Part shown: positions 1-40,083 of the stretch, one piece after another | How positions within the stretch are numbered: the first letter of the stretch is position 1 | Layout of the letters: the number at the start of each line of letters is the position of its first letter | NCBI GenBank assembly: GCA_963169055.1 | Contig: CAUJFU010000136.1 | Coordinates: 1 to 40,083 of the forward strand | From: Myxococcota bacterium | GTDB taxonomy: Bacteria; Myxococcota_C; UBA6777 | Direction: 5' to 3' | DNA length: 40,083 nucleotides | Translations under genes and position numbers: made by a program | The notes under the pieces: model-generated | Databases searched by the model: none | What the model was told of the DNA's origin: nothing | The model's input: only the letters and a program-made list of their open reading frames with translations

Positions 1-62
1 CCGCGCTCCCTTGTGGGGTGTGGGGTGAAGCCCCACCAAAACCATCCAACTGCTTAAGTCCT
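1..62 (+). repeat. Two-hairpin dispersed repeat, copy E (partial, cut by window edge)
   Basis: This is the right-hand part of a repeat seen in four more places (13606-13732, 28021-28145, 29144-29266, 35546-35666). It carries the hairpin GTGGGGTGAAGCCCCAC, followed by the tail ACTGCTTAAGTCCT, which matches the tail of the 28 kb copy at all but one base. It lies just downstream of the stop codon of the TldD-like gene, so it could also act in 3'-end formation, although no T-run follows the hairpin. Confidence 0.7.
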
Positions 63-70
63 GCCAACAG

Positions 71-1861
71 TCACTTCGAAGCGAAGGGGCTTGGGAGCAT
101 CCGAGGCTTTTTCTGATCGATCTTGACGCGCTGAAACTCGACGGTTTTCAGCAAGAGGCTTGGTGCGATGGCTGACACAGGAACATAACCTGATTCGGCC
201 CCGCAAAAGCCGTTGAATACGCCATAATCGTCGCCCGTTGCGATGATATTGTTGACGACCGTTAGGGGGGTTCCGATCATCTCAAGCCCTTTGACGAGGG
301 TTTGCTCGCCCGTTTTGGCGTCGATACGCAGGACAAGATTGGGTCGGTTTTTGAAGGATTGGATATCGTAGGTGCTGGTGTGGGTATAGCCACCCGAAGA
401 TTTTCCGATGATAAAGGCGTAAGGTTTGCCCTGTTTTCGGGCTTCTTCGATCAACATCGCACGGAGTTGTTGGATGGAATAAGCGCGATGGCTGCGCACC
501 AACAGGTTTCCTTGACGGCTGACAGGATTTGCGCCAAAGACGCCGCGTCCGTGGGCGTTGGATCGCTTGAATTGATCGATAGGTTTGCGCGAAAGCAAGA
601 AGTTTTGTAGGACGCCTTCTTTGATCAACGAAACGGGTTGGGAACGCACGCCCTGCTCGTCGACGAGATAATGGCCGTTGAGAGGGGTGTCTTGCCAACG
701 GCGAAGGGTGGGATCGTCCAGAACGGAAAGGAAAGAGGGGATAATCTTTTTGCCGATCTTGGAGCGAAAGGTGCGTCCGTCCGATTCGTTCAGCATCCGC
801 TGCGCTTCGAGACGATGCCCAAGGGCCTCGTGAAACAACACACCGGCCACATCATTGAGCAAGATCGCGGGTGCTTCGATGGGTTCGGCTTCGGGTGCGT
901 TGCTGAGATCGACGATCTCTTGGAGTGCGCTTTGCGTGATGGCTGTGAGTTGCTTTTCATCGGGGAGGCCGGCCTCGGTGTCGAAATAAGCCAGCCGGGT
1001 GTTGGAGAGGTATTCTTTTTTTGCCGAGAGATAGGACACTTGGACGACGTACATATACAGGGTTTTGTGTTGAATGACCGCGCTTCCATCGCTATCCACC
1101 GTCACCACAGCGCCCTGCTGGCCGCCCAAAGAGATCGTTGCTTTGACGATGCGGGGATCTTTGAGCGAAAACAGCGAGACCTTCTTGGCGATCTTTTTCC
1201 ATTTCTTCATATCAAAGCGAAGAATTGGCGGAGCATCGGTAAGGAGGATGCGCTGTTCTTTGGAGAAATCGCCGCTTTTGTCCTTGATTTCGACTTTGAG
1301 ACTTTGGACGTAGCGTTTGCGATGGTACTGCGCAAGGCTCTCTTTGTATTCGCGATCCGCAAGCTGCCACAGGCGTTTGCGCAAGGTGGGTTCGTCGAGT
1401 TCTTTGGAAAAGCTGGAGGGGAATTGGAGAAGGTGTCGATAGATCTGCCAGTCGCGCCCGTCAGGTCCGGTGTTATCGCGTTGGTGGTCACCGATGCGAA
1501 TGGACACTTGAAGTTGGTATTTTGGGGATTTTCGATTGTCTTCTTGTTTAAGGATCACCCCGTCGCTGGCTTGAAGAGAAACCGATTGGCTGCGGAGCAA
1601 GCGAAAGCTCGCATAATAGGCCCGAGGCAGCTTTTGGGCGCGGAAAAAGATCATGTACCGCTGGAGTTCTTCGCGCAAGATCGACTGGTATCGTTGGAGA
1701 GACGCGAGGGAACGGGCTTGTTTTTGAGCGTCGGTCTGTTTGGGCGAAGCGGACTTTGAGGCGGCAGGAGGATGCGCAAAGGCCGAAGAGACGGAGACAA
1801 GCAATCCGAAAGCGATCAGACAACAGCGAATGGATGCGGAGGTTCGGGTGGTTTGGGTCAT
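71..1861 (-). CDS. Secreted TldD/PmbA-family metalloprotease-like protein
   Basis: A 596-residue protein of the TldD/PmbA (modulator of DNA gyrase) family. TldD and PmbA (TldE) are known as a cytosolic heterodimeric zinc protease that degrades unfolded peptides and matures microcin B17 and other RiPPs. The zinc-binding HExxxH helix is visible as HEALGH at residues 344-349 after the typical LLNDVAGVLF strand, and the C-terminal half has the usual glycine-rich TldD pattern. Unlike the classical proteins it begins with a signal peptide (charged start, hydrophobic AFGLLVSVSSAFA, likely cleavage near residue 29). The ATG at 1861 was chosen because GGAG lies 6 bases upstream and the signal peptide starts there; an upstream in-frame extension to 2083 would run into the next gene. 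It follows the Omp85 gene by 32 bp and is probably its operon partner. No PmbA partner is present. The family is clear; export is inferred from the N-terminus. Confidence 0.9.
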   Translation of the reverse strand: MTQTTRTSASIRCCLIAFGLLVSVSSAFAHPPAASKSASPKQTDAQKQARSLASLQRYQSILREELQRYMIFFRAQKLPRAYYASFRLLRSQSVSLQASDGVILKQEDNRKSPKYQLQVSIRIGDHQRDNTGPDGRDWQIYRHLLQFPSSFSKELDEPTLRKRLWQLADREYKESLAQYHRKRYVQSLKVEIKDKSGDFSKEQRILLTDAPPILRFDMKKWKKIAKKVSLFSLKDPRIVKATISLGGQQGAVVTVDSDGSAVIQHKTLYMYVVQVSYLSAKKEYLSNTRLAYFDTEAGLPDEKQLTAITQSALQEIVDLSNAPEAEPIEAPAILLNDVAGVLFHEALGHRLEAQRMLNESDGRTFRSKIGKKIIPSFLSVLDDPTLRRWQDTPLNGHYLVDEQGVRSQPVSLIKEGVLQNFLLSRKPIDQFKRSNAHGRGVFGANPVSRQGNLLVRSHRAYSIQQLRAMLIEEARKQGKPYAFIIGKSSGGYTHTSTYDIQSFKNRPNLVLRIDAKTGEQTLVKGLEMIGTPLTVVNNIIATGDDYGVFNGFCGAESGYVPVSAIAPSLLLKTVEFQRVKIDQKKPRMLPSPFASK

Positions 1862-1893
1862 GAAAACTCCTTGTTGTGGAGGGCAGGAAAAGC

Positions 1894-4800
1894 CTAGAAA
1901 GCTTCTCCGATAGAAAAGTGAAATTGCCAGTCGCGCTGGAGAGGATAGCGATCGGCGTCTGGGAAAAGACGCCAAGCGATATCCAGCCGGATGGCTCCGA
2001 TCACGGTGTGATAACGGATGCCAAAGCCAAGACTCCAGCTTGGGCTGAGATCCGAGGGCGGGGCATTCTTGGCATCGTCCCAAAAACGACGTTCCAATTG
2101 AACCACGCCCACATCGGCAAACAAGACGATCCCAAGCGAACTGACGAGAAAAGAAAGCGGGATGCGAAGCTCCAACGATCCGTAGATCTCTTGTTCACCA
2201 CCCATCGGGATCACTTGGACGATGGTATCGGACACAGGGCCATATTCACCGCGTCGGCCATCTTGCGAAAGCGAATCGTTGTAGCGCGCCATATCACGAA
2301 AGCGATCGAGCGCGTTGCGCCCCGTTTGTTCGCGACAACGAACGCCACCTGTCGCGCTTCCAGCACCCGAAAGCGTGATCGCATCGCCTGTGCGGATGCG
2401 AAAGTCGGTGATGCCGCCTTCTCCGCTGGAGGTGTTGGTTTCGACGTAGTTGGGGTTCGCGCCTTGAAAGCTTCGTTGGCACGCCAAAGGCCCGAGATAC
2501 CGAGCTGTCCAGCCTCGCACACTGTTTGCGCCCCCAAGATAAAAGCGCTGCGTCAAGGGGCTTCGATACACAACGCTCGATGTGCGTTTGTCTTCGTCGG
2601 TGATGCCGAAGTTAGGGGGCGAATCACCGATCAAGCGCGTGGAAAACAACACGCCGTACTGAAAGCGCCCTGCGAGGATGACCTTGTCAGGGCCGAGGGT
2701 GGCGAGAGGGATGTAGAAACTGAGTTCGGGTGCAGCTTTGAAATAGGCGTAGGTACCAAGGGCTTGTTGGAGTGTGATCTTGAATTCAAACCCGCTGATG
2801 CGGCGGATCGGATCGTTGAGCCAACTCCAGATCAGTTGTTGCTCAAGGTACGCAAAGGCATAGGTTTCGCGCTCTCTTGGGAGCAAGACATTTTGCACGT
2901 TTGCAAGCTCCCCGTTGAGACTGATGGTGCCTTGGATCGTACCAAAGGTCGGACTCACAAGTAGCGGATAAGAGACGCTCGCCGAAGGAACCAATCGCCA
3001 AAAGTCGGCATCACCGATCTGTTGGGTATAGCTCCCAAGCAAACGCAAGCGAAAGTCGCCTTGGCGCTCGTTGGCAAAAAAAGGCTGCACAAACGAGGCA
3101 GACCCCGTCACATCGGGGCCCGAGTCGATCCGCCGAAGCACATCAGGAAGAAACGACCAACCGGGCCGAAGTTGAAGCTCTAATCGCCCCAACTCACCGA
3201 TGTTATGAATCGTGATGCTACCACTCACTTCTATCTGGTTGCGTTGTCCGTCGATCACAATACCGCCCCCAAACTTCCCAAGCCCGGGTCGATCTTCCCG
3301 AAGTTCGAGGGTGATGGGGATACTGACTTGTTCATTGAGCGCTCGGAAGGCCTGTTCTTCGAGAACAGCGGAGGCTTGAAACTCTTTGTCGAGCAAGGCG
3401 GTTTCTTTTTGAAGGGCCTGTTCTTGGAGCAAGAGAGGATCAAGTTGCTTTTGTGTGAGTTGGATCGCGTTGATATCGTTGAAGAGTTCGATCATCTCGT
3501 CTTGAAGAGGCGTGATCGCGGTGCGCGACTTGTTTTTTTCGCGGTGGGCTTTGCGAAATACACGAAGCTCTTTTGTGGCTTCGCCAATCAAGCGAGCCAC
3601 ATCTTGTTTTTGGATCTCGATCTCGCCCGATCTTGGGACAAAAAGCGGCGGAGGCTGTTGTTGTTCGCGTTTGGCGCGTGCGATCTGAAAAGCGCGGTAG
3701 CTGGTTTCGAGACGCGCTTTTTGTTCATAATACCGCTCGATCCAAGACTGTTTTTGAGCAGCCAGCTTTTCAAGGAGGGCCTTGTTTTGGTTTTGTTTTT
3801 CTGTTTTTTGGAGGCGGATATCACGGGCTTGTCGGATCTGATTGCGCAAGAAGGTTTGTCGAGCGCGAACGCCTGTAATATCGGGCTTAAAGTCGACTGC
3901 GCTAAACAGCCCAAGCCCTGACAGAGTGCGTTGGGTTTGAATCAACGTCTGGATCTTGTAGATCTGGCCTTTTTTGAACTTGATGTAGTTGCGCAACGCC
4001 TTGTAGTTGACACGCGGAGGATACGAGCGCCCGTCGATCATCAGAGGCAAAGGCTTGAGGGCGATCTCCCCAAAGCGGCAAGAAGGGCCGCTATTGATGA
4101 TCAAACGCACCTTGACCGCCGTCCCCGAGCGCGTCGGCGTAGAGACAGCGGTATCGGGGCTTTCAGCGGCGGGCGGACGATCAGAGGGTGGGGTCTGTTC
4201 GGATATCTTGGGCGCTTTTTGGGGACTGGCCTTGCTCTCCAAGGCCACATCCTTTTCGATGACGACTTCACCCGTAAATTCCGCAAGGGCGAAACTGGCG
4301 TCTTGGAGACGCTGCACCACGGCAGCCTTGATATTTTGGTAGTCTGGCGTCGAAAAGCTCTCGCCCTTCTTGATTTTTAATCCCTGCAAGATCTCCGCTT
4401 TGAAAACTTCTTCGATCTTGCGACGCCAAGCGACTTTTGCGCGTAACGAGGGAATCTTGCCTTTGCCATTCCAGAGTTTGAGTTGAACCAGTTTTTTTGC
4501 GACGTACTCATCCGGCAAGCGCCCCAACTGCCAAACGATCTCCGCATCGGTCAAAAGCTCGGCCTGTGGGCCTTCTTGGATCTGAAAGATCACACGAACC
4601 CGTTGATAGGGACGATACGTGTTCTGTTGCGTCAGGATGATCGGAGAATGGGGAGCCTCTTCGACTTTTGCGCGATAAAACCCGTGGTAGCGATAAGCAT
4701 TTTGCAGACGTTGAAGATCAGCCCGAACGATGGCCTTGTTGTAGACGGTATATTGGCCCGAAGCGCGAAGTCTTGTTGTGCGCGCAAAAAACGCCGTAGG

Positions 4801-4986
4801 AGCCGTCTCAATGGCTTTTTGAAGCGTCGAGGATGAGAGTTTTTTGTTGCCTTGAAAGTCAACGCCCCAGATTACTTGAGGAATCGCTCCGAGTCGAGTG
4901 GGTTTGGGTAAACTCGTACATCCGCTCAGAAACAAAGAACAGACCACCAACCATCGAGCGAATAGAGCGGCAGGATCAGGCTTCAT
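1894..4986 (-). CDS. Omp85 (BamA/TamA-like) outer-membrane protein with lipobox and coiled-coil insertion
   Basis: A 1030-residue Omp85-superfamily protein. The N-terminus has a hydrophobic signal ending in a lipobox (LSGC, Cys near residue 23), which would make it a lipoprotein. POTRA-like segments follow (for example the GVDFQGNKKLSSSTLQKAIE region near residue 40 and a second at about residues 290-370). The C-terminal ~400 residues form the 16-strand barrel of the bacterial surface antigen family, with the FYLGGANSVRGW motif (the VRGF/Y loop typical of Omp85) and a terminal phenylalanine. Between POTRA and barrel, at about residues 380-560, is an unusual Lys/Glu/Gln-rich stretch predicted to be coiled coil. 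Family members insert or translocate proteins at the outer membrane. It heads a two-gene operon with the secreted TldD-like protein. The ATG at 4986 precedes the signal peptide directly; the ribosome-binding site is weak. Whether it is a second BamA, a TamA or a specialised translocator cannot be decided here. Confidence 0.9.
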   Translation of the reverse strand: MKPDPAALFARWLVVCSLFLSGCTSLPKPTRLGAIPQVIWGVDFQGNKKLSSSTLQKAIETAPTAFFARTTRLRASGQYTVYNKAIVRADLQRLQNAYRYHGFYRAKVEEAPHSPIILTQQNTYRPYQRVRVIFQIQEGPQAELLTDAEIVWQLGRLPDEYVAKKLVQLKLWNGKGKIPSLRAKVAWRRKIEEVFKAEILQGLKIKKGESFSTPDYQNIKAAVVQRLQDASFALAEFTGEVVIEKDVALESKASPQKAPKISEQTPPSDRPPAAESPDTAVSTPTRSGTAVKVRLIINSGPSCRFGEIALKPLPLMIDGRSYPPRVNYKALRNYIKFKKGQIYKIQTLIQTQRTLSGLGLFSAVDFKPDITGVRARQTFLRNQIRQARDIRLQKTEKQNQNKALLEKLAAQKQSWIERYYEQKARLETSYRAFQIARAKREQQQPPPLFVPRSGEIEIQKQDVARLIGEATKELRVFRKAHREKNKSRTAITPLQDEMIELFNDINAIQLTQKQLDPLLLQEQALQKETALLDKEFQASAVLEEQAFRALNEQVSIPITLELREDRPGLGKFGGGIVIDGQRNQIEVSGSITIHNIGELGRLELQLRPGWSFLPDVLRRIDSGPDVTGSASFVQPFFANERQGDFRLRLLGSYTQQIGDADFWRLVPSASVSYPLLVSPTFGTIQGTISLNGELANVQNVLLPRERETYAFAYLEQQLIWSWLNDPIRRISGFEFKITLQQALGTYAYFKAAPELSFYIPLATLGPDKVILAGRFQYGVLFSTRLIGDSPPNFGITDEDKRTSSVVYRSPLTQRFYLGGANSVRGWTARYLGPLACQRSFQGANPNYVETNTSSGEGGITDFRIRTGDAITLSGAGSATGGVRCREQTGRNALDRFRDMARYNDSLSQDGRRGEYGPVSDTIVQVIPMGGEQEIYGSLELRIPLSFLVSSLGIVLFADVGVVQLERRFWDDAKNAPPSDLSPSWSLGFGIRYHTVIGAIRLDIAWRLFPDADRYPLQRDWQFHFSIGEAF

Positions 4987-5644
4987 CGTCGTTTTGTTAC
5001 CTACAACATGAGGTCAAGAGAAACATCGAGTATGCTCTAGCCCCCCTTGGTACCGAGCGATTCGTACAAAAGAACGCCCAAGGAAGCAGGATATCGCGTT
5101 TAGGTTCGTGGATCCTGCCCGTTGCGTCAAGGAGCGATTAAAAGAATCCGTCACCGAGCGCACCGAACAGACATCGTGGGATGGTTTTGTGGGTGAGACA
5201 TTTTTCACGCAGAGGACTCTGCCGCTTGGAATGTCCGCCATCTGCGCGAAGGAGCAAAGCTTGGGCAAGGATTGGAGCAGGGATGCTCCACAGATCGACG
5301 TTCCAGCGAAAGAGCCGCACGCAAAAAGGCAGACGGACAGATCATAGACAGAGATGGCACAATTTATGATGAGGGCGCATCCCCACAAGCAGAACGCTGC
5401 CTCCCAAGACGGTCCTCGAACAGATCGAGAACGGATCGAGGAGTGTCCCCAAAAGACATGCTGTTTGTCGAAGCGAAAAGCGCCAAGCAGCGGTCTTTTT
5501 GGAAAAAGAAGATACAAAAGGCAAGCAAGATCGTTGAAAAGAGACTCGCGGTTGGGCTATACAAGACGGCCTGTGCGAGATCAGCAAAGAGAAAGAACCA
5601 AGGTTCGCGAAAAACACCGCGACCGCGTCGAGGAGTGATAGGCC
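4987..5644. other. 658-bp region between divergent genes, no convincing gene
   Basis: This stretch separates the Omp85 gene (minus) from the small barrel protein (plus), so promoters for both should lie here. Several overlapping open frames of 60-180 codons exist on both strands, but they overlap one another, have arginine- or cysteine-rich composition without domain-like patterns, and lack good ribosome-binding sites. I saw no tRNA, riboswitch or repeat. A short cysteine-rich product on the minus strand (5014-5517) cannot be fully excluded. Confidence 0.5.
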
Positions 5645-6244
5645 ATGAAAAAGTTGCTGTTTTGGATCCCGTTGGCTTGCCTGTTTTGGGTTTCGTTGCC
5701 CGCTCAAGAAGCCGAGGCTTATTGGGGCTATCGCAACTATACCGTAGAACGCCAAACCTTTCGTCCGCGTTTTTCTGTGACGCTTGCGGGCGGTCTACAC
5801 TTTGTGGACTTTTTTGACAACGGCTCTTACGGATTCACGTACGGTTTGATCGAAGCGGGTGGTCACTTGTGGGTTCATCCCAATATCTCGATCGACTTGA
5901 ACGTCGGGGGACACCTGACCGCAAACAACTGGAGCGGCCAAGGATGGGGCTATTTGAGCATCAAGCCGGGTGCGCGCTTCCGTTTTGGTATCTTTTACTT
6001 GCGGGCAGCCGTGGATCTTGGGTTTGGTTCCCCCCAAGTCTCGCCAACCACCGCAACCGATATGCGCTCGCGCAGCAAAGAAAGCTCGCTGTTTTTGTTT
6101 GGTATCCTGATGGGCGCAGGATTGCGCATCCCTGTGAGCCGCCATGTTCGGGTGTTTGGAGAGCTGACCTACCAGTTCAACTTCTCTCCTGATCCGCTGT
6201 ATATGCCGTTCTACGGCCAAGTCGGTGTTGAAGTCGTTTTCTAA
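5645..6244 (+). CDS. Small outer-membrane beta-barrel protein
   Basis: A 199-residue protein with a clear Sec signal peptide (MKKLLFWIPLACLFWVSLPA, cleavage after the AEA near residue 25). The mature part is made of alternating aromatic/glycine strands such as FSVTLAGGLHFVDFF, GLIEAGGHLWV and ISIDLNVGGHL, and ends in VGVEVVF; a terminal Phe is typical of outer-membrane barrels recognised by the BAM complex. Size and pattern fit an 8-stranded OmpA/OmpW-type or 'outer membrane beta-barrel domain' protein of unknown cargo. The ATG at 5645 has GGAG about 10 bases upstream. The HEPN/ATPase gene starts 95 bp downstream on the same strand. The role is unknown. Confidence 0.82.
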   Translation: MKKLLFWIPLACLFWVSLPAQEAEAYWGYRNYTVERQTFRPRFSVTLAGGLHFVDFFDNGSYGFTYGLIEAGGHLWVHPNISIDLNVGGHLTANNWSGQGWGYLSIKPGARFRFGIFYLRAAVDLGFGSPQVSPTTATDMRSRSKESSLFLFGILMGAGLRIPVSRHVRVFGELTYQFNFSPDPLYMPFYGQVGVEVVF

Positions 6245-6339
6245 AACCGACGCAGCGCACAAAAGGGGGAGGGTTGAGGGGAACGGAGCAATCTTCATCC
6301 TTGCGGAGGGCGTTTCATCCGTAGGAGGGTGGGTCGCAG

Positions 6340-8163
6340 GTGGAACAAACACACCATCAAGAAGACATCGAGATCTCAGAGGGCGGTTTTCCGGGTGGAT
6401 GGGGGGCCGATTCGCCCTATCGCAAGTGGCCGCAGCCTGTAGGTTCGGCGATCATCGATATGCTACAAGAACCCCCGATCAACAGTGCAGACGAGCTGGT
6501 GCATCTGCTCGAAGTATGGTTGCGCCATATCGGTCTATTGTGGATGGCGTCCTATATTCGGGGAGGATGGCACGATCCACGTCTTGATCGCCTGTTGTTT
6601 TCGATGCTGTTGGATGGAGAGCGGGATCTTTCGGTGGGCGCATGGGCTTATCTAGGATCGCAGATCTTCCACACCTATCGTCGTCATGGATGGGATGCGG
6701 ATTGGCCGCAGTTGTCGTCGTTTGATTATGGCGATCCACGCGATGAAGAATCGCGATTGTCTCGGCTGCTCCGCTATCGCAACAGTTTTGCGCATGGCAG
6801 TTTTCAAGCAGCCCTACAGGATATCTTGGAGCATCGGCGTTTTTTGTGGGAGATGATCGCAGCATTTGATGCCTTGCGTGAAGCCCCGATCTTGTTTTGG
6901 GAAAGCGAGCAAAAACGTTGGTGTTGTATGGATCTTGACGCAACACCGTGGGAAGGCGAAGTCCCCAACGAGGTGCAACACGACACACTGTACTGGCGCG
7001 TAGGGACGGGACGATGGTTCACCCTTTCGCCTTGTTGGTCGGTCCAACAAAAAACGACTCCCGCGTTGTACGCAAGCCATCCGTTTCATCTCGTGCCTTT
7101 TTCTGTGTCTCAAAGCACGGTGGCTGAACGCGAAGCAGCGTTGTCTGCTCACCCACAGATCGCAGCACATCTTCAACGATACCAGTCGATACGGATGGGG
7201 CATCTGGACGGCCATCAAACATGGGACGGGGAGACTTTGGAAGCACTCCATCCCGACACGCGAGAGAGGATCCTTGAACGCTTGCGGGGTGCGTTATCCA
7301 AAAAACAGCCCGACAAACCCAACTTTGTTTTGGTATCCGCTTACCCGGGCAGCGGGAAAAGCGCATTGGTTGGCCAAGCCGATACGTTGTTTTCGGGCTT
7401 TGATCAAGTGATCCGTTACCGCGTGGATCGGCACACTCCGTCGCTTTCGGGCAGAACCTTCGCACGTTACCTGCTGCGGAAGTTGGACTCGTATCGCGCA
7501 AAAGACGATGGCAGCGAAGAAACAGCCTCTTCTCCTGAAGAAGCCTTGCATCGGGCATTTGCAGAGTTCTCACGCCACAACAAACGCTTGTTGGTGTGTG
7601 TCGATCGTTTTCATCTGGCGTATGAATCCTTTCAAAAAGACCCTTCGATCTATGAAATCTTGTCGAATCTTCGGGGAGAATGGGCTTCAAGCCTGTGTTT
7701 CTTGTTGGCCGCCCGAACAGGATACCGCGATCATCTGATGTACGACACGGTGATCGAATTGCCCCCTGTCGAGTTCGACAAGACAGATGCTTATCCCCGT
7801 CTATTGGGGGAGTTGGGATTATTGCTGGGTGATCCAGATACTCCTTACCCACCTGACGAGGTCAGGCTACGAAGGCACCTGTTGCGGATACTCGCGGCAG
7901 AACCCCAAGCTGTGTCGGTGTTTTCGTTGTGTGATCGGCTGCACGAAGAAGCGGATCGCAGAATCCTCGATTGGACAGAAGAACAACGGTTTTCGCCGCA
8001 CATCGAGCGGATCCTCTGGGAACTGCGACCGATCCTTCGATGTGAAACGCGCCAAGAGGAAGATGGGTTTGAACGGCGGTTATACCGACCGTTTTGTGTG
8101 GGCTTTGCGCGTTATCTGGCATCGGAGATCGCGTATGGTGGCGGGAAAAGGAAGACAGGCTAG
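6340..8163 (+). CDS. HEPN-motif N-terminal domain fused to STAND-like P-loop ATPase
   Basis: A 607-residue soluble protein with no signal peptide. Residues ~35-165 are helical and contain R147-N-S-F-A-H152, which fits the Rx4-6H signature (often RN...H) of HEPN ribonuclease/dimerisation domains. A P-loop NTPase follows, with Walker A YPGSGKS (residues 335-341) and Walker B LLVCVD ending at D422, then AARTGYRD as a sensor-like motif and a helical C-terminus. The layout resembles STAND or AAA-type regulatory ATPases, in which nucleotide binding controls an effector. HEPN-ATPase fusions are known in anti-phage and stress systems, so a conflict role is a reasonable inference but unproven. The start is GTG at 6340, supported by AGGAGG at 6323-6328, 11 bases upstream. 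No toxin/antitoxin partner was recognised next to it; the neighbours are an outer-membrane protein and a convergent lipoprotein. Confidence 0.75.
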   Translation: MEQTHHQEDIEISEGGFPGGWGADSPYRKWPQPVGSAIIDMLQEPPINSADELVHLLEVWLRHIGLLWMASYIRGGWHDPRLDRLLFSMLLDGERDLSVGAWAYLGSQIFHTYRRHGWDADWPQLSSFDYGDPRDEESRLSRLLRYRNSFAHGSFQAALQDILEHRRFLWEMIAAFDALREAPILFWESEQKRWCCMDLDATPWEGEVPNEVQHDTLYWRVGTGRWFTLSPCWSVQQKTTPALYASHPFHLVPFSVSQSTVAEREAALSAHPQIAAHLQRYQSIRMGHLDGHQTWDGETLEALHPDTRERILERLRGALSKKQPDKPNFVLVSAYPGSGKSALVGQADTLFSGFDQVIRYRVDRHTPSLSGRTFARYLLRKLDSYRAKDDGSEETASSPEEALHRAFAEFSRHNKRLLVCVDRFHLAYESFQKDPSIYEILSNLRGEWASSLCFLLAARTGYRDHLMYDTVIELPPVEFDKTDAYPRLLGELGLLLGDPDTPYPPDEVRLRRHLLRILAAEPQAVSVFSLCDRLHEEADRRILDWTEEQRFSPHIERILWELRPILRCETRQEEDGFERRLYRPFCVGFARYLASEIAYGGGKRKTG

Positions 8164-8232
8164 ATCAGAACGACGAGAAGCAGGGCAGATCAAAAGCAGG
8201 GATAAAGCAGAACGCCGAGAGGTCGGGAGAGA
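8164..8232. other. Short convergent intergenic region without recognisable terminator
   Basis: The 69 bp between two convergent stop codons consist of purine-rich short repeats built around AGAAGCAG and AGATCA. I see no GC-rich hairpin followed by a T-run in either direction, so transcription from the two sides may overlap or end by Rho. Confidence 0.4.
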
Positions 8233-11200
8233 TCAGAAGCAGATCGCCTTATAGGTGATCTCGATCTTGGCACCTGCGGGGGGGGCATTGTTGAAGGCGA
8301 CGCTGTTGTCTGTGGGGACATAGGCCCAACCGTTGGTGGGATCGGCTTGTGGGACATTTTGCCCGTTCACTTTTACGGTGACGGTGGCGGGATCAGCGGG
8401 GCGCGAAAGGAAGAATTGCTTGCGATAGCCAAAGGTGACTGCGCCGATCTGACTGAGCGTTCCGGCCCAGTTGTTGTTGCAGATCGAGGCGACAACGCCG
8501 TTGGTGGCGTTGATTACGTCAAGATAGCGACCGCTCGAAGAGGCGGACTGACCGCCACTTGAGCAGCTATTTTGTTTGGTGGCAGGATCATAACCGATCA
8601 CGCCGTTGACACGGAGAAGATCGGGGTTGCGAACGCCTTTGATGTTACGGAAGAAGTTGATGTAGTAGGGGGTTGTACCGGGCGATGAGTCGGGTTCATC
8701 GGAGATGATGATGATCGCAAGAGAGGCATCGTTGCGCAAAAAGCCCTTGTTGCCGCCTTGTGCGACATCCGTATTGATTAGCGGATGCGAAAGTGCGAGG
8801 CGAGCAGCTTCCAAGCCTTGTTCGTTGGCAGAGCCGTTGGTTCCGACGTTTGCGCTTTGTCGAAAGACAGTGGGGAGGCTGGGAGTTGCGTTGTCCATGA
8901 TCTTGGGGCTACCGCGCAATCCTCCTGGGGTGTTGTTGCCGCCACCGATCGGGGTTCCCGTGGTGACGTCGGTGGTGGTGATGCCGATCTGGAAGTCCAC
9001 TTTGAGGTTCTGCGCAAAAGTAATGAAGCTCGTAAAGTTGCTACCAAGGCTGGATTGTTCGTCGCCCATTGAGCAAGAGTTATCAACCACAAAGAGGATA
9101 TCGACTTTAGGTTGGCTGGCTTGATTGAAAACGTCCGTCTGTTCGGCGTTTGTGGTGCCTTCGGCAGCGAGGGGGACGGACAATGGCGATTGTTGCGTCA
9201 GAGAGTGTTCGACTTCAAGAACAGCGTTTTGTTTGACGGCGGCGGTGGCACGATAGGCCACTTTGATCTCGGATTGTTGGCCTGCGTTGATTGTAAAGGG
9301 CGTGGTTTGGGCCTGCACGATGCGGAAGCCGTTGGCTCCAGCCGCAGAGAAACCGACTTTGTTGACGGTGATGGCGGCAGGACAGGTGTTATAGACCAAG
9401 ATGCTTTCGTTTCGAGAAGAACAATTGACCGTGACAAGGCCGATATTGAGTTGATCGGGTACGACTTCAACGCAAGACTTGATCGCAAGGCCGGTCAGAT
9501 CGGCCTCTCGGTAGGGTGGCGTCCCTTGAAGAGAGACGCGAAGCTGTCCATCAAAAGAAGGCGACCCAAGCGGATTGGCTTCTTTTTCTGCAACAGGCGA
9601 AAAACCGACATCGATGTTGACGGATTGCGAGGGTTGGATCACAAGCGGTGGATTGCACACGCCGTTGGGGCATTGAGGCGGAAGAGCGGGCAAGACAAAG
9701 ACATTAGGGCCGCTGTATGGGGGGAATCCGCTGCGGTCGATAAAGGTCTCGATCTTGGTGATGGTGCAATCGAGAGCGCCTTGGTTGGTCCAGACGATCG
9801 GGATGGTCTTGGTTTTACCGATGACAGAAAGGCCGAAGTTGACGAGTTGCGGAACAGGGATCAGGTCGCAGATCCGTGCGGTACTGCCTTCGCCTTCGAG
9901 AGTGACGCGGATCGTCGGTTCATCAGGATCATCGCTGCGGATCTCGATAGCTCCCGGATCTTGGCCTGCGTCGATCGGTTCGTAGAGGACATTGAGTGTG
10001 GCGAACTTGTTGGGGCCGAGCTTGAGCGGAAACGTCGGTGGGTTATCGAGTTTGAATTCAGGCGAAGAACCTTGGGCGATTTGGACAAAGTTGACGGTAA
10101 GCTCGCGGTCACCGATGTTTGCGATGGTCATCGGCAAGATCTTTTTCAGAGCCACGCGGCCAAAGTTGATCTTGCGGGGCGTGACGTCGATGTTGGGGGC
10201 GGAGACTTTTCCAGACAAAGGAACATCCACGACAGGACTGGATGGGTCGTTGGACTCGACTTGAACGACGCCTTGGTCGCCAGCGCCCGTACTTGGGCGA
10301 TATTCGATCACAACAGGGCGACTTTCACGCGGTTGCAGAATCAAGCCCGTGATGGTCGGGACGATAAAAGCACCGCTTGAGCCGGCCTTGAGCGAGACTT
10401 TTTTGACTTCGAGGGGTGCGGAGCCGACGTTCGCGATCTGTAATGCTTCGCGCTTGGTTGAGCCGGAAGCAACGAAGCCAAAGTCGATCTGTGTGGGCGT
10501 CACTTGGATGGAAGGAGCGGCCAGCTTGCCTTCAAAGCGCAAAAGGTAGGTCTCTCCGCGCAGGTTGGGATCGGGGTCGCTTGGAGAGCAGCTACCGCCT
10601 TCACATTTGAAGGCCATCGTCCCGAGGTCAGGGTTGCGTGTGGTGGGCGAATACTTGGTTTTGAAGGTAAAGCTGGCGCCGACTTTGAGTTCTTTGGGGC
10701 CTTCGGGTTTGCCATCAGGGAAGGTAAAGCCCGGGCTAGACGCGGGATCCCACAAGATGCTGACGATCTTGAGATCCGCGTTTCCTTTGTTTTCGACGCG
10801 CACCTCGATCTCTTTGGTATCGTTTTGTTGCAACTCGCCAAAGTCTACGGGGCTTGGTGTAATCGCAAGACGCGGTTGTGTCGCACTCGCCAATAGCGGA
10901 ACGTCGAGGAACCCTTCACGAGGGATCACCGCACTGCTCTCGACACGCAAGCGCCCAGAAGCAGCACTTCCCGCAGGAGCCGTGTAGATCACACGCAGCG
11001 TGATCTGTTCGCCCGTTTTGTAGGCTTTCGGAAGCGTCGGAAGGCTCGCAGGATCGATGCGGAAAAAGCTCTTTCCTTGATCGATGGCGATCGAATTAAT
11101 CTGAACGGGACCTGTCTTGACTTCGATCAATAGGCTTTTTGCGTCTTCTTGGCCTTGTGATCCTGAAAAGGTCAACGTATCGGGAACAGCTTTGATCTCG

Positions 11201-11310
11201 GTGTTGGCTTGCCCAACGCCGTCATCGCATCCGCACTGCATCAAAAAAGGCGAACACATCAAAAGCACACAAAACAGCATACGCCGCATCAAGATTGTCT
11301 GTGCTGGCAT
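8233..11310 (-). CDS. ASH/choice-of-anchor-D repeat lipoprotein with C-terminal VWA domain
   Basis: A 1025-residue exported protein. The N-terminus is a signal peptide ending at a cysteine (C26, with a poor lipobox FLMQC), so lipid anchoring is likely but not certain. Residues ~30-720 consist of at least five Ig-like ASH/HYDIN ('choice-of-anchor D') modules, each starting with a strand like the one at ITPSPVDFGEL, VTPTQIDFGFV, VTPRKINFGRV or VPDQLNIGLV. A VWA-like domain follows from about residue 735, with a MIDAS-type DNSCS motif in VDILFVVDNSCSMGDE and a later IIIISDEPDSS strand. Such proteins are typical of Myxococcota cell surfaces and are presumed to bind ligands or other proteins; no substrate can be named. 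The ATG at 11310 has an excellent AAGGAG 6 bases upstream. It lies 190 bp downstream of a related lipoprotein gene on the same strand. Confidence 0.85.
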   Translation of the reverse strand: MPAQTILMRRMLFCVLLMCSPFLMQCGCDDGVGQANTEIKAVPDTLTFSGSQGQEDAKSLLIEVKTGPVQINSIAIDQGKSFFRIDPASLPTLPKAYKTGEQITLRVIYTAPAGSAASGRLRVESSAVIPREGFLDVPLLASATQPRLAITPSPVDFGELQQNDTKEIEVRVENKGNADLKIVSILWDPASSPGFTFPDGKPEGPKELKVGASFTFKTKYSPTTRNPDLGTMAFKCEGGSCSPSDPDPNLRGETYLLRFEGKLAAPSIQVTPTQIDFGFVASGSTKREALQIANVGSAPLEVKKVSLKAGSSGAFIVPTITGLILQPRESRPVVIEYRPSTGAGDQGVVQVESNDPSSPVVDVPLSGKVSAPNIDVTPRKINFGRVALKKILPMTIANIGDRELTVNFVQIAQGSSPEFKLDNPPTFPLKLGPNKFATLNVLYEPIDAGQDPGAIEIRSDDPDEPTIRVTLEGEGSTARICDLIPVPQLVNFGLSVIGKTKTIPIVWTNQGALDCTITKIETFIDRSGFPPYSGPNVFVLPALPPQCPNGVCNPPLVIQPSQSVNIDVGFSPVAEKEANPLGSPSFDGQLRVSLQGTPPYREADLTGLAIKSCVEVVPDQLNIGLVTVNCSSRNESILVYNTCPAAITVNKVGFSAAGANGFRIVQAQTTPFTINAGQQSEIKVAYRATAAVKQNAVLEVEHSLTQQSPLSVPLAAEGTTNAEQTDVFNQASQPKVDILFVVDNSCSMGDEQSSLGSNFTSFITFAQNLKVDFQIGITTTDVTTGTPIGGGNNTPGGLRGSPKIMDNATPSLPTVFRQSANVGTNGSANEQGLEAARLALSHPLINTDVAQGGNKGFLRNDASLAIIIISDEPDSSPGTTPYYINFFRNIKGVRNPDLLRVNGVIGYDPATKQNSCSSGGQSASSSGRYLDVINATNGVVASICNNNWAGTLSQIGAVTFGYRKQFFLSRPADPATVTVKVNGQNVPQADPTNGWAYVPTDNSVAFNNAPPAGAKIEITYKAICF

Positions 11311-11500
11311 CGAGCACTCCTTTCACATCAAACAAAACAGTGGGGTATCCAAAGGATACAAAAGCTCGAAAAAGACAGGCGATTCTCCACATCCCTCCAA
11401 CAAAAGACCGTCTTACATCGAGGACGGCCTATCGCCAATCCGTCCGATTATCGGTCAAGTCAGTACGAAGGAAACGGAAAAGAGCGGAGAAACCAAGAAA

Positions 11501-13180
11501 TCAATCTTCCACTTTGAGGGTCTCGGTCTTTTTGCCGGTCAATCCGCCTTCATCGGTCACTTCGAGCGTCACTTTAAACTCACCACGTCCATCCACCAAA
11601 AAAGTCGGCGTCTTGTCCGTTTCGCTACTAAGCTTACTCGCCGAACCCAACGGGACTTCGAGAGTCCATTTGTAAGCGGTAATCTTTCCCTCGCGATCAA
11701 AACTGGTGGAAGGATCTAGCTTAACGCGGGGTCGCTCACCACCACGAAAGACGGGGTTGGGGATGGGCTTGTCGACATCCGCAGCTTGACAAACATTCCC
11801 GCTGACTTCGGCGCATAGGAAAACAAACCGCGCAAACGGAGGGATATTGACTTCGGTTCCAGCACTAATCGAGACAACGATCCCCGAGGTGGGATCTGCG
11901 AAAGCAGGATCGTTGGTTTTGACAACAACTCCCGCAGATACAGCAGTTTGCGCGGTGGGTGCAAAGATAACTTCGACTTCAAGGATCTGACCTTTTGCAA
12001 GCACAATCGGGGTGGCTTGTGTGGGGGCAGGAACTTCTTGGCCGCCTTTTCTGAATTTTCCAAGCGCCAAAGAAGCGGGTGCAGCGCCTTTTCCATCATC
12101 GCTGGTCAGTTTCACATCGGATACTTGCAGGTCACACAGCGAATTTGCGGGATCGGGCTGTAATTTGAGTGTTTTGGTTTCCGTTTTCCCGACAGCAATG
12201 TTCGAGAACGTCATCAGCGACGAGTCGACGCTGCCGCGAGTGGGGCTACTGCCTTCAATGCGCAGCGAAAGCTGTTGCGCAGCAGGGGGCTGCCCTTTGT
12301 CTTTGTCGCCCTTTTGGAAGATGGAGTTGCTGTTGATATGGAGAACAGCTTTGTGATCGCCGCAGGTTTTGGGGGTGTATTGGACTTTGAATTCCATATC
12401 TTGGCTGGGAGTGAGCGCAAAGTCTTGGTTCAGATCGACGGGTTTTCCGTCTTTGTCTTGGATGGCATAAGACTTTGCGGGATCTTCTTGAACCCAAACA
12501 AAGCGAAATTTGAGTTCGCCCGTTGTTGCGGCGTTTCGGATGATCAAGGTGTCGACTTTGCTTTTGTCTTTTTCAATTTTTCCAAAAGAGATCAAAAAGT
12601 CCTTGTCACCGACCACTTGGGCGCTCACATCGATCTTGGGCTCACCGCCTCGCGTTTGCATGCGGATCTCTGTCGTCACATCGCCGATGCTTGTGGGATC
12701 GTTGACATTTTTGGTATTTGAAACAATCAACACCTTGGCGAGTTGAAAGTCGTTGCTGTTGGAGAAGGTAAACTCAACAGAAAATTCTTTTTTCTCGCCG
12801 GGCTTGAGCTTGAATGGAATGGAGGGAAAAGGGACACATTGTTGTTCGTCGGCCCCAAGAGGGCATTGATCGGAGATCAGTTTGAACTGCGCACTCGCCG
12901 CAGCATCGAGCTTAATCGACTTGATCTCCAGATCTTGGGCGGTGGGTGCGGGGTCGATCTTGTTGCGGATGGAAAACTTTTTGTAGATCCGCAGCCCCGC
13001 AGGGCGGACTTCGCCGATGTTCCAGCTATCAGGCGTCAATTCGATCTCAGGCAAGATCGGCGGGACGGTTTTTTCTTCGGGGCAAGCGGTTTGAAAAACA
13101 CCCATCACCAACAAAAGCAACGCCCACACCGAGATCTTCGCGATCCGTTGCGGCCAAAAGTGTCGCACAAATACATCCAT
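11501..13180 (-). CDS. ASH-type lipoprotein with C-terminal PKD-like domain
   Basis: A 559-residue lipoprotein. The signal peptide (WALLLLVMGVFQTAC) places the lipidated Cys near residue 33. The mature protein starts with an ASH-like module (EIELTPDSWNIGEVRPAG), continues with two or three more Ig-like modules of the same type (for example SSLMTFSNIAVGKTETKTL), and ends in a PKD-like domain with AYKWTLEVP and FKVTLEVTDEGGLTG, the usual PKD closing pattern. It has no VWA domain, unlike its downstream neighbour, with which it shares module type and orientation. The two are probably co-transcribed and may work together on the surface. The ATG at 13180 is preceded by AGGAAA at suitable spacing. 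The function is unknown. Confidence 0.83.
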   Translation of the reverse strand: MDVFVRHFWPQRIAKISVWALLLLVMGVFQTACPEEKTVPPILPEIELTPDSWNIGEVRPAGLRIYKKFSIRNKIDPAPTAQDLEIKSIKLDAAASAQFKLISDQCPLGADEQQCVPFPSIPFKLKPGEKKEFSVEFTFSNSNDFQLAKVLIVSNTKNVNDPTSIGDVTTEIRMQTRGGEPKIDVSAQVVGDKDFLISFGKIEKDKSKVDTLIIRNAATTGELKFRFVWVQEDPAKSYAIQDKDGKPVDLNQDFALTPSQDMEFKVQYTPKTCGDHKAVLHINSNSIFQKGDKDKGQPPAAQQLSLRIEGSSPTRGSVDSSLMTFSNIAVGKTETKTLKLQPDPANSLCDLQVSDVKLTSDDGKGAAPASLALGKFRKGGQEVPAPTQATPIVLAKGQILEVEVIFAPTAQTAVSAGVVVKTNDPAFADPTSGIVVSISAGTEVNIPPFARFVFLCAEVSGNVCQAADVDKPIPNPVFRGGERPRVKLDPSTSFDREGKITAYKWTLEVPLGSASKLSSETDKTPTFLVDGRGEFKVTLEVTDEGGLTGKKTETLKVED

Positions 13181-13458
13181 GACGTTCTTTCCTAACTTGA
13201 TTCTAGCGCGTCGCTTCGATCAAAGCGCGCAGTCCACAAGGGTCAGGCTCCTCTTGACAGCCTTTTGTCTTGCACTTGTAGCAAACTCAACCGAGAGAGG
13301 CAAGAGAGACACACGCGGATGCTTTGGAGGCAAACGCGACTTCCCGCATGATGGGCTTGTGGATATCGAAGATGATCTGGCTTGGTTGCGTCCCATTGTT
13401 TGAACGGTTGTTATGAATAACAGAGAAGATCGCACACGACAAGTCTTTTTTTATTTGC

Positions 13459-13481
13459 ATCGGATAGGAGTGACGCGGTTG
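13459..13481 (+). repeat. Half-copy of 37-bp palindromic repeat
   Basis: These 23 bases match 13580-13602 with a single difference (gcGgttg versus gcAgttg). They correspond to the right arm of the palindrome at 13565-13601, while the left arm is absent. The two copies are offset by 121 bp. Confidence 0.8.
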
Positions 13482-13512
13482 AAGAGGGAAACCGTGAAGA
13501 ATCAACCCGTTG

Positions 13513-13536
13513 TAGGGGCGGTTCGCGAACCGCCCG
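13513..13536 (+). repeat. GTAGGGGC-type palindrome, short copy
   Basis: The 24 bases contain the perfect palindrome GGGCGGTTCGCGAACCGCCC and match the left part of the MITE-like elements at 26796 and 39223. The second hairpin and closing GCCCCTAC of those elements are missing here, so this is a partial or ancestral unit. Confidence 0.85.
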
Positions 13537-13564
13537 CGCCGGAACATGGGCCTTTTTCGTATCG

Positions 13565-13601
13565 AACTGCGTAAGTCCTATCGGATAGGAGTGACGCAGT
13601 T
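13565..13601. repeat. 37-bp palindrome (ACTGCGTAAGTCCTATC type)
   Basis: The left arm AACTGCGTAAGTCCTATC and right arm GATAGGAGTGACGCAGTT are reverse complements over 18 positions with two mismatches, centred on G13583. The left arm recurs as a tail of two-hairpin copies B (28151-28171) and E (48-62). It would form a strong hairpin in DNA or RNA. Confidence 0.85.
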
Positions 13602-13605
13602 GGCC

Positions 13606-13732
13606 CAAAAAACCCCGTGTTCGTGCCGCTTGAAGCAACAGAGTCGTTGGTCTGGAAAGACGTGATCTGTTCGCCCCTCTCGGGGTCAAGGGAGCCGCGC
13701 TCCCTTGCGGGGCGTGGGGTAGCGCCCCACAA
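13606..13732 (+). repeat. Two-hairpin dispersed repeat, copy A
   Basis: From left to right it has an AAAAACCCCGTGTTCG block, a GTTGGTCTGGAAAGACG block, GGGGTCAAGGGAGC-CGC-GCTCCCTTG (hairpin I, 9-bp stem CAAGGGAGC/GCTCCCTTG) and GTGGGGTAGCGCCCCAC (hairpin II). The same blocks occur in the same order in copies B, C and D. The 37-bp palindrome ends 4 bp before it. Confidence 0.85.
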
Positions 13733-13790
13733 GACCTATTCAATAACGTCGGTCGTGTGTGCAGTTCAGGCAGAAGGGTTGCGAAAGGTC

Positions 13791-13818
13791 TTGATCTTGT
13801 CGAGGGGGTGACTATAAT
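13791..13818 (+). promoter_or_regulatory. Candidate sigma-70 promoter for the PpiD-like gene
   Basis: TTGATC (13791-13796), a 16-bp spacer and a perfect TATAAT (13813-13818), about 120 bp upstream of the PpiD-like start codon. It lies after the repeats, so the repeats would be outside the transcript. Confidence 0.5.
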
Positions 13819-13937
13819 CCGCCATTCTTTGCGCAAGTGTATCGTGCGGAGGCACGCGGATAGGCTCTCCGAGTCGAAACGCTGCGCATGGGGCGTGCGG
13901 CTCACGAAAGACAGACAATCGAACAAGGTGGAATATC

Positions 13938-15572
13938 ATGTTAGAGAAAATGCGGACACACTCCCGCAACTGGTTGATCTCGTTTCTCTTTGGCATCATC
14001 ATCGTGGTTTTTGCGATCAACTTTGGCCCGGGCTTCGATCAGCTCAACCAAACAGGCTGCGTGCGCAACGCAGGGAACGCAGCGACCGTCAACGGCGAGC
14101 CGATAACGCGGCAACTCTTTATGATGCGCTGGCAAAACTACTTGCAAGCGCGTCAGATCCCGCCGCAATTTATCCAAGCCCTCGACTTGAAAGGCCGATT
14201 GATCGGCGAGATGATTGATGTGCTGTTGCTTTCCCAAGCGGCGCGCCGTTATGGGATCCAGATCGCCGACGAAGAAGTCCAACAACAGATCATCGAATCA
14301 TCCGAGTTCCAAAACAACGATAAGATCTTCGATCCAGAACGTTTTCGTCGATTGGTAAGCTATTACGGCCTCACCACGGAACAATACCAAGAACAACGTC
14401 GCCAACTTCTTCAAGCCGATCGGATGCGCGCTGTGTTGACGGCAGGCGTGCAGGTCTCGGATGACGAAGTGCTGCAACGTTACAAAGAAAACAACGACAA
14501 AGCCAAGATCGCCTTCCTTTCGCTTCCAGCGACAGGCATCAAGCTGGATGTCAAAGTCAGCGATCAAGAAATCGATGCGTTTGCAAAAGCCAGCGGCAAC
14601 GAAGAAAAGCTCAAGAAGCTTTTCGATTCGCGCAAGAGCAACTACGAGCGCAAAGTGCGCGTCAGCCACATCCTCGTGAAGACCGATCCTGCGCGTGCGA
14701 ATGATGCCGCATACATCGCAGAAAAGCGCAAAAAGATCGATGATATCCGCGAAAAATTGCTGAAAGCCCCCAATGACTTCGCCAAACTTGCCCGCGAGCA
14801 ATCCGACGATTCCACTCGCGCAAACGGCGGTGACTTGGGCTTTATCAACCAATTGATGATGGTTCCTCCCTTTACCAAAGCATCCTTTGCTCTCAAGCAG
14901 ATCGGCGAGATCAGCCCTGTGGTACTGACCAACTTCGGTTACCACGTGATCAAACTGACAGGCGAACAGCCCGAGCGCACCTTGGCCGATGCGAAGCTTA
15001 AACGCGAACTAGCCCGTGAATTGGTCGAAGCCGAGCGCAACCAAAACGCAACGATGATCCTCGCCAAACAATTCCTCGCAGAAGCCCAAAAAGGCGCCCG
15101 CTTCGAGGATATCGCCAAGCGTTACCAAAAACAGGACGCACCGAAAAAAGGCGCGACTTCACAACCCACTTCCGCAGCATCTCGCCCTGCTTCACAAGCG
15201 CCTTACTACGCCCAACTTGTAGGAAAAGTGGTGGTCAAAAGCCCCGCAGCGTTTACGCGCTTTCCCGACAACATTCCCGATGTCGGAAGCATCGAAGAGA
15301 GCAAGTCTCTTGTCCATGCTGCTTTTTCGATGAAGCCCCAAGAACTGATGAACCAGCCTTTGGTGATCAAAGACAAGATCTTCTTGGTACAACTTCGCAA
15401 GCGCATCGACCCCAATATGAAAGAGTATGAGAAAGAAAAAGAGCAGCTTCGGGAACGAATGCTGAACCGCAAAAAGTCGCTTCTTGTCCAAACATGGCTC
15501 GAAAATATGCGCAACAGCGCGGATATCTTCAAAAACAAAACCATCCTCTCGTACGGCCCCAACCTTAACTAG
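13938..15572 (+). CDS. ppiD: PpiD/SurA-like membrane-anchored peptidyl-prolyl isomerase
   Basis: A 544-residue periplasmic foldase anchored by one N-terminal membrane helix (residues ~12-32, ISFLFGIIIVVFAINFG), as in PpiD. A SurA_N-type helical chaperone region (~45-200, VNGEPITRQLFMMRWQNYLQAR onward) precedes a parvulin (PPIC rotamase) domain from about residue 235, with VRVSHILVK, GGDLGFI and FGYHVIKLTGEQ, the characteristic parvulin motifs. A Ser/Thr/Ala/Gln-rich linker near residue 405 and a second helical part follow. PpiD-like proteins assist folding of secreted and outer-membrane proteins at the exit of the Sec translocon. The ATG at 13938 has AAGGTGG at good spacing. The length is slightly shorter than E. 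coli PpiD (623 residues). The local abundance of barrels and lipoproteins fits a general envelope folding role. Confidence 0.9.
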   Translation: MLEKMRTHSRNWLISFLFGIIIVVFAINFGPGFDQLNQTGCVRNAGNAATVNGEPITRQLFMMRWQNYLQARQIPPQFIQALDLKGRLIGEMIDVLLLSQAARRYGIQIADEEVQQQIIESSEFQNNDKIFDPERFRRLVSYYGLTTEQYQEQRRQLLQADRMRAVLTAGVQVSDDEVLQRYKENNDKAKIAFLSLPATGIKLDVKVSDQEIDAFAKASGNEEKLKKLFDSRKSNYERKVRVSHILVKTDPARANDAAYIAEKRKKIDDIREKLLKAPNDFAKLAREQSDDSTRANGGDLGFINQLMMVPPFTKASFALKQIGEISPVVLTNFGYHVIKLTGEQPERTLADAKLKRELARELVEAERNQNATMILAKQFLAEAQKGARFEDIAKRYQKQDAPKKGATSQPTSAASRPASQAPYYAQLVGKVVVKSPAAFTRFPDNIPDVGSIEESKSLVHAAFSMKPQELMNQPLVIKDKIFLVQLRKRIDPNMKEYEKEKEQLRERMLNRKKSLLVQTWLENMRNSADIFKNKTILSYGPNLN

Positions 15573-15788
15573 CCCTCCATCAGACACATTCTGCCCCCCC
15601 CCTTTTCTCTGCCCTCCAACCTTTATCTCAAAAACAAACAAGATCTCCTTGAATCAAATGGCGAGATGGCCCGTCAACGCAGCCATGCAATACCTTGCAA
15701 GAACACAGGCCGTTGACCGCTACTGCTTTTGATCGCAAGGTGAAACAAGTCTCGAACGCCCGAAAAAGAACGAGACAGGGAGGTCATC

Positions 15789-16193
15789 ATGTTTCACGAC
15801 CGCTGGCTTCGATGGGTGGTCTTTTATAGCGTGCTGGGTGGGGTATTTTTGGGATGGATCGAGCGCAACGCGTGGGCCCGATGCAACCAAACACTCTGCT
15901 ACGTTTGGGATGTTCGCAAAAAACGCTGCACCTTCCGTTGCAAAGCAGGGCGTGAGATGTGCTTTCGCGGAAAGTGTGTGCAGATCAAACGTTGTCGATC
16001 TCTGCGATGTGAGCGGTTTGATCCCTCCAAAGGGCGCTGTGTGTCGCAATGCCGCCAAGGGACGCTCTGTCACCAAGGCCGATGTATCCGCCAATGTCCA
16101 CGACCCATGTGTTACCTGAAAACAAAAAAACGTTGTGTCCAACGCTGCCCGCCAAGAACGAGATGCTTGAACGGCAAGTGTGCAAAAGACTAG
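15789..16193 (+). CDS. Small secreted cysteine-repeat protein
   Basis: A 134-residue protein with an N-terminal hydrophobic signal (WVVFYSVLGGVFLGW, probable cleavage at NAWA) and a mature part made of three repeats with six cysteines each, 18 in total, following C-x4-C-x7-9-C-x3-C-x5-6-C-x4-C. It is rich in Lys/Arg. The regular spacing suggests three small disulfide-bonded modules outside the cytoplasm. It resembles the Cys-rich 'Dickkopf/EB-like' modules seen in myxobacterial surface proteins, but no family can be named. The ATG at 15789 has GGGAGG 6 bases upstream. It sits between the PpiD-like gene and the membrane TPR gene on the same strand, with its own leader of about 215 bp. The function is unknown. 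Confidence 0.72.
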   Translation: MFHDRWLRWVVFYSVLGGVFLGWIERNAWARCNQTLCYVWDVRKKRCTFRCKAGREMCFRGKCVQIKRCRSLRCERFDPSKGRCVSQCRQGTLCHQGRCIRQCPRPMCYLKTKKRCVQRCPPRTRCLNGKCAKD

Positions 16194-16281
16194 ACGCAGC
16201 GAACCTCTCCATCATTCGGGGATTTTGCGCATTGAGGTGAGGCAACCAAGCGCGATCGATGGCATGACCAACGTATGCAAC

Positions 16282-16311
16282 TTGACAAACGCGGGGGAAA
16301 GGGGCTAGAGA
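16282..16311 (+). promoter_or_regulatory. Candidate promoter of the zinc-ribbon/TPR gene
   Basis: A perfect TTGACA (16282-16287) with an 18-bp spacer to TAGAGA (16306-16311), a weak -10 of the GCTAG type. It is 48 bp upstream of the chosen start at 16359 and argues against the in-frame ATG at 16275, which would lie before the promoter. Confidence 0.4.
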
Positions 16312-16358
16312 GAACAGGGCAAAGAACTGCAAACCCACACCATCGGGCCAAAAAAACG

Positions 16359-19220
16359 ATGAAGATACGCTGTGATAACTGCGCGACGGTATTTATGATC
16401 GACGACTCCTTGATCTCGGACAAGGGAGTCAAGGCACAATGCCCAAAGTGCGGGCATCAAAAGGTCGTCTGGAAACACAACGCCATCCAAGAAACATCAT
16501 GGATCGACGCACCCGAAGGGAGCTCCGCTGCAACAGCCAATCCGTCCGGCTGGATGGATGAGCCGCTTTCTGGCGTGCTGCAAGAAAAGCTCGCTTCGAT
16601 GGACAAAGGATCCGCACCGCTACTTGGAGGAAGCCCACCCTTGTTTGGCGGAGGCGATGCCGCACGCGGAGGCTCGCTGTTGCCCGGTGGGCCCACAGCC
16701 AGCTTGTACCCTCTCTCCAGCGCATCCTCCGATAGCTTATATCCCGCAGGAGAACAAGAACCTCTCGGTGGTGCGCTTTATGGCGCAGGAGCACGCGGAG
16801 CAAGCCTTTATCCAGCAAGCCCATCACAAGATCTCCTTCCTCCGCTTGGTTTGGAATATGAAGACTCTTTGTCGGGTGGTGGCTTTGGGGCGCCGACGTC
16901 GATGGTCTACAAGCCACACGGAGCACCCGAAACGCTTTCTCTAGACGAAGAAGCTGGTGATTCGCTCGCGCTGCATGTACCGCCCACCACGCTGACAGCA
17001 AGAGGCACCGTTGCATCCAACGAGCTCGGTCGCAAAACCACAGCAGAGGCCGAACTGCCTCCCGTCGATCCAGAATGGATCAAAGTCCGCCGCAGCAGCG
17101 ACAAAAAAGAGATCGGCCCCATGACCCTCCAAGAAGTGCGCTCTCTCTACGCGCACGGGAAGATCTCTTTGCTCGACGAGTGCGCGGGACGCGACGGGGC
17201 ATGGCGTCTGATTAAAGCGGTTCCTGAGATCGAAAGCATCCTCAGCCGAACCCCGCAAATCACCGAAAAAACTCCCGAAGTCAAAGGGGCCACCAAAGCA
17301 GCCAAAAGCAGCAGCGAGGGAGGCAGTTTCATTTGGGTAGTCTTGAGCCTTTTTCTGTTGGGCGGGGGCGCAGGTGCTGCCTATTTCTTGCGCCCATATC
17401 TCAAATCCAACAAAGGCCCAAACCCCGAAGAAGACGTTCCTCGTGCTGGCTTGCTCGAAACCAAGATCGAGCGGTGGAAGAAGAGTTATCCCGGACTCAA
17501 AGCAAGCCCCCGCGAAAGCAAAAAGATCGCGGAAAAAGGCATGGCCTTGTTTTATCGCGACCTTCAAAGCGACTATCGCGCCGCCAACGAGGTCTTCCAA
17601 CAAGCTCTTGTAGCGTGGGACAAAAATGGCGATGTCATCGCAGCAATCGCGCTTTCCGTTTTGTGGGGTTCGCAGGGTTTGCCTCGACAAGGCCGCATCA
17701 TCGAAGAGTTCGAAGAGATCCTGCGCGAGCACACAAAAAAAATACCCACGAACCAAGCGATCAAAGCGGCCTTTGCAGCTTTTCTTGCAAGACAAGGAGA
17801 GTTTGCCAAAGCCACCGAACAAGCCAAACAAGCCGCAGCCAAAGCCCCGAAAGATCCGCTGGTTCTGTTGGTCTTGGGAGAGTTGCTTCTCCAACAAGAG
17901 CGCACAGCCCTCGAAGCTCGCCCCGTTTTGGAGCGCGTCGTAGAAACCCAACCCAAGATGGCACGCGCACGCTATCTCCTTGCCAAGATACAAATCCAAA
18001 GTTCTAACCATTATCAAGCTGCTCAAAACCTCGAACCACTCGTCCAAAACAAACATCTCCCAAGCTTGTTCTTGATGGCCGAACTTCAAAACAGCCTCGG
18101 AAATTACCGAGAGGCCAAGCAAATCCTCAATCGGCTGCTTGCGATCGCTCCACAGGATGACGAAGCCCGCTTGCTTTTGGGCATCCTCGAATACCAAACC
18201 GCTCGCAACTTCGCCGCAGCCAAGCGCCTTTTCGCTCGCCTCAACCAAAACTCCACCCAACGCGGCGTATTGCGTCGTGCCCTTTTGCATCTCGCTTATG
18301 TCGCCTTGGAAGAAAACCAAACCCAAAAAGGCTTGGAGTTGATCGCACAGCTCGAAAAACTCGACAAACACTTCCTCCCTATCCTGTTTGCCAAAGCCCA
18401 GATCCTCGCAGCCAAACGCTCTTATCCCGAAGCCACCGCCGTTTTAAATCGATTACTTCCCCAAGTCTCCGAACCACCACAACAACTCTTGCTTGGTTAT
18501 CTTCACAACAAACAAAAACAACCTGACAAGGCCAACCAAGTCTTCCAACAAATCGCCAGCGAAAACCAACGCTTTATCTGGTCTCACCTCTTCCTTGCCG
18601 CCAACGCCATCGAAGCCAACAACGCAACCCAAGCCTTCATCTACATCAAAAATGCCCTTGATATCGAGCCGCCCTTGTACGCAAGCAACTTGCGCGTGGG
18701 TCCGTATCCTCTTTCGCGGCGTTTTCTTCGCGGCTTAGCGAAAACCTTCCGAGATGCCCGAACAGAGGACGCTTCTATCACCTTGGCTGCCGCAGGAATC
18801 GTGTACTACCAACTCGGCGACAGCAACGAAGCCTCCAACTACCTGAAACGGGCCCGTTCACGCGACGCCAACGCCCTTGCTGCAAACCTCTACCTCTCCC
18901 AAATCGCCTACGAAAAGAAGCAGTACGCCGCAGCGCAAAACTACGCACGTCGGGTGTTTCAAACGTACAACCAACACCCCGTAGCGGGCACTCTCTTGGG
19001 GCTGTGCGAGTTTCAAAAAGACAGCGAGAAAAAAGCGCTTGGCTACTTTGCACAAATCGAAGAAGCCCGTCCTTGGTATCTTTATGGACGCGCACACCGT
19101 TTAATCCTCTTGCACAAAAAAGGCGAAAAGAAGGAAGCCCAAGAACTGGCTCGTTCTTTGTTGACCTTGTACCGCCACAACCACGACTTGTTGCGCATCC
19201 TCTATAGCATCCAATGGTAG
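16359..19220 (+). CDS. Zinc-ribbon/GYF-domain membrane protein with long TPR array
   Basis: A 953-residue protein. It begins with an MJ0042-type zinc ribbon (C5, C8, C28, C31), followed by a ~170-residue Gly/Ala/Ser/Pro/Tyr-rich disordered segment. Next comes a GYF-like (DUF4339) domain at about residues 239-292 (EIGPMTLQEVRSLYAHGKIS), one membrane helix (~322-345, WVVLSLFLLGGGAGAAYFL), and a C-terminal half of tandem tetratricopeptide repeats (~390-953). The topology suggests a cytosolic zinc-ribbon/GYF sensor and a periplasmic TPR scaffold. Similar arrangements are common in Myxococcota and are sometimes linked to motility or secretion, but no function can be assigned here. The ATG at 16359 was chosen because it starts exactly at the zinc ribbon and lies downstream of a candidate promoter; the Shine-Dalgarno is poor, and an in-frame ATG at 16275 is the alternative. 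Confidence 0.82.
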   Translation: MKIRCDNCATVFMIDDSLISDKGVKAQCPKCGHQKVVWKHNAIQETSWIDAPEGSSAATANPSGWMDEPLSGVLQEKLASMDKGSAPLLGGSPPLFGGGDAARGGSLLPGGPTASLYPLSSASSDSLYPAGEQEPLGGALYGAGARGASLYPASPSQDLLPPLGLEYEDSLSGGGFGAPTSMVYKPHGAPETLSLDEEAGDSLALHVPPTTLTARGTVASNELGRKTTAEAELPPVDPEWIKVRRSSDKKEIGPMTLQEVRSLYAHGKISLLDECAGRDGAWRLIKAVPEIESILSRTPQITEKTPEVKGATKAAKSSSEGGSFIWVVLSLFLLGGGAGAAYFLRPYLKSNKGPNPEEDVPRAGLLETKIERWKKSYPGLKASPRESKKIAEKGMALFYRDLQSDYRAANEVFQQALVAWDKNGDVIAAIALSVLWGSQGLPRQGRIIEEFEEILREHTKKIPTNQAIKAAFAAFLARQGEFAKATEQAKQAAAKAPKDPLVLLVLGELLLQQERTALEARPVLERVVETQPKMARARYLLAKIQIQSSNHYQAAQNLEPLVQNKHLPSLFLMAELQNSLGNYREAKQILNRLLAIAPQDDEARLLLGILEYQTARNFAAAKRLFARLNQNSTQRGVLRRALLHLAYVALEENQTQKGLELIAQLEKLDKHFLPILFAKAQILAAKRSYPEATAVLNRLLPQVSEPPQQLLLGYLHNKQKQPDKANQVFQQIASENQRFIWSHLFLAANAIEANNATQAFIYIKNALDIEPPLYASNLRVGPYPLSRRFLRGLAKTFRDARTEDASITLAAAGIVYYQLGDSNEASNYLKRARSRDANALAANLYLSQIAYEKKQYAAAQNYARRVFQTYNQHPVAGTLLGLCEFQKDSEKKALGYFAQIEEARPWYLYGRAHRLILLHKKGEKKEAQELARSLLTLYRHNHDLLRILYSIQW

Positions 19221-19461
19221 CGCCCATCTACGAGCCTCACAGGACACCCCAAAAGCACTAAGGCCATCGCGGGCCATTCCTCAACATCGGCGGAATGCTC
19301 CGCAAGCGCGAAGGTCGTCGTGGACAAGTTCTCAACACACCAAAACCCACACGACTCGATCGCCTAGCACCACAAACACAAGCATCAACACAAATACAGA
19401 TCAAAACGGCGCGATGGTTCGAGCCATTCGCCCCAAACATCAAGCGAAATGAGGGAGTACT

Positions 19462-19983
19462 ATGGAAAATCCGTTGGTTGCGGTTGTGATCTCTGCCGAA
19501 AACGAACTGGCTTATATGGAAGAATGTGAGCGAACCCTGATCGGCTTTGGAATCCCTTTTGAATCGCGTGTCCTCTCGCTTCAACAAGCCCCCGAACACT
19601 GCATCGAATGGGCGCGCTCCGTCGAAAAACGCGGTGTCAAGGTCGTGATCGCGGGTTCCAGTTGGTCTGCGCCCTTGGCTTCGGTGCTTTCTTCTTTCAC
19701 CATCCTCCCTGTGATCGCTGTCCCCCTTCCTATCTCTCCAATGCACGGACTCGATGCACTCATGGGCATGGCGCAGTCCTATGTGGGCGCACCCATCGCA
19801 ACGATGGCCGTCGGCAAACCCGGGGCCGCAAACGCAGGGCAATTGGCCGTTCAGATCTTGGCCTTGCAGTTTCCTCAGCTTGGAGACCAGTTGCGCGCCT
19901 ATCGCTCGGGCCTCGCAAAACAAGTCGAAGCCAAAGACGGTGCGCTCTACCAAGATCGCCAACGCCGTCGCCTTGGGAGTTGA
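19462..19983 (+). CDS. PurE-fold protein with altered active-site motifs
   Basis: A 173-residue protein that aligns along its whole length with N5-carboxyaminoimidazole ribonucleotide mutase (PurE): IPFESRVLSL, GVKVVIAGS, LPVIAVPLP, GLDAL and the strongly conserved GKPGAANAGQLAVQILAL. All three substrate/catalytic motifs have changed. The GSxSD loop is SAENE (residues 11-15), SAHRTP is SLQQAP (39-44, so the catalytic His and following Arg are Gln-Gln) and AGGAAHLPG is AGSSWSAPLAS (the His is Pro71). It is therefore unlikely to make CAIR and is better called a PurE paralogue of unknown reaction. No purK or other purine gene is nearby. The ATG at 19462 has GGGAG 5 bases upstream. The next gene starts 3 bp after its stop, so the two are probably translated from one message. 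Confidence 0.85.
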   Translation: MENPLVAVVISAENELAYMEECERTLIGFGIPFESRVLSLQQAPEHCIEWARSVEKRGVKVVIAGSSWSAPLASVLSSFTILPVIAVPLPISPMHGLDALMGMAQSYVGAPIATMAVGKPGAANAGQLAVQILALQFPQLGDQLRAYRSGLAKQVEAKDGALYQDRQRRRLGS

Positions 19984-19986
19984 ACG

Positions 19987-21987
19987 ATGCGGATCTGGGT
20001 GGTGTGGAGTGCCGTCCTTTGGATGTTTTGGCGATCTTTCGGCGCGGAGGCACTCGCGGCCCCTCCACCCGGCCAAAGCGCGCTACTCAACGGCATGCAC
20101 GATATCGAATCTGCCGCATGGATGAAAAACGCCACACCCGGTTGCGACAAAGGCTGGATTACCGATCTCCGCTATATCGGCACACAAGGTAGCCCCTCCG
20201 CCGACTGCCACCAAGCCACCACCCAAGCAGGCATCTCGATCATCCAACGCCTTGATGTCAGCGGATCTGAATCTTATCCCCACGATCCCGCCCAAGCGAC
20301 CGCCTACGCCAACACCTTCGCTGCCTACGTCGCTCAATGCCCCAATATCCACGTCTGGATCGTCGGAAACGAACCCAACTTTACGGTCCACAAAAGCGAT
20401 CCCGACTGCTCTTCTTCGGCTTATGCCAAGGCTTACGCCGAAGTCCACAAGCGCGTACACGCCTTGCCCGGACACCAAAACGATCTCGTCCTCCTCGCCT
20501 CCAATTCGCCCTATTCTCCGGGATGTTTGGCAAGTCTTCGTTCCATCATCCGCTACGTCAAACAAGAAGGCGTACAGCCCGACGGTTTCGCTGCTCACGC
20601 CTACACACGCGCCCCCAACGCCGGCCAACTCAACGCAAGCCTCGTCACCGATACACGCCGTCAGACCGACCCCACCGCCGATGAATGCCCCGGGCCGATC
20701 ACTTGGAATGACACATGGTACTCACATTTCTTGATCTACCGCGATTACATTGGTGTGATGGAAGCCGAAGGTATGCGCGGAAGCCCCGTCTTTATCACCG
20801 AAAGCGGCAACGCTTGCGATCCTGTCCGTGGCAACGCTTGTTATCCCAACGCCGATGTCGGCTATTTCCAAGCCCTCTACAAAGAAGCCCATCAATGGAA
20901 CAGCAACAGCGCCAACCTCACCAAGATCCGTGCAATCACGCCCTATCGATGGACGATCAACGATGATGGTACAGGACGAGACTTCGCCATCGGCCAAAAG
21001 CCCGGTCTGTTGGGGGATCTGACCAAAGCCTTCGCTCAACGCTACGCGTGGACCACCGTCGGATGCGGAGGACAAACAGGTTGCACCAAAGATGCGGATT
21101 GTCCGCAAGCACAGCGCTGTGACACTTCAAGCGGCCAGTGCGTCGCTCCCCCCTGCAAACAGGCCGCAGACTGCGCAGGAAAGATCTGTAGCCCCAACAA
21201 TTGTTCAACCTCTGCCGGTCAGTGCGTGGACAAAGGCGAGGGAAGTTTTTCTTGGCAAACCAACCCACCCGTCGCCGGGCAAGACCTGCGCATCCAGTTC
21301 ACTCACCCTTCTGGTTGGACACACATCGGTCTACGTTATTGCGGTCCTGCGTCGGGTACAGGCCGCGATCTCAAGATATCGCGAGATCCCCAAGATCGAC
21401 CGATCTGGGCCTTTACCATCGGCCCCCTTCCTGCGGGACGTTATCGCGTCGACTTCACTGCTGACAGCGAAACCCGCACCATCGGCTCCACCGAACTGAT
21501 CGTCCCTTCCCCTTGCTCTCCCAAACCCGAAGAATGCAACAACCAAGACGACGATTGCGACGGCCAGATCGACAATGGCCTCTCACGCTCCTGCTACGAT
21601 GGCCCTCCCGAAACGCGAGGACGCTTGCCTTGTCAAGATGGCACGCAGCTTTGCAATGCCGGTGGTTGGGGGCCTTGCGTCGGCCAATCGTTGCCTGCCA
21701 CCGAACGCTGCAACCAAGCCGACGACGATTGCGACGGACAGATCGACAACGGTTGCAACACCCACCCCGAACCTCTCTCCGAAACCACCCATGAATCCGC
21801 CCCACAAGAGCCTTCTCCCGACAGCGCCGCAAACGAGATATTGATCTTGGACGGCAGCGAACAAGACAAAGAAAAAACAGTCCTGCGCCCGACAGGTTGT
21901 GGCTGCACAGGCTCAGAAATGCCCATTTCAAACGGGTTGCTTTTGGGTGGATTCTTGCTCTTGTTCTTGCTGCGTCGGCGTTTTTGA
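19987..21987 (+). CDS. Glycoside-hydrolase-like surface protein with MopE motifs and MYXO-CTERM tail
   Basis: A 666-residue exported protein. After a signal peptide (cleavage near AEALA, residue 24) comes a TIM-barrel-like domain (~30-355) with features of clan GH-A hydrolases: an acid/base-like Glu in IVGNEPNF (E129), a nucleophile-like Glu in VFITESGN (E272), and FAAHAYT between them. Cysteine-rich modules follow (~360-420), then an Ig/carbohydrate-binding-like domain, two DDDCDGQIDNG metal-binding motifs of the MopE type (about residues 517-530 and 574-588), an acidic/Ser linker, and a C-terminal GCGC plus hydrophobic helix plus RRRF. That tail is the MYXO-CTERM sorting signal known from Myxococcota, implying surface anchoring. 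GGGAG at the end of the PurE-like gene serves as the ribosome-binding site for ATG 19987. The substrate is unknown. Confidence 0.85.
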   Translation: MRIWVVWSAVLWMFWRSFGAEALAAPPPGQSALLNGMHDIESAAWMKNATPGCDKGWITDLRYIGTQGSPSADCHQATTQAGISIIQRLDVSGSESYPHDPAQATAYANTFAAYVAQCPNIHVWIVGNEPNFTVHKSDPDCSSSAYAKAYAEVHKRVHALPGHQNDLVLLASNSPYSPGCLASLRSIIRYVKQEGVQPDGFAAHAYTRAPNAGQLNASLVTDTRRQTDPTADECPGPITWNDTWYSHFLIYRDYIGVMEAEGMRGSPVFITESGNACDPVRGNACYPNADVGYFQALYKEAHQWNSNSANLTKIRAITPYRWTINDDGTGRDFAIGQKPGLLGDLTKAFAQRYAWTTVGCGGQTGCTKDADCPQAQRCDTSSGQCVAPPCKQAADCAGKICSPNNCSTSAGQCVDKGEGSFSWQTNPPVAGQDLRIQFTHPSGWTHIGLRYCGPASGTGRDLKISRDPQDRPIWAFTIGPLPAGRYRVDFTADSETRTIGSTELIVPSPCSPKPEECNNQDDDCDGQIDNGLSRSCYDGPPETRGRLPCQDGTQLCNAGGWGPCVGQSLPATERCNQADDDCDGQIDNGCNTHPEPLSETTHESAPQEPSPDSAANEILILDGSEQDKEKTVLRPTGCGCTGSEMPISNGLLLGGFLLLFLLRRRF

Positions 21988-22062
21988 GCGACATCAACGT
22001 TGCGCTTGTTTCACTTTGCCCCTTGACCCTGAACGAGCACCCCTCTTTTTCTCGCGTTGCGC

Positions 22063-23436
22063 TTACGGCGCGTCTCGACCGGGAAGCCACTCTTCCTCTT
22101 TGGCGAGATCTTGCGCTTTTGCCCGAATCTCCGAGGATGAAGACTTATTGCGCGTAATCTCGATCAACACGGGCTTGGACCCTTCTAACTTGACACGCTG
22201 GGCATCCGAAGACCATTTGTCTTTGCGCAAGCGCACGACGTAATCCCCCACAGGAAGGCTCAAACTAAACCCACCATTTTGCAAACTCCCGATCGGCGTA
22301 TCATCGATCACAAGCTCCGCATCAGGGACATCGGAGGCGATCACCAATTGCCCGTTGGCTGTAGGCGGAGCGACGATGCGCGGTCCTGTGTTGCCAGAAA
22401 AGATCTGCCGCAGAGTTGTGCGGTTGGCAAAGATCGCGTACGCGATCAGACCAAAAAACACCGCCGCATAAATCATCAACATCGGCGTTGCAAATACGCG
22501 CTTGTTGAGCCAATGCGCCAGCCCAAGCTCTTGTTCCATGCGCTTGGTGATCAAGTCGACGGGCTTTCGGACATATTTGACGTTTTGCGGGATCGCGGGT
22601 TGGGGCTTCGGAGACTTTGTCAGATCCGCTCCCGAGAGCCGCACGACGATGGACGTCACGTTGTCCTTTCCACCATTTTCGAGCGCTTGTCGAACCAACG
22701 CAACTGTCGCGGCTTGGACGTCCTGATGTTGGTTTAAGATCTCCTTAATCCTTGCATCGGGGACTTCGCCGTGTAGCCCGTCCGAACACAGCATGATCAC
22801 ATCGCCTTCTTCAAGTTCGATGAACTTGAGATCCACCAACACTTGCGGGGTCGTACCAAGGGCTTGCAAGATCACGTTCATTCCCGCGACATTCTCCGCA
22901 TGCTCGGCGCTGATCGCACCTTCTTCGATCAATCTCTCTAACAATGATTGATCCTTTGTGACACGCGTTAATTCACCACCACGCAACAAATAAGCCCGAC
23001 TATCGCCCACTTGCGCAAGAAATGCGACATCGCCATAGATCGCCGCTGCCGAAACCGTCGTGCCCATCCCCTTTTTGGAAGTGTCCTGTTGAGCGAGCGT
23101 ATAGATGCTGTGGTTGGCTTTTTGGATCGCATGATCCAATTTTTCTCCGAACAGTTGGGGATCTTGGGCAGGTTCAAGATCTTGAAGCTCTCGAAACAGC
23201 GTATCCACCGTCATCTGGCTCGCCACTTCGCCCGCAGCCGCACCGCCCATCCCATCGCACACCGCAAACAACAACCCTCGCCCACCCAAACGCCACGTCT
23301 CACGCGTTTTATGCCGACCTCTGCGTTGGGTTTGCAGATCGGCGATCAAAAAATTATCTTCGTTCCCCTTACGAACACGCCCTACGTCACTCAGGCCAAA
23401 AAATTCCGCGCTGATCTTTGGTGCTAATGGATCCAT
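22063..23436 (-). CDS. PP2C-type Ser/Thr phosphatase with membrane helix and C-terminal PEGA domain
   Basis: A 457-residue protein. Residues ~10-270 are a complete PPM/PP2C phosphatase domain with the metal-binding motifs GRVRKGNEDNF, VCDGMGG, QVGDSRAYLLR, LCSDGLH and GKDNVTSIVV all present, so it should be an active Mn/Mg-dependent phosphoprotein phosphatase acting in the cytosol. A single membrane helix (~308-333, TPMLMIYAAVFFGLIAYAIF) leads to a periplasmic PEGA-like domain (~352-420: LVIASDVPDAELVIDDTPIG, GDYVVRLRKDKW). PEGA domains more often sit on kinases. It may reverse phosphorylation by kinases such as the one at 31448. The ATG at 23436 is preceded by GGAAGGG with almost no spacer, so initiation may be weak. 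It is divergent from the Bat cluster. Confidence 0.92.
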   Translation of the reverse strand: MDPLAPKISAEFFGLSDVGRVRKGNEDNFLIADLQTQRRGRHKTRETWRLGGRGLLFAVCDGMGGAAAGEVASQMTVDTLFRELQDLEPAQDPQLFGEKLDHAIQKANHSIYTLAQQDTSKKGMGTTVSAAAIYGDVAFLAQVGDSRAYLLRGGELTRVTKDQSLLERLIEEGAISAEHAENVAGMNVILQALGTTPQVLVDLKFIELEEGDVIMLCSDGLHGEVPDARIKEILNQHQDVQAATVALVRQALENGGKDNVTSIVVRLSGADLTKSPKPQPAIPQNVKYVRKPVDLITKRMEQELGLAHWLNKRVFATPMLMIYAAVFFGLIAYAIFANRTTLRQIFSGNTGPRIVAPPTANGQLVIASDVPDAELVIDDTPIGSLQNGGFSLSLPVGDYVVRLRKDKWSSDAQRVKLEGSKPVLIEITRNKSSSSEIRAKAQDLAKEEEWLPGRDAP

Positions 23437-23490
23437 CCCTTCCTGCCCTTCGTTCCTTCGCTATCGCAACACAACGAACCATTGGGCCGT

Positions 23491-23519
23491 AGCCTACGCA
23501 AAAGCAAAGAAAAACGCAA
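23491..23519 (-). promoter_or_regulatory. Candidate promoter of the PP2C gene
   Basis: On the minus strand, TTGCGT (23519-23514), a 17-bp spacer and TAGGCT (23496-23491), about 55 bp upstream of the start codon. It resembles the TTGCAT/TAGGTT pair upstream of the kinase gene at 31352-31381. This is a pattern match only. Confidence 0.3.
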
Positions 23520-23548
23520 GCCAACACCTCCCAACACACACAAGCATA

Positions 23549-23577
23549 TTGACTGCGCGGCATCGTGCGGATATCTC
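23549..23577 (+). promoter_or_regulatory. Candidate promoter of the Bat cluster
   Basis: TTGACT (23549-23554), a 17-bp spacer and TATCTC (23572-23577), which would give a leader of roughly 145 bases before the TTG start at 23727. The -10 match is only partial. Confidence 0.3.
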
Positions 23578-23726
23578 TTCTGTCTCTGGGCCGCCCATTC
23601 AAATCAATATTCGGCGTCCTACAAAATCAAAACGCGGATGCTTTCGTTTTTCGTGGCCCTTCAAACCATCCATCGTCGGCTCTCTGCATCCTCAACCACG
23701 CAAACTGCTCCACAAGGAGGCGTATC

Positions 23727-24761
23727 TTGCGGCGATACGGGCGCTGTTTCTTGTTCGTGTGTTGCGCTCTTTTTCTCCCCCCCTCCCCACAAGGGAGCGC
23801 AGAAGAGAGCCGCGCCAACATCCAAATTTTCCCGCAGCGCGTACTGCTTGGACAACCCTTTGTGTACCGCCTCACGCTGCATCTTTCGCGTGGCGCTACC
23901 CCCCAAATTCCCCAAGCTTCGGTCTTTTTCCCCGCGACCCTCCTCAAGCCTCCACGCGTCAGCCAAATTTCCTCCCGCGACACCCAATGGCGGATCTCTC
24001 TTGCACTCTTTGACATCCGTCAGTTTGGCGATATCACAATCCCTGCATGGAGGCTCTCTATCCGACAAGCCGATGGTTCCGTCTCTTTCTTGCCCATCCC
24101 CGCTGCAACGCTGCACGCCGCTCCCCAATTCAAAGAAGGCCAACGCTTCCAAGATGCCGAGGATCCTTCGTGGGCTTTTCTGCCCCAACCCACCCCCACC
24201 CTACCCTCCACCGATTGGCGCTTTGCAGGACTCGCTCTCCCCCAAGACCCCACAGACAAGCGCCTCTATCTCGCGATCTTTGTAGTTCTTGCCGTCGTCT
24301 TGGCCTCGCTTTTGTTTGCGTGGCTACGTCGCCGCCCCCCTGCCCTCCCACCACCTCCTCCGTCTCCCCTTGACATCGCCCTCGCAGCCTTGCGCAAACT
24401 TCCGCTTCCTCCCTCCGATCAAGCCGAACCGATCGGGAGATTTTATCAGTCCATCGCCAAGCTCTTTCGCGCCTACCTCCACGAACGCACCCAAACACCC
24501 GCTCCAACCCTCACAACACAAGAGCTTCGCGACGCCCTCTCCGAAACGTCCCCTACATGGGCAGAACCGCTCACCACGTGGCTTTTTCATCTCGACGCTG
24601 TGCGCTTCTCAGGAGCGCTCCCACCCACCGAAGAGATCTCACACGCCAAAGAATACGCTCAACGTCTGTTTCTTGACATCGATCGTTGGCAACAAACGCA
24701 AGAACACGCCGCCTCCCTCCATGTTGCCCCCTCGTCGGCCTCCTCCGCGCTCGCAGGATAA
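23727..24761 (+). CDS. BatD-like/DUF4381 membrane protein of the Bat cluster (TTG start)
   Basis: A 344-residue protein with a signal peptide (RRYGRCFLFVCCALFLPPSPQGSA), a periplasmic beta-rich part similar to BatD N-termini (IQIFPQRVLLGQPFVYRLTL, DIRQFGDITIPAWRL), one membrane helix (~190-212, LYLAIFVVLAVVLASLLFAWL), a polyproline stretch and a helical cytosolic tail resembling DUF4381 (IGRFYQSIAKLFRAYLHER). The start is taken as TTG at 23727 because a perfect AAGGAGG lies at 23714-23720 with a 6-base spacer and the signal peptide begins directly; the in-frame ATG at 23565 adds 54 residues with no protein-like character. BatA is 5 bp downstream. In other bacteria Bat proteins form an envelope complex linked to oxygen and stress tolerance, with incompletely known biochemistry. 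The BatD link rests on context plus topology. Confidence 0.75.
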   Translation: MRRYGRCFLFVCCALFLPPSPQGSAEESRANIQIFPQRVLLGQPFVYRLTLHLSRGATPQIPQASVFFPATLLKPPRVSQISSRDTQWRISLALFDIRQFGDITIPAWRLSIRQADGSVSFLPIPAATLHAAPQFKEGQRFQDAEDPSWAFLPQPTPTLPSTDWRFAGLALPQDPTDKRLYLAIFVVLAVVLASLLFAWLRRRPPALPPPPPSPLDIALAALRKLPLPPSDQAEPIGRFYQSIAKLFRAYLHERTQTPAPTLTTQELRDALSETSPTWAEPLTTWLFHLDAVRFSGALPPTEEISHAKEYAQRLFLDIDRWQQTQEHAASLHVAPSSASSALAG

Positions 24762-24766
24762 ACACC

Positions 24767-25735
24767 ATGCGCTGGCTCTATCTCCCCGTTCTCTTCGCCG
24801 TCTTGCCCCTTGTCGCTGCTTGGCTTTGGGCGCGCCGCCGTTTTCAAAAACAACGCCCTGCTCTGGCTTATTCATCCCTACAACTCTTCCAAAGCGCCCC
24901 ACTTGGGTGGCGTGCCAAACTCCTCCCCTTCAAAGAGCTTTTGCCTGCCGTCGCCTTGCTTTTGCTCTTGATCGCTTTGGCACGTCCCCAACACATCCTC
25001 GCTCACTATCCACGATGGGACAAAGGGATCGATGTCGTCCTTGCTCTCGATGTTTCCAGCTCCATGTTGCAACGTGATCTCCTGCCCAACCGCCTCGAAG
25101 TGACGCGCACCGCCCTCTTGCGTTGGAGCAAAGAAAAGCGCCAACGCGAAGATCGCCTTGGGATGGTGCTTTTCGCTCGAAAAGCCTATACCCTCTGCCC
25201 TCTGACTTCCGATCACAAGATGTTGCGAGAGATGATCGCCCACATCCAGATCGGCGTTCTCGAAGATGACACCGCCATCGGCGATGCGATCGCCACTTCG
25301 CTCGCTCGCCTTCGCCACAGCCCTCTCAAACAACGCGCCATCGTCCTCCTCACCGACGGCGAAAACAACAGCGGACAAGTTCACCCCATGGTCGCCGCAG
25401 GGGTCGCCAAACAAATGAAGATCCCCGTGTACGCTTTGCTGATCGGTAAACAGATCGGCCCGATCACTTCGGCACAACAGCAGCATACGCCGTGGAGCGT
25501 CCTTCAAGAAGTCGCCCAACGCAGCGGAGGAAAGGCATGGTGGACACGCGACGAAAAGGCCATACACACCGCTCTTTCCGAGATCCTCGGACGCATCGCC
25601 CCACAACGACGCCAGACTCCTACGCGCCAAACCCTCACCCAAGAACGTTTCCATTGGCTCGCTTGGCCTGCCCTTGCACTTTTGTTGCTCTTTGTCTTCC
25701 TTGACCTCGGCCCCCTGCGCGAACCCCTCTCATAA
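24767..25735 (+). CDS. batA: BatA-like VWA-domain membrane protein
   Basis: A 322-residue protein with two N-terminal membrane helices (~5-22 and ~58-73), a VWA domain (~88-285) carrying an intact MIDAS DVSSS (D95, S97, S99) in DVVLALDVSSSMLQRDLLPNRLE plus the later LLTDGENNSG strand, and one C-terminal helix (WLAWPALALLLLFVFLDLG). This is the classical BatA/BatB topology, with a periplasmic metal-binding VWA domain held between membrane helices. The ATG at 24767 is chosen over an upstream in-frame ATG at 24686 because AGGA precedes it and the first helix starts there. It is translationally close to the BatD-like gene (5 bp) and followed by the BatB-like gene 52 bp later. The assignment is by domain order and neighbourhood. 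Confidence 0.88.
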   Translation: MRWLYLPVLFAVLPLVAAWLWARRRFQKQRPALAYSSLQLFQSAPLGWRAKLLPFKELLPAVALLLLLIALARPQHILAHYPRWDKGIDVVLALDVSSSMLQRDLLPNRLEVTRTALLRWSKEKRQREDRLGMVLFARKAYTLCPLTSDHKMLREMIAHIQIGVLEDDTAIGDAIATSLARLRHSPLKQRAIVLLTDGENNSGQVHPMVAAGVAKQMKIPVYALLIGKQIGPITSAQQQHTPWSVLQEVAQRSGGKAWWTRDEKAIHTALSEILGRIAPQRRQTPTRQTLTQERFHWLAWPALALLLLFVFLDLGPLREPLS

Positions 25736-25787
25736 TACGCAGCCACGGGCCTCATCACCCACGCGCTTTGCGCTGTAGGTCGAAACC

Positions 25788-26744
25788 ATGCCCCTATTTG
25801 CCGATGCTTCTCTTCTTCCGTGGACGCTGCTGCTGCTCTCCCTTGCTTGGCTCTATTGGCGCAAGATCCGATGGCAAGAGGCTGTCCTTCGCCTCTGGTA
25901 CAAAAGCCCAGCACGACAACCCAAACAATATCGATTTCGCCGATGGTTTCGGCTTCTTCGCAGCTTCTTCTTGATCGCCTCCGTCGCGGGATTGTGGCTT
26001 GCTCTTGCACGTCCTCTCCAACCCCACGCTTCTTCGGCCTCACCACAAGAGGCTCTCGATCTGATCGTCCTCCTCGACACTTCGACCAGTATGCAACGCA
26101 AAGACCTCCTCCCTTCCCGTTGGCAACAAGCCATCCTCGCCATCGAAACGCTCCGTCAAACGCCGACCCAAGATCGCATCGCTCTCATCGGCTTTGCGGG
26201 CGAAGCAGGCATACAATGCCCTTGGACCCACGACCGTGTCGCTCTCCAAGAACTCGCTTGGCAAACCAAACCCGGCGTATTTTCCGAACAAGGCGATGGC
26301 TTCGCCGAAGCGCTGCTCTTGGCACAACAACTCTTCTCCCGCCCACAACCTCAACCCGCACCGCGTGCGCTTTTGCTGATCAGCGACGGTTTCCCACAAA
26401 GCAACTACACCTCACACATCAACTCTCTCCAAAAGCTCGGTGTACAGGTCATTCTGGTGGAAACACTCCCCGCCAATCCCTCGCAAGAAGCCGATGGATG
26501 GACGCCCACACAACAACAACACCTCAAGCAGCTTGCTTCCTCGCTTTCTGCCCCCATCCTGTCGCTCTCCTCCCACAACCTCGACGAACTTGTCCCCCTT
26601 CTCCAACGCATACCGCGCACTCCCAGCCTCGCTGCCCAACCCCACCAAGCACGCGAGCTTTTCATCTATCCCTTGGCCGCCTCTTTTTTCTTCCTTCTCG
26701 CTTTTCTCACTCTTTTTCTTCTCCCCGCCCGCGAGATCGCCTAA
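25788..26744 (+). CDS. batB: BatB-like VWA-domain membrane protein
   Basis: A 318-residue protein with N-terminal membrane helices (~8-24, ~58-75), a VWA domain with MIDAS DTSTS (D97, S99, S101) in LDLIVLLDTSTSMQRKDLLP, the conserved RIALIGFAGEA strand and ALLLISDGFP motif, and a C-terminal helix (LAASFFFLLAFLTLFLLP). It is paralogous to the preceding gene (both share the SMQRKDLLPSR/SMLQRDLLPNR block), as BatA and BatB usually are. The ATG at 25788 has AGG 8 bases upstream. A MITE-like repeat with two hairpins begins 37 bp after its stop and may end the transcript. Confidence 0.87.
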   Translation: MPLFADASLLPWTLLLLSLAWLYWRKIRWQEAVLRLWYKSPARQPKQYRFRRWFRLLRSFFLIASVAGLWLALARPLQPHASSASPQEALDLIVLLDTSTSMQRKDLLPSRWQQAILAIETLRQTPTQDRIALIGFAGEAGIQCPWTHDRVALQELAWQTKPGVFSEQGDGFAEALLLAQQLFSRPQPQPAPRALLLISDGFPQSNYTSHINSLQKLGVQVILVETLPANPSQEADGWTPTQQQHLKQLASSLSAPILSLSSHNLDELVPLLQRIPRTPSLAAQPHQARELFIYPLAASFFFLLAFLTLFLLPAREIA

Positions 26745-26780
26745 AAAGAATCGCAGCCACGTGGTTCGATTTATACGATT

Positions 26781-26883
26781 GTGTGATCGCATCATGTAGG
26801 GGCGGTTCGCGAACCGCCCTGTGTTTGGGCAGCCACGGGGGGCTGCCCCTACATTTTTACGATAACACAACGGGCGGATTTCG
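26781..26883 (+). mobile_element. MITE-like repeat, 26-kb copy (terminal repeats eroded)
   Basis: These 103 bp match 39208-39310 except for one substitution (A26794 versus G39221). The core at 26796-26852 starts GTAGGGGC and ends GCCCCTAC, and holds the perfect palindrome GGGCGGTTCGCGAACCGCCC and a second hairpin GGGCAGCC/GGCTGCCC followed by CTACATTTTT. The second hairpin plus T-run could end transcription from the BatB gene. The outer 13-bp inverted repeats seen in the 39-kb copy are incomplete here. No reading frame is present. Confidence 0.85.
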
Positions 26884-26936
26884 ATTTATTCTGTGAAGTT
26901 GGAACCCCATACCCCGCTTTCAACCATCACCTCGCC

Positions 26937-27905
26937 CTATTTTTCTCGCGTCAAGAAAAACACTTGGATCCGTTTCTTCTCGTCTTGCCCACCCACATCA
27001 CGCATCTCTGCAACCACGCGCATCGCGTTTCCCGCCCGCACCTCCAAGTTGATCACACTTTCTGCGTGATAACGAAATGTCTTTCGATACGCAAAAACCC
27101 CCAAGCCATGACCTCGCGCCGTCACCTTCAACTTAAACTTGTAACTCCCGGGCAACAGGGTGCTTTGCAACACTTCGACTTCGCTTCGCAACGTAGGCAT
27201 CCGATCCACCGTGCTTTTCAACAACGACTTACCATCCAAAAAGCACTCGACTTCCAACAACCGAAAGAGCTGTGTGCGTTCGATCTGGTTCCGAAAAAAC
27301 AGCGTAAAGGCCACAGGCTTTACAGGCGCAGCCGCCACCAACTTCACCTTTGCTCGTTGCAAAGCGTCACCATTGGCCCCCGCTTGGGTTGCTTTGCTCA
27401 ATTCAGCCGGCGTCTTTCCCTTGCCCGTTGTCCCGCCAAGACCCGCCTCTTTTCCACGCATCGGATCGCTGGCAACAGCGGCTCGCGGTTCGACACGACC
27501 ATCGCTGCGCAACGCGCCCATCTCTTCTTCTTTTCCATCGGCTCGCTTGGCTGGTCTTTTTCTGCGCTTCTTCGAGGCCACACGGCGGCGAAGGCGTTTG
27601 CGCGCCTTTTTCTTGGGAGGTTCTTTGACTTCTTCGCGCTTTGTCGCTGGCGTCTGCGGGATCACCACCGCAGGCATTGTGCGTTGTGTTGTCGGCGCAA
27701 CCGCAACCACCGCAGGGATCGAAACAGGCTGACTTGTCGGCGCGGGTGCATCCGCCACTCCTGCATCCGTCGTCGACGGTGTCGGCATCATGATCCCGAA
27801 AAAGGTCACGATCACCAACAAGATCACAACCCCAACACCCAACCACAGCACAATCGCACTCTTTTGCTGTGAGTTCTCCTCTTGGTGCTTCTGGTCTTTA
27901 CTCAT
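26937..27905 (-). CDS. Membrane-anchored Lys/Arg-rich protein of unknown function
   Basis: A 322-residue protein with one N-terminal membrane helix (~residues 20-40, IVLWLGVGVVILLVIVTFFG). A low-complexity Pro/Ala/Thr/Val segment follows, then a very basic stretch (~95-125, KKKARKRLRRRVASKKRRKR), and a C-terminal beta-rich domain (~195-322: VAFTLFFRNQIERTQLFRLLEVECFLDGKSLL, LLPGSYKFKLKVTARGHG) reminiscent of the periplasmic PEGA-like or Ig-like domains of signalling proteins. The ATG at 27905 follows AAGG at about 10 bases and starts just before the helix; a TTG three codons upstream is possible. It lies on the strand opposite the surrounding Bat-type genes and may be an insertion into the cluster. 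No function can be given. Confidence 0.72.
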   Translation of the reverse strand: MSKDQKHQEENSQQKSAIVLWLGVGVVILLVIVTFFGIMMPTPSTTDAGVADAPAPTSQPVSIPAVVAVAPTTQRTMPAVVIPQTPATKREEVKEPPKKKARKRLRRRVASKKRRKRPAKRADGKEEEMGALRSDGRVEPRAAVASDPMRGKEAGLGGTTGKGKTPAELSKATQAGANGDALQRAKVKLVAAAPVKPVAFTLFFRNQIERTQLFRLLEVECFLDGKSLLKSTVDRMPTLRSEVEVLQSTLLPGSYKFKLKVTARGHGLGVFAYRKTFRYHAESVINLEVRAGNAMRVVAEMRDVGGQDEKKRIQVFFLTREK

Positions 27906-28345
27906 CTTCCACAACCTTTCTTTAAGCTTTCTCTATCCGTTCTCGCACACAAAACTGTGTGGTCCTTCGCCTGCAAACGATCAAACCCAAGAATCTTTCT
28001 ATTGTGAGGCGTCGCTTATTGAAAAACCCCGTGCTCGCGCCCTTCCAAGCGAGAGAGCCGTTGGTTTGAAAAACGATGATCTCTTCGCCAATACAGGGTC
28101 ACGGGAGCCGCGCTCCCTGCGGGGCGTGGGGCAGCGCCCCACAAAAGCATCCGACTGCGTAAGTCCTGTCCTAAAACAAATCCGCTCTTGTTTTGTTTTT
28201 TGGGGCCACACTTTACACTCGCCACTCAAAAACAGCACAACCACCATCAAACCTAGGTACACTTCGTCGCGCTGTGTTATATTCCTATCGCTTGGTCGAA
28301 ACCAAGAGGCGTCCCCCATACTCCAGACACAAGGTCGGACACAAG
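27906..28345. other. 440-bp intergenic region with a two-hairpin repeat
   Basis: This is the divergent region between the minus-strand membrane protein and the TPR gene. Copy B of the two-hairpin repeat occupies 28021-28171; the remainder should contain the promoters of both genes. Open frames here run through the repeat and are not credible genes. Confidence 0.6.
28021..28145 (+). repeat. Two-hairpin dispersed repeat, copy B
   Basis: It has the AAAAACCCCGTGCTCG and GTTGGTTTGAAAAACG blocks, hairpin I GGGAGC-CGC-GCTCCC and hairpin II GTGGGGCAGCGCCCCAC, in the same order as copy A. It is followed at 28151-28171 by CGACTGCGTAAGTCCTG, the left arm of the 37-bp palindrome, as in copy E. Confidence 0.85.
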
Positions 28346-29098
28346 ATGCGAACCCCTCGGCGCTTTTTCTCTCCATCGACTCCTTCCCTTCCTCCAACGT
28401 CTCCTTTATCTCGCCCGCTCTCCTTGCTTGTTCGGTGCTTTTTTGTTCTGGCTTTGCTGCTTTTGTTCTTTCACTCTCCCTCTTCTCACTCACAAGATCA
28501 CCAAGGCTGGCTTGCCCGCACCTACCGCCTTTTTCAACAAGGCAAACTCCCAGAAGCCCTTCAACTTCTCCAACAGGCCGAACAAGCCGTCGGCCCTCAT
28601 CCCGCGTTCTTTTACTACAAGGGCTTGATCTTCCAAGCTCTCCGACAGCCCGACCAAGCCCTTGATGCCTATCGGCAAGCCGAACCCGCCATCGATCCCA
28701 AGTTTCAGCCTTGGCTGCTCAATAACCTCGGTAACCTTTTCTTTCAAAAAGGCCGCTACCGCACCGCCGCACGCTATTACGCTCGCGCACTTCAAAAAGA
28801 TCCAAACTATCCCCGCGCACGCTTCAATCTCGAACTCGCCCTCCGCGCCATCCAACAACCACCCCCTCCTCCTCCCCCCCCCAAATCCCGACAACAACCT
28901 CCTCCCCCTCAACGCCGCGACAGCAAACGTCCTCCCCCGCCCCGCCCTCGCAAAAAAGATCAAGTCGTCGCTCCTCCCAAACAGCGCAAATGGGCTCTCC
29001 CCCCCGCGAACGCCTTCCAACTCAAAGCCTTCGACCGATTTCTCCCTTACAGCCGTGTGCTCAAACATCACAAACTCCGCACACAACAAACCCCATGA
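28346..29098 (+). CDS. TPR protein of the Bat cluster (BatC-like), proline-rich
   Basis: A 250-residue protein with an N-terminal hydrophobic segment (LLVRCFFVLALLLLFFHS, about residues 28-45) acting as signal or anchor, about three TPR units (GWLARTYRLFQQGKLPEALQ, HPAFFYYKGLIFQAL, WLLNNLGNLFFQKGRYRTAARYYARAL), and a Pro/Arg/Lys-rich tail including eight or more consecutive prolines encoded by a C/T tract near 28861-28890. In Bat operons BatC is a TPR protein following BatA/BatB, which fits this position. The ATG at 28346 has AAGG about 11 bases upstream; an earlier in-frame ATG (28193) would add 51 residues without protein character. Its stop overlaps an in-frame ATGATG of the next open frame. 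Confidence 0.75.
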   Translation: MRTPRRFFSPSTPSLPPTSPLSRPLSLLVRCFFVLALLLLFFHSPSSHSQDHQGWLARTYRLFQQGKLPEALQLLQQAEQAVGPHPAFFYYKGLIFQALRQPDQALDAYRQAEPAIDPKFQPWLLNNLGNLFFQKGRYRTAARYYARALQKDPNYPRARFNLELALRAIQQPPPPPPPPKSRQQPPPPQRRDSKRPPPPRPRKKDQVVAPPKQRKWALPPANAFQLKAFDRFLPYSRVLKHHKLRTQQTP

Positions 29099-29143
29099 TG
29101 CGACCCTTCCGCCTTCTCCATGATCGTTTTTTCTCTTGCTTTC

Positions 29144-29266
29144 GTGGGGTTCCACCCCACACCCTGCAAGGGGTCTCTGCCCCCTTGACCCCGTATCGGC
29201 GAAACCAACAGACGTTTTTCAAACCAACCACTGCGTCGCTTGAAATGGCGCGAACGCGGCTTTTTT
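29144..29266 (-). repeat. Two-hairpin dispersed repeat, copy C, across a gene start
   Basis: Read on the minus strand it has the same block order as copies A and B: CCGCGTTCGCGCC, GTTGGTTTGAAAAACG, hairpin I CAAGGGG/CCCCTTG, hairpin II GTGGGGTTCCACCCCAC on the outer end. On the plus strand it is open throughout in the frame of the Omp85 gene and contains the ATG at 29245. Confidence 0.85.
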
Positions 29267-31311
29267 CTGCACTGCACCATGCCGGTCTTCGTTTCTCCAT
29301 ACTTGTCGCCCTCGTCTTCTGCTTTCGACCTCTCGGATGGACTTCTCCTGAAACGCATACAAACACCCAACCATCGGTTTCTTCCAAACCTACTTCCGCA
29401 AACGCCCAACCATCCGCCTCTTCCAAACCCACAACGTCTCCCACTACCCAAGCCTCCAACAAATGGAAACTGCAAGTCCGTCAAAGATACGAAGGGGCTT
29501 TGTTGGCGTGGGCTTTACAAAAAACAGGACTCGCGCTTGAGGCCGATCCCAAGGGCAAGATCATCGACAAAGTGGTGATCGCCCGAGAAAATATCATCGC
29601 TCGCACCGATCCGTGGCCTTACTTTCTCAACATCTTCCACTACAAAACACGCGAATCGGTCGTGCAGCAAGAACTCTTGATCCAAGAAGGTGCGGTCTGG
29701 AACCCCGCACTGATCGAAGAAACCGCACGCAATCTGCGTGGGATGTCGGTACTGGCGGCTGCGATGATCGTGGCTTGTCGTAGTCCCAAACCCAATCGCG
29801 TGATCATGCTCGTGATCACGAAAGACATCTGGAGCATCCGCTTTAATTCGAGCTACAGCCTCGTCGGGAGCGCCATCCAACTCGGCGAACTCTTCCCCAC
29901 CGATATCAATCTGCTTGGTCTCAACAAACAACTCGCCTTGCACCTGCGCATCTCTCAGCTCGACCTCAGCAACTTCCGCCTCTACGATCACTTTGGTATC
30001 GGGCAACTCTTCTACGATCAACGCTTCTTTGGCTCTCGCTTTCAAGTCTACGAACGCCTCAGTTTCTACATCAACGGCGATGTTCCTTGCGCAGGCGCAC
30101 AAGGCACACAAACCAACGTCTGGTGTCCCACCCAAAAATTCGGATCTCTTCAAGGTGTCTATGGGCAATTTGCCGTCCTCTATCCGTTGTTTTCGCTTGC
30201 GAGCCAATGGGGATTTCGATTTGAAACCACCGTCGATAGCCGACAACGCCGACTTTATCGCCAAAACCCCGACACCCAAGCCCCTCCCCTCGGCGAACAA
30301 CAAGGCGTCTCGATCCGCGCCGCTACGTTCGACCAACATCCCGACGGCGTCATCCGCGCAGTCCCCCGTGTCTACGATGCTTTGCGCGTCACAGGCATCC
30401 TCAGCATCACCCGCTCTTTTGGAACCACGCTCAAACACGACCTGTCTTGGGGGCTTTCAGGATACTACGATCGCAACACACCTCCCGAACCTTTCCCGTT
30501 CGACGATATCACCCGCACATGGATGCGCAAAACGATCCTCCCGCGCAACGAATCCGCGATCTACGCCTTTGTCGGATACAACACCCGAAACACCCAATTC
30601 ATCCGCCTTCGCAATGTCCGCGCCTTTGCACTCAGCGAAGACTACGCCCTCGGTCCTTCCCTCTGGACCGAGTTTCGCGTCGCCAAGGATCTCGATTACC
30701 TCAATCAATACTTTTTTGAAGCCTTTGCGAGCGCGTCCTATCGCTGGCATATCCACGGTGATCTCTTGCAGATCGGAGTGTACGCCTTCACACGCTTCCA
30801 ACCGCTGATCCAAGAACGCACAGATCTCGGATTTTCCGACCCTTGGATCGATCAGTTTTTCCAAGCCTACCTCTACAACATCAGTCCGTTGTGGGGTATC
30901 GGGCGTTTGCACTTCAAAGCCTTCGTTCAACTTCGGCGCAACGATATCGACCGCAGCGTCTCGACCCTCGGTGCAGACAACGGCTTGCGCGGTTATCTCA
31001 GCAGCGTCTTTGAAGGCCAACACCTCTTTCGCATCAACCTCGAATACCGCAGCCTCCCACTCAATCTCTGGACCGTTCACGTCGGATTTGTCGCCTTTTA
31101 CGATGCAGGAGCGGTCTTCGGTGGCGATGACCCCGCAAGGCCCGGACAATCCCTCCCCTTCCTCTACAAACAAAGCATCGGCGTTGGCTTGCGCTTCCAA
31201 TTCCCCCAATTTGACCGCGAAGCCATCCGCATCGATATGGGCATCCCCCTCTCTGACGGCGGCGGTAGCCTCGGTTCTTGGTTCTCGCTCTCCTTTGGAC
31301 AGGCCTTCTAA
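29245..31311 (+). CDS. Omp85/TamA-like outer-membrane protein of the Bat cluster
   Basis: A protein of about 688 residues with a signal peptide (FSILVALVFCFRPLGW, residues ~18-33) and a Ser/Thr/Pro/Gln-rich linker. A POTRA-like region follows (~95-195: IVVARENI-type strand at KVVIARENIIARTDPWPYFLN, then VVQQELLIQEGAVWNPALIEETARNLRGM, typical of POTRA beta-alpha-alpha-beta-beta units). A long barrel with many aromatic strands contains GADNGLRGYLSSVFEGQHLFRINLEYR, matching the conserved RGY/F loop and strand of Omp85 proteins; it ends SLSFGQAF. It is probably an outer-membrane translocon or assembly factor connected to the Bat-type genes upstream. The start is uncertain. ATG 29245 gives a normal signal peptide but lies inside a dispersed repeat and has no Shine-Dalgarno; ATG 29095, overlapping the previous stop, would add 50 residues before the signal and encode most of the repeat. 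Confidence 0.82.
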   Translation: MARTRLFSALHHAGLRFSILVALVFCFRPLGWTSPETHTNTQPSVSSKPTSANAQPSASSKPTTSPTTQASNKWKLQVRQRYEGALLAWALQKTGLALEADPKGKIIDKVVIARENIIARTDPWPYFLNIFHYKTRESVVQQELLIQEGAVWNPALIEETARNLRGMSVLAAAMIVACRSPKPNRVIMLVITKDIWSIRFNSSYSLVGSAIQLGELFPTDINLLGLNKQLALHLRISQLDLSNFRLYDHFGIGQLFYDQRFFGSRFQVYERLSFYINGDVPCAGAQGTQTNVWCPTQKFGSLQGVYGQFAVLYPLFSLASQWGFRFETTVDSRQRRLYRQNPDTQAPPLGEQQGVSIRAATFDQHPDGVIRAVPRVYDALRVTGILSITRSFGTTLKHDLSWGLSGYYDRNTPPEPFPFDDITRTWMRKTILPRNESAIYAFVGYNTRNTQFIRLRNVRAFALSEDYALGPSLWTEFRVAKDLDYLNQYFFEAFASASYRWHIHGDLLQIGVYAFTRFQPLIQERTDLGFSDPWIDQFFQAYLYNISPLWGIGRLHFKAFVQLRRNDIDRSVSTLGADNGLRGYLSSVFEGQHLFRINLEYRSLPLNLWTVHVGFVAFYDAGAVFGGDDPARPGQSLPFLYKQSIGVGLRFQFPQFDREAIRIDMGIPLSDGGGSLGSWFSLSFGQAF

Positions 31312-31351
31312 CCCAACGCCCCCAACGCCCTCCAACGCCTCTTTCCTCCGA

Positions 31352-31381
31352 TTGCATCGTGTGTCGCAATTGTGCTAGGTT
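31352..31381 (+). promoter_or_regulatory. Candidate promoter of the kinase gene
   Basis: TTGCAT (31352-31357), an 18-bp spacer and TAGGTT (31376-31381). Transcription would start near 31388, downstream of a possible GTG start at 31385, which favours the ATG at 31448. Confidence 0.35.
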
Positions 31382-31447
31382 GTCGTGTACTCTACTGCGC
31401 CGCAGATCGGCGATCTTTGCGCCACTCTTTCGCCACACAGTCAACCC

Positions 31448-34400
31448 ATGAGACCACGAGAGGCGATCTTGACATCTCCCCGCTCTACCACCCCCGAACG
31501 ATGCCCGCGCTGTAGTCACACCCTGACCCGCAGCCCCAACGCAGAACTGGCCTTTTGCCTCAATTGCCGCTTTCCGCTCAAACCCATCGCTGGAAAGTAC
31601 CGATTGATGCGCCAACTCGGCAAAGGCGGCACGGGCACCGTTTATCTCGCCAAACACATCCACCTCCGACGACAGGCCGAGCGCGTCGTCAAGGTCGTCC
31701 CCCTCGAACCCACCCAAACCCACCAGATCGAACGCTTCGAACAAGAGATCCAAGTCACCGCGCTTCTTTCTCAACAAAACGAACATATCGTCCGCATCTA
31801 CGACGATTTTGGACACGAGCCTGAACTCGGCTATTACTACGTCATGGAATTCCTTGAGGGCCGCAGCCTCCGCGAGATCCTTATCCAACGCGAGCGCCTT
31901 TCCCCCAAAGAAGCCATCCATATCACCCACCAACTCTGTCTCGCCCTTCAACTCGCCCACTCCGAAGATATCATCCACCGCGATATCAAACCCGAAAATA
32001 TCCTTGTCATCGAACGCAACGACGATCCTTTCTTTGTCAAACTGATCGACTTCGGCATCGCCCACCTTCTCGAAAACCAAAGCAACGACGGCCCCGCACA
32101 AGTCATCGTCGGAACCCCCCTCTACATGGCCCCCGAACAATGCCTGAACCGCACCATCGACGCACGCACCGATCTTTACGCCGTTGGCATCGTGCTTTAC
32201 GAGATGCTTACCGGCCAACATCCCTTCGTCGATATGCACAACCTCGACCAAAGCAACAGCCTTTCCATCATGTTCGCCCAAGTCTGGAACGCCCCACCCA
32301 GCCCACACGAGCGCTTCCCCGCCCTCCAAGCCCCCAAAAAACTCGACGATGTGATCGCCAAAATCCTCGCCAAAGACCCCAACGAACGCTTCCAACACGC
32401 CCAAGATATGGACACCGCACTCCAACGCGCCGCCCAAGATGCCGATTGGTCCGCCACTTCCACTTCTCCCGCTGCTTCGACCACCCACTCACGACCTCCC
32501 CAGATCCACCACACCGTCAGCGAACTAGACCGATCCAGCGCTCCCACCGACCCTTACCCCGGCACACAAACGCGCATCCAACACGACACTTCCGAGCAAC
32601 CCGACGTAGCCCCAATCCAGATCGAAAGCGACCTTCTGCCTTCCGCCTCTGACTTTGATGAACATGAAAAAGAAAAAGAAAAAGCTCCCATCGTCTATCG
32701 CACGCTTCTTAGTGCGCAACTTGCGAGCTTGCCGCGACCCAAGCTCCAAAAGACCAACATCCGCCCTCCCCACAAAAGCTTTGTCGGACGACACCAAGAA
32801 CTCCAAGATATCCAAGATGCTTACGCACGCGGCGAACGACTCGTCTCTCTCCTTGGCCCGGGTGGCACAGGGAAAACCAGTCTTGCACAACACTTCGGCC
32901 TCCAACAAGTCGACCAATTTGACGGTGGTGTCTGGTTTTGCGATCTCAGCGAATGTTATTCCCTCCCCGAGATGCTTCAAGCCATCGCCCAAGCCCTCCG
33001 CATCACCCTTCACGCGGGTGAAGCCGAACAACACATCCACCAGATCGGCTACGCCCTGCATTGTCGCGGCCAAGCCCTGATCATCCTCGACAACTTCGAG
33101 CAGATCACCCCCCACGCACTTCCCACCGTTGGCCGCTGGTCTCAAGAAGAAAGCCTCGTCCGCTTTCTTGTCACCTCACGCGAAAAACTCCAAATCATCG
33201 GTGAATGCGCTATCCCTCTACCCCCACTCCCCGAAGATCAAGCCGTTCAACTCTTCCTCGATCGCGCACGCACCCTCCGACCACGTTGGCAACCCAACCA
33301 CCAAGAACTCCGTACCATCGAACAGATCGTCAAGCACCTTGATCGCCTTCCCCTTGCCATCGAACTCGCCGCTGCACGCATCGATATCCTCTCCCCGCAA
33401 GCGTTGTTCGAGCGCCTCCAACAACGCTTCAACCTCCTCTCTCATCCAAGCCAAGGCGTCCCCGCTCGGCAAGCCACTCTGCGCGGAGCCATCGACTGGT
33501 CGTGGGATCTCCTGAGTGACGCAGAGCGCGACGCCTTCACCCAATGCGCCATCTTTCGGGGCGGCTTTACCCTCGAAGCCGCCGAGCGCATCCTTCAACT
33601 CGACCCGCTCCCCAACGCTCCTTCCACCATCGATCTGATCCAAGCCCTCCGCAACAAATCTCTTCTCTACATCCTCCCCAACGAACACGCCCAACAAAAC
33701 CAACGCCTCGGCATGTACGAAAGCATCCGCGAATACGCCAAAGAACGCTTCCATCAATCCCCAAAACGCGGCGATGTGGCCGCCATGCACGCAGCGTATT
33801 ATCTCGAACTCGCCGAATCTTTTCTCCACGATCTTCACGGAAACAACGGCCTTTCCAACCTCCGCCAGCTTCTTGCCGAAACCGAAAACCTCCAAGCCAT
33901 CTTCGACCGCTACGTCCCCCACGACCCCAACGTCGCTCTGCGCGCCCTTCTTGTCCTTCAACCCGCCCTTGAACGCAAACAAACCCAAGACACCATGCTC
34001 CAGATGGTCCAACTCGTCCTCAACCAACAAGACAAAGTCCAGCCCGCTCTCTATCCTCGCGCTTTCCGCCTCTATGCCCATCTCTGCCGACGCCTCGGCT
34101 ATCTCGACCAAGCCAACAAAAGCCTACACACCGCCATCACACAAGCCATCCAACACTTCGACCCCCTCGAAGAAGCCCAAGCCCGCCTCGCCCAAGGGCA
34201 TCTCTTCGCACAACGCCGACAACGCGAAGAAGCCGAACTCGCCTTCCGTTCGGCACTCCTGTTCTTCGAGCAAAGCAAACAACACCCCCACCTGCTCGCC
34301 AACACCTACAACGATCTCGGCTCTCTCTTCCGACAAAACGGCTCCCTCGAAGAAGCCGAACCCTACCACCTCAAAGCCCTTTCCCTTCAACGCCAATACG

Positions 34401-35503
34401 CCGATAGCAACGGCGAAGCCATCACCCTCGGACAACTCGGACACCTCTATCGTCTCCAAGGCCGATACCACGAAGCCATCCACGTCTACGATCTGGCCCT
34501 CTCTCTCCACCGCGCTTGGGAAGATCGCATCGGCGAAGGCATCACCCTCAACAACCTTGCCAACATCCACGCCCGACAGGGCCGACTCACCGAAGCCGAA
34601 GCCAACTACCGCACGTCTCTCTCTCTTCACCGCGCAGGGGGTGACCGACGCGGCGAAGCCATCGCCCTCGGACAACTCGGAAATCTCCTCCTCCTGCTCG
34701 GAAAGACCGACGAAGCCGAGCGGATGCAGATGCAAGCCCACACCCTCCACGAAGCCCTCCACGATACCAAGGGCCTCTCCATCTCCCTCAACAACCTCGC
34801 CAATCTCTACCGCGCACAACACCGTCTTGCCGAAGCCAAGGCCCTTTACCAACAGGCCCACGAACTCCAATCCCAACAACAAGATCCCCTCGGACTCGCC
34901 TTTACCAACCTTTACACCGCCCTGCTTCTACTCGAAGAAGATCCCCAACACCCCCAACTTCCGCAACACCTCCAAGATGCCCTCGACTTCTTCTCCAAAC
35001 GCCAACAACAACAAGAGTTTCACGGCCTTGCTCTCTCCGCGTGGGGTTCTTTTCATCGCGCCCTTGATCGCCCCCAACAAGCCCTCTCTTTCTACCAAAA
35101 AGCCCTCCCTTGCTTCCGAAACACCGATGCTCGCCTTGATGCTTGGACTCGCGCCACCATCGGCGCTTTGCGTGCCGACCTCGGCGAGATCGTCCCCGCC
35201 GAACAAGTCCTCCTCCACGCCTCCGAAACCATCCAACGACTCGAAGATCCCCTCGGACGCAGCTTTGCTCTCCTCTGCCGCGCACACCTCGACCTCGCCT
35301 TCCAACGCGAAGCCCTCCAACACAACGACCCCACCGCCGCACAACACCACCTCTCCACCGCAAAACACCGCCTACACCAAGCCCAACAACCCCTCCCCCA
35401 ACAAAACAACCCTCCCTCCGCCTTCTCCCCCGAGATCCGCCTCGCCATCCGCGCCTTCCAATCCCTCCTCCCCACCGTTCCCCCTCCACCCAAAGCCCTT
35501 TAA
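31448..35503 (+). CDS. Zinc-ribbon / Ser-Thr protein kinase / STAND ATPase / TPR multidomain regulator
   Basis: About 1351 residues. The N-terminus has a zinc ribbon (CPRC and CLNC; C19, C22, C37, C40). An intact Hanks-type kinase domain follows (~50-320), with glycine loop GKGGTGTVY, VAIK-type Lys82, HRDIKPEN (177 onward), DFG (201-203) and APE in MAPEQ. After a disordered linker comes an NB-ARC/AAA-like STAND module: FVGRHQEL, Walker A GPGGTGKT (470-477), Walker B ALIILDNFE (~540) and TSREKL sensor, then a winged-helix-like part. The C-terminal ~550 residues are tandem TPRs of the kinesin-light-chain type (GEAIxLGxLGxLYRLQGRY). Such kinases sense an input through the TPRs and couple it to NTP switching and phosphorylation. 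The ATG at 31448 is used; GTG at 31385 with AGG upstream is possible. The nearby PP2C may be its antagonist (inference). Confidence 0.9.
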   Translation: MRPREAILTSPRSTTPERCPRCSHTLTRSPNAELAFCLNCRFPLKPIAGKYRLMRQLGKGGTGTVYLAKHIHLRRQAERVVKVVPLEPTQTHQIERFEQEIQVTALLSQQNEHIVRIYDDFGHEPELGYYYVMEFLEGRSLREILIQRERLSPKEAIHITHQLCLALQLAHSEDIIHRDIKPENILVIERNDDPFFVKLIDFGIAHLLENQSNDGPAQVIVGTPLYMAPEQCLNRTIDARTDLYAVGIVLYEMLTGQHPFVDMHNLDQSNSLSIMFAQVWNAPPSPHERFPALQAPKKLDDVIAKILAKDPNERFQHAQDMDTALQRAAQDADWSATSTSPAASTTHSRPPQIHHTVSELDRSSAPTDPYPGTQTRIQHDTSEQPDVAPIQIESDLLPSASDFDEHEKEKEKAPIVYRTLLSAQLASLPRPKLQKTNIRPPHKSFVGRHQELQDIQDAYARGERLVSLLGPGGTGKTSLAQHFGLQQVDQFDGGVWFCDLSECYSLPEMLQAIAQALRITLHAGEAEQHIHQIGYALHCRGQALIILDNFEQITPHALPTVGRWSQEESLVRFLVTSREKLQIIGECAIPLPPLPEDQAVQLFLDRARTLRPRWQPNHQELRTIEQIVKHLDRLPLAIELAAARIDILSPQALFERLQQRFNLLSHPSQGVPARQATLRGAIDWSWDLLSDAERDAFTQCAIFRGGFTLEAAERILQLDPLPNAPSTIDLIQALRNKSLLYILPNEHAQQNQRLGMYESIREYAKERFHQSPKRGDVAAMHAAYYLELAESFLHDLHGNNGLSNLRQLLAETENLQAIFDRYVPHDPNVALRALLVLQPALERKQTQDTMLQMVQLVLNQQDKVQPALYPRAFRLYAHLCRRLGYLDQANKSLHTAITQAIQHFDPLEEAQARLAQGHLFAQRRQREEAELAFRSALLFFEQSKQHPHLLANTYNDLGSLFRQNGSLEEAEPYHLKALSLQRQYADSNGEAITLGQLGHLYRLQGRYHEAIHVYDLALSLHRAWEDRIGEGITLNNLANIHARQGRLTEAEANYRTSLSLHRAGGDRRGEAIALGQLGNLLLLLGKTDEAERMQMQAHTLHEALHDTKGLSISLNNLANLYRAQHRLAEAKALYQQAHELQSQQQDPLGLAFTNLYTALLLLEEDPQHPQLPQHLQDALDFFSKRQQQQEFHGLALSAWGSFHRALDRPQQALSFYQKALPCFRNTDARLDAWTRATIGALRADLGEIVPAEQVLLHASETIQRLEDPLGRSFALLCRAHLDLAFQREALQHNDPTAAQHHLSTAKHRLHQAQQPLPQQNNPPSAFSPEIRLAIRAFQSLLPTVPPPPKAL

Positions 35504-35545
35504 TCCGCTCACTTCTTTTCTCTTCTGCTTTTTTGCTTTGGTGAT

Positions 35546-35666
35546 GTGGGGTTCCACCCCACGCCCCGCAAGGGACCGAAGGCCCCTTGACCCCCTATTG
35601 GCGGGACGCACAGACGTTTTCCAAACCAACAACCCTGCCGCGTGAGTGTCCTCGAACACGGCTTTT
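35546..35666 (-). repeat. Two-hairpin dispersed repeat, copy D
   Basis: Read on the minus strand it has CCGTGTTCGAGG, GTTGGTTTGGAAAACG, hairpin I CAAGGG/CCCTTG with loop GCCTTCGGT, and hairpin II GTGGGGTTCCACCCCAC. It fills most of the convergent space between the kinase stop and the M19-like stop. Confidence 0.85.
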
Positions 35667-35695
35667 CCGAGACGGCGATCCCCCTCTGCGCCGCC

Positions 35696-37984
35696 TCATT
35701 TTGCCAGCGCTTTGGCGCGGGATTCCGCCCTCTCCCACATCCGAATATAGGCTTCCGCAGACCGAAAGAGCGGCTCCAAGGCTTTGTCCGCCACGCCATC
35801 GCGACGGACATCTTCGATCAGTTCAGGCAACAATCCGATATGGATCATGCCTTCCTGATTGAAGTCGACTTTTCGCTCCCCGAGATTGGGCTGGGTGAAC
35901 GTCACCTCGCCATCGTACGACTTGAACGGATAGGTGATGGGGTTTGTTTGCGCAGCACCGCATCGGGCGTTGGCTCCAAAACGTGGGCGCGGACCGCCCG
36001 CAAACCCGTTCAAGTCAAAACTCAACGCCTCGGCTGGGTAAGCCCCCTTACTCTTCGCTAGTGCGACATCATCCGCCAGACGCTTGCCCATGACGCCCGA
36101 TTTGCTTGCATCACCACAACGCCCCAAGCTCGTACCGATCAGGCCACCAAGGGCATAAATACGACCATCGTTGCTGTCGCCGTGGGTCTTCGTGGCAGGG
36201 TAATTGTTTTTTTCGAGGATCGCATAAGCCTCGCTCAAAGCCCGCTGAGGCAGATGCGCGATATCGATGATCATGCCTCGTTTCATGAGCTGCTCCATCA
36301 GGGTGTTGCCCAACGGCGTCAGACCGGTCTTCTGGCAATAATTACCTTTCGCTGGCGGCGCTTGGATCTTGGACAGATGTGGCAGCAGGGTTGCGAGAGG
36401 ATCCGCCACAAAGCCGGACATATCGATAGGTGCTTTGGAGTCGTAGGAATCACGAGGCTGATTCAGCCCCCCAAAGAAGACATCCCCTTCGTCAAAGGAC
36501 GTCGAGATGCCGTTACAATCTTTGACGAAGTTCGAGTAATGTCCGCTGTTAATGAAGTTGCCCAGCTCGATAATCCCTCGGCTGCCATCTCCAGCCGAGA
36601 AGCCGTTGTCAAACTTATGGACGGGGAAGATCACGCGCACGCCTCGCTTGTGGTACTGGTCGACTTTGGCGCTGACCGTCTCCGCTGTGCAGGCTGTAAA
36701 GCCCTTGGGTGGCGTCAAAAAGCAATCGAAGAGATTGGAGATCTCAATGCCCAAGACCACTGCCAGTTTCCCCTCGTTGATCACATCACGCGCTGCCTTG
36801 GGGCTGGTGACCACGCGCAACCAACCTTTTCCCGACCCGCCCGATTGGGCGTCGATGTATCGCTCAAGCGCATAGGCCGCATCAATGGCTCGATCCACGC
36901 TCACCATATCATTACAAGAATACAAGGTCTTCTGGGCTTTGACCGCCAATGTGAGTTCGCACATCATTGAGTTCCCTGTGGCGTGCTGCACCAAAAGGCG
37001 CAACCCTCCGAGATATGCGCGTTCAAGCCAACGGTAATACATGGTCTGGTGAGTCGAACGACGCCATGAATTCGGCCACTCGGTGAACTTGGGGTATCCC
37101 GCCGTATGGTGATTGAACTCTGCGACTTGACCCTTGGTAAAGATCGGAAGGATCGAATCCAAATCAAATTTCAACTTATCGTTGTCATAGAAATATCCCA
37201 TGATGTCATTGCGGCCCTCCTCACCATGCGAACGCGAGCAGTCGGGCAAGGCATGCTCAACACCTAGCCGATGAAATGGCGCACCATGAAAGACGCCACC
37301 GCCACCAAAACCGACGTTGCTCAGCATATGAGAATGGATCTCGGCGATGCCGTAGACATCGCCATCTTCCCACTTTCGGGGTTTGACTGCACCTGTTGCG
37401 TCGATGTTGAGTTCGGGAAAGCTGGCGCAGCCCTCGGCTGGGTGCAATTGGATCATCGCCGCCTTAGCGGTATCGTCGGTGAGACCAGACGTGCTCAAAA
37501 AACGGCCCGTTGCGTAGTGTTGAAGTTGATACCGCTTGGGGTCACGCGCCGATATCTGTAAGAGCCACTCTGCCGACGACTTCTCGTTTTCATCGAGCTT
37601 ATCAAGAACGGATGTGAGCTTGGCCAGCCGAGTGAAGCTCCACTGATCACCGTTGGAACTCGCTGCAAAGTAGCGGCGCTCCGTGTCAAAAAGTAGATAG
37701 ACTCCAAGGTCTGACGGGCGCAAGGAAAAGCGCGCCGCGGTCTTGGAAGAGTCCGCCGAAAAGCTGAACTGATCTTGGGTTTGCCCCGATCCGATATAAC
37801 GCGCTGCGTTCGCACCATCGAAGCCCTCGATAGCATAACAGCCGTTGGCAACAGAGTACACGCTGTCTTGCGCGAGCGGAGGCTCCGCCTTTTCACACCC
37901 TGCCAACAACGCACATAAAACGAGACAGGAAAGCCTATCACGCACGAAGGCCCGAAAAAAATGCAATAAAGAAAACGTAGACAT
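35696..37984 (-). CDS. Lipoprotein with fascin-like trefoil domain and M19-like metallo-peptidase domain
   Basis: A 762-residue lipoprotein. The signal peptide ends in LLAGC (Cys near residue 30). Residues ~40-190 look like a beta-trefoil/fascin-type domain (RYIGSGQTQDQFSFSAD, VYLLFDTERRYFAASSNGDQW, YQLQHYATGRFLSTSG). The C-terminal ~550 residues resemble membrane dipeptidase (peptidase M19) or related amidohydrolases: a metal-binding HxH in AEIHSHM, VRVIFPVHKFDN, RGMIIDIAHLPQRAL and SFDLNGFAGGPRPRFG, at positions where M19 enzymes place metal ligands and substrate-loop residues. It probably acts on dipeptides or related amides at the cell surface; the substrate is not deducible. The ATG at 37984 has GGTGG upstream and begins the signal peptide; an upstream in-frame start at 38035 would add 17 residues and nearly touch the neighbouring gene. 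The SUMF1-like gene lies 52 bp upstream on the same strand. Confidence 0.82.
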   Translation of the reverse strand: MSTFSLLHFFRAFVRDRLSCLVLCALLAGCEKAEPPLAQDSVYSVANGCYAIEGFDGANAARYIGSGQTQDQFSFSADSSKTAARFSLRPSDLGVYLLFDTERRYFAASSNGDQWSFTRLAKLTSVLDKLDENEKSSAEWLLQISARDPKRYQLQHYATGRFLSTSGLTDDTAKAAMIQLHPAEGCASFPELNIDATGAVKPRKWEDGDVYGIAEIHSHMLSNVGFGGGGVFHGAPFHRLGVEHALPDCSRSHGEEGRNDIMGYFYDNDKLKFDLDSILPIFTKGQVAEFNHHTAGYPKFTEWPNSWRRSTHQTMYYRWLERAYLGGLRLLVQHATGNSMMCELTLAVKAQKTLYSCNDMVSVDRAIDAAYALERYIDAQSGGSGKGWLRVVTSPKAARDVINEGKLAVVLGIEISNLFDCFLTPPKGFTACTAETVSAKVDQYHKRGVRVIFPVHKFDNGFSAGDGSRGIIELGNFINSGHYSNFVKDCNGISTSFDEGDVFFGGLNQPRDSYDSKAPIDMSGFVADPLATLLPHLSKIQAPPAKGNYCQKTGLTPLGNTLMEQLMKRGMIIDIAHLPQRALSEAYAILEKNNYPATKTHGDSNDGRIYALGGLIGTSLGRCGDASKSGVMGKRLADDVALAKSKGAYPAEALSFDLNGFAGGPRPRFGANARCGAAQTNPITYPFKSYDGEVTFTQPNLGERKVDFNQEGMIHIGLLPELIEDVRRDGVADKALEPLFRSAEAYIRMWERAESRAKALAK

Positions 37985-38036
37985 GATTTTTGTCCACCAC
38001 CTTTCGCCAAACCACCAAACCGCCAAACGACGCACC

Positions 38037-39107
38037 TTAAAGCCTCACAAGCCGAAAACCAATGGTGTTATTGCGTATCCCCGGCGTGGCGCTCTCACGA
38101 AATCCTGCACGCACTTCCCGTACGTTGTGGCTCCAACTACCGCCTCGCATCACGCGATTCGACACGCCTGCAACGTACACAGGATCCGTGTCACCCAGAT
38201 TCTTGTACGCATCAGCATCCCATTCTTCGGGATCCCATCCCTCGGCATCCCACGCGTCGTAGCACCACTCGGACACATTGCCCAACATATCGTAAAGTCC
38301 CCACGCGTTGGCTTGCTTTTTCCTCACAGGATGCGTTGTTTCGTCGATGTTCTCCTCATACCACGCGATCTTCTTCAAACTCCCATAGCACGGTGTTGCC
38401 GTTCCTGCCCGACAAGCGTATTCCCACTCCGCCTCCGTCGGCAATCGCCAGCCCTTGCTCCCCACGTAATCGCTCTCTTTGTTCCCCACGCCGTCTATCC
38501 CTTCCCCAGTTCCCACAAAGCTTTCGGGCGCACCTTCCAGCGCAGACAACTTGTTCGCAAAGACCGCTGCGTCGTGCCAACTTACCTGCTCGACAGGCGC
38601 ATCCAAATCCGCGTGCATGAACTCCCACGGATCCTCGCCCATGATTGTTTCGTATTGGCTTTGTGTGACAGGCGTTTCCATCATCCAAAACCCCCGTGTC
38701 AGCGTGACTTCTCGCTTTGGCTTTTCCCACTCCCAAGCGTATTTCTCCTTCTCCCCCGTCCCCATCCAAAAGGTTCCCGCAGGAATCCAGCGCATCCGCA
38801 TCCCTGCCACCGACGCCACTTCCCGCACCTCTCCCGCCACACGCCCTTCTTCCCATGCGTATCTCGTCCAATCCCCCACCACCCCCTCAAACCCCGTCTT
38901 CTCGCCTCTTCGATGCTTCTCCCACCATCCATACAACGGGCGTCGTATCGACTCTCCCCATCCCTTCGTATGTTGCGCCACATATCCCACCAGCATCTCT
39001 TGCTCCGATGCTTCCGACTCCTCCAAAATCCGGCATATCCCCAACCATCCCTCGGAGCTCTCTCCCTTCACCAACCATCCTCGGATCTCTGCCAATCCTT
39101 CGCTCAT
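38037..39107 (-). CDS. SUMF1/formylglycine-generating-enzyme-like protein, catalytic cysteines absent
   Basis: A 356-residue protein without a signal peptide. Residues ~1-100 are a helical extension. Residues ~105-356 form a SUMF1/FGE-sulfatase (C-type-lectin fold) domain with the full series of landmarks: WIPAGTFWMG, VTLTRGFWMMETPVTQSQYE, PVEQVSWHDAAVFAN, WRLPTEAEWEYACRAG, ANAWGLYDMLGNVSEWC, RVMRGGSWSHN and IGFRLVRL. True formylglycine-generating enzymes carry two copper-binding cysteines after RGGSW; here that region (SWSHNVREVRAGF) has none, so sulfatase activation is unlikely. A ligand-binding or alternative role (as in PvdO or EgtB relatives) is more plausible. The ATG at 39107 has a perfect AAGGAGG 6 bases upstream. 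It probably forms an operon with the M19-like gene downstream. Confidence 0.9.
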   Translation of the reverse strand: MSEGLAEIRGWLVKGESSEGWLGICRILEESEASEQEMLVGYVAQHTKGWGESIRRPLYGWWEKHRRGEKTGFEGVVGDWTRYAWEEGRVAGEVREVASVAGMRMRWIPAGTFWMGTGEKEKYAWEWEKPKREVTLTRGFWMMETPVTQSQYETIMGEDPWEFMHADLDAPVEQVSWHDAAVFANKLSALEGAPESFVGTGEGIDGVGNKESDYVGSKGWRLPTEAEWEYACRAGTATPCYGSLKKIAWYEENIDETTHPVRKKQANAWGLYDMLGNVSEWCYDAWDAEGWDPEEWDADAYKNLGDTDPVYVAGVSNRVMRGGSWSHNVREVRAGFRESATPGIRNNTIGFRLVRL

Positions 39108-39189
39108 CCAAACCCTCCTTCTCTTTGTGTTTTTCCTCTTGCCCTTGCGATACTTCTCCTACCATCACATATCTCAAATCCTCCAAATT

Positions 39190-39313
39190 ATACGATATCC
39201 GCGAGATGTGTGATCGCATCGTGTAGGGGCGGTTCGCGAACCGCCCTGTGTTTGGGCAGCCACGGGGGGCTGCCCCTACATTTTTACGATAACACAACGG
39301 GCGGATTTCGTAT
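39190..39313 (+). mobile_element. MITE-like repeat, complete 39-kb copy
   Basis: This ~124-bp element is bounded by inverted repeats ATACGATATCCGC (39190-39202) and GCGGATTTCGTAT (39301-39313), with one mismatch between them. Inside it lies GTAGGGGC...GCCCCTAC (39223-39279) with two hairpins. 103 bp are shared with 26781-26883 with one difference. No target-site duplication is evident. It encodes no protein, so mobility would depend on a transposase elsewhere. Confidence 0.75.
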
Positions 39314-39374
39314 GATCAATCTGCAAAGCACGGATGCGAGAAAATACGTTCGCGCTCTCGATACAACAAACCCA

Positions 39375-39851
39375 TCACGACGAAGAAGCTTTGCAAACGT
39401 TCCGCGCGTTGACAAGCCGAATCCCGAGCGCGTTATAGCGTCCTAACGGCCTATCTCCGTAGCGATACGTTGCACGCGCCCCTTGCGCAGAGTAGTACCA
39501 TCCGCCACCCCGCACAACCCGACGCTCGCCTGTCTCTGCTCCTGTCGGATCTATCGCGGCATCCGACGTATAACCACCCAACCAGTCATAACACCACTCC
39601 CACACGTTGCCTAGCGTATCGTACAAGCCCCATGCGTTGGCCTTCTTTTGCCCCACAGCATGCGTCGTTCCGCCGCTGTTTTCGCCATACCACGCGATCT
39701 CTTCCACGTCCCCATAGCGCCGCGTCGTCGTACCTGCTCGACAAGCGTATTCCCACTCCGCCTCCGTTGGCAAACGCCAGCCACTGCTGCCCACGTGATC
39801 ATTTCCCACACCGCCGATATCTTTTCCTTGCAAAGCAAATCTCTCTGGCAT
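39375..39851 (-). pseudogene. SUMF1-like paralogue interrupted at its 5' side
   Basis: The C-terminal 158 residues of a second SUMF1-like protein: WRLPTEAEWEYACRAG, ANAWGLYDTLGNVWEWC, ERRVVRGGGWYYSAQGARATYR and LGIRLV. It is clearly paralogous to the neighbouring complete gene (the block from IGGVGN or IDGVGN to the C-terminus aligns). The first ~200 residues of the domain are missing. The upstream sequence changes abruptly near 39852 into what looks like the right end of an IS200/IS605-type element, so the gene was probably split by insertion and its 5' part may lie beyond the window. The apparent Met start (MPERFALQGKDI) comes from the junction and lacks a ribosome-binding site. Like its neighbour it has no cysteines after RGGGW. 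Confidence 0.8.
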
Positions 39852-39852
39852 A

Positions 39853-40083
39853 AGTGAGACTCCACGGGATAAATCCCGTGGCTTCTTGGGTTAGGCGGCC
39901 TCAAAAGAGAGACAACTGCTCCCAAGCAACGTGACTCCGCTCACAGGGAGCACTACTGGCACAAACGCCAGATACTTTTGTGTTTGTCGTTTTTGTTTTT
40001 CGACAGTCGAAGGGGTGAAGCACGCGAACAGACGGAGGGTACATACCCCCGACTTGGTTGTGGGCGTGTTTTGACCAGATGTT
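39853..40083 (-). mobile_element. Right end of an IS200/IS605 (TnpB-type) element, partial
   Basis: Read on the minus strand, this sequence ends with a 20-base hairpin CCACGGGAT-TT-ATCCCGTGG (39873-39892), followed by AGTCTCACTT and then the interrupted SUMF1 reading frame. Upstream of it lie GTGCTCCC...GGGAGCAG, a second stem, and open frames ending in TGA or TAA just before the hairpin. From memory, this arrangement and wording match the 3' ends of IS1341/TnpB elements, where the tnpB 3' end, the omega (reRNA) scaffold and the right end overlap. The transposase/nuclease body is outside the window, so the family call is an inference. Confidence 0.55.
39873..40000 (-). ncRNA. Possible TnpB omega (reRNA) scaffold
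   Basis: On the minus strand, a stem GCTCCC/GGGAGC (about 39918-39952) is followed by the closing hairpin at 39873-39892, close to the element boundary. In TnpB systems the guide is the sequence immediately outside the right end, which here would be the start of the SUMF1 fragment (minus strand from about 39852 downward). The boundaries are approximate. Confidence 0.35.

Follow-up and report, generated by a model that had tools for sequence, protein, structure and literature searches.

Repeat copies in the window

The window analysed here is a stretch of 40,083 nucleotides from contig C136 of a Myxococcota bacterium draft genome (6.59 Mb, 523 contigs, 86% complete). It carries five copies of a repeat with two hairpins, all lying at the positions and on the strands reported by the first-pass annotation, which was made from the sequence alone. 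Copy 1 (1–62, plus strand) is cut by the contig end and consists of the 3′ part only, with the 3′ arm of hairpin I at 5–13, a G-tract at 15–18, hairpin II at 20–36, and a cross-hairpin pair in which T at 14 is opposite the loop A at 28. Copies 2 and 3 are full cores on the plus strand. Copy 2 (13606–13732) has hairpin I at 13687–13707, the G-tract at 13709–13712 and hairpin II at 13714–13730, and its cross-hairpin pair is C 13708 with the loop base G 13722. The corresponding positions in copy 3 (28021–28145) are 28100–28119, 28121–28124 and 28126–28142, with C 28120 paired to the loop G 28134. Copies 4 and 5 are full cores on the minus strand, so that hairpin II comes first in forward coordinates: copy 4 (29144–29266) has hairpin II at 29144–29160, the tract at 29162–29165, hairpin I at 29167–29187 and a cross-hairpin pair between the loop base 29152 and 29166, while copy 5 (35546–35666) has hairpin II at 35546–35562, the tract at 35564–35567, hairpin I at 35569–35589 and a pair between the loop base 35554 and 35568. 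Searching with a profile built from the window copies recovers the four full cores (E about 1e-31 to 1e-35). The loops of hairpin II have 3 nt rather than 5, the closing pair being C-G, T-A or T·G; those of the two minus-strand copies had been read from the wrong strand, and are TGGAA on the element strand.

Three terminal arms are recognized beside these copies, all given on the plus strand: the left arm of copy 2 (TAGGAGTGACGCAGTT, 13586–13601), which is an imperfect inverted repeat common to a second repeat family, the right arm of copy 3 (ATCCGACTGCGTAAGTCCTGTC, 28149–28170) and the right arm of copy 1 (ATCCAACTGCTTAAGTCCTGCC, 44–65). The second family measures 116 bp from TIR to TIR, contains the palindrome GGGCGGTTCGCGAACCGCCC, and occurs in the window at 13464–13582, 26780–26883 and 39207–39310. 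It is unrelated to the hairpin repeat, yet is bounded by the same terminal arms, and one of its copies directly abuts copy 2. Among the genes of the window, that at 31385–35503 encodes a protein of 1372 aa with protein kinase, NB-ARC/AAA and TPR domains, and two neighbouring FGE-sulfatase-domain genes (38037–39107 and 39375–39851, the second being shorter) are 79% alike over 226 bp.

Abundance and distribution

The count of five copies proved far too low for the genome. In 60 arbitrarily picked contigs, comprising 675 kb, there are 51 full-length and 18 partial copies, which extrapolates to about 500 full-length copies in this genome, or about 670 including fragments. Counted in the same way, the sister species, Myxococcota bacterium MAG.451, has about 700 full-length copies. 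An exact two-hairpin pattern gave 347 matches in this genome and 348 in the sister genome, but none in 384 further genomes, which include three of the same family, and a reversed control pattern matched in none of the genomes scanned. Among these genomes the repeat is restricted to one genus; its phylum in GTDB comprises only five genomes. The copies had been described as intergenic, which is true of most but not strictly, as 17 of 118 scorable copies overlap a crude gene call. A literature search returned nothing relevant on the repeat sequences or on chromosomal repeats resembling a single-strand origin (sso).

Anatomy of the element

The anatomy was taken from an alignment of 192 distinct copies (140 columns, element strand). 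The core is about 125 bp, or 150–190 bp with flanks. The 5′ half begins with an A-rich start, followed by CCCGTGTTCG and by a region closed by GCGA/TCGC (34–37 with 70–73). Then come GGGGTCAAGGG-hairpin I-CCCTTG at 80–105, a single pyrimidine at 106, GGGG at 107–110 and a 3-nt linker, the first base of which is 111; hairpin II, at 112–128, has the form GTGGGG-Y-NNN-R-CCCCAC. The plan of the 3′ module can be written as GGGTCA-hairpin I-Y-G-tract-NNN-hairpin II, with a triloop in hairpin II. Hairpin I exists in several compensated classes, for example AG..CT, GG..AC, GA..TT, GC..GT and C(GNNA)G, and on the element strand a G·T pair is common at 91–99 (GT 60, AC 2). Predicted folding is strong in two of the window copies (z about −2.7 to −3.7) and less so in the other two (about −1 to −1.8).

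Two departures from this plan were seen in hairpin I. In 20 of the 192 copies (such as L099:6322–6446) it is broken by a CTATGG arm, which is found with many loop and hairpin II types. In others the 3′ arm is swapped for roughly its inverse, AAGGG replacing CCCTT (L069, L097, L108, L155, and L078 compared with L152); L078 and L152 represent a single shared locus at which the sister copy is intact, which suggests a hairpin-templated mutation.

The terminal arms, GGASTKACGCAGTTG, are flanked by TA. Allowing at most one mismatch, they occur 105 times per strand genome-wide against none in the control. They are present at both ends in about 20 of 99 copies and absent from 34 of 99, and the distribution of arm mismatches peaks a second time, at the random level. 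Identity of the core to the consensus is nearly the same with or without them, being 80% in the arm-less copies compared with 83%.

Covariation and a cross-hairpin pair

The first-pass annotation took paired changes in the hairpins to imply that the structure is selected, and named a covariation test across genomic copies as a check. Hairpin I has several length classes, because of which RNAalifold recovers only 9 pairs from the raw alignment; covariation was therefore measured by counting over the named structure. In 87 copies, 91% of cells pair in this structure. Double changes are found in 13 of 21 named pairs (shuffled mean 6.4, with 1 of 500 shuffles as high) and in 126 cells (shuffled 45, with 0 of 500 as high), and the covariation score is 0.202, compared with 0.124 for shuffled alignments and at most 0.094 for slid versions of the structure. 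The paired changes are thus real genome-wide, and the test comes out strongly, far beyond its controls. It is concluded that the structure matters among the copies that spread.

A further pair had been overlooked. It joins position 106, the base immediately 5′ of the G-tract before hairpin II, to position 120 in the middle of the hairpin II triloop, and in 192 copies it is CG in 88 and TA in 80; the closing pair of the loop, 118–122, is CG in 95 and TA in 89. In an unselected list of 95 copies from the sister genome, 106–120 is TA in 48, CG in 44 and something else in 3, that is, standard in 92 of 95. The association between the two positions is strong (Cramer V 0.87), whereas 106 is associated neither with the intervening position 111 (0.13) nor with 118 (0.01), so neither linkage nor subfamily structure explains the pair. 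On a tree, 28 co-changes on the same branch are inferred, of which 26 lead to standard pairs. Taken by itself, this tree test is weak and not decisive for the pair, since the pair's score is reached by 0.27 pairs per alignment in a tree-based null (E about 0.27). No clear rule of the same type was found for hairpin I between base 79 and its loop.

Comparison with the sister species

Syntenic stretches of the two genomes are 88–96% identical, and 16 loci could be resolved. Eight of these have a copy in both species and eight in one species only, and the element is therefore mobile, or was so recently. At the eight shared loci the core is 91.5% identical, compared with 91.6% for the 150-bp flanks; stem arms and loops change freely there and stems break. 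At one shared locus the copies differ by 22%, as if one had been replaced. Orientation relative to neighbouring genes is even (30, 26, 23 and 22), matching the background and including divergent gene pairs, and no bias was found in the orientation of the element relative to GC skew. With moderate confidence, since eight loci are few, there is no purifying selection on the core at shared loci, and selection at the level of the host is not seen. The earlier statement that the structure is selected thus holds among spreading copies, where covariation exceeds its controls, but is not supported for a function in the host. Given that core and flanks are alike at shared loci and that gene orientation is random, the structure is best regarded as a property needed by the spreading copies.

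Insertion sites and candidate enzymes

Exact direct repeats of 12–28 bp, each unique in the sequence examined, flank five of 199 copies (L211:4550–4787, L075:11450–11650, L206:6940–7143, L153:4851–5037 and L034:6167–6342), and one of the five repeats is present as a single copy at an empty site. Their length varies, which is unlike DDE elements. The remaining copies have no recognizable flanking direct repeats. Where terminal arms are present, TA adjoins them; inverted complementarity between the flanks of TIR-less copies was not above control.

A REP-type transposase acting on the structure had been suggested as one of two possibilities, the other being RNA, and a search for a RAYT/TnpA-REP partner found none. 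With controls that registered as expected, this genome was found to contain no Y1_Tnp domain and the sister only two marginal fragments; full-length genes are confined to three family members that lack the repeat (G002, G003 and G004). Profiles PF01609 and PF13358 matched nothing in this genome and gave matches only in the sister. No partner transposon bounded by the terminal arms was found among the arm positions of these draft assemblies. A 2-kb pair of arms on contig C435 was considered as an autonomous transposon and rejected, as it encloses a MurC-like ligase gene. A reverse transcriptase gene of about 720 aa with two RT domains in tandem (G000:C386:16205–17866) has matches in all five family genomes, including the three relatives without the repeat, so RT genes do not track the repeat. 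The search for a Mob_Pre gene gave no match, and is uninformative as it had no positive control.

The 3′ module in plasmids and phages

Searching plasmids and phages with the entire repeat gave no match, but a query of the 49-base module turned up small mobilisable plasmids and ssDNA phages, and the 3′ module occurs on its own in viral contigs. With the 49-base query, BLAST gives weak matches in plasmids (E 5e-4 to 3), and the link to sso sequences therefore rests on structure, position and the cross-hairpin pair. The repeat profile, run with nhmmer, picks up the module in plasmids from Streptomyces and Brochothrix and in pRGI00763 (E 5e-9 to 5e-4). In viral contigs that have the hairpin I arm, 106–120 is Watson–Crick in 10 of 10; among viral pattern matches lacking that arm the figure is 9 of 28, several of these being real modules with imperfect arms. 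Taking plasmid and phage modules with hairpin I together, the pair holds in 17 of 17, and three further loci, which the script mis-registered or missed, were read only by eye. Across these modules the lengths of the tracts scale together (2, 3 or 4), and the tracts of two plasmids are mirrored (AGG/GGA).

In plasmids of Listeria, Brochothrix, Latilactobacillus, Priestia and Streptomyces, the module is situated 5′ of a mobV/pre gene. When the Brochothrix region was used as query, 158 plasmids were retrieved, including pTA1060 at 6452–6552, the published sso of which occupies 6349–6549 (PMC4595007). An sso starts the complementary strand by means of RNA polymerase or primase (PMC5714925, PMC5703833). 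Three stem-loops are important in the related sso of pBAA1, and a different sequence with the same structure still functions as an sso (PMC4595007). The end of the pTA1060 sso reads CCAACGGCCATCCGTTGG-T-GGG-TTT-GGG-CAAAG-CCC, which is the same plan as the repeat module. The repeat thus resembles the pTA1060/pBAA1/ICEBs1 sso1 type in its last two stem-loops, with hairpin I, one base, a G-tract, a 3-nt linker and a triloop hairpin II, and in the Watson–Crick match between the base before the tract and the middle base of the loop. It also has the fixed order of stem-loops and the conserved spacing in the 3′ part that characterize this sso class. Only the last two stem-loops correspond, however: the first sso stem-loop and the 5′ half of the repeat have no convincing alignment, and the hundreds of copies are chromosomal rather than part of a rolling-circle or conjugative replicon. 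An sso activity of the repeat would be a prediction. As to whether the structure acts as RNA or as single-stranded DNA, the related modules found in single-strand origins of plasmids point to single-stranded DNA.

Discussion

We propose that the repeat is a mobile element, non-coding and non-autonomous, which contains an sso-like module of single-stranded DNA with a structure kept by propagation, and give this reading about an even chance of being correct. As it spreads, the element would pass through a single-stranded stage; folding of the module there may, as in an sso, help to start synthesis of the complementary strand. Cutting and joining would be the work of an enzyme provided in trans, and the hairpins would be kept by selection among propagating copies and not by the host. 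Because the G-tract, the G-tract of the stem and the C-tract are equal in length, and because of the cross-hairpin pair, we suggest a model in which the 5′ G-tract docks along hairpin II in a purine-triplex-like manner and so brings the covarying base to the loop. Several observations go against this reading: the copies are chromosomal with no replicon involved, the first sso stem-loop has no convincing counterpart in the repeat, the BLAST matches in plasmids are weak, the copies with TA-flanked TIRs at both ends look like an ordinary MITE, about 10% of copies have the CTATGG arm that breaks hairpin I, the orientation of the element is unbiased relative to GC skew, and the tree test by itself does not settle the cross-hairpin pair. 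The element would be filed most closely as MITE-like with an sso-like module; membership of the sso class is not claimed, since defining features are absent or putative.

It is possible but doubtful that the repeat is an ordinary MITE on whose TA-flanked TIRs a DDE transposase acts, with the hairpins as passengers and the TIR-less copies as decayed ones. The excess of arms over the control, the copies with both arms, and the use of the same arms by the unrelated 116-bp palindromic repeat, such that one enzyme may move both, speak for it, but arm-less copies have nearly the same core identity as the rest, the second mismatch peak is at the random level, neither an arm-bounded transposase nor a PF01609 or PF13358 match was found in this genome, and the cross-hairpin pair is left unexplained. 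The repeat does resemble the MITEs ERIC, Correia/NEMIS and RUP (PMC2229807) in being small, non-coding, structured, of high copy number and mostly intergenic, in its presence or absence between relatives, and in the TIR and TA ends of some copies. It differs from them in that most copies lack TIRs while the core persists, in direct repeats that are long and variable where seen, and in its sso-like core module. The covariation might instead be mutational, with template switching at quasi-palindromes and gene conversion between copies matching the arms without selection. We consider this unlikely: the inverted hairpin I arm at the L078/L152 locus, the shared locus that seems to have been replaced, and the CTATGG arm in many backgrounds are of the expected kind, but no palindrome places 106 and 120 symmetrically, and the two covary across unlinked intervening columns and in unrelated plasmids and phages.

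The variable direct repeats and the two-domain reverse transcriptase gene in both genomes would suit a retroposed SINE-like element, whose structured RNA is copied and inserted by target-primed reverse transcription. This is quite unlikely, however, with so few copies having direct repeats, the same enzyme in three relatives that lack the element, and no evidence of a tail or transcript. That the host maintains the repeat at many genes, as a structured RNA or a terminator, is very unlikely: its strong folding in some copies, its covariation and the frequent G·T pair at 91–99 are outweighed by the equal numbers in all gene orientations, by cores that diverge as fast as their flanks and stems that break at shared loci, and by a covariance-model search that found no Rfam family at gathering score. 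A REP-type element, whose single-stranded hairpins are mobilised by a RAYT/TnpA-REP transposase, is highly improbable. The unpaired 5′ G-tract before a small-loop hairpin does recall the tag-plus-hairpin architecture of REP/BIME/REPIN sequences (PMC8266576, PMC3116915), and the copies are likewise numerous and extragenic, but there is no GTAG or CGTC tag, the unit is far longer than 20–40 bp (PMC3733652) and has two unlike hairpins in fixed order, and the Y1_Tnp results offer no RAYT.

A wider form of the sso-like proposal, which we put forward only tentatively, is that a chromosomal element has turned a plasmid-type sso into its own propagation signal: it would exit as single-stranded DNA, be made double-stranded from the folded module and reinsert, reaching hundreds of copies, and single-strand origins generally would contain a tertiary element that has gone unrecognised, namely the cross-hairpin pair with the docked G-tract. 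To our knowledge, high-copy bacterial repeats usually have no known route of spreading beyond REP/RAYT and classical MITEs. If the proposal is true, a repeat built on a plasmid-like sso would connect repeats of the chromosome with rolling-circle and conjugative DNA. Independently of it, the covarying base between G-tract and triloop makes a precise prediction for the folding of plasmid and phage single-strand origins.

Follow-up and report, generated by a model that had tools for sequence, protein, structure and literature searches.

The window, the whole 40,083-nucleotide stretch of DNA analysed here, encodes a 173-residue protein with an ATG start that is a paralogue of the PurE (AIRC) family in which the active-site loops have been replaced (Table 1). 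Judged from its sequence, the paralogue very probably has no mutase activity, and we tentatively regard it as a PurE-fold pseudoenzyme with a role outside purine synthesis, possibly one in which it binds, or provides a scaffold for, the TPR protein encoded upstream. The pseudoenzyme reading is drawn from the replacement of catalytic and phosphate-side residues, the predicted PurE fold, strong purifying selection, a separate intact purE-purK pair, and the place of the gene after the TPR gene, and the proposed role from gene position and constraint.

Table 1 Coordinates of the paralogue, its motifs, and neighboring genes in the window
Feature	Position	Strand	Basis
SurA/PPIC-type foldase	13938..15572	+	Pfam SurA_N_3 and Rotamase; upstream in 5/5 genomes, partial in L040
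Cys-rich protein, 134 aa, signal-like N-terminus	15789..16193	+	Conserved in 5/5; no Pfam match
Zinc-ribbon/transmembrane/TPR protein	16275..19220	+	Pfam Zn_ribbon_4 and TPR; adjoins paralogue in 5/5
Shine-Dalgarno-like GAGGGAG	19451..19457	+	Read directly, just 5' of the paralogue ATG
PurE-family (AIRC) paralogue, active-site loops replaced	19462..19983	+	ORF and AIRC match; 5/5 group genomes
Loop 1, SAENE for GSxSD (residues 11-15)	19492..19506	+	Invariant in 5/5 orthologues
Loop 2, SLQQAP for SAHRTP (residues 39-44)	19576..19593	+	Orthologue alignment
Loop 3, GSSWSAPLAS for G(A)GGAAHLPG (residues 65-74)	19654..19683	+	Variable among orthologues
GKPGAANA block (residues 118-125)	19813..19836	+	Shared with most PurE rows
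Long C-terminal helix (residues 138-171), ends QDRxRR	19873..19974	+	Helix in predicted model
Surface-type protein, MopE-like repeat, weak MYXO-CTERM-like tail	19987..21987	+	Next ORF, 3 bp after paralogue
PP2C phosphatase	22063..23436	-	Pfam PP2C_2; near paralogue in 4/5 genomes

Family membership and predicted fold

The Pfam AIRC model (PF00731) matched the paralogue at domain positions 2-146 of 148 (E=2.4e-35; 121.7 bits, cut-off 30), which places it in the AIRC superfamily by the gathering cut-off and over the whole domain. Its score with the purE equivalog model (TIGR01162) was 114.5 bits, below the cut-off of 149.6 for class I PurE, and with the LarB equivalog model (NF033503) 23.6 bits, below the cut-off of 175. 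An AlphaFold2 model built from a 53-row alignment had a pLDDT of 95.4, and the 50 PDB matches listed for it were all PurE structures (rmsd 0.8-1.2), so that the protein is predicted to adopt the PurE fold. The 53 rows were those of the 57-row alignment described below minus L032, L063, L078, L084, and L002 (the last a duplicate of the window), with the window sequence added; because this alignment is rich in true PurEs, the model indicates compatibility with the PurE fold more than it provides an independent result.

Replacement of the active-site loops

Profile alignment of PurE-like frames gave 57 distinct rows, namely five orthologues of the window protein and 52 others, all of them best matches of earlier searches and hence not a random sample of PurE. 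The SAHR motif, the AH of GGAAH, and the loop-1 Asp were present in all 52 other rows, and the exact GSxSD motif in 48 of them when the alignment table was read by eye; the five orthologues formed a single type within the alignment. Loop-1 and SAHR motifs were likewise found in 10 of 10 loci checked from the phylum of genome G251. With 52 of 52 other rows keeping the motifs, the loop replacement is not due to chance. The three substitutions named in the original prediction were confirmed in the window protein, and the check it proposed, whether close homologues share them, came out positive for motifs 1 and 2, with loop 1 constant at 7 of 8 positions across the five orthologues, but not for loop 3, in which WSAP varies.

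The prediction had also stated that the catalytic His and Arg were both lost. This is true for the Arg of SAHR, which is Gln in 5/5 orthologues; at the catalytic-His position four of the five orthologues, the window protein among them, have Gln, but the orthologue of genome G003 (locus L006) still has His. In PurE, the loop-1 serines and the Arg of SAHR are the phosphate-side residues, and in all five orthologues these positions are occupied by Ala, Asn, and Gln, respectively. The loss of the Arg and serines, together with the relaxation of loop 3, speaks against a nucleotide ligand. According to PMC9376930, all PurE proteins of classes I and II share the catalytic His, its replacement by Gln leaves the Escherichia coli enzyme inactive and the A. 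aceti enzyme with only traces of activity, and residues homologous to the PurE phosphate-side positions are described for human PAICS.

Constraint is distributed differently along the two proteins, as seen in the four genomes carrying both genes. Within residues 64-75, which include loop 3, true PurE was invariant at all 12 positions and the paralogue at 4 (Fisher P=0.0013, treating columns as independent); the paralogue no longer shows the constraint that keeps the GGAAH loop unchanged in true PurE. Residues 154-169 gave 12/16 invariant positions in the paralogue versus 5/16 in true PurE, and the C-terminal helix as a whole 16/34 versus 10/34, which was not significant (P=0.21, full-length rows). 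The loop around residues 86-127 is mostly kept, 26 sites are fixed differently between the paralogue and the true PurE of the group, and 90 of the 173 paralogue positions are invariant in all five orthologues. The GKPGAANA block is intact, as originally described, but is not fold-defining, since the group's own true PurE, that of the window genome included, lacks the GK at this place.

Selection and ancestry of the paralogue

Between the species of the window and other genera, amino acid identity was 65-68% for the paralogue, 70-71% for true PurE, and 36-39% for the TPR protein. The pair G000-G001 gave dN/dS values of 0.014 (paralogue), 0.023 (PP2C), 0.048 (true purE), 0.054 (TPR gene), and 0.119 (surface gene); these values come from one close pair with unsaturated synonymous sites and are rough, as changes are few. 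The paralogue thus evolves about as slowly as true PurE, and strong purifying selection keeps the protein despite the loss of catalytic residues, which is the mark of a pseudoenzyme. A decaying duplicate would fit the lost catalytic residues and the relaxed loop 3, but the ORF is open in 5/5 genomes and both the low dN/dS and the 90 invariant positions contradict decay, so that we rejected this explanation, giving it practically no chance.

In the phylogenetic tree, whose bootstrap was not fully settled, the paralogues had a stem of 1.39 changes per column with support of 100/100 and short branches inside, and they formed a clade separate from the true PurE of the group. The latter is missing two residues still present in the paralogue. 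From this difference and the separate clades, the paralogue is unlikely to be a recent duplicate of the group's own purE.

Occurrence of the paralogue and of true purE

The window genome (assembly 86% complete, 523 contigs) contains three AIRC genes. Besides the window gene, these are a true purE on contig C424 (1.6e-66) and, on contig C41, a gene for LarB, which scores 283 bits where the LarB model requires 175. The true purE is intact and lies beside purK. The second canonical purE that the original prediction had proposed to look for therefore exists, and the absence of any other purE, named there as an argument against it, does not apply. In four of the five genomes of the group, purK directly precedes the true purE; neither gene was found in the 930-contig assembly G002, and since both are lacking we take this to reflect a missing stretch of the assembly.

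The altered paralogue was present in 5/5 genomes of the window's phylum-level group, which consists of uncultured bacteria, with 65-99% identity and the same gene order; the sample comprises one family, and two of its members are near-identical in the paralogue. A profile of the five orthologues scored 344-351 bits on these genomes. Elsewhere its top scores were 166 bits (381 other genomes), 140 bits (377 genomes from the phylum of G251), and 151 bits (195 genomes from the phylum of G032), the last two phyla having been added because a member has several MYXO-CTERM tails. Such tails are also common in all five group genomes (14-19 scored matches each), though the group is classed as a phylum of its own. 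In total, this profile search did not find the altered paralogue in 949 different genomes outside the group. Scanning named genome contigs with two peptide patterns, which distant altered copies could escape, returned four loci, all from this group and labeled as Myxococcota, Myxococcales, or Deltaproteobacteria MAGs; the 29 pattern stretches in a viral collection included no relative of the paralogue. No report of such a PurE paralogue was found in the open-access literature, subscription papers being mostly outside the search.

Gene neighborhood

The order SurA-like foldase, Cys-rich protein, zinc-ribbon/transmembrane/TPR protein, and paralogue was the same in the five genomes (in L040 the foldase is partial), with gaps of 241, 183, 34, 26, and 70 bp between the TPR stop codon and the paralogue. 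The transmembrane segment of the TPR protein was read by eye, and its orthologue L039 gave a weak GYF_2 match (22.4 bits, below the cut-off of 25.8). The N-terminus of the TPR protein may resemble GltJ, with a zinc-ribbon match of 36.8 bits (cut-off 450); no paper on this likeness was found in the open-access literature. The TPR ORF in Table 1 is probably 28 residues too long, as the orthologues begin at the zinc ribbon, which makes 16359 the likely start.

Pfam searches with the full length of 22 window ORFs recognized no purine gene apart from the paralogue. The matched ORFs include Omp85-type, VWA, PP2C, Ser/Thr kinase, and FGE-sulfatase-type proteins and are mostly related to envelope and signaling. 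A promoter and terminator scan found four promoter-like sites where 3.5 were expected, which corresponds to chance, and yielded nothing decisive for an operon; PADLOC gave no defense match for the paralogue and two neighbors.

Downstream, the original prediction had coupled the paralogue to a MYXO-CTERM surface protein resembling glycoside hydrolases. The 3-bp spacing is correct, but the tail of this protein scores 12 bits, short of the MYXO-CTERM cut-off of 20, and no glycoside-hydrolase match appeared in Pfam (E<=5) or in PDB sequence searches with the single sequence and a three-row profile. Its structure model was poor (pLDDT 43) and lent the assignment no support. The segments GNEPN and TESG are invariant in the three sequences compared, and we take them to recall clan GH-A. 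The surface gene adjoins the paralogue in two of the five genomes, both of the window's genus, lies about 5 kb away in one, and is absent from the examined stretch in the other two; the proposed coupling was thus not supported, the conserved partners being upstream, and the surface gene was rejected as a general partner. The stretch between the paralogue and the PP2C gene varies among the genomes, and genus-specific insertions lie beside the paralogue (L038:10619-12685 and L039:8538-13560).

Possible functions of the paralogue

The original alternatives, a repurposed protein or a pseudoenzyme, were right in outline for a paralogue whose altered motifs 1 and 2 are conserved. Under the pseudoenzyme reading, which we favor while granting it somewhat less than an even chance, the protein would be cytoplasmic (no signal peptide was seen by eye) and would oligomerise as PurE does. 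Its acidic, fixed loop 1 and charged C-terminal helix may bind a partner or a small ligand. As partner, the zinc-ribbon/GYF-like region on the cytoplasmic side of the TPR protein is the likeliest, and the paralogue could act as a scaffold or sensor within an envelope machine. The full version of this scheme is speculative and on its own unlikely: the PurE fold would form an oligomeric, cytoplasmic part of an envelope machine specific to this lineage and would dock on the zinc-ribbon/GYF-like/transmembrane/TPR protein, its old active site having become a non-catalytic binding site. Several observations count against the favored reading: the L006 orthologue retains His at the catalytic position, the evidence comes from five genomes of one family with two near-identical paralogues, and the TPR protein diverges fast between genera, which the paralogue does not. 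Conserved gene order may by itself reflect local conservation.

An enzyme with a changed substrate, its pocket rebuilt for another, probably non-phosphorylated ligand and still catalytic, seems to us somewhat unlikely. The fixation of loop 1, the largely retained loop around residues 86-127, and the 26 differently fixed sites would suit such an enzyme, and LarB, an AIRC protein acting on another substrate in a pyridinium carboxylation, offers a precedent; loop 3, however, is unconstrained, either Gln or His occupies the catalytic position, and no metabolic genes were recognized nearby among the window ORFs scanned with Pfam. Decidedly improbable is a regulatory or structural partner of true PurE that forms mixed octamers tuning purine synthesis. 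The same predicted fold is consistent with it, as is PurE' of Methanobacteria, which according to PMC3261824 is fused to PurE and whose deletion abolishes complementation, but the paralogue lies far from purE-purK and amid envelope genes. Very improbable is a second functional N5-CAIR mutase or AIR carboxylase whose motifs are merely atypical: the full-length AIRC match above the Pfam cut-off, the His of one orthologue, and the lack of another purE in G002 can be cited for it, whereas the score below the equivalog cut-off, the replacement, in 5/5, of the Arg on the phosphate side and of the two loop-1 serines, and the true purE in four of the five genomes oppose it, and G002 also lacks purK, as a missing contig would explain.

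Compared with known systems, the paralogue resembles class I PurE (TIGR01162, PF00731) in whole-length homology, predicted fold, and the GK.GAANAG block, but differs in the replaced GSxSD, SAHR, and GGAAH motifs, in its equivalog score, and in not lying with purK. Like LarB (NF033503), the nickel-pincer cofactor carboxylase, it would be an AIRC-domain protein with another job, but it lacks the N-terminal part of LarB, scores far under that model's cut-off, and occurs in a genome with its own LarB. The Methanobacteria PurE' is, according to PMC3261824, a divergent second PurE domain suggested to be possibly structural; this likeness is one of description, and PurE' is fused and needed for purine complementation, whereas the paralogue has a gene of its own among envelope genes. 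A PurE paralogue that is stably retained without the reportedly universal His, accompanied by a true copy as a built-in control, would make a clean case of a purine-enzyme fold adopted for another use, and it warns that a domain match alone is insufficient to annotate such genes as purE.

Other genes of the window

Two proteins encoded on the minus strand at 8233-13180 carry Ig-like domains of the HYDIN/ASH type, whose families take their names from proteins of cilia and centrosomes. A large Ser/Thr kinase fused to an NB-ARC/AAA and TPR region is encoded at 31385-35503 on the plus strand.
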